A stretch of 64,000 nt of DNA from Asterochloris sp. CNOR1 (Eukaryota > Chlorophyta > Trebouxiophyceae > Trebouxiales > Trebouxiaceae). Positions within the stretch are counted from its first letter, which is position 1; every line of letters begins with the position of its first letter. The notes beneath the pieces are model-generated. The model worked only from the letters and a program-made list of their open reading frames with translations, searched no databases and had not been told where the DNA came from. Both the position numbers and the translations under genes were made by a program. Positions 1 to 64,000 of the stretch are shown piece after piece. Location of the stretch: the NCBI GenBank assembly GCA_963969365.1, contig OZ017747.1, positions 4,030,001 to 4,094,000 on the forward strand. Direction: 5' to 3'.

Positions 1-2322
1 TAGACTGCCCTCCCACCTTCACCATGTACGCCTTTGACGCCGCTGTCAATGATGCTCAAGTGATAACCGTGCCCCGCCGGGAGCACTTCCAGTTGGACGT
101 GGCAGGTGAACCGATGCTGTGGCCAGCTTGCTTCTGCTGGGCCCACATGGCCCTTGCGCAGTTGTCATGCCACTCATTCAATCTGGCGCGTGCGGGATGA
201 CTAAGCTATGGTGCAGTGCCTCATGACCTCTTTGGCAAAGGGAGACTTTGGTCTCACAATTCTTTGTCAAGTGTAAGCTCACCAGGCGTCGCTGCCTGCT
301 GTTGAGCCGTCCTGTCCCCATGAAGCACTGCAGGCACTTTGACATTCAGCCGCAAGCAGGACACATATCAGCTGCTCATGCTGTGCCGTGCCGACCCTCA
401 TGCTCCTCTGCGCAGGCCATGACCTCCCTGTGCTGTGCAGGCATTGCTGGCGCGGTGCTGTGGCGATGCTCCTAAACCGCATTCTCTCCACCTCACTGCC
501 ATCCCTCGCCGGCAAACCCCTGGCCTGCGCAGGCATCATAGCCGCAGGCAGCAGCTCTGGCGGTTTTCCGGCGGTTTTCCCGAGCTATCCCTTGAACCCT
601 GCCAGACCTATGCGGATGTAGCTCTCTGCCCTGTGCAGGCATCACATCAGCAGTGCGGCAGCACCGCCGCAAGGCAGTCTTCCTGACCTCCCCCACACAG
701 GCAGCTAAACAGCTGCCCTGCATTATGTGCAGGCATCACGTCTGCGGTGGAGCTGCACCGCCCTAAGGCGGTCTTCCTGACCTCGCCCAACAACCCTGAC
801 GGCAGCCTCATCGCTGAGGCAGACCTGCTGGCAGTGCTGCGGCTGCCCGTGCTGGTGGTGCTGGATGAGGCCTACATTGAATTTGCAGAGGAGCCCTCGC
901 GCATGGACTGGGTGCAGCTGCATGACAACCTTGTGGTGCTGCGCACCTTCAGCAAGAGCGCGGGACTGGCAGGCATTCGTGTGAGTGGGGTTGTTTCTGG
1001 TGCCTTCTGGGGGCTGGCATGTGGGTGGCTGTTGGGGCGTTGTAGGTGGCATTGCTATACAGCATGGGTGGAAAGGCATGACAAACTGGTGGTGCTGCAC
1101 ACCAGTAACGACATGGTGGTGTCAGCAGGCATCTGGGGGGGTAGTTTGGTGACTGCCTTCTCAGGTACTTTCTCAGATAACTTGGTGAGGCAGCTGGCTA
1201 TCTGGTCAGGCCTGGGCGGGCTTGCAGTGGGTGTTGATGATCCTCACGCGGCCTTGTTGTGCACCAAATCACTACGTGGTGGTCCTGCACACCTTTAGCA
1301 GGAGCGCAGGGCTGATGGAGTGGAGTGAGTGCTTGGCTGCTTGCATAGCATAGCTGGCCTTGGGTAGGTTGCTTTGTCTGGCTCAGTCAGCCGGCCTTGT
1401 TGTAATTCATCAGGTCGCTTTGCAGCGTCTGTGCTGTTTGTAGCCTGCATGAAGGGCGTCACTTGGCTGCCGACATGAGCACCTCAGACTTTCCCGACGT
1501 CAGACTGTCAGCGCTGCTGCTGCTGCTGCAGTCCGCTGCCATAAGGGTCTGAGGACCTTCAAACAGTACTTTCTGGGATCGCGCCCCACTCGTGTCCCCA
1601 GCTTGCCCTGTGCTACTGCTGACTGCTTGAGCATCCGTAACTGCAGGTGGGCTATGGTGCCTTCCCTCTCAGCATTGTGGAGTACCTGTGGCGGGCCAAG
1701 CAGCCCTACAACGTGTCAGCAGCGTCAGAGATAGCAGCATGTGCTGCCCTGACTAATATGTCGTACCTTCAGGTAGGCCTGAAACATGAGTTGACATGCG
1801 ACCATGCAGCCACCACTCTGCTACAGGTCCAGGCAATCATGACAGAAAGTGGTGGCGTGCACTGCCCAGCCCCCATGCAAGTCAGCTACCATCTGTGCAT
1901 AGCAGCTCCCTGCAGGCGGCTCCAGTGCTCCCTCATTGTGCTGGCCTTTCTAGATAGGTTTTGTTTTGCTGGCCTGATGACACTGGCTGATTGTGCTGGG
2001 CGCAGGCAGATGCAGATAGAACTGCGCCTCAGCAATGCGTGCTGTGCTGTAGGACGTGCGGAACAAACTGGTGGACGAGCGGGAGCGGCTGTTCCAGCAG
2101 TTGCGAAGCATACCCTTCTTGCAGCCCTACCCCTCAAATGCCAACTTCATTCTGTGCAAGGTCCAAGCTGGGCAGGATGCCAAGGCCGTTAAAGATGATT
2201 TGGCAAAGCAGGGTGTCATGGTGCGCCACTATGCCAAGAAGGAGTTGAGTGGCTTCATCAGAATATCAGTGGGCAAGCCTGAGCAGACAGAAGTACTGAT
2301 GCAAGCACTGCAGCAACTCTGA
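1..2322 (+). CDS. hisC: Histidinol-phosphate aminotransferase, 3' part (5' end outside window)
   Basis: PLP enzyme converting imidazole-acetol phosphate to histidinol phosphate in histidine synthesis; plastid location is expected in green algae but the N-terminus is outside the window. Exons 1-105, 733-980, 1647-1772 and 2053-2322 join in frame (phases 1, 0, 0, stop). Visible motifs are [15 protein letters not shown] (substrate-side loop), [10 protein letters not shown] (cofactor-binding Asn region), LDEAYIEF (Asp/Tyr for PLP) and [12 protein letters not shown] with the PLP lysine, split from GYGAFP by an intron. The C-terminus ends [12 protein letters not shown]...MQALQQL, as in the family. 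Both longer introns are full of decayed copies of exon 2 ends (see repeats). It converges on the next gene with 94 bp between stop codons. Confidence 0.93.
436..732 (+). repeat. Acceptor ladder in HisC intron 1
   Basis: The 3' splice site plus start of exon 2 (GCAG|GCATCACG...) is repeated upstream. AG|GCAT junctions follow at about 441, 533, 639 and the true 733, spaced 92, 106 and 94 bp. The copy at 639 still reads [15 protein letters not shown] in frame, against [15 protein letters not shown] in the real exon; older copies are more decayed. Confidence 0.85.
1065..1330 (+). repeat. Donor-side copies of exon 2 in HisC intron 2
   Basis: The end of exon 2 ([19 protein letters not shown] followed by GTGAGT) recurs in the intron as decayed copies: near 1073-1130 reading [10 protein letters not shown], and near 1265-1330 reading [14 protein letters not shown] followed by a GTGAGT-like site. 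A weaker copy lies between them near 1170-1230. Confidence 0.75.
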
Positions 2323-2416
2323 TCAGTTTGGATTCAGTAATGATGAAATGCAACAAGAGGCGTTTATGAAATTTCAGTGACCACTCAATACCAGTGCATA
2401 GACAGCCTCACAATTT

Positions 2417-5400
2417 TCACACCATGCCTTGCCAGGACATCAGACCACCAGATTGCTTGTCAAGCAAGTCCCTGATATAGCGAATGGCATTGTCTGACTT
2501 TGGGCCGACCCAAAAGACTTTCTGGCAGCCTCCGCACTGCCAAAAGCGCTGAACTTTTTCCAGAATCTTTGGATCCACCAGGGGCCTCACAGCTTCAACA
2601 GACACTCGGTGAAGGTCTGCGGAATTGCACTGGGAGCACCTTGAAAGGGCAGTGGCCCGATTGTACCTGCAGCCAGCCATTATCTCTGACTGAGACCGCT
2701 GCAGCACTGTAGTACATTGAACAGACTGCTGTAATCCCAGCAGGTGGTGCATTGGTGCTATAAGGTGCCAGTGCTCAGAGCAGAGCATGCACAGATTGGG
2801 TCAGGCAGTGCAGCAGTGCTTGAAGCTGCCAGCGCTCAAACTGGAGCGTGCACAGCAATGTGCCAGGCGGGATGCCGGCAGGAGACTGCTGGCAGGAGAC
2901 TGCTGGCAGGAGACTGCTGGCAGGATTGGAACAAAGCGCCTGAGCAGGCACTGTACATCATCGCTATCAGGCAGATTAGAATTCCACTAGAGCACATGAT
3001 TGATGCCAGAGTGCTGTACATGACATGCTTTCCAGCAAACAGCAGTGAATCTTCATGTGCGTCTCCCTTGGCAGGGTGGCAGCCCACTGTTGCAAATGCC
3101 TGGGCTGCAGCCCTGGGTACCAGAGACAAAGGCTCAGCAGCGCACCTGATGCCAAAGTGCTTTACAACCTCTTCCAGCTGCCCCTGCGCGTCGTCTGTGC
3201 TCAGAAGGAAAAGTGCGCCCAGCCCGGGGCGAGCTGCCAAGCGCTGGTCCCGCGTCACAAACATGCGCCCGTCTGCAGTGGCCTGTGCAATGCAGGCAGG
3301 GACGTGTCTGCGCTGCGTCTCTGGGCTGATGTGCTCTGAGTCCACACCCAGGGACCTGCAGATGAGCAAAGGGGGTTTCAATGACCTGCTCTGCAGGTGT
3401 GAGCTAAGGCACTGCAGGGGCCCAACAGCATGTCAGCCAAGCCAAGGCAGGCAAGCAGGTAGGGCCAGACCCTTAGCATGGCAGCACTAGGGCTGCTGGC
3501 AAGGAGGCTAAGCACATGGGCAATGCCTGCACACAAGGCTCGCCTGATGCAGCACGATGCCTGCATGACTGACTGCAGCAGCGCAGCGCTCGTGCAGCTA
3601 CCAGGGCAGAGGTGCTGCCAGAGTCACAGCTGTGGCTCAAATCAGGCTGGGACCCGTTTGAAATCAAGTCTGCCACTCCCGTGAGACAACAGGTCAGTAT
3701 GTTGAGCCGCGCACCTGAGCCATCTGCAGAGCCTGGCACACATTGTGTCCAGGAGAAAGGTTGGCTTCGCAGGTGTCTGTAGAGGGGCAAGAGCAGGCTG
3801 CAATGTCTCTGCTCCTGCAAATAGCCACTGCAGAGCATCAGCTCGGGAGAGCAGAGCCCCAGGAGTGACAGCGTGCAGTCAACTGGACTCGGCTGCATGC
3901 TGAGTAAGCTTTGCAGCCTCTGGCCGGGAGGCGACATGCTCATCTGCTCGATGCAGCTCATAAGCGCTGAGCTGCCACCTGCCACCTTGACGCAAAGACC
4001 AACAGCACACGCAGAATCATTTCTTACAGTGGTGTCGTCAAGGGCAGCCGGAAACGCACCTGCTGCTTCTGCAGCGCCCTGGGCCACAGGTGCTGCAGAC
4101 CCTCCAGAAACCCTCAGGAGCTGTAGCGGCGTCAGCGCCAGCACAGCAAGGGGCGTCCCAGCCCCACAGAAGAGCACAGAATCCCCAGAGGCATCGTCAG
4201 CAGAGGCACCCAGCTGCAGAGTGGTGGCAGGTAGGCCTGAGGGACCACCGCGTGCATCAGGGCTGATGGCCCCCAGTTGGAGGCCTTCTTCACCTTCGCT
4301 GGGGCTGCCAGTAGGCACTGGGGAGCTGCTGGCGGCCACAAAGCCGGAGTCCACCAGGACACGCACTGGTGTGGCATAGCCACAGGGCGGCATCGTCCCT
4401 GCACAGTGGACGGGCGGCCTGTCAGGATAGCTCTGCGGCAGGCCTCATGCAGCTGCACACTGCCTGCCTGCTGGCAACGCTCAGGTACAGCAACCTCGAC
4501 ACGGGCATTGCAAGGGTCAGGGCCCAGCAATGTCAGAGCTGATGCCCAGCGAGGCACGTCCTAGCAGCCTCACAGCTGATGCCTTGCCTGCTGGATGCAC
4601 CTCAGGCACAGCAGCATCAAGAGAGATGTCGCAGCATGGTCAAACCCTAGAAATCTTATGGCCAATGCATTGCCTGCTGGAAGCAGCTCAGACACAGTCA
4701 CCTTGACAGGTCCTGCACTCGAGGCTCATGCAGGACGCTGACCTTTCTGTTGCCCCAGCAGTCTCAACACCAATGCCTTGCCTGCTGGGAGCAGCCCAGG
4801 CACAGCCATCCACAGACGAAGCAACAGTGACAGGTCAGGGCTCGCTTTGTGTTCTTTCAGTCTTGGCACGGCGTCTCACTGCAGGACTCGGTTTTAGATA
4901 TTTGGATCACCTGGAGCAAAGCCCAGCGCCATGCAGTCCTCAGCTGTGGCCGCCACGACGCTGCGCCTAGAGCAGCCCAGCACGGACGCAACCTGCATGC
5001 AGAGGAGGATGCCTGTCTACAGCATGATCGTGAAGGGTCTACCGCGAAGCTGTGCTCAGGTGGCTGCAGGCAGTGCGCTCCACGAGCCACCCAGAAAGGA
5101 AGCTGCATGAACCTGAGGTCCCAAGCCATGCATGCCACAAAGAGTGGCCATCACAGCAGAGCTGCATACAGAATCCCTGAAGTGTCCCCGGCCCTCAGTG
5201 ACACAGTGCATCAAGACAGGCACCAGCAGATCAGCTGCCTGCACCTATGTAGCGCAGACCCTGCACAGCCAAGCGCTGGCGCCGACACCCCCGCAGCGCA
5301 GCACTGCGCCGGGCCAGGCGCGTTGGGTGGTGCCAGGCTGTGCGACTGCAGAGGGGTGCCCATGCATGGGGGTGTGGCAGTGCCTGTCGGAGGTCCACAC

Positions 5401-8400
5401 GGCGGTCCCCCCTCAGAACGACCAGCAGCGGGCGCCCAAGTACCATGAAGGCCAGGGTCTTTGCAATGCGGGTGGCGGGGCAGTTGAGGGCGGCTGCAGC
5501 CTGGCTGGCTGTTGCGATGCTGCCTGCAGCGGTCAGGAGGAGTGTCTGAGCGCTGGTGCCGCATACAGCTGGCGCGGCAGACCAGCTCGGCTGCGGCTGC
5601 AACTGCAACAAAATGCTTCAAGTGCTGGTCAACCATGCTCTCAACAAGCAGAGCTCAGCATGCTCCACATTGCAGATCAGACACAGCCTGACCTGTTGAG
5701 GGATTCCTGTACACATCCAGGCAAGCCAGTGCATCAGGCAGCGTGGCGGACCCTCACCTGTTCCACCAGGGAGGCAGCGGAGTGCTGCTGACAGGTTGTG
5801 CTGGGCCAAGCACGCTCGTACCCGGGCCAGGCCCCCAGCAGTGCCATCAGTGGCCTGCACTCCACTGACGCCTGAAGCGCAGCCACCACTTCCAGGATGC
5901 AGTGCCGGCCCTGCAGTGGCGCTGGCTGGCTGCCGTGCGCCTGAGCTGCTCTGGCCCTCAGCCAGCTCGGGGCCTGCCTGCCTGTCCAGCCCAGCAGGGT
6001 GCGCCGTTCCTGCCCCGCTCTGCCGCGCCGTGCATGTGCGCAGGGGTTCTGCCTGAGAGGCGGCTCCTGATGCCCCCATCTCAGCATTGCCCGCAGCCAA
6101 GGCATTGGCTGCTGCGCCAGCTGCATGTGCCGTGGCAGCAGCAGCGGCTGCAGTGCCGCCAGCAGCAGATGAAGCCACCGCAGGCGCTCGCCCATAACCA
6201 CCGTCAACATCATCATCGCTATCTGTATCCGGAGTCCCTTCTATAGGCAGCCCTGCCAGCGCTGCCTGCTGGCTGCTGGCACCGTTGGCAGCCGCAGTGC
6301 CCGTGCTGCTGGCCCCGTTGCTGCTTGCAGCAACTTTGCTGAGGTCTGCTGCTGGAGGCTCCGTCTCACCAAACTCCTCTTGCTGTGGCAAATCGCTTGA
6401 CACTACACCGGCCAGACCGTCCCCAGTCCTGCCAACCCCACTGCCAGGCATTCCAGAACTGCTGGTGACGGCCTGGCCAGTGCCTGCTGCAGCCCCAGCT
6501 GCAGGTGGACTGCTGGCAGAACCATTTCCTGCCCGCGTGTGTTCCCCGCTGCCCGCTGCCAAGCCTGGGCCGGTGTCACTGGCACCGCCTGCCCGCCGCT
6601 CAGTCCCGCTGCCCAATGGTGTCGTGCTGCTGCCTGCCTGGCCCCCACTCACATCGCTTGCATGTGGCCCATTCCCGCGGCCTGCTGAAGGTCTGCCAGG
6701 CGGCCCGCCAGGCCAGGCGAAGGTGAAGGCCTGCAGCTGCTGAGGCAGCAGGCAGCCCGGCCCACTGCTGAGGTGGCGGTGGACTTGCACAGCCACATGG
6801 GCATCCAGTGCGGCATAGTGCAGCTGTTTGGGGCTCAGTGGGCGAGTCTCCCAGTCCGAGCACTGCAGGCAGTAAGGTGGTCGGTCGGTCTAGATGCTGG
6901 TGAATATCTGAACTGCTGAGTTGGAGCGCAGGCTACCGGCAGCAGCAGCAGGCGAGAGTGGGGGCTGCCTGGCAGACCGGGCAAAGACCTGCCTGCATGG
7001 CCTTATTGAGCGGCTTGCCCAGGATGCTGGCTGCAATGGTGGACAGGCCCACAGCATTCTTGGAGCCGCCACGCCCGGCCGGCAGATTGTGCAGCCGGGC
7101 AAAGGCCAGCCAGGGCCCCTTCAGGTCCAGCAGGCGCTCCGCGTGTCTGAAAGCGGACATGCCAGGGTAGGAAGCCCTCAGGGTTTTCAGGTCTGAGGCC
7201 AGGCCACATCCCAGCTTGACTGCCTGGAAGCAGGAGTGCATGGAGTTCATGTGGTGCAGATGCCACCAGGATAACAGCAGGTAGAGCAAGAGACATTAGA
7301 CCAACCAGCTGTCTACCAGATAGAGCGATCACCTGGGTGCTCTGCAGCAGGCAGCTGAGGAGAGTGTCCAGCGCGGGCTCTGGGTTGAGAGCCACCAGAT
7401 CAAAGATGAAGACATGGGTCGCGGACGCCACCTGCAGGCATTTGCCAGGGAGTTAGAATGAGGGTATGCTGCTGAAAAGCAGCAAAAGCACGCAGCTCCT
7501 TGGAGACTGAGCATGTGGGTGCTCGTCAGGGAACGCTGTGCTTTGCAACAGGCACAAAATGGAAGCAGGGACGCCGTGTATGATGCCTGATGCAAATCCG
7601 CCAAGACGTGAGGCAAGGCGTGTGGCACCTGCAGGATGCTGGCCTTCTGGCCGCCCCCTCGGCTGCCAGTGGGCCTCCATTCCACATCGATGCCCAGAGC
7701 TTCAGCCGAGCTCAGCACAGCCGCCGCCCTGCACAGCACAACATCAGAGAGCTGTTTTTCATCCCCCAACACAAAGGGGTGCATGTCCAGGACCGCACTC
7801 GCAGCAGCAGCCCTGCACACAGCAGCAGCAGGATGGCTCTTCAAGAAACTCACACCAGATGCATCCCTGATCAGTCTCCAAGCTGCAGTTCATGTTGGTA
7901 CAAGCCGAGCAAACAAATCAGCACTGCAAGATGCTAGCTATTGACCTCAGGCAAGTAAGCAAGAACTGCTGCTGGCCTTGGAGGGCTGGCAGGCAGCCGT
8001 CCAACAAAGGACAGCCTCTGCCAGAGGGATGGCTGCAGCTTCGGGAGGCTGCTCTTGCTTCTCAACACCCGCAGCGCCTCCATCAACTGAATAAACAGAG
8101 TCGGGCAGTGCAAGACCCAAGACTGAGTGTCTCCCTTCCCACAAGCAGCGCTGCTCACAAGGTGCACAGCTCTCAGCCAGCAGGCGCAGCTGCAGGGTTT
8201 CACCAACACGCAACTCCCAGAAGGGCCCCTCACCTCTCCACACCAGCAGCGCTGTCCACGAAATGCACAGCCTCAGGGACGAGAGGTAGCTGCAGGTACT
8301 GCTGCCGCTCCAGCTCCTCGTGGGCAGCCAGCTCTGCTGTGCTGACAGCCACCAGGGATGGGTCCAGCCCAAACTGGGCCCTGCACTCCTCGGCTTTCAC

Positions 8401-11400
8401 CATCTGGCCGGCGATCACCATCGCCTTCACGAGAGATTCCTGCACGACACGTGCAGCGCTGTCTGGGCACAGGTGGTGTCTGCTGTGGGCAGCTGCAGGG
8501 CTGCCTCAGCAGAAGTCCTTTTGCCCAGACAGGACTGGCATATGTTAACATGGCATGCCCTAATGAACATGTATGCTGACGCGGGCACCGAAGAGCACCA
8601 GCACATGTGCTGTCTGATGGAGATTGCTTTGCCACAGCAGACATACCTGCGGGTGATGTGTGCAGCAGAGGTCGGGAGAGGTGCCCTGGCAGCTGCAGAC
8701 ATTGTGTGGCAGGCCAGACGGGGATGTGCTTCACAGCCTCTGTGGCTTGGGCAAGCTCAGAGCCAGTCTGCACATCAAGCGAGCTCAGGCACTGCCTCTC
8801 TGGTAAGCACGCCAGCAGCTGGCTGCTCACAAGTGGAGTTGAGCAGCAGGGACCCACCTGCAGGCTGCGGTCCTGCCCCACAAAGGTGGCTGCGATGTCG
8901 AATTGCTCCCTTTCCACCAGTCTGGCCAGAGTCCTGCTCTTGTAGAGACTATCGATGTCTGGAAATTCCTGCAGCATGGTAGTTGTCACTTCTTAACGTC
9001 GGCACTTCACCATGCAAGCACTGGCAATCAGCACTGTGTGCTTGGTACATCCGCCCTTGGACACCGATAGCTCAGCAAGCAGATACCAGGCATAAAGCAA
9101 TTGGAGCTTGCTGCCCCACCAAGATGGGCCCACCCCACTTGAGGCAGAACCTGCTGCAGCCCCCAATACAACTCCTGGCAGGCTCCCCCCACTTCCCCTT
9201 TGCATTGTCTCAGTCCTTTCAGAAGCGGCCTTGTTTGAGTAACCAGCCTGCTTCACAGAAAGCACCACCCAGTCCCCACAGACGCCAACAAGACCCACCT
9301 CATCCTGACTACTGCAGATTGCCAAATTCGGTCTCCACAAGCTGCCACCCCAGGCGCCCCATCAGCCTGACAGCCTCCCCTGTCCACGCAGTGCAGAGTT
9401 CAGTGACAAACCCCACCTCACCTGAGGGAGTGCCCCACTCCCCAACCCTGCGCCACCTGCTGCAGCCCCATGTGCCCCATCAGCAGTGCAGCCTGACTTC
9501 AAGCAGGCCACCTGTTGCAGGGAACCCCTTACCATCTTGAGCGACCCCAGGCGCCCGACCTGCTGCAGCGCCGTGCGCCTGCCCAGCCTCACGCTCCACA
9601 TGCTGCACAGCCACCGAGGTCTTGCAATACCTCAAATTCACCTGCTGCGGCCCGCGCTTGCCCAGCCTCAGACCCCAAATGCCGTGCAAACACCTGCAGG
9701 CCTTCCCTCGGCCCCCACCTGCTGCAGCCTCAGGCGCTTGACCAGCCTGACAGCCTCCTTCAGGCGGTCCACCTCCATGCAGAAGGCCACCAGCGCCACC
9801 TGCTGCCCGTGAGCCAGCGTGGCAGCCCAGCGCTCAGCTAGGCCCTGCTGCCCATCGACCACCAGGCCTTGCAGCACGGCTGCCTGGTCTATGTGTGCAG
9901 CCAGCTCCTGCACAGGCAGTACATGGCTTGTGACTGCACAATCTTCTGGCAGCAGGTGCAGGAAGACCGCCTGGTCTATGTCCAGGATCAGCTGTTGCAA
10001 ACAAAGCTGCGGCTTGCTTTTCAAGGCCTTGAAGTGCAATGATTGGCCCGATGTACATAAGCAGCCAGCTTCTGCACAGAAGCAGCACAGCTGCATGTTT
10101 GCAGTACCTCCCCTGACTTCTGCAGCTGAGCCTGGCGGCTCAGATAGCCAAGAGGACAGTTGACCACGACAGATGCTGCACAAAGTGATGCCAGTCGAGG
10201 GCATCTCACTGCCATTCAACTCCATGCTGCAGTGTGGCCTGATGCACCAGCTCACCGGAAACTGTATTGTCAGAGTGACCAGGGGGACCAGCCACTGGTT
10301 CGAATCCTGGAGGCTGACTGCAAAGTTGATGAGAGCCTGCTGGCTGGGGACATCCTCGACGCGCAGCTCAAAGCTCTGCATGACCTGAAAGGGCGACGCA
10401 TCGAGGCTCAGGAAAGCTGGGAGGAGTCAGGCATGCGCCAGACATTAGTTGACAAGCAGAATACGGGGCAGTGCTGTGTTGTGCAGCTCTACGGTGCAGA
10501 GGATTTGTGGCATGGTGCCTGCATAGAAGCTGGTCAGCCACGCTTGGCAGCGCCACTTGTCCTGCTGCAAGGCTCACATGTGTGTTGCGACAGAGTTGCT
10601 GCCCAGATTGTGGGCCACTTGAAGGAATGGCGCCAAATGAGCAAGCTTGCCCCAAGAAGTGGTAGACTGGTGGCCAATGCTAAGATCCGCACCTTTATGG
10701 CCAGCCGAGCGTGCTGTGGCTGCATGCAGCGAGCAAACAGCTGCCCGGCTGCCCCACGGCTCTCGTTGATAGCCTGAGGATGTAGATGGCCCACAGTGGG
10801 CACAATCTCTAGCAGGAGGTGGTTGACCGCTGCCATGGTGCCAGCAAGCTCCTCTGCGCGTGGCTGCTCGGCATCCAACATGTTGTGTTGAATGGCGCTG
10901 CATATGAACTGCATTGCCTGCCCAGGATCGGTCTGCAGTTATGGGCAGAAGGTTAAGCTACCATGGCAGGGATCAACAGGCAAGCATCATATGATGTGCA
11001 TGCGCACCTGGGTAAAGCAGTATGCCTGCAGGCCTCGCTGTAGGATCTTGAAGTGGTTGGTGCCCCCCTGCAACTGGGTACACAGCTCATGCAGGAAGGT
11101 GGGCACGTCATTGTCGTTGACTTGCTGCCTTAAGGCCTCCCAGTGGACTGCATGGTCCACTTCAACACTCATGACGGCCCGGATCCTGTTGAGGGCCAAT
11201 ACACAAAGTCGCTGTGACTAAGCTCAGCTTGACCTAGCTTCAGGATCAGATCCGTGTTCCTGCCAACAAAGGTTTGTGTCTCTGCCCATTGTAGACCATG
11301 AAGCAACTTCCACGGTTGTCAGGGCAGTGTCAACAGCACCAGCAGCCATGCTGCCTGCCCAGGCTCCATGGTATGCACGGCAGAGGCACCATTCCTGTAC

Positions 11401-11818
11401 AGCAGCTGCAGCAGCAGCAGCAGCGCCAGTGCCTTTGTGCGAGGTCCCAGCAGAGCAGGACTCTTCATAAAGTCAGGGCTGCAGCTGCAGCAGAGCAGGC
11501 TCCTCCAGCTGCAGTGCAGGCTGACGAGCAGGTGTGTTGCCTACAGGCCCTTGCATGCACCATCAAGGGGTTTGCCCACAGGTGTCCTGCATATGCCATG
11601 CAGCCTCCGCCTGGCAACACTTGGACCCTCAAACTCAGACTTTGGGGTGCTTCTGGCCGCAAATGCTGGCAGCACTGTACATCCTGGCTGCTGCAGAGCT
11701 CCCGCAGCGGCGCCCTCACAGCAGACATAATGGCCAGTGTAATGGTCAACACAACATTTCGCTCAGTGTCCAGCATTCCGTCAATTGCAACATGCTGCTC
11801 AATGCTCATGAATGCCAT
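2417..11818 (-). CDS. Mut-7/EXD3-type exonuclease fused to YbaK deacylase and Mut7-C domains
   Basis: Predicted RNA/DNA 3'-5' exonuclease with an added tRNA-editing-type domain. N-terminal alpha-helical exons lie at 11818-8230 (probable start MAFMSIEQHVAIDGML; order there is approximate). The DEDD exonuclease follows: an exon ending at 7629 with GIDVEWRP, then 7431-7333 (FIFDLVAL), 7223-6993 (KLGCGLASDLKTLR) and 6862-5758, which begins CSDWETRPLSPKQLHYAALDA and continues as a linker of over 300 Gly/Ala/Ser-rich residues, ending LARVRACLAQHNLSA. YbaK-like exons are 5523-5384 (RIAKTLAF, VVLRGDRRVDL), 4992-4911 (VAATAEDCMALGFAPG) and 4398 to about 3990 (TMPPCGYATPVRVLVD, VLFCGAGTPLAVLALTP). Mut7-C exons are 3776-3715 (TFLLDTMCARLCRWLR), 3355-3146 (RMFVTRDQRLA) and 2666-2417, with C..C plus WQCGGCQKVFWVGPK zinc ligands. 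All phases from 7431 to 4911 and from 3776 to 2417 agree. A split into separate genes is possible but less likely. Confidence 0.8.
2876..2934. repeat. 14-bp minisatellite in the last intron of the Mut7-C gene
   Basis: About four perfect copies of GGCAGGAGACTGCT in direct tandem order, inside the intron between exons 3355-3146 and 2666-2417. Confidence 0.92.
4455..4850. repeat. Diverged tandem repeat in the YbaK-region intron
   Basis: The word TTGCCTGCTGG, followed by a similar (A/G)CAGCTCAGGCACAG stretch, recurs near 4466, 4583, 4667 and 4772. This gives four copies of a roughly 85-120 bp unit within the intron between exons 4992-4911 and 4398. Copies keep short open reading but do not match the YbaK family, so they are taken as intronic. 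Confidence 0.7.
9340..9719 (-). repeat. Donor ladder after a helical exon of the Mut-7 gene
   Basis: On the minus strand the exon end EAVRLVKRLRLQQ|GTGGGG (donor at 9719/9718) is followed by further CTGC(A/G)GCAG|GT sites at about 9641, 9560, 9511 and 9455. Each is preceded by a decayed copy such as VRLGRRTALQQ or LRLGKRGPQQ. Spacing is about 50-80 bp. Confidence 0.8.
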
Positions 11819-12033
11819 CGTCTCACCACATAACAAAGTCAAACACCATCGCCAGCAGTCCTGCAGGCAGAGCGGCGGCCGGCGGGCACGCCCTTTGGGC
11901 ACAGTAACGCACAGTCCATACTGCAGACCTTTGCGGACCACTGTCCCATGCCATGCAACCAGGTCGACAGCCTGGCAGAGTGCAGTTGGCACCACATGCC
12001 AACATGCAGAAGTCCTTGTGTGCTGCCCTGCAG

Positions 12034-12952
12034 GCTGCGTGGGCAGCTGTGGTGGCCAACGCAGAGTTCATGCTGCATGACGTCCAGAACGAATCCTTTG
12101 CCGAGCAGCTGCGGGAGCGGCGGCGCTACCTGCGTGAGAAGGGCATGGGTCAGAATTTCTGGCTGGTCTCGGAGCCCGCCTGGCTTGATGAGCGTTTCCC
12201 AGACGATGCCAAGAAAGTGCGGCGCCCCTGCGTGGCGCTCATCTCCACAGACAAGAAGTGGATCCAGTGAGTCCACCCCTGGGCACTGGGTGTGTTCAAG
12301 CTGCTAGCTATGCGAAGGGCAGGCCCATGTGGAAGTGTGCGCGGTTCATCCAGGCGATGATCTTCGACCACGTAGCCACATATGGCGCTGTCTCACGAAT
12401 TCATAGCATCCAGTGAGTCCAGAAGCAGCTCCCCGCAGGTCATGCGCCTGCCTTGACCATGCTGCCCAAGCCAGCAAGGCTGCAGCTCAGACAGGCATGC
12501 CTGTTGCACATCAACCTTGTGCTCACATCCCAGCAGTGGGATGGCAGGCGCAAAGCAGGCGCACAGCTCATAGCTCTGCACCAGCCTGCAACAACTGGTC
12601 CCTGCTTCCTGTGCCTGCACCACAAATCGCTGTAGACCCTGTCTTGGCTGCCTGCAGCTTCAAAAACTGGGTCACCATGTTTTATCTAACCAGTGCGACC
12701 TGGCATTGTCCTTTGCGCTGTCTTTTGCATTGCCAAAGTCCAAGATGATGCTATTTGCTGTGTTCTTGCAGCTTCATGAAGCTGAGGCTGGACAGGGTAC
12801 TGCGCCTGGACCTTGGCTCCCTGACACCTGAAGAGGCTCTCAAGTCCACAGCTCCACCTCCAGAGTTCCCACCCCTTGATACCAAGAAATGGACTGCTCC
12901 CTACCCACCCTACGCTCCAGGATGGTGGAAGGTGTTCTCCCCTGAGCAATGA
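12034..12952 (+). CDS. Ycf54/LCAA-like protein (DUF2488), 5' exon unresolved
   Basis: Plastid protein needed with the aerobic Mg-protoporphyrin IX monomethyl ester cyclase, which forms ring E of chlorophyll; known as Ycf54 in cyanobacteria and LCAA in tobacco. Exon from 12034 (or 12047) to 12266 carries VVANAEFML, NFWLVSEPAWLDERFP and VALISTDKKWI. Exon 12772-12952 continues HFMKLRLDRVLRLDL and ends WWKVFSPEQ. Phase 2 joins the two. The first beta strand and a transit peptide must lie upstream; an ATG at 11814 (MPSSHHITKSNTIASSPAG) followed by a possible donor is a weak candidate, and it would overlap the start of the divergent exonuclease gene. The intron contains a copy of the donor side (near 12410) and one of the acceptor side (near 12655). 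Confidence 0.87.
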
Positions 12953-13345
12953 CAGCTTGCCTGTCGCCAATGGCCACTAGCAACGTGCTGTGCTCAGCAT
13001 GCAAGTAGCACGTGCATGCTTGGGCTGACCCTTGCACAGGGCAAACTAGTCAAAATAAAGTTGCTTTCCAAGTTGACTGGCCACTGAGGCATATTCAACA
13101 GCAAAATCACATATGTGCGTGTTTAGCACAAGCATTAAGTCAGAGCAATGGCACATGAAGGAGGTCAAAAGCAATACTAGCATTTGGGCATCCTGCGACA
13201 TTCATGTCAAGTCTTATCTCTGGTCTACAGCGCCATGCATTTTGTATTGCAAGCTGGCTCTGGTCAGGATAGCTGACCTGGCAGTGGGGGATGAGTCAGT
13301 CAGAAGCTGAGTCTCTGTGGTCACAGATGAAGTGCTGCTTCCCAG

Positions 13346-14885
13346 TCATCTGGTGAAGTTGCAGGCCTGAACGTTCCTGTTGCAGAGGCCTCGCACAGAC
13401 GGTGAGCTGTGGGTGCCAGTCATCATGTTCACAACACCTTTGCCGGCTGCCAAGCGTGACTCCTTACTGACGCAGGGCTCTCCTAGGTAGATGTCAAAGA
13501 TGGCTGCTGCCAGCTTGGGGCTCTGCACTGTGGCCAATTCGTGGTCGTTGGCCCTAGCGATGACGCCCCCCTGCTGGTCCTTGGTGAAAGTCATAACTGT
13601 CCCCTTGCGGACGCTGCCGCCGTCCAGGAGGTCTTTGGGTATCCTCTCGTGCTTAAAGGAGTCTAGCATCTGCTGGAGGGCTGCATCCTTGGGGTCGCCC
13701 CCAACAGCCTTGAGCCTGCAGGGCGGAGGATAGCACCACATTTCAGGCATCCAAACAGCTGCCAACTGTCCACACCCCATAGGAACTACAAAACAGAACA
13801 GGCGTCTGACAGAGGCTGGCCCCCACGGTACTGAGCCTGCAGCTATGCACTTTGCTGCCACTTCCATATAGTGGGGTCCTGCCAGTCACAACGCCCATGC
13901 ATCGGCAGAAAGGCACCTTCCATCTGACTGCGCACTCCCTGGACGATTGCTGCCCGTGAGGGCGCTGCAGCCCATCTGAACAAGTTTGTGTGAACAAGGC
14001 AGCTGGCCAGGCCCCCACTCTGAGCAACGCTGCATGCATTCCTGCTCACCGGCGCTTGAGGATGTGCGAATACTCCTTAGTCAGCAGCATGAGTGGTAGA
14101 TTCCTGCTGGCGCGGACCATCAGGGACATCTCAATGTCATTACTGGCTCGCAGACTGTCATAGAATGCCTGCTGGGACTGAGCAGCTGGCAGCCTGCTTT
14201 GCCACTGCCCCTTCAGGCGGGAATCCCTTGCCTGCAGAGCATGGACCAGAGTCGGCATGCCACATGCATGAGGCATGTGGCCACTGCAGGCAGCCTGCCT
14301 GAGATTCTCTGCCTACAAAGAGCTGATGAGGACTTGCATGCTGGGGTGCTGGAGGCAGCAGTAACGAGGGGCTATCATCACTGGCAGCAAGGCACAGGCC
14401 AGCTAGAGTGGGAGGCTGCTTGCTCTCCCGGCCCTGGCAGCAGCCTGTCAATCATGGCCAGCCGGCATGCCCAGCACAAGAAGCAGACTCAGACTGTGAT
14501 GCATACAGGCTGCTGACTGCTGCTGCTCGCTTGGCGCAGGCAGCATGGACACCCTAGCAGCTTGCACATGCGCCAGGGCCAGGTCCAGCTTCAGGCTGCA
14601 GGGTGCTAACCAAAACAGCTTGCAGGATGCTGACAGCATGACTTGCAAAAGCAGAGGACACAGTTGCTTGGGAGAACATCCAGCTTGAGCATGCAGGCAG
14701 CTCTCTGCTGCCTGGTGTTGAGTACATCTGGCAACTACTAGCTTAAGAGTGGCGGGATAATCACCTGCTTGGGATCCACATATACTGCAAAGTCGTAGAT
14801 CTTGACTCTCAGAGCAGAGCCCAGCCAACCCCATTGTCGACTGCCAGTTGTAACAAGGTCCTGACAGTCTGCTGGGAAGCCCACT
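13346..14885 (-). CDS. Chalcone-isomerase-like (fatty-acid-binding) protein, 5' end unresolved
   Basis: CHI-fold protein of the plastid fatty-acid-binding type rather than a proven flavonoid enzyme. Exons 14885-14765, 14171-14050 and 13715-13346 join with matching phases (0, 2, stop). Recognisable stretches are LVTTGSRQWGWLGSALRVKIYDFAVYVD (the fold's first strands; given as two runs LVTTGSRQWGW and RVKIYDFAVYVD), NDIEMSLMVRASRNLPL, YSHILKRR, GGSVRKGTVMTFT, and ATVQSPKLAAAIFDIYLGEP near the C-terminus, which matches the family's ligand-side and strand pattern. An upstream exon ending near 15437 with NTQMGSWGLFRPARPAS on the same strand probably belongs to this gene, and possibly also an exon at 16334-16560. 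Converges on the Ycf54 gene. Confidence 0.83.
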
Positions 14886-16716
14886 CTGCATGCAAATGGC
14901 AAAGAAACCTCACACCTGCTACAAGATCGGCCACTGCATTTGCTTGCTGTCTGCAACGACATGGCCGCACACCACAGGCTTTGAGTAAGACAGCTCAACA
15001 AGTCATCTACAGAGCAGAGCAACCTTCAGAAAGGGCATGAACGATGCAGTACAACAGGCTGGTGGTGAAGATCCCTGCACAGCACTCAATACAGGGAGAA
15101 CTGTGCAGGAGAGATACTGCACAGCTCCCAAAACAGCTTGCTAGCTAAAGGGCCAAACACAACAGCACACTCCACGTAAGGAGCATGCCCTACAAAAGCG
15201 TGGAGGTTTTCCTTGTCCCGCCTGGACCACAGCCGCTGTGGGAACGGAAATGTCGCCAAAATGATGCCATGGCCATTGCTGCAGCTTCAACTGGCAGCTG
15301 TCTCAGGCAGAAGCCTTTTCCCCAAAGCAGTGAGCAGGGAAGACCAGCTTGGCATTTAGGCCAGCACACACCTTCAGGGCCTGGGGTAGAGGGCCCTGAA
15401 GATCATGCTGGAGGGCAACAGCAATGCCTTGCCTACCTGTGGCGGCACAGCTGGCATGGAAACTCCCCGCGCTGGGCGGCCTGCGTGGCACTGGCAGGCC
15501 TGGCAGGCCGGAACAGGCCCCAGCTGCCCATCTGTGTGTTGAAGCGCTCCTGCAGAGTCCTGCAGCAGAGCAACAATGAAGAAGCTGGCAGTGTCATAGC
15601 ACACTCCTTTCTTGGGCACTTGTTGATGCGCTGTGGCACTGTCTTGCTGTACGCGATATGCAACACTGCACGATGCCGTTCATGAACCAACACCAGCCCT
15701 TGCAGAAGCAACATTCAGCGGAGCAGCGAAGCAGGTGCCAGGTGAGTGCGCCTGCATGTCTGTGCCTGGTGCTAAGCACACCCAATAGCGCTCCTGCAGA
15801 CACCAGAAGCTACGCCGCTTGAGCTGGCTGCCTCAGCGCACCCCTAGTATTATTGAGAGGCGGCTGGGCTGCCATGGGTATCACGTCCATTGCTGGGGGT
15901 GATGACTTGACTAGCAGGCTGATTTTGCTGCACTGGAATGGCTTTGTGCTTTGCTGAAGTGCACAGAGGGACAGCTGTGCACAGGAGATGCAGGTGTGCA
16001 CCGTGAAATCTGCTCAGATGAACAGCGGCTGCCCAGGAGGCGAACGACGGGTGCCCAGCGGCTGCAGGGTAGTGCAGCGCAGCCCAGCTGGGCAGATGGC
16101 CTTATCATCACTTGGGTCTGGTCACCTGTCCTCCTGCGGGTCTGCTGGCCCCAGGTAGCCCTGCGTTGTGACTGAGGCCACAGTTGGACGCTGTTGCCGG
16201 CCCCCTCTGCGGGCCATTTTGGAGCATTTCTGCCCAACTGCTCCCAGGCCTTTCCAGCACATGCGCAAGGGCTTCAGGGGCAGGCGCAGGGGTCCAGCAT
16301 GCTGATGGCTGGTCTGTCTCTCATCGTCCATGTTCAGCCAGGCAGTGCAGGTGCACTGCAGGCGCCACAGTCACGGTGGAGGACTTTTGCAAATTGCTGC
16401 AAAGCTGGGACGCCCCTCACGAACAGTGAGGGTGCCGGGACCACTTCACGGATGTAGGCCTCTGTGTCAGCCACAGCCGCGGCATTGACAGCCCGTTCAA
16501 GCATGCGCTTAGCAACTGCAATCAGGCATCGCTCTTCTGCGCAGGTTCTATGCTGCCACACTATGCCATTGCATGCAGGTGGGGTGCACAAACCATTGGA
16601 GCGACCAAGGCAGATCTTCAAGGCCGGCTGCAGGCCAGTAAAGCATGTCGCAACCTTGATCTGCGACTCAGCCTTTCACATCAAATTAGAAGTTGGGCAG
16701 CACCACGGCTGCAACC
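14886..16716. other. Region with unplaced minus-strand exons
   Basis: No complete gene can be assembled. Plausible minus-strand coding pieces are near 15640-15437 (FNTQMGSWGLFRPARP, ending at CAG|GTAGGC) and 16560-16340 (AKRMLERAVNAAAVADTEAY, VPALQQFAKVLHRD). They may be 5' exons of the chalcone-isomerase-like gene or a small separate gene. The rest reads as intron or intergenic. Confidence 0.4.
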
Positions 16717-18725
16717 ATGGCATACCCTACAGCCTGGACTGTCATGCTTGTCCTTAGTGTAACGCTGGCTGATGCGTTGCCAAGAGAGATTTTACAGGAG
16801 ACCATGCCAAACTATGCCCCGCCTCTGTCCCCTGAGCCGCCAAGCCCTCCTCCAGCCAGCTCCACTCGGAGCTGCACCAAGATGTCCCTAACCCCTGTGC
16901 AGCAGAGTCGCTCATCGCCCCCTGACACAGGTGAGGGCAATTCCGCACTCATCAAGCCTATGAGAGCTGCCAGGCCTTGTGTGGGAGAGCTGTGGTGTGC
17001 CTTTGCACCTGAGACTGTCCAGGTACAGCTTTGGTGGAATTGCTGAGGTGACGAGGCTCAGCTACCCTCCTGCTCCATTGCACCATATGTTGGCTGTTCC
17101 CCTGGTTCTTAGCGCATGCATGTAATCGGCAGCAAGGCTGGTGATGTGCTGTCAATACAAGCGTCATGTTTCCAGACATGCAGTCCGTATTGAGGGCCTC
17201 ATAGCTGCAGGGGGCCAGTCTGGCGCCGCTTCCCAGTTGCCTGCTCAGCTTCCGCACAGTTGCTGAAGCAATGTTTGTCAACCAACCCCCTTGTTTTTGC
17301 TGCAGGTGGCTCCACAGGCATGGCAGCTCACCCAGCGCCGCCTCCACCGAAGCCAGACTCCCCCAGTCCCCAACAGCAGCAGCATGCCTTGCCAAAACCA
17401 CCAGCATCGCCTGCAGCCACCCTGCTCATGGCAGAGTCAGAGGCTGCCCCACCCTCCCCATCTGGGAACAAACCCTCAGCACCCATGTCTCCCAGTCCAG
17501 TCCCAACCCAGCAGCAGAACTCGACCAACAAGGCAGCGTCACCGGCAGCCAAACCCACGTTGTCAAGTGCCGAGCTCCTGACTGCAGAGAGCTTCCCAGA
17601 GCAGTCACCGCCGGCAGCAGCTGCCTCGCTGCCACCAGAAGCGGTGGCACCTGCCAGGGCGCCAGCTGCTTGCCCCAGCAAGCCTGCAGACGGTGGGAGC
17701 CCCTCCCATTAGGCTGCAGGCGGGGCCAGCCCCTCCCTTCAGGCTGAGGCAGAGAGGCCCCAGCCAGCCACCACCAGCAGTGGCTTGGCGATCCCTGACT
17801 TCACAGAGCCAGCCTCCCCAGAGCAGGCAGCCGCTGCAGGGGCCCCCGCAGGCAGCAGCGCCGGCAAAGCTCCCAGCAGCGGGGCAGGTGACGGTGCCCA
17901 CGCGCCTGCCAGCAGCCTAGCTGGCAACTCTAGCTCCACGCAGCCTGCATCGCCAGCTGCAGAGCGGCCGCCTCAGAGTGGGCCAGCGACCGGGGGCTAT
18001 GGGCTGCCAGGCAGCTCTTCAAGCAATGGTGGAGGAAGCCCTGCCGCACGGACACAAAATGTGAGAGGCTGCTGTGCAGGCACAGTGCGTTGGAAGCTGT
18101 GACTGCTGCATGCATGGCACTGGCAGGGGGCAGCCCTGCTGCCCAAAAGGACCATCTGGATTGTGTCCTGGATGGCTGCCGCCATTGCACCGGCTTGTTG
18201 TAACTATTGATGAGGACATGTGATGTGCAATCGCCTGCTGCACGGGGATGCTGAAAAGGACAGGACTGTGACATTTGTACATGCTCTGCATATGCAGCAG
18301 GTGTGGAGGCTGCTTGAGCTGCCTGTACGCACGCCAAGAAGGGTCGTGGCTGGACTGTGGGGCCACGATGGCTGGTGGCCTCTGTCCTTGCCTGCCGGTG
18401 CTGTGGCCAGCAATGCGCTACTTTGGCTCACAACCTGCTGGGTGTTGCTGTAGCTGTGCTTGCTGAAACTGCTTACCCGAATCGGCTCAAGATCAGATCA
18501 TGGGTGCAGGGCGGCACAACGTCAGGCGGCAGCAGCAGCGTGCAGCGCAGTAAGCCAGAAGCAGCCGCTGCACCGCTCAGTACCTTGGGCTCTTCTTCAG
18601 AAAATGTGGGGCCTGATCCAAAGGACTATGTGGCCACCAGTCCCCTCCCTGACGGTTCCGTCCTGTCCAGCGACCAGCGGGACGCGCTGCTGAGGGGCAG
18701 CCTGGCCATGGACCCAGCTGGCTAG
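16717..18725 (+). CDS. Secreted Pro/Ser/Ala-rich protein with an in-frame TAG
   Basis: Three exons (16717-16930, 17306-18060, 18510-18725) join with agreeing phases to give about 394 codons. It begins MAYPTAWTVMLVLSVTLADA, a clear signal peptide, then runs as low-complexity Pro, Ser, Ala and Gln with many SP, AP and PPP pairs, and ends YVATSPLPDG...LAMDPAG. The composition suggests an extracellular or cell-wall protein of the hydroxyproline-rich type, but no domain is recognised. A TAG at 17710-17712 interrupts the frame, which then stays open for 116 codons to the exon end. The stop lies in one of two 30-bp tandem units and aligns with CAG in its sister unit. A removed small intron of about 70 nt starting GTGGCA at 17643 would skip it. 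Confidence 0.65.
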
Positions 18726-19171
18726 CAAGCAACCCCTCATGAACGCCACATTGCTGGCATCATGTGTTGACTTCAGTGCCAGCCAGCATCTGGTGGCCAG
18801 CTGATGGGTGATGACGGCAATAGGAGAATATGATGCTCAGGCCAACCTCTACTCTGTGCTGTATAATGGCTGGCTAGCACCCATTGAAAGCTGTGCCTCT
18901 GTGCTCAGCTGAAGTTGTCTGGATGAACTTCTTTGTTATCATTGTTATTTGAAGGTGGCAAGCTGACAGGATGGGGTAATGGCTGGGAGGGTGATGGGAG
19001 ACTGAGTCGGAGGAGCTGGGCTGACAGTGCAGCTTCCACACAGAACCTGTTAACAGGTTATTCACTTTCATAAAGCTCCATTCGAAACTTTTTGAGCCCA
19101 CAAAGTTCTCAGGCGCCAAACATCTTCTTCAGTCAACCAGCTACCCTCAACCCCCAACTCAAACAGCCAAC

Positions 19172-20410
19172 ATGTCGGGTGATGGCCCAAGCAAGGTAGG
19201 CGGGCTCAAAGCAATGCCCGAATACACTTGACGCGTGATCTGGGTGGCTGCGTTTGCCAGCAAGTGGCCCCAATGGTGCAGTCAGCAGGCTGGCGCCGGG
19301 CTGCGAGGGTCTCTTAAGCTGGGCGGCTTCCCCCTGGGTGCACCTCCTTGCTGAGCTGCCAGATGATTCCTCAGCTGTGTAATGAGCATTCCAGGGCTGC
19401 ACATGGCATCGAAAGAAGGCCTGTCAGGCTGTATTGACTCATGCACAGCTGGCAGCAGTACACCTGACTGCCCAGCTGCAAGTGCCCCAGCTTGCCTATA
19501 CACATCATGTGGTGCCCCAGAGTGGCGCTGTAGCAATTGCAGCTGCAAGGATCAGGAGATTCCTCTGCCAGAGGGCATCTGCAGCTTGCTGTTTGCTATC
19601 AGAGCTGACCCTGTTGCTTCTGTTGCAGATCAGCGGCGATGCCAAGTGGGCAACCGGAGTTGTTAAGGAGAACGTTGGCCACGTCCTGGGCAATGAGCAG
19701 ATGAAGGCAGATGTGAGCACCTGCCATGAAGCTGACTGTGTGCACGCTGTCCAGCTCTGGGCCTGCAGTCTTGCTTGATTTACTTGCTGCATGGTCTCAT
19801 CTGCTATACTTACATGACCCTTTTAGCACTATCCCTGCACAATGTCACTGGCCTGCATGTGGCCCACACATGCCTGCGTAGCTGTTCTGCTTGTGCCTGA
19901 CTCCTTGCCTTGATGAATGCACCGCATTCTAAGCTCCTATCCAGTTGTTACATTTGCTGCTCCACTGCTGCAGGGCACAAAGCAGAAGACAGAGGGTGAC
20001 GCCGAGTACAAGGCAGCGCAGGCAAAGGGCTACGGTGAGTTTTGAGCGTCCTTGTACACTTGCTGAGCTGTGTACCACTGTCTTCAGAGGAAGGTCAATA
20101 TGAGCTATTGCAGCACTGTTGCGGGCAGGAGTCATGCTTACAGCTTGTTGCCCTGCCTACAGCTGAGGGCGCCAAGGACGACCTTGTGGGTGGCGTGAAG
20201 AAGAACGTCGCCAAGGTCACAGGCAATGATGAGTCTGAGGCCAAGAGTAAGCCGCTGTCAGCATATGTGCATGGTGCCTGCCCGTCCCTATTCCCTGACT
20301 ATCATGTGTGTACCATGATTGACATAACCCAACACTGACTTTTGTTTGTTTCTGCTGTAGACAAGGCCCGTCAAGTGGCTGGTGACGCCAAGAAGACTGC
20401 CAACTCCTAA
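19172..20410 (+). CDS. CsbD-like stress-response protein
   Basis: Small hydrophilic protein (100 aa) of the CsbD family, known in bacteria as a general-stress protein; its molecular role is unclear. Five exons (19172-19195, 19629-19712, 19974-20034, 20163-20246, 20361-20410) have matching phases. The start MSGDGPSK follows an untranslated leader. Two CsbD-like units are visible: ISGDAKWATGVVKENVGHV in exon 2 and KDDLVGGVKKNVAKVTGND in exon 4, each in an exon of exactly 84 nt; exon 3 links them. It ends ARQVAGDAKKTANS. Lys/Ala/Gly richness also recalls LEA proteins. A TGTAA, the usual green-algal poly(A) signal, lies near 20491. Confidence 0.9.
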
Positions 20411-20631
20411 TTGCCAAAGTAGTAGTCAGTCTCATTCTGTTTCTGGCTCTTGATAGAGCGACTTGTGATGTATCCTAAAAATGCATGCCATTGTAATACA
20501 CAGCTTAATCATGCCACATTGCATGTCTCATGCTGTGACAATGGAGACTTCACAATTACATTTGCCAAATGTTAGCAACAGATCTGTAGTTTGGCAACAG
20601 TGCATGGCAGGTAAAATGCAGCAGGTAACTA

Positions 20632-23600
20632 TCACACCCCAGCTCTTGGCTTCAATAACTCCTTGATGAGTCGTGCTGGGGAATCAACATGTGGAAAGTT
20701 GCGGAAGCGTTCATGGTGGTAGGCAGCCTGCACAGCAATGGGCAGCGGGTGTCGTAGTGCATAACTCCTCCAGGGCTCTTTGCCGGTGTCCATTGCATCA
20801 AGTGTGATGCATACATCAAGCATAGGGCCTTGGCACAGATGGACAACCAGACAAGGCTGTGCATAATAAGCCTGTGTGTTGGTCAGCTGCAAGTTCCAGT
20901 GACAGGCAGCCCACCTGGATAATTGTGCCATGCTGCTGAGCCTTGGCCACCAGCTCCTCGCAGCCACTCACCAGGGCACACAGCCCCTCAACCTGCAGCA
21001 CAGGCGCTTTGTTGGGACGCTGATTCCTGGTCCCTAATGCGTAACTATGCAAGGTGGCCCACCAGCTGCAGCTTGCTGACAACCAGACAATTCTGCTTGC
21101 TTTTACACATCTCAGCTGAGATGTTGGGGCTGCACCCTGCCTTCAGCATCTCCAAGCTGGCAGCATGCAGGGGCCTGCAATGACATGCCACTCTTGTGCT
21201 CTGGCACTGAAGCAGTTGTACAGCAGTGATATACCATGAAGCAGTTATACAGCAGTGATGCCTGCGCTCGCAGTGTCAGTGAGTTCTGCAGCGCACCTGC
21301 ATCGTGACCCGCCTGTGAGCATCTGCGCGCGCCTGCTGCAGCAGTCCCACCTTCACAGGAGCTGCAGTTGTTGGGGCGTCCCCCCCTGTCGGCTTCTCTG
21401 CAGCAGGTTCTGCAGCGGACTGGCCCCCTGCATTACGCCGCACGAGTCTCTGAGCTTCAGTTCCCAACCTGCGCTTTGCCAGCTCTAGGCTTGCAGCTAG
21501 CAGCCGGCATGCAGCTCAGCAGACTAAGGCAGCGAGGCCTGGCCCCATGATGAGAGTGGTGCCTGCAGCAACCTGAGTACCACACACCCTGCAAGTGCTA
21601 TCAGACCGCGAGGGGCGCTGCAGACCAGCACAGACCCGTCATGCTTGTCAGACCTTCCATGCCCTCGCAATGAAATGCATCCAGGCACTCCCAGTATGCT
21701 GACACCACAAGCGCTGGCAGCTGAAGCATGTCTGCATGGCCCTGCCTGCCACCCTGTTGTTGTTGAAGCACCCTTGTTCCGGCTTGAAGGCACCAAAGTT
21801 TGCTTGTCTGTGCAGGAAGCTATGAACACAGACAGTGATAACGAGCAGCATCACCTTCAGCTGCCTCCTGTGCATCCCCCCCCTGAGCCGCAGCCACGTC
21901 TCCTGTCTGGCTTGGCACCTCTGCCTCTGCGCTGTGTAGCGCAGTTTCCTGGTGCTCTTCCTGGACTGGTTCCACATATCCGGTCTGGCAAGGCAGCTGT
22001 GCCTCCGCACTGGGCAGCGCAGTGTCCCGGTGCTCCTCCAGAACACGCTTCCAACCCTCCTCCTCCTGCAGCCCGAGCGCGCGAGGCACCATCAGGATCA
22101 ATGCATTGCATTGTGAGGTCCTTGGTGTTTGGTGGTTGTCAGAGCAGCATTGCAGGCATGCCACCAGGTCCTCAGCGCAGCTTACAGTCCAGATTTCTTT
22201 GACCCACTCCATAACACGCAGGTGGCCAGCTGCGCTGCCACTGCTGTCTTAGAACGCACCATCGCGTCTTCAGGACGAACCAGTGCACATGCAGGCTGCC
22301 TGTGAAGGCCTCACCTCCTTCAGATTGGCTAACTGTGCTGTCAGTGCTGCCTTGCGGGTTGCTGGATCCTCTCCCACCATCAAGTCGCTGAAGTCAGCAT
22401 CGCCCAGGGGCAGCTGCGGGGCCGCAAACTGCACAGCACAACACAGAACAGCTCTGCGCTGCCGCCACACTGTTGAAATGTGGAGGCACTGCAGCCAAGA
22501 ACGGCTTCTGTCGTCACTTTGCCGGTGCACGGCAGCGCCACCGCAGAGCCGTCCCTGCAGCCAGGCTGCCTGTGCACAGCAGCACTGCCCCACTCCTGCA
22601 GCCAGGCTGCCTGTTGGCAGGGCCAAGTGCAGTGCTGCTTGAGTCAGCATGGCCCTCAAAGCCAACTGCCAGGCTGCTAGCAAGTTTTTGTTGACTGCCC
22701 TCCGCCAAAGCGCTCAGCACCAGCCACAGGGCACCACATGTCCTGCTGCAAGTCACGCATGCCATCCACCTGAGATCTTCTGCCATTGTGGCGCACAAGC
22801 TTGAGTTCGTGCAGAGTCCAGCTGCCGTGGGCTTACCAGGACGCTCCTGTGAGGCAACAGCGCCTTCCCACCCAGGCTGTGCAAAGCCACCTGGGCTCGG
22901 GCAGGCTCTGCAGCGCAGTCATAGCTGCAGCATACGCTGCTGAGGACTGCACCTGAACTAGTCCCTCTGCAGTAGGCCCCAAATTCCCCCTTGCACATGA
23001 GGTTGTGAGCTGCACCTTGATGGCCGGGCGCAGCCCAGATGGGCACCCACTCAGGCTAAGGAGCCTCTCTGCAAGGTTGCCACAGAGCTGCAGCAGACAC
23101 TTCCTAGATCATCCCCTGTGCGGCGGTGTCCTCGTCCCCCTCCCATGCAGAGACGATGCTGTGGATTGCACTTGCGTGGCGCCTCTGCAGTATTGCCAGA
23201 GCTGCAGGAGTGACTGCTTCGAGACATCACCTGAATGCTCCCCTCGGCAGCAGCGCTCTGCACCAGCTCCACAAAACATGACAGGCCGGCCTGCACAGCC
23301 TCTGCGCCGTCCCTGGCTGCAGCATCACAGCCCGCTGCCTGCAGCCACCAGCAGCTGATGTTAGTCTGAGCAGGCCAGCTTGGCCGCATTCAGGTCACAG
23401 CTACAGCTGGCCGAGCCAGAGCATGAGATGTTGAAACCACAGCGTGACTTGTTGATGGGCGGCACGCATAGCCCGTGCTGCAAGTTTGCACAGGCTCAAG
23501 CCAGCAAAGCACACCCTTACGCAAAGCTGTTGCTCTGGGTGTCCAAGTGGGCGGGCACAGCTTGAGAGCATGTTTGGACTTGACAACAAAGGAATGCAAA

Positions 23601-25883
23601 AGGAGCAAAGCGAAGCAAGCCTCCTGCCTGCAACTGCTGGCTCAGGCCGTCCAGGTGTTCCTGGCACAGCTGCTTGCACAGCTGCGCCAGCTGCTCTCCC
23701 GGCTGCAGCGCCAGCTGGTGCTCCCCTTGATCCTGCTGGGGCCCTTCCTTTGGGCTGGCATCAAGTTCCATGCCCACATCGGCATTAGCAGCTTTGCCGT
23801 CTGGCAGACCAGCAGCCTCCTCTGGCTCCACTGCCTGAGTGCCCTGCATGCTGCTGGGCGCTGCCCCTGCCTCTGTCAGCGCTGCAGGCTGCGGCATGGC
23901 GGCCGGCATGGCAGTGTCTTGGGCTGCAGTGGGGGCCGGGATCACGCCCCCAGATGGCTGCATGCTGCCTGGCAGGCTGAGCCTTGCAGGGGCAGCAGCT
24001 GAATGCGGCGTGGGGGCAAGCAGGCTGCCCTGGCTGCTGTGGGGGCCGATCTGTGCCAGCGCCAGGGAGCTCCTGTTGGTTCCTGCTCCCTCCAGCTGCG
24101 ATGCGCCCTCACTGCCAGCGCCTGGTCTGGCTGCATGCAGAAGACGCATGAGTCTGCGCTCTGCACATCGGCACTTGAGGCTTGCAGCACTTGGCAGGCG
24201 TGACGGGCTCGGGCACAAAGTGGACCCGCCATCTGTGCTGAAGATGTCTCCCAACAGTGCCTTCAAAAGGCTGCCTGCACTGGGCAGTGGGCGGGGAGTG
24301 CAGCCTGCAATGAAGGTCGCCAAGGCACTCATACATTGGGTCCTGGCACAGTCAATACTAGGGCACAGTGAGTAGCTGGCAGGCACCTTCGGTGCCCGCA
24401 GGACTTCACAGCTTGCCCTCACAGTCACCCCATCGCCCCGACCCCTCTCCCTTTGGGTCCTATTCCACAGCAAGCGTTGTGCTGCTGCCAGTGAGTCTGC
24501 CACCCACCTTGCCTGCCCTGCTGATGAGTCCTGCCGGCACACTATCGGTGATCCTTTCCCTAGGAGGCCTGCAGTGCTGCTGTGCTTGGTGCCGTGAGCC
24601 CTCTGCTTGTGAGCGCTCACCTGCCAGGATGCCTGCCCTAGTGATGAGTCCTCACCTTATATCTGCTTGATGAGCCCCGCCTCACCTGGCAGGGCACTTG
24701 CGGTGCTCCTGTGCCCCTTGCTGTGAGCCTCGCTGGTGCGTCCTCACTGACAGTCAGCGCTCACTTGCCAGAAATTCTGCCATGCTGGTGCGGCCTCACA
24801 GTGCACTCCCTGCATGAGTCCCTACCATGGTCGGGGCGCTTGCCGCGGGTAGCTTGCTGCTGATCCTACCTTGCGCAGCTACATGAACCGTTACACCCCA
24901 GGGCAGGGCATTGATTCTGCTGTTGCGCTGACCATAGCAACCCTCCGCACTCTCTCACCCACCTGCCGGGGCGGGGGGCAGCCAGGCTTGTTGCTGGCCT
25001 GATGCACCATCTCGCACAGCCAGAAGAGCTGTAGCATGTGTCTCCCGGGCAGGGCATCGCCCGTGCTGGTACGCCTTCTCGGTGCACCCTCTCAGCAACC
25101 CACCCACCTGACAGGGCACCTGCTGTGCTGGTGCGGCGGCGCTTGCTGCTGGCCTGGTGCGCTGCAGACTCCCTTCCCCGTTGCGAGGTGGCTGCCACAG
25201 ATACAGAGCGCTTGCGCCTGAAGACAAACCCGTCCACCTCCACCTCCTCCAGCTCTGCAAAGGCGGTCAGCAGAGAGGTGTTGAGGCTAGCATTGAATGC
25301 ACTTGTGAGGCTCCACTCTGGGCTATAGTACTGCCTGTCCAGCACCAGCTGGTTTGCTGCATCGTTGTCCTGTGTGGCAGCAAAACTGCCAGTCAGCAAT
25401 GCATCTAATGTGTACATAGAGTATCACGAGCTATGTCAAGAGCAGCTTGGAAGACATCATGTCACAGCTGAGTTCAAGCTAAACCATGGTTGAGGGTTCA
25501 CATTCATGCTGGTGTCTGCAAAATATACACAGGGCCTCTGTGTGTTCTCTGGTCAGGCCAAAAACATGACGGTCTGGAGACAACACATGCTGAACACAGC
25601 AGGCACCCAGCAAGCATTGGCACTCACCATCAGTGCTATACCGGATGACTTCCACAGGCTGGCTCTGTGCGCTGACACTGAGGTTAACATGCACAGGCTG
25701 CTTGGCGCCATTTCCAGGTGCCTCAGGCTGCTGGTTTACACTGCAGGGCGAAACATATACCTCAAACATGCTCTTTGGAATCAACCATGAGCAGACATGA
25801 GATGTCCATGGGCCTCACCTGATGTTTTCATCATGTTGGTTTTGAATTGTAGCTGGAGCAGGAGACTGCGAACCCATGCTCAT
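20632..25883 (-). CDS. Unidentified protein, probably nuclear, multi-exon
   Basis: Family not recognised. The first three exons are firm: 25883-25819 (starts MSMGSQSPAPATIQNQHD), 25740-25628 and 25356-25108, in phase. Exon 3 holds NQLVLDRQYYSPEW, ELEEVEVDGFVFRRKRS and SSKRRRTSTAG, a basic patch that looks like a nuclear localisation signal. A long exon near 24240-23640 starts LLGDIFSTDGG, is Pro/Ala/Ser-rich and ends in LAQLCKQLCQEHLDGLSQQL. Later pieces on the same strand are QAGLSCFVELVQSAAAEGSIQ (near 23235), VQSSAAYAAAMTALQSL (22930), DFSDLMVGEDPATRKAAL (22400), the 25-residue repeats (22060-21890), VGLLQQARADAHRR (21330), VEGLCALVSGCEELVAKAQQ (20960) and the C-terminal FPHVDSPARLIKELLKPRAG (20632). 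Helices and a short basic segment suggest a chromatin or spindle role, but this is only a guess. The 3' part could be a second gene. Confidence 0.6.
21890..22060 (-). repeat. 75-bp coding tandem repeat
   Basis: Two copies of a 25-residue unit on the minus strand, EEHRDTALPSAEAQLPCQTG and EEHQETALHSAEAEVPSQTG, offset by about 75 bp and in the same frame. Amino-acid identity is high and the frame is open, so the repeat is probably expressed within the unidentified gene. Confidence 0.75.
24480..25108 (-). repeat. Donor ladder after exon 3 of the unidentified gene
   Basis: The end of exon 3 (RRRTSTAGALSG|GTGGGTGG, donor at 25108/25107) is followed by decayed copies of the same CAGCA(A)G...CACC...CCTG(T/C)CAGGTG pattern near 25040, 24965, 24690 and 24630. 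Several still keep a GGTGAG or GGTGGG donor-like site. Confidence 0.6.
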
Positions 25884-26129
25884 GTCGAGTAATCTCGTCA
25901 GCAGGTTTCTAATGCTCTGCGATGTTATGCTGGCGGTCAAAGTCCAGAGAATACTAAAATTTTCTTGAGTGAGGCTTTCAGGCGCGGAATTCGCTCAAGA
26001 ATCTGCTGAGACACAGGGCACATCCCTGCCACCGCATATCAGGTGAGGGCACCAGACCTGCCAGGAGCCTGTCATTCCTTACCAGGCAGCCCTCCAACAC
26101 CAACAGCCACCTTCCTCCTGCTGCTGCAG

Positions 26130-27256
26130 ATGCACAGAGGGACTGCTGTGCTAGCAGCACTCCTCCTTGCTGCCACCTTCACTCTGGCGACCACTGACTC
26201 AAACGTGTGTGGCGTGCGTCTGTCTGTGCTGTTGCCCTTACATGTCCCTGCATCTCTCCCTTTGTCTTGGTGACATCATCTATGCATAGAGCCGCTGCCG
26301 CAGTTAGCCCCGCTGCCTTCACCTTCTCTAACCTCCTGTGGGGCTCCTGTGCAGGGCTTGCAGCCTTTGAAAGGGCACCTGGGTAAGTGCACGCTTGGGC
26401 TGTTGCAAATCATGTCTGCCGAAGACTTGGCCTCGCGGCATGCTTGATGCAATGTAGCAACCACATTGCCAACGTCGCCAGCCTCGCAGCTCCACACCAT
26501 TCCTTTGGTGAAGAGCAGCTGCGTGACTGTTTGCTGTGGCCCTGCAGTGCTCCCTGGGGACGAGCCCTCCGCCGGCATGCAGTTCCAGCCAGGCACCGGC
26601 GCCACACAGACCTCTGGCAAGCAGGCGTGGCCTGAGTTTGTGGGCCAGGACGGCAACACTGCCAAGGAGGCCATCGAGAAGGAGGGCTACACAGCGTTCT
26701 TGGTCCCGGAGGGCAGCATGATGACCATGGACTACAGGTCAGCGTTGGCTGTTGTGGACAATCGTTCTGCTGAGGTGTGGGTCTGTAGCTGCTGGCCATT
26801 GGGATGAGCAGATCGGATCCCAAGGGGAATGCTTCGGCCTGCTGGCCAGGAAGAGATGTGATTGCCTTGCATGCTTCATTTGTGCGGGTGCGCATGGTGA
26901 GCTTGCAATGCAGGCCTTGCCGCAGCCCAAGGATGCTGATTCAGCAGTTACTTGCTGTTTGAACCACAACTAAGACCTTTACTCAGCTCTTTGCTCCTGT
27001 CTTCAACAAGCGCTGGGCCAAGGCTCAGCCTGGCCCCACAGAATTGCATGGGGATGCAGGCCTGCTGCTTCTGTACACGGATGTCTGCGCAGCCAACTCC
27101 ACACTCTATCCTGCCCACATGCTAACTTCTGCAGCATGCTTCTGTATTTGCGACGGAACCCCAAGGCATTCATGTCTTTGCCTGTGCAGAACTGACCGCG
27201 TGAGAATTCACATTGATTCGGGGAACAAGGTCATCAAGACGCCCAAGGTTGGGTGA
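26130..27256 (+). CDS. Secreted potato-inhibitor-I family serine protease inhibitor
   Basis: Four exons (26130-26204, 26355-26382, 26548-26737, 27190-27256) join in frame to 119 residues. The signal peptide MHRGTAVLAALLLAATFTLA precedes a short linker. The inhibitor domain follows: KQAWPEFVGQDGNTAKEAIE, then the reactive loop VPEGSMMTMDYRTDRVR, and the end IHIDSGNKVIKTPKVG, the family's typical last strand. By alignment with chymotrypsin inhibitor 2, P1 is Met and P1' is Asp in MTMDYR, which predicts chymotrypsin- or subtilisin-like targets. The domain has no cysteines, as in many members. Likely role: defence against extracellular or microbial proteases. TGTAA lies near 27306. Confidence 0.92.
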
Positions 27257-27484
27257 TTGTGAGTTCTCTGCTGCCATTTGATCATGTGCTGAAAGAAGCA
27301 TCTTTGTAACCAGCTTGGTCACTTTATTGATAGCAAATTGTGAGTGTGTTGGTGAACGCTTTGAGGTATCAACATGAACCTCATGTGTGCATATAATGTT
27401 CTGACACTGAACTCAAGCTGAAGAGACAAGCGTGATCAGCAACAATGCCAAGTACAAGTGGTCTAGACTATGTAGTGTACAGAT

Positions 27485-30400
27485 TTACATGGCTTCAAGC
27501 TCATCTGAGGCCACCATCACATCCCCCCACCGGACACCATACTTGGCTGCCAGGTAGTGGGATCCAACAGGCCCTCTGCTGCCATAGGGGTACAGCTCTG
27601 GTGCGATCTGCTTGTCCTCCAGCTCCTGCAGTCATCAGCAGTATGTCAGGAGGCACAGCTCCACCCTGTGCCTGGCTGGAGCCACAGCAGGAAGCAGGCA
27701 TAGGCCTGCCCAAAAGGACAGGCTGCAGCCCAGATGTCGGGCTGTAGGTGCATCCCAGACATACACGCAGGGCCTGCGTCAGCCCATTGCTGCAAGCTTA
27801 CAGCCAGAAACGTGCGATTCCATCCCACCTTGAGAATTGGTGTGAACAACTCCCAGGCCGCTGCCAGCTCATCATTCCTGATGAACAGGCGCTTGTCACC
27901 ATTGATGACGTCCAGAATGAGGCGCTCATAGGCATCGGGCAGGTGCTTATTGTAGCGCGCCTTGTATGAAAGGTCCAGCTTGGTGACATCCAGGTTCAGG
28001 CCCAGGCCAGGCACCTTGTTGTTGATTTTGAGGTATATTGACTCATTTGGTTGGATTCGGATGACCTGCAGCCAGGAACAGGAACAAAGTTGGGCAGAAC
28101 ACTGAAAGTGCTGCTCCAAGTGAGCTGCACATGGCCAATGTGCAGGCCGGGTCAGGGAACAGCATGCAGCTGTGTGGGTGTTGACCACAACGTAGAATGA
28201 TTGACATCTTCATGGGAAGTCACCCTGAGGGCAGTCTGCTTTGCAGCAGGCTGGGATGCAGGAACAAAGCTGCCTTCTGGTGACTGCGGCAGGTGCCCAG
28301 ACTGCCACGCCAGCCTGCTGTTCCCTTCTCTCAGGTCCTCACCAGCTCGTTGGTGGACCGGTCCAGGTCCATGCCCATTTTGTTGCGGTAGATGTTCCCC
28401 GGGACATGCCTGAACTGCACGCGAATCTCGGCGCGCTTGGAGTGCATGGCCTTGCCAGCCTTCAGCAGGAAAGGCACGCCATCCCAGCGCGCATTGTTGA
28501 TGAAGCATGCCACGGCAGCAAAGGTGGGGCACAGACTGCAGCAGGGCATGTCACGTTGTCAAGCAGGAGACACAGGCCAGAAAGTGTGGTGAGGCACAAA
28601 GGACAGCACCACCATGCCACCACACAGTGCTGATGGAGCGGGCCACAGCAGCAAAGATGGGGAGATTAGCTGCAGGTAGCACAAGGGGCAGCCATCAGGG
28701 GAGGCACTGGTTCAGGTCATGGACAAGCCCTTGCAGGTGTGCAGACTGGGTGGTGTGGGGGCTTCCAGCATCACCTGCAGCTTTGCACTAGAAGGGGCGC
28801 CTGCTTCAGCAGCACCACCTCCCAACGGGCTTTCGCGCCCTTTGGCACAGTGCTGTCGTCTCCAACCTCTGTCGATTGCAGTGCTATACCCATTGCTCAG
28901 TGTCACCATGCATCTCCCTGGAAACTCATCTGCCCTTTGGCACAGTGTTGTCCTCCAAGTTGCCCCATCTGCTGGGTCTCTGCTTGCAGTGCTGCCCTGA
29001 AATGCAAAGCGTCACCAGGTGCCTCACCTGCCCTCTGGCACAGTATCGTCCTCCAGGTAGCCCAGCTTCTGGTGGGTCTCAGTCTTGCGTCCGCGGTATT
29101 GCCCCACAACCACGTCATCCATGCTGATGGGGTTCATGTTGCGCAACACCTTGACCTTCTCATTGCGGATGTCCTCTGCATCCAGGCTGACCTACAGGGC
29201 AGGACAACCAAGAACAGTGGAGCCACCTGTTGCTGCGACATCGATGGGCACAGCAGGATTGCTGCTAGTCCAGGTGGATCTGCAGAGACTTCAGACACTG
29301 CCAATGCTCCCTAAACCTCTTGAGCACAGGTGTTCTCAGTGCCCAAGATGACAGCAGCAGGGCAGGTATAGCTGGCAGCCTGCCATTCCAGTACGATGCT
29401 GCTGAGCCAATGCCCTCCACGGCCGGGCAATTTCTGCAGATCAGAGGGACGCTGATGCCGCAGATGTCCTCTGCAGGTCAGGGCAGTGTATGCAACGGCT
29501 TCTGTGGCGACAACTGCAGGCAGCAGGGAGGCAGTCAGCCGCAAGCTTGCAGCTGCTGTCCCATCACAGGGGAGCACAATGACAGTGTTGCACGGCAGGG
29601 GCTTGCACCATGTCCTGACTGCCCTGCAGGAGGGCATAAATGTGGTGATGGGGATGCCGTCCCTGCATGGACAGCAGTTGCGTTGCTGGCATGCAAGTCA
29701 GTCGGCAGCGCTCCTGCTTGGGACTTGGCAAGACCTCAAAACAGGAGGCCAGAGCACTTGTCCTCGACAGATGGGGCAGCAGCGCATTGCAAAGGCAAAG
29801 GCAAGGGTGGGACCACTGCCCAGTGCGATGCTGCCGACCGCAACACCACAGCAGCAAAGCTTTGCTGGAGGGCAGCAACAGTCCTGCGGATACTCAGTAG
29901 CTCCTGATGCTGACACTGAATGGCAGGGCTGCAGAAGGGCTGATAGTGCAATGCTGCAGCTGCACAACCTCACTGGCAGCGCCATGCCCGGTGAATCTGA
30001 CTGCCTGCCCTGCAGTGAACTCCCCCTAGCCTCACCGGTGGCTCCATGGCGAACAGGGACAAGATCTGGAGCAGATGGTTCTGGATCACATCACGGATGA
30101 TGCCGTACTTGTCGAAGTAGCCCCCACGCCCCTCTGTGCCAAAGTCCTCACTGAAGATCACCTGCAGCTTGTCTGGATTTGGATCAGACAACTTCTTGGT
30201 CTGCTGGGTGCTTTTGAACACCAGCCTGATTTGCTAGGGGTCCTTGCTGTACAAGCATATTTTGCAGCATACACACAAATAGTATGCTGGTGCCAGGCTG
30301 TGCCCGTCCATGCCCATTTGTGTTAGCTGATGCTAATCTGAGGTGTGAGGAGAAACTCACACTCCTCTGCTCTAGGCAGCAAGGGCGGGGCGTTTGGGGA

Positions 30401-33285
30401 TTTGAAGCTACATGGTAAGGTGATTGTGCCATGCACCTTGGTGTTAGCTCCGAGATCAAGATGCCTTGATGCAGCAGGACAGCAGGTCATCTTGGGCTGT
30501 CAGCGAGCAGATGTGTCGAAAGGAAATGGCCAGCAAGATTTTATTGGAGGCTGACCTCAGCAAACTTGGCAGCAAGTTAGCCTCTCACCTGTACATTTCT
30601 GATGTATTGGCGACACCAGAGGGGCTCAAAGACGAGGTTGGCAAAGCGCAGCACCTGCAGCACCCAAAAGCAGCTCACCCTCCAGCCACAAATGATCACA
30701 GCCTGCAATGTCTGGGCATGCTCAGTGTTTGTGGCACTTGCTGCTGAACACATTGCATGCTGAGAGCTGTAGCTGTGGCCTGCAGGCCAACCAGTGGCGT
30801 GTCACCAGGGAGAGCAGTCTGAAGGCAGTGGCAGCTGCAGTGGAGGATTCCAAAGGCACTTGAGGGTGCGGCTGAGTGCACTACTGTGCATGATCCCCAT
30901 CAACCTGGCAACATGTGGTAGAGCAGGTGGGCTGCAGCAGCCACACCCAAATCACAACTATACAGGTGGGCGCCACGAAGCACCCTTGGGCTTTCTGTTA
31001 GCAAGTGCCCCATGCTCTGAGTTTGAGCCCCTTCGCGTCGGTGCCAACCTCATTGCCAGCATCATGGCTCTGCAACACAGCAGGGAGCCAGCTGCAGCCC
31101 AGCAGTGCTCCAGCTGTCATGACTGCAATGTGAGTGGCCACAGCTGAATGCTTACTGTCAGACTCTAGTCGAGCTGCCTGCCAACTAGTGGTCCTTTACA
31201 ACACACAACCGTGGCGACCCCTGCTGAACTTACCGTCAGGTTCTCAATGAGCTCCTTGCCCAGGTAGTGGTCGATGCGGTACATCTGGTCCTCAGTCAAG
31301 TGCTGGGAGAGGTCAGCCTCCAACTGGCGGAAGGACTCCGAGTCGCGCCCAAAGGGCTTCTCCACGATGACCCGCGTCCACCCAGATCTGCAGCCAGCAA
31401 GGGGCCAGGGGTCACATCTTAGGGCAGCAGTCAAGCTGCTGTCAGGCAACAGCTGGTGGACGCTTGGCGCTCGAAGGTATGCATGTAGGGGCCAGCAGGA
31501 ATTGCTAGGCAGCGCCCCCGGTATAGTATCTCCGCCAGGTGTGCCTCTGAACAGCTGCAAGAGCCAACAGTGCCACGCCTATGCGATGCCAGCTGACATT
31601 GGCAATCAGCAGAGCCGCCACTGACTGCCATGCATGAGAGGGTGGTGTGCCACTCACGGGCTGGAAGCGGCCTTAGCAGCCGCGCCTGCCACCTGCGTGA
31701 AGATGCTGGGGGGAATGGACAGGTAGAAGACGCGGTCTGCGCGGCTGCGCTTGCTTTCTTGCTCTGCCATGGCGTCTGATAGCGCCGCAAAGTCTTTCTG
31801 CAGGCCAAGTGCAGGCATGCTGAGGGACGTGAGGGTCTTGAGCTATGCAGCTGTGGCCAGAAGTGGGCTGCGGAGACAGGACTGTCAGGTACTGCACGGA
31901 GGGGACGATAAACACAGGTCATGAACAGCCAGCCACAAACAACAATGGAGGCTCCCCCAGGATAGTCTACTGATGGGCTACATCCTGTGCTGAACACTTC
32001 CCATGCTGGCACGCATAGGAGAAGCTGATCAGCACAGGACATAGATGAGCTCAGGAAACAAAGCTGTGTCTAGCCAGCCTGCTGCCCTGGACTTGACTGG
32101 TGGCATCAACGAGCTCCTGGAGCAGCGATGTCCTTCCCAAAGAAGGATCTTCTACAGCCGAGCCAGAAGAGTGAGTATGCTGACCTCTGAGTCATACTGC
32201 CCTGGCTGGTAGAAGCACCGCTCCAGAAATTCATCGAATTTGTTCCCGCATCTCTCCTTGTTATCCAGCCTGCACAGCATGCTCACAGCCTGAGCCTGTA
32301 GCTTGTCCAGAGGCCACCAGTATGCACATCAGGCAGATACAGACCTGCACAGTTTAGTGGTGGTGTAAGCCTGCCCCCTTGCTGATTCAGATAAAGTGCG
32401 CCCAGCATACTGACAGAGTCATGCAGGAAATGCAATCCGACCAGGCCTACAGAGTCAGGCATGTGCAGGCAGCAGACTACCAGGCTTCTGGGCAGCAAGA
32501 CAACCAGGACATGCATGAGCACTCAAATGCACATCAGATGCAGGCAGCAGCTTGTCAGGGAAGCACAGTACCTGCAGGTGAGGTTGCGCCCAATGTATTC
32601 CCGAAACTCCTCGCTGCTCATCTTGCTGCGGGCATAGCCATAAATTGAAAAGTACTCTGGCAGCGTGCCCTGCAGCAGGGCAGGCAGGGGTGAGCAGTGC
32701 CGCATGGTAAGACAAGAGTGTCGCAATTACAACCCTGAGGTGCGCAGCCTGCATCCTCCAAGCAGGCAGGACAGAGACAGCTGCTGCTACAGGCAGGCTC
32801 GAGCACCGCAGTGCCGTGAGCCACAGCAGACCCAGCTCATGATGGAGCGCCTGCCCTGATCATTGCGGAAGACAGAGCTTACAATGGCACCGAATGCCAT
32901 TGTTGCCAGCTGCAAGGCCTGCCCGCACACAGCGCCCCACACTGCAGCCTGCTGGATGACAGCCCTGTCCCCAGCCAGCACAGCACTTGGAGCCTCACAG
33001 GAGCCCCTGGCTGTCAGCCATGCCCAGCTCCATGTACAGAGCGCACAGGCATTGTCCCAGCTGCTGGCACAGACTTCCTCACACCAAGCAGGCCACAAGG
33101 CTGCCAAAGCCAGCATTGCCAAGCAATGCAGGCCAACACAGCACCGTACACGTGACCCTGCCCACCTCCACATACAGCGCGAACAGGGCAGGGTAGATCT
33201 TCTTCTTGGCCAGATCCCCAGAGGCCCCCACCACCACAATCGACAGCGCTGACTTGTCCCAGTTCTCGGGCTCTAGGCCATACAC
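27485..33285 (-). CDS. Glucose-6-phosphate 1-dehydrogenase, 5' end unresolved
   Basis: Catalyses the first, NADPH-forming step of the oxidative pentose phosphate pathway. Minus-strand exons in order: 33285-33166 ([20 protein letters not shown], Rossmann NADP site), about 32670-32575 ([20 protein letters not shown]), about 32275-32187 ([18 protein letters not shown]), about 31803-31650 ([15 protein letters not shown]), about 31389-31235 ([16 protein letters not shown] and [14 protein letters not shown], with the catalytic region), 30653-30588 ([13 protein letters not shown]), 30162-30025 ([17 protein letters not shown]), about 29195-29028 ([17 protein letters not shown]), about 28520-28345 ([14 protein letters not shown]), 28067 to about 27825 ([14 protein letters not shown]), and the last to 27485 (VASDELEAM). 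The set covers the whole catalytic protein. A transit peptide may lie in 33990-34940, where open stretches occur but no convincing join was found. Confidence 0.92.
28500..29028 (-). repeat. Donor ladder in a G6PDH intron
   Basis: The exon end [10 protein letters not shown] followed by GTGAGG (near 29028) is repeated downstream on the minus strand. The plus-strand words GCCCTTTGGCACAGTGTTGTC (near 28930) and GCCCTTTGGCACAGTGCTGTC (near 28836) match GCCCTCTGGCACAGTATCGTC of the exon. Spacing is about 94-98 bp. A similar copy pair of the next exon's start (AGCAAAG(G/A)TGGGG) lies near 28520 and 28650. Confidence 0.8.
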
Positions 33286-33560
33286 CTGTACAGACAGCAT
33301 GACGCAGGCTCAGGTCAGCCTGCACGCTGCAACAGACATGTTGGCTTGTCACAGATGTCAGGCTGTGAGCCTGTAAGGCATGGTTCAACGGCACAGCCCA
33401 TGCTGCCATGCACGCCTGTGCTTCTCAGAGCTCTTAGGCTCCGGGTTGTAAACCTGCACAGCAAATTGCATGCTTAGTGCACAGCTCATGCTGCCATGAG
33501 GGCCTCGCCCTTTTGTGAGGCTCTTACACTCTAGGCTGCATGCCAGCTCCTGCAGGGCCT
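33286..33560 (-). repeat. Decayed acceptor/exon copies upstream of the G6PDH Rossmann exon
   Basis: The acceptor plus exon start CAG|GTGTATGGCCTAGAGCCCGA (exon from 33285) is echoed near 33455 as CAGGTTTACAACCCGGAGCC, reading VYNPEPKSSEK against [12 protein letters not shown] fainter echo lies near 33530. Confidence 0.65.
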
Positions 33561-35265
33561 GCTGATGGCTAGGTGTCCCTCCTGGCAGCCAGCGCCCCAC
33601 AGAGCTAAGCACAAGGGACAAGGCAAGCAGCCTCAGTAGCCAGCAGGGATGCCTTGCCCGGCCCTTGGGTGACACTTGCACAGCATGTGCACAGCGTATG
33701 CAGGCTCAGGAGAGGGTGTGTTGGGTCAGGCCACGCTGCTACACTACAGGGCCAGCAGGTATTCTCGGGATGTGGGCTGTCTTGTCTTGCCCTCTTGATC
33801 GCAATAAGGCAGGTTCACTGCTGGCAGCAGCTGGGCACAATGCCTGCTCAGCCTCTTGCAGCTGCCAAGCCTTGTGGGGCAAGCTCCGCCGCCACATGAC
33901 TGTGGGCGCTGTGACTGCTGCATACCGCCACCATCCGAGCTCCAGGCACATGCATTGCCATCCGCAAGCTCTGCCTCCTTGATGCTTGCTACCATTCACA
34001 GCAGCCTGCACAGGCCTTCCACAGCCGCAGGAAAATTTCCTCTGAGTGCATGAATCTGCGGGGGTCAGGGAGGCTCACCCCCATGCCGCTGAAGCTGGGG
34101 CTGCGTGTTACTTGGGGCGTGTCATCGATTGCCGCTTGCTTCTCCTGCATTGAAGGTGCGCCGGCGCCATTTGCCCCTGCACGCAACTCTGCCCAGGTCA
34201 GGGGCTGCCTTGCTTAGCACAAAACCTGTGCTGACATGAGGCATTGAACGCATGTCGTTGTGCAGCAGAGGCAGGCATACAGCTGATGCCTGATGCGAGG
34301 GTTTGCTGCACTGGGGTCGTCACTGGATGGTGCTGGGCGATTCAAGCTAGGAGGGTGGAGCACGCAGGTGCAGCTTGGGGTATCTGCAGGATTCCAGTTT
34401 CCAGTGCCCAAACATGGCCTCAGCAGTGTCCCTGATTTGAGCAGGCTGCTGGCAATGCTTTCTGCTGCCTGCCATCCAGATCTGGCCAGAGGAGGCACTT
34501 TTCTGAGGGCTCTGCAGCAAGGGCTACAATTTGACCTTTAGGGGCCCACAGCCTCACCCTGCACAGTGTCTGTGGCGGCTGTGCAGACAGCCGGCTGTGT
34601 GTGCCCTCTCCTTGCAGCCTCTCGTCTCCTCTTGAGGAACCTTCATCAGTAATGTCATGCATGAGATTTGGCTGCGAAGGCTTGCACTCAGATGACAAGC
34701 GCAGCTGACGCTCACCCTCTGGACTGCTGTGTCACAGGTGGATGCAGCAGGAGAGACTGCTGCAGCCTGACCTTTCCTGCATGCAGCTGAGCAGACATGC
34801 TGGGGGCTTCGATGCTACAGCGGAGCTGACCCTCTGAACCAGTGAGATGTCAATGGAGCGTGTGAAGCTCTGCTGAAATGCCACCAATAAACAGTAATTA
34901 AGCGGCCGATCTGATATGGAAGTAGACACTAGGTGCAAAGCAGTATCCCGCTGTCACAGCTCATAGCCTGCCTTGCTGCGATGGTGCTCCAAGGACTCCC
35001 GATTGACTGATCAGTCATCATGAGGGTTAGGGCTCCTGCTGGAGGGATCCTGGTGGTATGTCAATGCACCGACCTGCTGCAACTGAAGGAGTGCTTGGTG
35101 CGAGCTCATCGTGCAACCTGCTTCAGCTCATCGTGCAACCTGCTGGTGAAAAATATTCACCAGCAACAATCAGAGCATATGGTACAGATAGATCCTGTGG
35201 CTCCGTACGCCAGAGATGGAGGACACGACAGGCACACCTGGACAGCAGGAGGCGAAAGCTTCAGC
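33561..35265. other. Between the G6PDH Rossmann exon and the divergent PLP-enzyme start
   Basis: Must contain the G6PDH 5' exons and the promoters of both genes. A minus-strand open stretch near 34186-33990 (QVTRSPSFSGMGVSLPDPRR, HSEEIFLRLWK) and another near 34700-34500 look protein-like but could not be joined. A perfect 22-bp tandem duplication containing GCTCATCGTGCAACCTGCT sits at 35104-35147. No RNA gene or mobile element was seen. Confidence 0.4.
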
Positions 35266-37180
35266 ATGAAGCACCCCATTGCAGCTGAGGCCTGGGCAGC
35301 AGCTGCCAGGATTGGTGCTGCTGTGCATCAAACTCCTGTCCAGGCCTCAGCTTGGCTGTCTGGGGCAACTGGCGCCCCTGCTTTCCTGAAACTTGAGACC
35401 CAGCAGGTGTGGCCCCTGCCTGAAGCTGCTTGAATCAAGAGCTCATCAAGATGATGCTGCTGACGGCTTGCAGGTCACCGGCTCTTTTAAGTCCAGGGGC
35501 GCATGCAATAAGGTGGGTAGGGAGCTTTGCTGAGTGCAGTGCAACATCCCTCATCGCACATCATTCCGTGTCCCTGCAGCTGTTGTCCCTGACAGATGAG
35601 GAGCTTGCCAAGGGGATTGTCACATCCTCCACGGGCAATCATGCCCTGGCAGTCCTGTACGCCTGCCAGCAGGTGTCTCGTGTGAGGTGAGTCACACTCC
35701 TGGTCACTGCCTCTGTCTTTACAATATGAGAAGCTTCATGTCGGCCAATGTCGCAAGACAGGAGATGCAAGACAGGACATGTTTGCAGCCTATAGGGCTG
35801 CTTGTGATCAACATCACATTGCAGCAGGCTTCTCCGTGTTGCAGGCCCCTCCTGCAGCTTTTAGCCGGCTGTGAAATGATGCAGCCTGTCCCAGGCAGCG
35901 CAGAGCACACCTGCCGCACACATCTCATGCCACCGTGCAGGCAGCTTGCACACCCTGTGCAGCCCATTGTTTTCCTCCCCCACAACATCTCCACTGCCAA
36001 GATGGACCAGCTGCAGCAGCAAGGTGCCCAAACAGTGCAGCATGGGACAGACTGCGTGGAGGCTGAGCTGCAGGCAAAGGCCTGGGCACACCAGACAGGG
36101 GCTGTGTACATCAGCCCTTACAATGACTTGCAGGTTAGTGGCTGGGCACGGCGATATGAGTGTAATCTGCAGCTTGAGATCGTGGATCTGACTGGGCTTG
36201 GTGCTAGTCCATAGCGTCTTCTCGTATTTGCCTATCGGCCTTGCTACTCGGGCTGCTGACCCGAAAGCGCGCAGTGCTCAGCAGATGCACTCCGGGGCAG
36301 GGCGGGTACTTGCAGGTGCTGGCGCACACTGTGTTGAAAATCTCCTGCAGCTGCGGTGACCCGCTGCTGCTAGGTTGCAGGCGGGCAGGGTACGATCGCC
36401 ATAGAGCTGCTAGAGCAGGTCCCGGACGTGGGAACCGTGTATGTGCCAGTGGGCGGTGGCGGCTTGATTGCCGGCATCGCTGCTGTCCTCAAAGGCACTG
36501 ACAGAGGCATCAGGGTGGTGGGCTGCCATCCAGAGGCCAGCGCGGTCATGATGCAGTCCGTTCGGGCTGGCAGGATCATTGAGGCGCCCAGCCTGCAGAC
36601 TCTTTCTGATGGCACAGCAGGTGAGAGTGCTGCTGGGGTTATGTGCACTATTCTTTAGCAGGCCTTGAGAGTGCACAGGCGCCTCACAGCTGGTGAACAG
36701 TAGCCCAAGATGCTTTCCTTCAGGCTTCACCCCAGGATTGATGCAATGAATTCTAGTGCCTTGCTGCAGGTGGCGTTGAGGAGGGCACCATCACCTTTGA
36801 GCCCTGTGCCACATTGGTGGATCACTGGGTGGTTGTCAGCGAAGCTGACATTGCAGCAGCCATGGTCAGGGTGGAGGCAGAGCATGCCATTCGGATTGAA
36901 GGTGGGCTGCTGAAGTGCTTGATGACCAGGCAGGGTGTATCATGCTGGGTTTGTGCCGGTCGCAATGAGGTTGCACTCTGTCCAAGAACTGGAGCAATCA
37001 TACAATGCTGTCACATTCAAGAGTCCAACTACATCTGCAGGCTCAGCCGGAGTGGCAGTGGCCGCAATGCAGCTGGACAAACACAGTGGCAGTAAGAAAG
37101 CGCGTGTTGCCATCTGCTGCGGCAGCAACGTGTCAGTCTCCAGCTGGAGCACTGCCAGTGCCCTAGCCGGAACGACATGA
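35266..37180 (+). CDS. PLP-dependent threonine/serine dehydratase-like (serine racemase fold) enzyme
   Basis: Fold-type II PLP enzyme, 326 residues, the usual length for the serine racemase/catabolic threonine dehydratase group; it lacks the C-terminal ACT-type domain of biosynthetic threonine deaminase. Seven exons (35266-35406, 35474-35512, 35580-35672, 35945-36133, 36374-36620, 36770-36901, 37041-37180) all agree in phase. Motifs are TGSFKSRGACNK (PLP lysine), SSTGNHALA (phosphate/substrate loop), QGTIAIELLEQVPDVG, PVGGGGLIAGIAAV (Gly loop for the PLP phosphate) and ICCGSNVS at the C-terminus. MKHPIAAEAW is taken as the start because it gives the family's N-terminus; an in-frame upstream ATG exists. 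Substrate cannot be decided. Tail-to-tail with Whirly, 81 bp apart. Confidence 0.9.
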
Positions 37181-37261
37181 ACAGCCTTGATCATTGCTTC
37201 AATGCCAATCGTCGCCATTATACCCTTTGGGCTTGAGCGTGTGACCATTGAGGGTGTCTGG

Positions 37262-39666
37262 TCAGTATGGTGATCGCTCTGTGGGCATGCCTCTCCATGC
37301 ATCGCTGCCAGAGCCTGTATTTTGTGTCAGCCCAAAGTCTCCACCTGAGACGCTTTCCTCTCGAGCAAAGTACTCGTCAAAGCCCGCCAGCCTAGGGATT
37401 GCAAACTGCACAGGGCAGGAGCATGGGACAGTCTTGGCATAGTGGCAGCAGCAGGACCCCCACAGTGGCAGCAGCGCAAGTCTCAATACTGAACACCCCG
37501 AGTGTGCCAGCAGCCATCACCCCACTCTCCACAGTAGCTGTAGGCGGAGGCAGGCATCATGCATCAGCATGGCAGCCCGGCAGCCATACCTGCAGCAAGG
37601 CCTTCAGCACCTCGATCTCTGCAGAGTCAATCTTGACATTGACCTTCTGGTCTGGCTCCCCCCGCCTTTTTCCAGTCATGTTCAGGAACATACCGCGGCC
37701 ACCGCTGGTGGTGGGCTGCACTGTCAGCTGCTTGACCTCTGTGCCCTCCATTCTGCAGACAGTGTCAGAAAGATTATCAGCTGTGTGGCAAAACAAGAAC
37801 ATGAGATGCGTGCTCCTCACCCGGCAGGGTGACTACACCAGAGCTTTGGGCCCTTGCCATTAGGACTCTGGCAGTCGCTTCTCCACCAGTCAGAAGGAGG
37901 GGGAATGGGCTCATTCTAAGGAGAAGGATGTTCTGGCCAGAACCCTGGCTCTGGCATCCAGCATGGAGGGAGGTACCAGAGTTTTTGGGCCGCAAGGCAC
38001 AGTGTGGTGGCCTGCACCATCAGGTGGCGGGGCGCTGTGCCGCTAACAGCAGTGTTTGCAGGCTGCTGAAGCTCTGAGCAGCAGTTGCTTGAGCACGCGC
38101 GTCTTGGCAAGGCTTGCGCCAGATGACTCCCTGCATGCTGCAGAATCTGGAGGGCACCAGAGTTGGCTTGCGCAGCGCAGTCCCTGCATGCTGGACCTCA
38201 CCCTGCCTTGCCCTTGTGGGTGTCGTGGTAGAAGGGCTTGCTGTTCTCGCCTGTGCTCAGGCTGTACATCAGCTCGCCCAGCTCAGTGATGCCAAGACTG
38301 ATGGTCTGCAGGGGAGGAGCACCAGCGTCGGTGGCAGGTAGACCTCTGGACAGGCGTGCCTGGTGCATACCGCTAAACCTGAGGTGGCCCTGCTTCATCA
38401 GAAGACCACGCTCGGGAGCCTGTGATTGCTCTAAAGTAAGCACCCCATGCCAGAGTTGTGCTCATGCTGTCACTCAATGGGGATGTTGCAGGGGGCTGCT
38501 GACTCCACAGCCGCTGGGTCTGTGGCCAAGCAGATACAGGCAGCCGCCGAGCTTAAACCCTGTACACTGCACAGGCAGTCCGCTCAGAAGATCGGTGCCG
38601 CTGCAGCGCACCTTGGGGTCCGCAGGCCAGCAGCTGCCCATGAGCTGACACATTCGGCATCTGTAAACACAGCTCAACGGGTCCCAAGGCACTGCGGCTG
38701 GGACTGCGGTGTCAAGCAGGCGCCCAAGCTGGCATGCTATGTATTGCTCAGATATCATCCCGTCCTTGACACTGCAGCTTGAGCTCTGAGCTTGTGCAAG
38801 CCAGGCAACCGTGCAGGCATGTCGTCTCACCACCCTGCAGTCTGCCTGCTGCAAGTGTTCAGCATCAGCAAGCTGCCATGTAGCAAAGCTCTGATTGGAC
38901 ATTCTATCAGGTTGCCTCTTGCTCTGGACTGCCAGTGCTGCTTACTGCCTGCTGCTTATTTCAGACTGTCCAGATGCTGAGCAAGCACTGCGCAACCCAG
39001 CTCAAAGTGCTACATGGAACATAGCCAGGGAGCCAGGTCTAGAGCAGCCGAAGAAAGATAGGGCTGAGCTGCATCCTGCGTGGCATCATCAGGGGTGCGC
39101 TGATAGGCTCATGCTCACCACCCTACGGTCCCAGTCATAGCGCCTCTCCCCTGGAGATGAGCCAGACTCGGCTGCAGCCTTGGCAAACTCCAGGAAGCCT
39201 GCCCCAGCCCTGTCCATTGCCAGCGCACCCGAGTCTGTTGTCCGCCACCTGGGCTTGATGAACTTGACAGACAGTGCGCCTCCGCTTTTGTATACCTGCG
39301 AGGCAAACGTTTCCGTGGCGGTGCGTGCATGTGGCAGGCCATTCACGCCAGCACAAATCCTGTACAGTGCCAGATCACTCTGAGCAGCCACCTTACCTTC
39401 CAGTCTGTGAAAACCTTAGAGGCTGCCCCGTTCTGGGGTGCATCGTTGGCATAGCTGCGGATTGGCATCACGGTGGAGTGGCTTGCCCTCCCTTGCCGAT
39501 GCAGGGGCACACCCTGTGTGCCCGTGACGAGGTGGCGGACACCAGCATGCATGCTGAGTACTGCTGTTCCAGAATGCCTGGGACAAGTCAGCCGAGCTGC
39601 CCTGCCGAGACTGCTGCAATGCATCATATCAGGCCTCGACCTGACTGCTTCAAACCTGCTAGGCAC
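37262..39666 (-). CDS. WHY: Whirly-family ssDNA-binding protein
   Basis: Whirly proteins bind single-stranded DNA in plastids or mitochondria and guard organelle genome stability; some also act in the nucleus. Five exons (39666-39397, 39295-39119, 38305-38202, 37752-37590, 37405-37262) agree in phase and give 285 residues. The first exon is rich in Arg, Ser and His with no acidic run, as in an organelle transit peptide. VFTDWKVYKSGGALSVKF corresponds to the plant strand with KGKAALS, here KSGGALS. Then come GFLEFAKAA, RRYDWDRRV and TISLGITELGEL, the FYHD signature segment (SKPFYHDTHKGKAG), KQLTVQPTTSGGRGMFLNM, and FAIPRLAGFDEYF at the end. The altered KGKAAL motif, which mediates oligomerisation in plants, is worth noting. 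Confidence 0.93.
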
Positions 39667-39716
39667 AGGGATCTGTAGCCCCCGGAAGGGTTGACCTTTG
39701 ACTCCCTAAAACGAAT

Positions 39717-40052
39717 TTGGCTTCAGCGTCACTCGGGCTTCTGGTGACTGTGCAAGGCCAGGTGGATCGCTCTTCAAAACCAATCATGGTACCGGCCAGA
39801 GGCCTCTCCATGGTGCGACAACCATGCCGCCAATGTTGCTACTGTGTTCACCATGCAACGGCCATAGAAGACGAGCAACACATCTTGCTGCACTGTCCCC
39901 AGCTCGATGACCTGCGCAACGCCGACAGCCACCTATTCAAGACGCCAGGACAGACTTTGACAGACCTCTTTGATGACCATCCCCCAATTTTGCTTGCTAA
40001 GTATGTGCGTGCAGCGCTGCTTATGCATCAATCAGTGCTGCTTTTGCCATGA
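39717..40052 (+). mobile_element. 3' remnant of a non-LTR (LINE-type) retrotransposon
   Basis: A 111-residue open frame whose middle, CRQCCYCVHHATAIEDEQH followed by ILLHCPQLDDLR, has the C-x2-C...E-DE-x-H-x4-C zinc-knuckle pattern found after the reverse transcriptase in LINE-type elements. No reverse transcriptase or endonuclease frame lies upstream, so this is a 5'-truncated copy, the usual product of incomplete target-primed integration. No poly(A) tail or target-site duplication is obvious. It sits in the short gap between the Whirly start (39666) and the TRIP4 stop (40254). A domesticated fragment is possible because the frame is intact. Confidence 0.7.
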
Positions 40053-40253
40053 TTACATGAATTGTCAGTCCCATGCCCGTTCATTGTGGCCCCCGGACTT
40101 TAAATCCATTTCTCTCTCTCCTGCTCAATCTGTAATTGCTCCTCAGTAACATGCGGGCCACTGAGTCAGCTGATGTGCTGGAGCAGGGCGCATTAGTGTG
40201 GTGCATTCAGCATCAGTTTTGTAAGCAACTACAATCAGCACTGCACCTGTTGA

Positions 40254-42818
40254 TCAGGCAACAGCAATTTCACCAGCCTCTGTTAAGTATGCTTCATCAT
40301 GCTGCAGTCTAGCAGGCCTGGGCTGGCCCTGCTGCCACCTGTGTTGCTGCTGCCGCGCACTAGGAGCAGCACCTGCTGTCTGCTGGGGACCCCCCTGCTG
40401 CGCTGAGGGCTCCTGCGCAGCCTTGACAAACATGGGCGCAGGCCCCTTCAGGGCGGGATTACGGGCAATGCGTGCAGCGTGACGCTCTGCGGCCTCTGAG
40501 GCCACCCCTGCAGCTGTACCACCGCCCTGAGGAATCTCCCTGCTGGTTGCTGCAGCAGCTGCAGCCGCATCAGATGCCGCAGATACGGGATCCTGTGACG
40601 ACTCTGCCTCCTGTGCCATCAGAACACGCCGCCCCAAGAGATCCACTGTGACTGTCACCCTCTTGGCGCGGGCAGCCTCAGCCTCTGCTGACATTCTGGC
40701 GCGCTCCTTGAGCTCAGCACGTTCCTGCAGGGAAAGCAAGCTGTCTGCCGTAAGCAGCGGGGGTTTTGTACGAGCTCCAGAACTCGCAGCGCTCAATACG
40801 CCAGGCATGACCCATAATAGAAGTTGCAAGCTGTCACAGGGCACAGCAGTACACATCAAGCCCTCATGACGCTTCCGGGCCCAAGCAGGAAGCTTTGAGG
40901 CACAGAGGCCTCCCACAAACTGTGGACCCAGGCATGTCAGATCGAGGACAGCTATCAGGCCCACCTGGTCTGTGAGCCAGGCATTGCTGTCGATCTCAAA
41001 GTAATCGCTCTGGTCATCAATGACATTGGTGCGTTGGGCAGCGTTGCGGTCATAGTGCACCTGCAGCAGGGTGTAACTGTACACCACTGGTGCCAGACAT
41101 CTGGTCTTGGGCGCTGTGGCATAGCAGCAGCACACTGAAGTGCCCAGCATGGGTGGCAGCAGTCTCACATTTGGGACAAGTCCCGAAACAAAAGCATTGT
41201 CGAGTGCTGGTTTGAACCTGACCATTGGGCACCTGCTGCAGACGTCATGCACTGCAGAGCGCACACCAGGTGCAGCTGCCTGGTGTCTCTGGTGCAGGCC
41301 AGCTGTTCTGCACAGCTTCTACGAGCCGCTGCAGCCTCATGCAACCATGAAAGAGCAGCGTTGGCAATCATGCTCTGCGGGGTGCCATAGGCGCTGGACT
41401 TGTGCCGCAACCACAGAGGCAGCTTGGAAGGCTGCATGGCTACACAGGTGGGGCATGCCTGCGTAGTCTGTGCCCTCCCAGGCTGCAACAGCCTGCTGCA
41501 GCTGAAAGGCGCACCCTGCCACTCACCAGGCGGTCTTTGAAGGCAATGGCTTCAGCAGTCTTCTCGGCTCCGGCCCCAGCATCCTCTGAGCTGGATGCCT
41601 GCTGGTCACCAATGGACTCGGGTACGTCCTTGGTGCCAGCAGTGGTGCTGGGCTGGGCCTTGGCAGCGTGCGCGTCCTGGCTGTGCTCCCCATAGGTGAG
41701 GGCCACCTTGGCGCCACAGAAGGTGCAGATGCCCCCGCTCCCTGTCACAAAGCGGCACAAGTGATCTTCAATTAGTGCTACAGGGCACGTCTCATCGGGC
41801 ACAGCTTGTGAGATAGCCTGGCCATGGCTGGCGGACCATTGATCGCGTCCTGCAGCGTCCAGCCACAGCGGAAGGTTTGTGGAAGCAGAGACCCCTGGCA
41901 TTGATTGACGATGTCTTGCGGGCTCAGACACAGCTCAGTCACGATGCTGCATCCCTTGGCTGTGCTCACTTGCTGCCACCTCAGCGCTGCAGAGTAGCGT
42001 CAAGCACCCAGCTGCCTGACACTCACTTTCACACACGACCAGAAATTTACTCGCAGGTGCTGCCACTTAAGCACCCACCCAGAAAGAGGAGGGTGTCATT
42101 GGTGGGCTCCTGGGAGCGGCAGTCATAGATCTTGCCGCAGGCCAGGCAGTTGACCACCTTCTTTTCCAGTTGAGCCTCGGGGGTAGTCTGGCCGGCAGCG
42201 CCCTTGCCCTTGCGGGCAGCTGTATGCCGGATTTGGAGGGAACCTGCTGCGCGCTGGGGCTCCTGTAGGGGCAAGGCACGGCTGCATTCGACCGGGACAT
42301 CAGGACGACAGCGATGTAGGAAGGGCACTGGAAGCCCTCAAAGGGCATGCTACATGCAATGCATGAAGCAAGCAGCAGCATGCAGGCAAATAAACTGGCA
42401 GACACCTGGGCCCCTTCGGGACAGGGCCGCCACAGGGGCGCCAACAACTCAGAGATAGCTTGCCTTGCCACGTAAGCCAGCAGGGCCTGCGCTTGAGCCA
42501 GGAGCAGGCCCAGCCATAACCTGCACAGGCAAACAAGCTGTTTGATTTTGTACCTCATGTTGGCTAGCTTTTATCATTCCTTTGCAACACAAAGACCCAC
42601 AAAGCAGCTTCACCAACCTGGCCGTTTGCACTGATAAATTGCTGCACCAGACGCTTGGCGGCAGGATTGCCTCCCATGTAGCTCTGCACCAGGTCATCCA
42701 CATCATCCTGGCTGGTGGCAGCTGCCAGAGCCTCTACTACACCCTCCACTGCCACTGAGTCCCAGCCAAGCTGGTCCACTAGGCGCCTGGCAAGCCATGC
42801 CCTGTCCTTGACAGTCAT
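40254..42818 (-). CDS. TRIP4/ASC-1-like zinc-finger protein (activating signal cointegrator 1)
   Basis: TRIP4 is the zinc-finger subunit of the ASC-1 complex, which acts in transcription coactivation and stalled-ribosome rescue in animals. Exons: 42818-42618 (MTVKDRAWLARRLVDQLGWD and a helical UBA-like N-terminus), a poorly defined linker exon near 42520, about 42265-42075 (VNCLACGKIYDCRSQEP), about 41747-41527 (GICTFCGAKVALTYGEHSQD, then KTAEAIAFKDRLV), 41060-40965 (RTNVIDDQSDYFEIDSNAWL) and 40724-40254 (KRVTVTVDLLGRRVL). The C2HC5 cysteines are split across an intron. The frame ends in a Gln/Ala/Pro-rich tail, with no ASCH domain as in human TRIP4. The start codon lies 97 bp from the divergent katanin start. 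Confidence 0.87.
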
Positions 42819-42915
42819 TCTGATGGGTGATGCGGCAGCTGTTGCTGCCTATTTCTTACAGGCTCATAGCCGCAGCTGGGGTCAACGCCTGGCAAAGACC
42901 AAACCACTTCGCACC
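42819..42915. promoter_or_regulatory. Compact bidirectional promoter between TRIP4 and katanin
   Basis: Only 97 bp separate the chosen start codons of two divergent genes. No TATA box is evident. An alternative in-frame-looking ATG at 42823 would leave just 4 bp, but the katanin family starts at the later ATG. Confidence 0.55.
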
Positions 42916-48388
<5,473 letters not shown>

Positions 48389-48835
48389 TGCTATCAAAAT
48401 TTGTGGAAGGCTGATGATGGTGTCAATGCTAACATTGCCCTGGGCACAGAGAGGACCCTCGAAGCTTAGCAACCAAGCAAAGACCACGGCTCATGTCTCC
48501 TCTGTTGCTGGTGCCATCTCTCGCCCCTGATGTACCTTCAACAGAGTGTACAGGAGCTTTCACGTGTTGCTCAGGGTCAGAATTCTCAATGGACTGCAAG
48601 CCCCTCTGCCCTTCAAGAGAGCATGTATCTGTCAGATCATGACAGGTGTTCAGGTGCTTCAAGCTGTGCTCCTGCTTTGCATCTGTGACAGTAGCAACAC
48701 ACTTTCTGGACAGCTGGGGCAAGATCATAATTGTTGCAACTCTCATCAGATTGATTTGGATTTTTCTACTGATGCTCCCATTCTTGCATGTGCCCTCGAA
48801 ACGCTTGCAGCTGGCTTTCAAAGCTACATGGAGCC

Positions 48836-51800
48836 ATGCGTCTGCTCACGGGCATGCTCAAATCGAAAGTCACTCTTGGACTAGCAGCTGGATCCGGTGC
48901 CACCCTGCTGTACAAGGCAGGAGCTCATCCTAAGGAGGCACAGGTATAGCGCAAATCCCTTTGGCATTGCTGTCTGCAGACTCACTGCCGGCCCACTGCA
49001 GGACAACATCAGCAATGCTGCAGCAAAGGTTGCTCAGCTATCAGACGCAACAGGAGCATTGGTGCAGTCACTGTCCTCTGCCTTTCACAGCGCAAACAAC
49101 AGCAAGGAGTCCCGCCGAGGTGTGTCCTGCCAGCTCAGCTCAATGGTCTAGGCTTTGATGATCTCATTAGCTCTTGCCCACATTTCCCCCTAAATTGCTC
49201 TCACAAATTATGCAGGGCGGGTGCTTAACTCCTTTGCCTCTCATGTCCTGGAGTGGTCAGAGGATGAGGGCAAGAGAGAGGCTCTTGTGCAGCTGGGACG
49301 CAGTGCGCTGATCACATGGCTGCTCAACAGGGCCCAGCAGAAGCAGGGGCAGTCGGCCGAAGAGCAGCAGGAGGCAGAGGCCACCCTTCTCAATCTGCTG
49401 GCAGACCGTGAGTGATGCGACCGGCGGAGGGGGGCAGAGTGCAGATCAGCCTCTACCGCTGTACCTTAACCCCTCTGCTGGAGCGCTCTGCAGCGAGCAC
49501 CTTGCAGCCAGACTTGACCACAGCCACATCTGCATCCAGTATCTCTGCAACTGCTCAGAAGGCAGGCCAGGAACCTCTGGCCCCAGCCTCGAGCGCCATG
49601 TCACGGGTGCTCACTGCCACTGAGCATGTGTGTGCAAATTCCCAAGCTGCTGTGATATAAGCAGCCTCTCTGCAGGAGCGTCAATACTTATCAGTAGCAT
49701 GTCTGCCTGCAGCCACGACCGCCTCAGCTGTTCTCAACTGCGAGGGCGCCCCTGCCCGCCTGCTGCATCTGGTGGCTGACAGCGGCGATGCAGACGCCAT
49801 GGCGGAGCTGGTGGCCCAATCTCTGGCTGTGGTCCGGCCCACCACCACGCCCACTTTCGATGAGATCAAGGACGTGCTGAACATGGTGAGCTGTCACCTC
49901 GTGACTTGCTCTGGTGCCTCATCCATGCTGGCTTCCTGCAGCAGTGCACCCCTACTGGGGAATCTCACATGCAAGCTGATGGTGTTCAGCAAGGTTTGGT
50001 GCATGGATGCAACAGCTGGCGGGTGACACCCCAGCAACAAGCAGTTTGCCAAGAAGCATGAAGGCAACATCTTGCATCTCTAGCTGGCAAGGGCTGGGCT
50101 GACACGTGAGCAGCAACTGAAGCAGACAGACTCCCCTCCAGGGCGTGATAGTTGGCCTGTGACATTGCTGCTGCAGGCAGAGGGCAAGGACGGCCCCCAG
50201 ATCATGCAGCTGGCGGTGCGTCTGCTGGGCTGCTGGGCAGATGCCTCTGTGGTCAACTGCGGCAAAATCGCTGGCATGCACGGGGGGCCCAAGCTGCTGC
50301 ATGCTGCCCAGATCGCGTCTGACCGGCCAGCCTTGCAGGTGGAACTCATCCGCACAATGGCGCTTCTGGGCAGGTGGGTCCACTGCGTGGCTGGATGGAG
50401 GAGCATTGATGTGCAGTAGCACCACGAAGCAGGCAGGGCATGGGTGATGGTGCAGCCTAGCCAACAGGTGTGTGGGCTCTGGGTGGCAGTGCCAGCAGCA
50501 GCATGGCAAGCTCTCTGGAGCCTGCAGGCAGCCTGACTGCCCCTGTGGACGGGACTATTGAGCCAGGTGTGGCACAGGTTGGCAGATATGTCACAGGGGG
50601 ACAGGCTGCCCCATGACTTGGGTGCTCAGAGGAGGTTACAGTTGCAGGTGTGACACGGTGCTGCTGGGCAGTGTGCGATCTGGCTGCCTCATGCGCAGAG
50701 CATTGCCGGCAGGCAAGCAGCATGCGGGCGGTGGGCTGCTGAGGCTGCCGCTGGGCCTCAGGCAGGCGGGCTTGGGACAGTGCATACATGTGGAGTTTGT
50801 GCTTTGGACTCTCTCTGGACCGCATGCTTGCCTCCTGACACCCGCTGATGAGCGCAATCCCTGCAGGTGCCCTGTGTGCACCTGCCCAGCAGTAGTGGGC
50901 TGCCATCACCGCTGCTGCACCAACATTCACTGAGCACAGGTCCTGACGCAAGGAGGTCCATGCAGGGACTGCCCGAACAGGGAGCTGCTGGGCGTTGGAG
51001 ACTGGCTGCAGCACCTGGCGTACTTCACTGCAGATGCCCTCTCCGCGAGGGACCTCGACAAGGCCAGCAAGGCCCTTGACGCCTTCTCGCTCTGTGTGCA
51101 GCAGTGAGTGGCAGGATGTGGCTCTGGTCACCGCCTTTCTTGTTTGGCATCTGCATGATATGCACACAAGCATCATCTCCACAGCTGCCCTGGACGTCTC
51201 CAACTCATCTGCTGCCCCTGGCATGTTGTGATGCAGACCCCTTGGCCAAACATCATTTGGGGTTGGAGACCCTCGGCCTCTAGATGTTGGCAGCTCCGTA
51301 GCGCCCTGCCCTTGTTCCTGCACTGCAACCATGTACAGGGTGGCAGACCTCCGTGTGACAGCTTGCCCCCCACCTGCTTGCAGGCTGGACGGGCCTCCCC
51401 CGCTGCTGCCCACCAGCAACATCTTTCCCCTGCTGCATCTGCTGGGCGGCCAGTCCCACCTGCTCCTGCAGCGAGCTGTGACCACAGCAGTCGCTGCCCT
51501 GGCTCACCCAGGTCTGCCAGGGCAGGCTGCCTGCCTGTTGCCCCGGGTTACATTGCCCAGCCACCTGCCAGTCCAGTTGCAGGCTGCCAGTCAGGGCTGT
51601 GTCTAAAGATGGCTGGGTGCACAAGCAGCACTTACAGGACAACAAGCTGGGCATGCCCTGTCGTTCTGGTCACGTACCAGCAGAACTACTTTGCATCATC
51701 TGGAAGCACCCCGCCGCCCTGCAGATTCCATGCCTGGAGATGAGCGAGAGGTCTGGACGGAGAAGATGCTGGCCTGGCTGTGTAACGGGGACACTCCAGA

Positions 51801-54800
51801 GGCGCTGCGTCTTGCCTGTGGGAGAGCCCTCGCAGGTACTAGCAATCTCAAGATGTGTGCACAGCAAGGTGCACATATTGTGCATGCCATCAACTCTCAA
51901 GGTGCTGCTTGCTGCTCATAAGCGCTCTGCCATGAAGCACTGTTGCGGGTCAAGCATGCATCAGGCCTTGTCGTGGGCCGATGCATGGCAGGCAGCACTC
52001 TGCTGCAGCTTACAAGGGCTGTGTACCTGCGACGCTTGCCCCCTGCGCAACATCGCATCCTGACTGCCATGCAGCGCTGGCGTCTGCGCCAGCCCTGGAC
52101 GGGCTGCATGTCGCGCACAGGTGGCTGGCAGACATGATCGTCCACCTCTCGCTGGACGTGAAGCCCTACAGCAGTGTCAAGCAGGTGGGCCAGCTCTGCA
52201 TCAGCAGGCAGCATACAGACGCTGGGTCTGCATTCAGGTCCTTCAGGCTGTGGCCCTTAAGGTTGTCCTTGCCACAGTGGTTAGTGTTGACATTTTGAAA
52301 TCCCTGGGTGGGAGAGCCTCCCCTGTGCACACGTTGCCTGTGGTTGAGCGCTGGCAGCTTTGCATACCTCATCGTTAAGGGCCCTGCATGTCTGTGTTCA
52401 GCAGCACCCTGGCTGCGGTGCAGAGTCCTTACCCAGACCTGCAGCAGCTGGCTGGCAGCGACGATTCAGACACCTTCTTCCGCAACGCTGTGGCTGTCAT
52501 GCCCCACTTTGCTCGGTCTGTGGCAGCCCAGCTCAGGCAGGTGTCTGATCGAGTCGGTGAGCCAGCCTGTCCCAGCATGGACCATCTTGCATAGCAGGCC
52601 ACAGCAAGCTTGATGCTGCTGATTTCTGTGGCCAAGCATGTGCAGAGCACTGGACTGCGGAGTGTTGTTTCAGCCGCTGTGCAGCTGGCAGCAGCATGTG
52701 GGCTTACTCAAACATCACATTGCAGACCTGCAGACTCAGGGCCGCACATGTCTGAGTGACCCTTCCAGACAGGATGCCCTAATCCTGTCATGTTCCTAGT
52801 CTCATCTCAGATAGGAGGGCTGTCTGCAGGGACTGCTGATGAGCCCCCCATGGACCTGGAATCCATATTCTTTCCCCCCTCCGCCATTGCTCCCAGCAGC
52901 CAGTTGCCTGCAGATGAGCAGAACCAGCTCATTGCAGACAGGGTGCTCATTGCTGCGCTGAAGGTGAGGAACACACGTGGCAGAACTTGATCCATGCCAT
53001 TCCCCCCCTACAGCAGTCTGACCTTCCGCACTGCCATGCCGCTGCCCTCCAGCCATCAGCATCGCCAGCCCGTACATGTTGCACTGCTCTGCTGTCAGCG
53101 CACGCTGGTTGACATGGCGAAGACTGGCAAATGTCTGTCTGCTGTCCCCTTGGCAGATGCCTGCGGTGTGAGATTGGAAAACAAAACCCTGCTAGGCTGC
53201 AGCAGGAGCAGCCAGCCACCCACAATCTTGATGCTACAGGTGCTGTGTGCCCTGGTCGCCCATGACGACAGCAAGCAGCGCTGGCTGCAGTCTGCGGGGG
53301 TCCTGCAGCTGCTGGAGCGCCTTCTGCAGTCCAACAGCGCTGGTCCTGAAGCATCTGATGAGTTGTCCCTGTACCTGGTGAGTCTGCTGCTTAGCCACCG
53401 GGGGTCTGCTGAAGCCAGCATGGGCAGCATCCAGATGTCAAGTGTTTTAGCGGCGCCATGAAGAGCACACCACGCAACTCCGCCAGCAGTTCATAATGTG
53501 CATATGGTGTTGCTGGCATGCAGGCATAGATCCAGCAGGGAGTGGTGGCAGTCGTCTCAGCTGGCCCAAGGCTGAGTGCCTGGCGCAACCGCCTGATGCT
53601 ATCATGTCAGGGCCTTGACCCGGCCTTCTCTGCAGCAAGCAGCCATGCGGTCTCTGATTTGATCGGGCCTGCTAGCAGAGCAGCAGAATGGCTGCTGCTG
53701 TCTCTGAGCAAGTGCGCCGGCCTGTCTGCAGGATAGCAGCATCCCATTTGGCCTGCGCAGGCAGGCTGCTCGCATCCTAGCTCTGATCTCTGCAGATCCA
53801 GGCGCCTGCAGCAGCATCCAGGGCACAGCCTGGCACCGCTGGCTGGAGACCGTGTCCAAGGTGCGACTTGACTGCTGTCAGGGATGCCCACATAGCTGCC
53901 TGTCCTGTCTGGCTGCAGCCAGCACTGCCCCAGCGCCGCCGAATTGCCAGTGGATTTGAGCTAGGAATGTGCAAGGCGGCTCCATGTTTTGGGCCGTAAG
54001 TTCATCAGCGCTGTGCCACATGCATGCTTGAGCTTGCCATGCCATGAGGCCCTGCAGGTAGAGGACTGCAAACTGTCCAGCCATGCTATGCGGGCTCTGA
54101 CGCACATGGAGTCGGCACGCAGGCTGCCAGCTGGCCAGGCCTCCCTGTTTGATGAGACGCTGCTGCAGCCCCAGTTCATCCAGAGCTTCCGCTCAACCCT
54201 GCAGGCAGGACTCTTGTGTGCTGTATGACCCCAGTCCTCAGTGAACGCCTCGATCGAGGCCTGCCGGCTTTCTTGCATAATGGCTATGTCGGACAGGATC
54301 TGGTACCTCATGTGTCGCAGTGTCCTCAGCCAACGTACCAGGGCTTGCCATCATCGAGTTTGATGCTTGGCGCAGGCACTGCAGCTGACCAGGGGTGCTG
54401 CCTCTATCTGGCGGAAGACTTGCCTCATGCATGTGCATGGACTCTGCAGATGCAGCCTGCCAGCCCCTAGCCCCTAGGACACCTCCTGCAGGGCTGCTGC
54501 TAGAACCCGTCCTCTGCGTCACAGCATGTTTTCTGATGTACAGGAGGTCCAAGACAGCCTAGATGACGGCTGGGAGGAGCTCAAGCAGGATCTGAAGCAG
54601 GCTCTTGCCCCCAGCGAGGACAGCAGCCCCCAGCAGCGAGCCACTCAGTCTGCAGATGCAGTGTCGTCAGTTGAGAGGCATCTCCCTACCGGCCAGGTGC
54701 TGCCAGAGAGCGACAGGCTTAGGGAGGGGCCAGATGGTGGCAAAGGCAGCCTCAGGGAGGGGCCAGGAGATGCTGCGATCAGAGCCCAGCAGGTGCAGCA

Positions 54801-57366
54801 GCCACAGGCAGCGGGTCAGCACCCACTCGCACAGCAGAGGCAGAAGCTTGCCGCCAGGCAGCGGCCAGCCGCTGTGAAGGCGGGGGCAGGCCCCCGTGTG
54901 GTGCTGCGGGATGGGGTGCACCTCTTTGACCCCACAGCCCCCCATCACTGGCTGCTGGCAAGGGAGGGAGCAGCCGCTGCTGGCGCGGGTGAGCGTTGCT
55001 TCAGACTGCTGCGGACCAAGGCTGGCCAGTGGATGTGGCCCTCTTGACTCAGAGGAGGCCACAGCATTCAGGCTGCCAAAGAGCCGATGGCGTCCCTGGT
55101 CACTCCAGGGACAACTGCATTGAATGGCAGGCAACTGGGCATCACAAGCTACCCTGTCACAGAGGCTAAGGGGACTAATGTATGGAACCGACAGCAGATG
55201 TGCTGTTGCTGGTCAGCCTGCACGGGCTATTCCTGCTTGCACACCAATCTCCCAGAGTCCTGTGGGCGGCCAGCGTCTGGTAGCTTGCAACTGGTACCAA
55301 CAGAGCATGTCGATAGTATGCACCTGGGCCCCTGACCTTAGGCTGGGGATGCACATGCCATGCAGGGGCCCCAGTGGTGGATGTTGTGTTTGTGCACGGC
55401 ATCCGTGGCGGCGCCTTTGCGACGTGGCGCCGCCTCGGGAGCCCGCCGGCCCCTGGCAGCCCCCACATGTGAGTTGGGGAGTGTCTGCACAAGCTTTGCT
55501 GCAGGATAAGCATATGCTGCACCCAGCAGCATCCCACCCACCCTGTCCATCCCCATGCTGGTCACGTCTGCCAGCAGTGGGAGGCCGGCCAGGCAGCATT
55601 CTGTGGGCTCAGCATGCCGCCTCACCTGCCTTGCACATCGAAATCAAGGCGCCTGCGGCCGACTGGCATTAGACACCTGCTGCCTGTTATTGCCTGGCAC
55701 TGGAGTGAGGCCTTATTGCTGCATGCTGACTTTTCAGTCTTCTATCTTTACACCACCTTTTTCATTTTTTTCCCTCTCTTATCTGGCAGGCCTCCCACCA
55801 CCCTGGAGCACAATCGCTGCTGGCCATCCGCCTGGCTGGCCAAGGACTGCCCCAGTGCACGCCTTTTGAGCCTGGAGTATGCAGCGCCTGCCTCAGGCTG
55901 GGAGGTGGGTGGTGGATCTGGGCATTTGAGGCGTGCCGCTCAACAAGTGCATAGTAAACATGGCATGAATCTTGTCACAGCCCTAGCCAGGCTTGTGGCC
56001 TGTGACTCTCGCTACCACCAGTGCAGTGCCTGTGGCCAGCCATCCCAATGCGTTTGCATGCTGCATGGCCATGCATTGGGGTGTCACTGGACGTGTAAGC
56101 GGCAGTCCTTCCTCTGCTGCAAAGCAGAACGATTAATCTTGGCTCCTGCTGCAGGCTGAGTCGATGCCCATCAGCGGCACTGTGGGGCAGCTAGTCAATC
56201 GACTTGTATCGGCAGGCGTGGGGCAGCGCCCTGTTGTGTTTGTGAGCCACAGGTGGGGCCTGAGCTTGTCAGCGCAGATGTTTCAAAGAGACCACTTTTG
56301 GGGGCCGCTGCCAGGTCTTTTCACGTCTGCAGCCCGCTGTCGCATATGCTCACAGTTCAATTGAGATCAGGAGGCTGGGGCCAACCTTGACATTGACTGT
56401 CTCTACATCATTTAAGGCTATGTGCTCTGCTATGCAGCATGGGGGGCATTCTGGTGAAGGAGATGCTGCGCCTGGCCTGCCTGGAGACCGCCCCTCCCCA
56501 CCAGCGCCAGCTGGCTGCCGCCACTGTCGGCCTGGTCTTCTATGCCTGCCCCCACCAGGGGAGCTGGCTGGCCAACTTGGGGTGGAACCTGCGCTGGCTG
56601 GGAGCCTCTCCAGCCTCCTCTGTACCATACCTGGTCCCTGGCCCGCATCTGGAGGCAGGTTGCCGTGCCTGCTGCACTGTGTATGCTTTTACATGCCTCT
56701 GTACGATGCCTGCTCCCTGGACTGCACCTGGAGGCTGGTCCCTGGGCCTGCTGGTCATGCACCCCAGTGGAGGGCTCCATAACCATACCTGGCTCCTGGG
56801 CTGCACCTGAATACACTTCCCCAGGGCCACTAGGCTTGGCATGCTGGCGCATATTGCACGCTCGCAGGGACCATTGTATTGTTGGAGCAGGTCATGACGG
56901 CCGGGCTGAAGGTCTGCAGGGCTGTTGCATGTCTGCCTGACTCTAAGTTTCTGAGAGCAAGAAGAAGTTTGCGCCATAGCATAGCGATGCTGCATGCTAC
57001 AGCCCGTTGTCCGCATGATGCTTGCAGCCGTTGCCCTTCCAGGGAGAGGCACCACAACTTGTGCGCTGCATGCAGGCCCAGAGCAACACTCTGAGACCTC
57101 TGATCGCGTCTGGCCAGCTCAGCGTCCTCAGCTTTGGCGAAGGCATTCCCACAGTCATCAATGGGCTGCTGCCAAAGCTGCTGGTTGTCCCAGAAGAGTC
57201 AGCAAATCCTGGCTTCGGCAATTTTGTTCTGCTGAAGGGCATCGATCATATCAACGTATGCAAACCCCTGGACCAGACTGACCCTGCCTATGCGCGGTTG
57301 CAGCAGTTTCTGCAGACTAGAATAAGAGACATCACGACCAAGGCATCTGAGCCCCATACCGCTTAA
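48836..57366 (+). CDS. SERAC1-like armadillo-repeat / alpha-beta hydrolase protein
   Basis: SERAC1 proteins act at mitochondrial-ER contacts in phospholipid remodelling; here the target is inferred only. Exon 1 (48836-48943, MRLLTGMLKSKVTLGLAAGS) gives a short hydrophobic anchor. Exons 49002-49119, 49216-49407, 49713-49885, 50177-50373 and 50981-51103, plus later ones near 51390, 51730, 52100, 52400-52555, 52845-52960, 53240-53380, 53735-53860 and 54060-54205, form a helical armadillo-like region (RALITWLLNRA-type repeats). A Gln/Pro-rich exon lies near 54540-54990. The lipase domain follows: VDVVFVHGIRGGAFATWRR (near 55370), CWPSAWLAKDCPSARLLSLEY (55815; 21 residues shortened here to CWPSAWLAKDCPSARLL), QRPVVFVSH joined across an intron to SMGGILVKEMLRLA (56438) with the GxSxG serine, FYACPHQGSWLANL, and FVLLKGIDHINVCKP with the catalytic His (57043-57366). 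The borders of the middle exons are approximate. Confidence 0.88.
56600..56830 (+). repeat. Donor-side copies in a SERAC1 intron
   Basis: CCTGGTCCCTGGCCCGCATC with GGAGGCAG|GT (near 56660) is echoed by TGCTCCCTGGACTGCACCTG with GAGGCTG|GT (near 56740) and GGCTCCTGGGCTGCACCTGA (near 56805), at intervals of about 60-75 bp. Confidence 0.65.
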
Positions 57367-57502
57367 CAGATATGTATTTCATGGCCCTCAAGGCACCAAC
57401 AGCATATGCATGAACCATGAGGGCCTAATCATAATGGCTGTCAAACAAAAGAATGCATGTTGCACATACTATGAATTGCTGTGATGAATTGATTTGATCA
57501 CA

Positions 57503-60498
57503 TCATGCAGCAACAGAGGTGAAGTGTTGTTGAGGCAGCTGCAAGCTGTTTGTTTGAGGGTGAGCAGGACCCTGCTGAGCAAGGCCATCACATGGTTGTG
57601 ACTCTGCCTGCAAGCGTACAGGCAGCTCCCCTATGCTGAACTGGACAGGCTCAAACAGTTGCTTGGGGCCAGCGTCCAGCACCTCATCAGGAATGTGCTG
57701 CAGGGTTGCCTGCAGTCACAAAGGAGCATTTTGCCTGCCAGAAAGACTGCTGCCTGCCAGTAAGGACGAAGGTGCTGCACAGGAGTCTACACTCTCCGCC
57801 TGCAATGTGGTAGTGATTGTAGCTAAATATCAACTTGCTGGTGGACCTTGCACTGACCCTGTGGATGAGACCCTGAGGCCGCAGAGACGGCTGCCTGCTC
57901 ACCTCAAGCAGCCCAGAGACTGAGACTGCCGTCCTGAGCTCCGAGTCCACAGCCTGCTTCCACCGCTTGCACCCTCGCTCGCCGTGAAACAGGTTGAGCA
58001 GGGGCTTGACCAGCGTCCTCACGTTGGGGGAGGGCGTACCGTCGGGACGGATGCCGTAGCGCCCCACCATGGCATCACCGTACTGAGCATAGTCCTGCAG
58101 GACCTGCAGGCCAAACATGGGATCTGCTCATGCAATCATGGATGGCACTGCTGTGCTGTGGATTGCCCAGCATGGCTCAGGCAACCCCGGCATGGCATTG
58201 CCGTGCATTGAATTGCTTGCAGGCCACGAGGGTGCACACTGAGGGATCCTGCATGGGATTGTCATGCTGCATGTGACCAGCAGTGACTGCAGGTCAGGCA
58301 GGGCACTGTCTGACGCAGGGTTGCGGCAGGGCTTGGCTGTGCCACAGATGCAGGGCAGTGCGATAACGGTTGGCATCCACAGCGCGGGCAGCACTGCTGT
58401 CGCAGGGTGCAGCGATGTTGGTGAGTGACGAGGTGCTCCTCAGCCAAGAGGAACACCTGCAGCAGTCTGTAGACTGAGTCGCTCCTTGAAAACATGCCCC
58501 AGCGTAGCAGTGACGGAGGCTTTGGGTGGAAGAAGCCTGTCCCTTGCCCCGAGACTCACCTGTCTACGGCTCAGGGCTGGGTTGCTTTTGGCCCCAAACA
58601 GGCACACGTCCGCGTTTGAGAGGCAGTCCCAAGTGCGATTGTAGGCTGACCGTCCAACCATGACCCCGTAGATATGCCCATCTGCTGCCTTGTGCTGCAG
58701 AGCAGCGGCTGCCTGGTGGCAGTCCTCAATCTCACCGTTCAGGCTGATGTCTAGGTCAGGAAAGTCTCGCTTCAGCGCCCAGGCCCATTCTCGCCTGCCA
58801 AGAAATACTGATCAGTCTTTGGAGATATTTAGCAGGCATGGGTGAGAGGGATGTGGTCCATGCCCACTCTTGCTTGCAGAGCAGGCGGCTTCTTGAGGTA
58901 AGTCCGGGGCCATCTGCTGGTGGGAGCAGGGCTGCAAGTCTGGCAAGCAAAGAGCACAAACCTTCTGAGTACTGTCTGGCATGCCCCTTGAATGCATGGG
59001 CTACACATCCATTGTGGATGCGGATCATCACTGTGCCTGTGGTGCTGCAGCAACCTCTGTGCGAGCAGCTAAGCCCCGGTGCAAGTGCAGCATGTCCACC
59101 CTGAGTCAGGCAGAAAGGCAGACCACGCATCGTGCAGGCACGGCGCCTCACTTGAGTTTGGGCACGGTGCGGTTCTGGGCGGGGCTCAACCCTCGCAGCA
59201 GGCACTTGCGAGAGTGTATCACAAAGTGGCGCACCCCAGACTGCTGGGACACAGTCTGGACGAATGAGCACAGCTCGTCATAGCTGTCGGCATCGTCCAC
59301 ACCTGCAGAAGAGTTGGTTGCAGCTGTCAACCAGTGCAACCCAGTACACAGGGGCCATGAGCAGGCATCTGCTATGTGCCGGATTGAATCAGCCAGTAGA
59401 CCTGGACGCTGCTCAGCGGTCCCCAAGCTACCTGTTCTGCACTGGCAGAGGCTGTGCATTATGAGGAAAGGCATTTCACATCTGTACTTACCTGTCAGAA
59501 GCACATCTGTAAGCTTACTGTGGAACGGAGCAGAGCATGCGTGCGTGCTGCTCATTGCCAAAGATTAAAAGCCCCTCACATTGCGCAGAGCCCACCCAGA
59601 CATGCACCTGTGCATGCAGCTCACAGAGCCAGCACTGAAGCATGCAGCCAGGCCGGCAGGGAGCCAGGCCAGGTATTCCAGATGAGCAGCTCACCCAGAC
59701 GGCACTTCACGGTGATGGGCACATCTCCCGTGGCCGCCCGCATGGCCTGACAGCACTCTGCCACCACCTGCGGCTGCAGCATCAGGGACGCCCCGAAGCA
59801 GCCAGCCCCCGCCACCTTGTCGGAGGGGCACCCGCAGTTCAAATTTATCTCATCGTATCCATACCGGGCCGCCATGGCGGCTGCTGGGCCCAGCGTGGCT
59901 GGGTTGCTGCCGCCCAGCTGGCAGACAATGGGGTGCTGTTCCGGCGGAAACCACAAGAATCTGCAGCAGGGGGTACGTCAAGGGTGTCAGAGGTCAAAGC
60001 AAGGGTGTCAGGAGTCCAAAAGGGACTGACAGGCCTTGAGGGGCTGCTCTTGGGCGACCAGGGAACCTGTGGCAGGGCCGCAGCGAGGGCCGCAAGGGCT
60101 TGCAGGCGTTGCTGCTTTGGCGCTGAGTAGTAGGGAGCTGCCGCAGAGATCAAGGGTGCCAACGGGCAGGTACTGCTTTGCTGCTGTGCTATGTGGCAGC
60201 CTGCTGTGGAAAAGGAGTGCGCATAGTTATGTGCGGTCCTGGTCTCTGCTGCATTGCCAGCAGACAGTGGCAGACCAAGGCACGAGACCAAGGCACGAGA
60301 CAGTCAGAGGCAGTGCAGGCTGTGCTGCAGCAGGTTGGGCTGGTTGAATGTGCTGCAGGGCCCAATGCTTGGTGCCCTCACTTGTCGGTCAGGGGATTGT
60401 GCAGTAATGTTTTGTCCACAACCATCTCTGTGTACAGCCAGGTGTGGCGCGACAGCATGCGGACCAGCTGCCGGAAGTGCAGGTCAGTCCACTCCATC
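57503..60498 (-). CDS. tRNA-dihydrouridine synthase (DusA-like), first exon unresolved
   Basis: FMN enzyme reducing uridine to dihydrouridine in tRNA D-loops. Exons on the minus strand: 60498 to about 60383 (MEWTDLHFRQLVRMLSRHTW, YTEMVVDKTLLHN), about 59959-59690 (PIVCQLGGSNPATLGPAAAM, DEINLNCGCPSDKV with the catalytic Cys, GASLMLQPQVV, PITVKCRLG), about 59304-59155 (DDADSYDELCSFV, VRHFVIHSRKCLLRGLSPAQ), about 58797-58560 (LDISLNGEIEDCHQAA, GVMVGRSAYNRTW), about 58110-57912 (YAQYGDAMVGRYGIRP, KPLLNLFHGERGCKRWK) and about 57715-57503 (HIPDEVLDAGPKQLFE, tail ending QQHFTSVAA). This is the DusA order of motifs. The first strand (usually FSVAPMM) must be upstream of 60498 and was not found with confidence. 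Tail-to-tail with the SERAC1-like gene, 136 bp apart. Confidence 0.92.
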
Positions 60499-60508
60499 CT
60501 GCAGGAGA

Positions 60509-61715
60509 GCTTCCACAGTTGGTGGCTGATACTTTGCTTGCTACGTGGGTGCCAATTGACGTGCACGCTGATCACTGGGGCAGCCCGCAGATGACCCCCT
60601 TCATGGCGGCAGGCAGGGGCTTGGGAGCTGCAGCAGCCTCTTATGCGTTGCAAAGAGAGCACTGTGAGCCTTGGCAAGGCTCACATTGGCGCCACGCTGA
60701 GCAGCTGTGGGAGGGGTGCCTGCCGCACAGCCTGAGGCTGTGGACTCATGATGTAGCTTGCCGAGTGGCTACAGACAGCACCCTGTGCAGTAGGAGTTGG
60801 GTTGCTGCGTGACAGCAGCTTGCAACAAGCTGCAACCCAAACACGTGGCTTCCCTAGGCACAGGCGTCTGTGCTGAGTGCTTAAGTATGCGACAGACATC
60901 ACTGAGCCATGGCAGTGATCCCAGAAGACAAGTAGTGATATTGCTCCGAACCCAGACCACACCTTCCGTTCCTGGCACTGTTTTGGCCTACGGCAGCAGC
61001 ATGTCACTCAGGAGGCATGGCGCCAGCAAGGGCCTCTTTGGCCACATCCAGGGCACCATGGGAACTAGTCACTCTGATGAATTGCCAGGATTGCATGGCA
61101 GAACACGTGAGGCTTCTGTTGCATGCTTTCAACAGCACAGCTTGCATTGAGCTGTGCGTCAAAGTTATCTGATGCATATGCAGGCCATGAGCGGGATATT
61201 GAGCGTGCAGAAAGACGTGCTCGCTGGGCTGCCAGAGCGGCGCATGAGCATGGGTGGGACTGCGCCCTCTGTCCCTCCCGCCCGCTGTTGGGGCATTGTG
61301 AAGAGAACCTGACAGCCTTGCCTCTGCTCGTGCAGGGACGCTTGGGACCCTGATACTGACCCAGCATCCCAGCCCCGGTGAGCATGTACCTGAGTGCATG
61401 TGGATGAAGGCCACAGCCTTCCAGGATGTGCTGTTGCTACTCAGCAGGGCGCAATGTCTTGCGGCCAAAACTTGTAGCATCTGCAACGTGTCACTCCTTT
61501 CACCAATTGCTGCAAGCTTGATGTTCAGCCATGTGTCGCAGGCTGTCGTAGCCTCAGTGGCTGCTGGTCCTGGCCCTGCCAGGCCCCACTAGTGCTGCAC
61601 CATGCTCTTGCAGCATGCTGCAGAGAGAGTGGCCGTGCAGCAAGGCCCCCCGTGGCCCTGCCAGGCCACACAGGTGCACAGCTCGACCCCTCCTCTGTCT
61701 GCACTGTCTGCAGGT
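60509..61715. other. Between the Dus gene and the next plus-strand gene
   Basis: Expected to hold the Dus first exon (minus) and 5' exons of the downstream plus-strand gene. Candidate pieces are MSLRRHGASKGLFGHIQ from an ATG near 61001 (+), HERDIERAERRARWAARAAH near 61190 (+), and a Ser-rich minus-strand frame starting MLQVLAARHCALLSSNSTS near 61486. None could be joined. A perfect 15-bp duplication (GACCAAGGCACGA) is at 60272-60300. Confidence 0.35.
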
Positions 61716-62720
61716 ACAGGCCATCACTGCGGCATGGGCTGGAGGATCAGGCACTGATCTGCAGCTTCAGATTCACAGAGGAGAACCGTGCCATCCGCGA
61801 ATTCGTGGTCAACGCAGTGACGACGAGCAGAGAGGTGGCGGCTTGGGTCTCGCGGCTGGGCCTGCCTGTCAACTCCATCCAGGACAAGCTGCCATACCAC
61901 AGGTCCGCCAGCTGCTGCCCTCTTGACATGGAGGCATCAAAAAATTGGGGGACAGGCAACCTACAGAGCTGTCATGGTCTCAATTCTGCAGATGTGGGCC
62001 TGCCCATTGCTATGATCCAGGTCGGCCTGCCATACAGCAGGTCAGCCCCTGCAGGTATAGATTATGGCAGCCGGGGTATGGCACACCTCTGCCTGCAAGC
62101 CCTGGGGCTGACACCCTGAAGGTCAATCTCACCAGCTGCACAGTCACTCCTGAGTCTTCTGACTGATCCAGGTGCTTGCGCCACGCCCGCCAACTGGCAG
62201 GTCGTCATGTCTCCTGCCTGCTTCCACCTGCTCCCCAAGATGCTTTCGCAGCAGCAGTACAGGTAGCACCCTGGATTGCAATGCGCCCTTACCTGCAGGA
62301 AGGTCATTTTTTGCGGCAGCTGGCCCGCAACCATTCCCCTCAGCCATTTGTTCTCAGCAGCTCCCAGAGCTGTGTCTGTTGTCACTTGCCGATGCGACAT
62401 CGTAGCCCGCCCTGCAGATGCAAAATGTTTCAGACAGCTCTCTGGTTGTGGGCCTTGACACACTGCTGTGAGGCAGCTGGCTGGTTGCTGTACTCTTCAC
62501 CGGCACCTGCTGCAGGGAGGCCATGTCAGGCGCGCCTGGCACCATCATAGTCAGCCACGACCTGCGCCGTTTTGAGGCTGCCCACAAGGATGGCAGCCTG
62601 TACAGGACCGACTTGCCCCGGCGCCCCCGTCCAGTGTTCAAAGTGGACTCGCCGGGCATTGGGGCCACCATTGCAGCCAACCTGGCGCTCATAGGGGTCC
62701 TGTTCACCATCAGGGTCTGA
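61716..62720 (+). CDS. Unidentified protein with C-terminal membrane segment, 5' end unresolved
   Basis: Not recognised. Exon from about 61716 to 61901 reads QALICSFRFTEENRAIREFV and SREVAAWVSRLGLPVNSIQD. A middle exon (62172-62261) reads TPANWQVVMSPACFHLLPKM. The last exon (about 62519-62720) reads GAPGTIIVSHDLRRFEAAHK, DGSLYRTDLPRRPRPVFKVD and ends with a hydrophobic segment GIGATIAANLALIGVLFTIRV (21 residues; core ATIAANLALIGVLF), which looks like a tail anchor. A copy of the first exon's end lies at 61990-62040. The phase between exon 1 and the middle exon does not fit directly, so another exon or the duplicated copy (from 61991) is probably used. Confidence 0.5.
61985..62050 (+). repeat. 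Copy of an exon end plus donor in the last gene
   Basis: GLPVNSIQDKLPYHR followed by GTCCGC (donor near 61901) is repeated as GLPIAMIQVGLPYSR followed by GTCAGC near 62040, about 140 bp downstream, with its own TGCAG acceptor just ahead. Confidence 0.8.
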
Positions 62721-63678
62721 GTGGGCCTTTGTCCTTACCTTGAGATGAATGTGTGGTGCCAGAGACGCAAAGCAACCAACTTCCCTTTCCCTCCTCGCCC
62801 CGCCCCCCCCGTCTGATACTTATAGGTCAGCAAAGACAGCCATATTGAGCCCCATGCTGATGCTGGCAGCATGTTGACATGCCATGCCTTGTTGGACCCC
62901 GGAATTGCCTTCAGTCTCACATAAACTTACTCTTCAAGGCTCACAGAGCAGCTAATCTACAAGTAGTTCAATGTTTTGAATTTCAACTCGCAGGCCTCTA
63001 AACAACTGCCTGCACTCTGCACGGTGCCTCAGTACACTCATCAGGAGATAACTTGATGCCCAGGTGATCTGGGCAGAACCGTCGGGGAAGGGCTATGCAG
63101 CCAAAATTGGAAAGGAGATACCAATGATGTGGCAAGGCAAAGGGAGGGAGAGCTGGCTGTGTGTCCTGTTGGTGGACAGAAAACTGCTGCCGAGGAATGC
63201 CTCAGCATAAGCATGGTAATAGACCTGGGGCTGGAAGCAGTGGTTCTGGGCTGCTGCTGCAAGACTTTGGCACATAGAATTGTGGCACAGGGTGCAAAAA
63301 CTTCAAAAGTGGCATACAGCTCAGAACACTCTCACAGTGCGCGAGAGGGCGGCACCTGCACACATAAGAGTCACACAGTCAGTCAAAGATCAAGCTGCGC
63401 ACCGATGAGTGCATGGACTGTGAGGCTGTGGCAGGCAGCAAGACTGCACTCTGCTTGCGCAACATGACATGGCGGGCACCAAAATGACATTGTTCGATGT
63501 TACCTCACAGCTGGGAAACCTGTAAGCATGCTCAATGAATTTTGAGGGTCGGCAAGATGCAGCGACCAGTCAGGCTAAGCTGGCCGACCATGCGTTAGAC
63601 ATTCCACGCCTAGCACTTGCGTGTTTGCCAGGTTTAGATATAACCCAAGCTTTATGCAAGTGCGGAGCAAGTGCAAAC
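62721..63678. other. Intergenic stretch
   Basis: Downstream of the membrane-protein stop there is a C-rich tract (near 62790-62812) and no convincing exon. A short frame at 63469 (MAGTKMTLFDVTSQLGNL, then a GTAAGC donor-like site) could be a first exon on the plus strand, but no compatible second exon was found. Confidence 0.4.
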
Positions 63679-63841
63679 CTGCTTGCGACGCCTGGACCCC
63701 TGAGGGCGCTCAGTCTGGCTGTCGCTGCTGCTCTCGCCAACAACGGCGTGCAGCAGGGCCAATGTGTTGACATGGAACTCATCTCCCTGCACAACATCTC
63801 CAGCAACGTCAAGCATTGCTGTGGAGCTTTCATCAGAGGCA
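63679..63841 (-). CDS. Internal exon of an unidentified gene running off the right edge
   Basis: On the minus strand an acceptor (CCTGACAG near 63855) leads into an open acidic stretch, SDESSTAMLDVAGDVVQGDE, then FHVNTLALLHAVVGESSSDS and TERPQGSRRRKQ, ending at a CAG|GTTTGC donor near 63679. Splice sites and composition support an exon. The gene's 5' part lies beyond the window, and no downstream exon was identified to the left. Confidence 0.45.
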
Positions 63842-64000
63842 GCCACAGCTGTCAGGGTGTGAGGGCAGCCCAGAACCCTGCTCCAAGAGGGACAGCCTGC
63901 CACGCGGCAGAAACCTTGGAGCGACGCTGCATTCTGACTGCATTGGTGATTGCATCTCACATTGCATTCGAGTGATCTGATGAGAGCAGAGTACACCACT

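Follow-up and report, generated by a model that had tools for sequence, protein, structure and literature searches.

The window, by which we mean the whole 64-kb stretch of algal DNA that was analysed, carries among others HisC, a Mut-7 fusion gene, a 25-kb gene, G6PDH, katanin p60 and a putative SERAC1, and several introns of these genes contain direct copies of the end of an adjoining exon together with its splice site (Table 1). Gene models were ab initio throughout; katanin and SERAC1 formed one model, which was divided at 48300, and the name SERAC1 was taken from the initial annotation. Window introns were tested against length-matched random intron sequence (P ≤ 0.01, two tests each), and 16 of 96 predicted introns, a total that includes any too short to test, contained a copy of the adjoining exon end, cf. 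~2 expected. The initial annotation had described such ladders in eight genes, and introns with copies were recovered in six of them, namely HisC (2/3 introns), the Mut-7 fusion (5/16), the 25-kb gene (2/7), G6PDH (2/10), katanin (2/11) and SERAC1 (1/18), but not in Ycf54 (0/1). Two genes that it had passed over, a gene at 13–16 kb and Whirly, had one such intron each (1/4 in both). In the eighth, the 62-kb gene, the repeat is real but none of the 3 introns scored, because the gene finder takes both copies as one exon; this repeat could be coding rather than intronic, as its 138-bp offset is divisible by 3 and the reading frame stays open.

Table 1. Junction copies and related tandem repeats in the window.
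Feature	Position	Strand	Copies	Basis or remark
HisC intron, acceptor-side ladder	106..732	+	TGTGCAG plus exon start 726-789 copied at 632-695 (94 bp, 84% identical)	blastn self-hit, p=0.003, sequence, gene model, Pfam
HisC intron, donor-side ladder	981..1646	+	Exon end 909-947; copies at 1065-1103 (156 bp) and near 1268-1314	
Mut-7 fusion gene intron	7813..8233	-	Exon end 8236-8271 copied at 8135-8170 (101 bp)	p=0.003
Mut-7 fusion gene, cluster of related copies	9311..10255	-	Offsets 77, 79, 87, 118, 159, 262 and 380 across several short predicted exons and introns	Exon assignment uncertain
25-kb gene, 78-bp tandem, contrast case	21894..22039	-	Strongest tandem of the gene; encodes an in-frame 26-residue protein repeat	Not an intron ladder
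G6PDH intron 28536-29027, ladders from both ends	28479..29088	-	Donor side 29023-29088 / 28925-28987 / 28837-28860 (steps 98 and 95 bp); acceptor side 28479-28529 / 28612-28662 (133 bp)	p=0.003 each end
Katanin p60 intron 44851-45537, donor ladder	44828..45279	+	Four steps ~140 bp apart (44828, 44968, 45109, 45245); GGTAAGT retained in the second, donor lost from the last two	Single match in genome
Katanin intron 46669-47672, acceptor-side 57-bp tandem	47554..47684	+	TGCAG+GTGATG at real and decoy site alike	
Putative SERAC1 intron with copy of downstream exon start	50374..50965	+		p=0.003
Putative SERAC1, three copies over weak predicted donor 56634	56617..56809	+	79 bp apart	Compared decoy lacks GT
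62-kb gene, exon end plus GT duplicated	61857..62047	+	61903, again at 62041 (138 bp downstream)	

The ladder spacings of 57, 94 and 140 bp given in the initial annotation were confirmed in the window. Its proposal that decay is greatest in the copies most distant from the real junction did not hold: among 17 intron sides with at least two copies, the nearest copy had the better score in 9, the worse in 7 and an equal one in 1. The katanin ladder does show the proposed order. Ladders with multiple copies occur but are a minority (of the 71 intron sides that carry any copy, 17 carry two or more). Upstream of the HisC acceptor-side ladder, weaker acceptor-like steps were seen by eye only.

The wider sample totalled 304 kb, consisting of the window and 24 stretches of 10 kb drawn from 17 other contigs. 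Repeat pairs were sought with our own diagonal scan, since a BLAST self-search gave no offset below 60. The scan found 149 local direct pairs, compared to none in dinucleotide shuffles, 2 direct pairs at distances of 3–4 kb and 20 local inverted pairs; the arrangement is thus head-to-tail, local and on the same strand, and the units look tandem rather than dispersed. Of 31 chunks of 10 kb, 22 had BLAST pairs (E ≤ 0.001, within 500 bp). Among 327 testable introns, 61 contained a significant copy of the exon end next to them, cf. ~6.5 expected, with no excess in the reverse-complement controls (4/327 and 3/327 introns at P ≤ 0.01; 3.3 expected). The ladders are therefore genuine and extend beyond the window, and the excess of intron-to-flanking-exon similarity on which the initial annotation depended was found across the sample. 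Offsets had a median of 135 bp (10th–90th percentile 60–381 bp), 75 of 100 families had two copies and some arrays reached 3–6. Of the 149 pairs, 49 enclosed a junction plus 6 bp to either side, and the partner copy was inside an intron, by the gene models, in 43 of 57 junction cases. Similarity also extended beside the aligned core (P < 0.05 in 10/34 exon-intron and 26/69 intron-intron flanks, counting flanks intronic on both sides and offsets ≤220), which fits what tandem duplication predicts.

Detectable copies covered 4.8% of intron bases and concerned 70 of 469 introns, and the suggestion that junction duplication is a main source of intron sequence was not demonstrated at this level, at which older copies would escape detection. 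Introns with copies had a median length of 508.5, cf. 259 for others, a difference that alone proves little because longer introns offer more room for copies. Recent copies were scarce: identity reached ≥90% at 7 of 71 loci, whereas births at a constant rate would put 28–55% of neutral pairs in that class.

We examined how the pairs lie relative to gene structure by sliding the annotation along the sequence (300 slides), with results in the same direction at three gene-finder settings. The 149 pairs comprised 63 exon-intron, 62 intron-only, 12 intergenic and 12 exon-exon pairs. Exon-intron pairs were in excess (45.5 expected; 1/300 slides reached the observed number), whereas intron-intron pairs were as expected (64.5) and exon-exon pairs were few (18.4 expected; 30/300 slides as low). 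BLAST pairs agreed with the diagonal scan (exon-intron 78 vs 52.5, intron-intron 64 vs 66.8, exon-exon 9 vs 19.3). Offsets were multiples of 3 in 11 of 12 exon-exon pairs and in 19 of 63 exon-intron pairs, indicating that the intron copies are free of frame constraint. Junctions lay inside aligned copies more often than under slid annotation, where 33.5 pairs were expected and 2/300 slides reached the observed 49 (similar at two other gene-finder settings); for BLAST pairs the figures were 41 vs 29.5, with 8/300 slides reaching.

This junction excess raises the possibility that splice junctions are a hotspot, with duplication or its retention favoured there through transcription- or splicing-linked breakage, or through decoys that serve as alternative or competing sites, a reading that we consider rather unlikely. 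In a simulation that took no account of position (16 settings), with indels and an exon copy that evolves slowly, exon-intron/intron-intron ratios were 0.61–0.99 at per-copy divergences of 0.1–0.4, compared to an observed 1.02, with 0.43–0.60 for younger and 1.34–3.15 for older copies; four settings without indels gave 0.27–0.31. Since age and indels both shift the simulated ratio, agreement with position-blind duplication is possible but is not proof, and junctions need not be a special target for the exon-intron share to arise. The junction share (45 of 125 pairs, 0.36) exceeded the 0.17–0.27 simulated with indels, which favours a hotspot, but fell below the 0.54–0.57 simulated without them, so the comparison is model-dependent and the junction excess carries less weight.

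Among decoys that keep GT or AG, 31 of 35 scored above the 90th percentile of intronic GT/AG, but below real sites (medians 4.29 vs 7.05 for donors and 6.9 vs 8.68 for acceptors). Use of the decoy would insert a stretch in frame and free of stops in 5 of 33; as for the expected ready set of alternative sites, most decoys are thus strong by motif, but few would keep the frame open. Five acceptor motif columns matched in 94 of 100 decoy cells, cf. a fraction of 0.74 elsewhere in the same alignments (reached by 16/5000 placements), and TGCAG was intact in 16 of 21 decoys compared to 14 of 36 in intron-only pairs (Fisher P = 0.012). No excess was seen in the wider acceptor stretch (142/169; 4613/5000 placements reach) or in donor columns (core 98/115 and wide 153/181; 4850 and 4414/5000), tests that are at a disadvantage because columns drop out where alignments end. 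The introns abound in TGCAG (sense 6.8 per kb, antisense 8.0), so acceptor-decoy conservation is suggestive only; moreover, the gene finder prefers TGCAG and may in some cases have called a decoy the real site. The lack of frame bias in exon-intron offsets also speaks against selection for use of the decoys.

Could the copies instead be genuine alternative or repeated coding exons that the gene models misplace? The exon-exon pairs, nearly all with in-frame offsets, and the open, in-frame pair of the 62-kb gene lend this some support, but the exon-intron pairs showed no such frame preference and the models of HisC, G6PDH and katanin fit their Pfam domains with no contribution from the copies (the G6PDH model spans both of its domains nearly in full), which makes an artefact quite improbable. 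A stricter gene-finder penalty recovered the HisC and katanin structures; a lax one gave many very short exons, including 3 false ones in HisC intron 981-1646. Introns might also have been born when an exonic AGGT segment was duplicated in tandem, so that they would consist of duplicated exon. This model is established elsewhere (PMC3443670, PMC4974935; both available in part) and would account for exon-like sequence inside introns, but it predicts donor-acceptor homology in register, and the 379 of 469 introns tested gave 3 cases at score ≥10 (3.2 expected) and 1 at ≥12 (0.55 expected). Given this absence of register homology beyond chance in 379 introns, we rejected the model as the origin of these introns and regard it as very improbable. 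One 500-bp pair lies nearly in that register at its junctions and stood outside the 14 top rows of the register test. That the introns harbour, by chance, dispersed repeats or introner-like elements is a reading to which we give almost no credence. Short far hits within the 304 kb were found for 35 of 149 copies, cf. 23 of 149 random segments, but the copies match the adjoining exon, far matches spanned 15–59 bp among the 30 matches listed, and three ladders matched only themselves genome-wide in a search that skips very common words. A dispersed family, the finding named beforehand as one that would overturn the ladders, was thus not seen in the 304-kb sample or genome-wide with three ladders, and this origin was rejected; tandem duplication across splice sites holds across the 304 kb with no such family detected behind it.

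Overall, we think it probable that short tandem duplications arose largely blind to gene structure and that those spanning a junction are tolerated because splicing removes the spare copy. Duplications, presumably made by slippage or break repair, would arise largely without regard to gene structure; wholly exonic ones would apparently be thinned out, with in-frame protein repeats as the survivors, and junction-spanning ones would survive since one outer site remains in use by the spliceosome. The duplicate exon end, splice site included, would then turn into intron, and as selection holds the real exon copy while spare copies decay, such pairs would stay recognisable for longer, the outcome being longer introns with strong decoy splice sites. 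What the computations show is the excess over controls, the tandem layout, the junctions within copies and the contrast in exon frame; we infer the order of events, the tolerance through splicing and the copying step. The thinning of exon-exon pairs is weak, and by bases it is not clear (850 vs 935.8; 109/300 slides as low), and the explanation gives no reason for the scarcity of recent copies. A bolder version, in which junctions in this lineage are a hotspot or safe harbour for duplication, which came in a past wave, and selection keeps the duplicated acceptors as alternative or competing sites, making introns evolve into stacks of their own junctions, appears unlikely.

Minisatellites and other short tandem duplications consist of head-to-tail units that are tens to hundreds of bases long, as do the algal ladders, but the latter are low in copy number, strongly decayed and informatively placed across splice sites. 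Internal gene duplication, which according to Gao and Lynch (2009) is reportedly common in eukaryotes and can include whole introns, resembles the algal case in that duplication inside genes is common; that system is said to concern intron creation and the multiplication of whole introns, whereas the algal units are partial, junction-spanning and decayed. Titles and abstract openings in the portion of the open-licence literature searched contained no junction ladders in green algae. Introners, reported from green algae, would likewise give many introns of common sequence (PMC9860276, available in part), but ladder sequence looks private to each gene. In the accessible portions of PMC3443670 and PMC4974935, intron gain is ascribed to duplication of an exonic AGGT segment (the Rogers/Hellsten model); there too tandem duplication of gene-internal sequence contributes intron sequence, but the alga lacks the donor-acceptor register homology, and existing introns are lengthened, not born. 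Closest in form is the potato RdRp gene, in which a short tandem genomic duplication crosses an existing intron-exon boundary and re-uses its splice signals (PMC4974935); as that source describes it in the part available, potato is one case with a new additional intron, whereas in the alga many junctions are involved and copies lie as decoys inside one predicted intron.

For annotation, these results are a warning that ladder copies can mislead gene finders, as in HisC intron 981-1646, where one of the three false exons predicted under the lax penalty overlaps a ladder copy. The ladders also offer a natural set of strong decoy sites for testing spliceosome choice, and duplications that are datable against a conserved copy. 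Tandem duplication is discussed in the literature, as far as the portions available to us extend, as a route to intron creation; here it appears as a widespread lengthening of existing introns, which is visible because one copy is frozen as exon.

Introns of Asterochloris sp. CNOR1 were surveyed in 304 kb, about 0.5% of the 56.4-Mb, 21-contig assembly, comprising the window (bases 4,030,001-4,094,000 of one contig) and 24 stretches of 10 kb from 17 other contigs. Genes were predicted from sequence only, using a purpose-written self-training gene finder trained and applied on the same 304 kb, which learned the donor (C)AG/GTGAG and a very strict acceptor, CTGCAG/G, and yielded a working set of 469 complete predicted introns. 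Under stricter settings it read correctly through the HisC and katanin structures, and all eight window models submitted to Pfam (of 13) returned a match; Pfam also placed Whirly and Ycf54 genes in the window, as expected in a photosynthetic alga or plant.

Of the 469 introns, 327 were testable (length at least 100, both flanking exons at least 60 nt; 142 left out). At p ≤ 0.01, 37 of these introns matched the final 60 nt of the exon before them and 28 matched the initial 60 nt of the exon that follows, with 3.3 expected in each case; reverse-complement and reversed control queries matched in 4, 3 and 5 of 327. Matches to either exon end occurred in 61 of 327 introns. The initial annotation's proposal that introns carry ladders, i.e. 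copies of the adjoining exon end together with its splice site, was thus partly confirmed. In the window alone, 16 of 96 introns passed (80-nt queries, exons of any length). Six of the eight genes originally named were positive in the test and Ycf54 was negative, while the 62-kb gene carries a real repeat that may be intronic or coding. The claim that copies decay with distance from the real junction was not borne out, as the nearest copy was better in 9 cases, worse in 7 and tied in 1 (n = 17).

Features located in the window and in two sampled stretches outside it (L013, L017)
Stretch	Positions	Feature
Window	2680-11172	Single predicted model with a 3'-5' exonuclease domain (Pfam; Mut-7 of the initial annotation), also a long Ala/Gly/Ser-rich stretch, then more sequence
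Window	21894-22039	78-bp in-frame tandem in the 25-kb gene, coding for two similar 26-residue repeats
Window	42916-57366	Katanin p60 and SERAC1 (so named initially) fused by the gene finder into one model without intergenic gap; may be two genes in very close proximity
L013	545-740	68-bp unit, three head-to-tail copies across a predicted donor, first two 99% identical; youngest junction ladder in the sample, suited to breakpoint study
L017		Acceptor and ~40 nt of exon start in four copies, at steps of 84, 92 and 139 bp

When the window was compared with itself, every one of the 10 matches at E ≤ 0.001 was direct, with spacings of 78-380 bp, and no inverted match reached that threshold. An ungapped diagonal scan of the 304 kb (offsets 20-1000, low complexity removed, score cut-off 20) detected 149 pairs scoring at least 20, relative to 0 after dinucleotide shuffling, 2 direct pairs when the offset was set to 3.0-3.98 kb, and 20 local inverted pairs. 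Of 31 ten-kb chunks, 22 contained a direct BLAST pair within 500 bp (E ≤ 0.001). Direct duplication over short distances is thus both genuine and widespread.

The aligned part spanned less than half of the offset in 100 of 149 pairs, and such short alignments could represent scattered patches. We compared the unit sequence adjoining each aligned core with random intron sequence (offsets up to 220) and observed similarity at p < 0.05 in 10 of 34 all-intron flanks of exon-intron pairs and 26 of 69 of intron-intron pairs, and in 9 of 42 and 4 of 9 flanks containing exon, respectively. Similarity above that of random intron thus extends over the remainder of the unit, as in tandem copies that have decayed. 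A dispersed repeat family, which would also place similar copies in introns, was disfavoured by a whole-genome search in which three ladders each had a single match; far matches within the 304 kb were only somewhat more frequent for copies (35 of 149) than for random segments (23 of 149), and ladder units appear private to their own locus.

Whether the junction is special depended on the control. When the annotation was slid against the pairs (300 slides), exon-intron pairs numbered 63 vs 45.5 (1 slide reached 63), intron-intron pairs 62 vs 64.5, exon-exon pairs 12 vs 18.4 (30 slides as low) and pairs in which one copy contained a junction 49 vs 33.5 (2 slides reached 49), the second figure being that from the slides. 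Two further gene-finder settings gave the same direction; counted by bases, the contrasts were weaker (exon-intron, 2700 vs 2355.5, 45 of 300 slides; exon-exon, 850 vs 935.8, 109 of 300 as low). Offsets divisible by three occurred in 11 of 12 exon-exon pairs and in 19 of 63 exon-intron pairs; thus, coding repeats are filtered by frame and intron copies are unfiltered. Exon-intron pairs are also detectable for longer because one copy is under selection. Simulated position-blind duplication, with indels and one exon copy held by selection, gave exon-intron/intron-intron ratios of 0.61-0.99 at a divergence of 0.1-0.4 per copy (observed, 1.02), 0.43-0.60 at younger and 1.34-3.15 at older ages, and 0.27-0.31 in four settings without indels. 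According to this loosely constrained simulation, a junction preference would be unnecessary for the observed ratio. The observed junction-inside share of 45/125 (0.36) exceeded that simulated with indels (0.17-0.27) and fell below that without (0.54-0.57), so clear support for a junction excess comes from the slid-annotation control only.

Among 57 junction-partner cases, 10 whose partner was itself a predicted junction and 4 with an exonic partner were put aside (GT/AG kept in 14/14). The remaining 43 decoys, spare splice sites within copies, retained an intact GT or AG in 35 cases (donors 16/22, acceptors 19/21); 31 of these 35 exceeded the 90th percentile of intronic GT/AG, with a median below that of real sites. 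Motif columns were identical in 94/100 acceptor cells (0.74 elsewhere) and 98/115 donor cells (0.776 elsewhere), and the placement test revealed no excess conservation in donor columns or the wider acceptor stretch. These data are suggestive of conservation of decoy acceptors, a result weakened because the gene finder favours TGCAG and because that motif is abundant. TGCAG was both the near-obligatory acceptor word and an abundant intron word; TGCAG/CTGCA density in introns was 6.8 and 8.0 per kb on the two strands, with ~1 per kb expected from length alone. Decoy use would gain an in-frame, stop-free stretch in 5 of 33 tested, and therefore most would have to be ignored by the spliceosome or else would disturb the frame.

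For age, we considered 71 duplication loci in the 304 kb (offset at least 60, exon-exon pairs excluded). The best pair reached at least 90% identity in 7 of 71 loci, and in 2 of 24 without an exon copy, relative to 28-55% of neutral pairs modelled under a constant birth rate. The simplest reading this suggests is an earlier wave of short tandem duplication, since slowed, because steady-state loss of young copies alone would give no rise with age, although old pairs may be split into fragments and the decay model is crude.

Under the Rogers/Hellsten model, in which introns are born through tandem duplication of an exonic AGGT segment, donor and acceptor regions should be mutual copies. Donor-acceptor homology in the 379 of 469 introns tested was at chance level (score 10 in 3, 3.2 expected; score 12 in 1, 0.55 expected), and this route was rejected; the duplications made pre-existing introns longer. 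The 70 of 469 introns hosting copies had a median length of 508.5 vs 259. Detectable copies covered 4.8% of intron, 3.7% of exon and 2.2% of intergenic bases, a share that does not show them to be a main source of intron sequence, as initially proposed; older copies are hidden by decay.

A review lists 188 identified intron gains via tandem duplication, the highest number among the visible rows of its table (PMC3443670). Among the titles and abstracts listed by searches of open-licence papers, none presented junction ladders as a common mode of intron lengthening. The nearest published case found is one potato gene in which tandem duplication over an intron-exon boundary produced a new intron (PMC4974935), whereas here many introns were lengthened. 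Tandem duplication is thus a known source of introns; what appears to be new is the junction ladder as a widespread form of intron lengthening, seen here in one genome.
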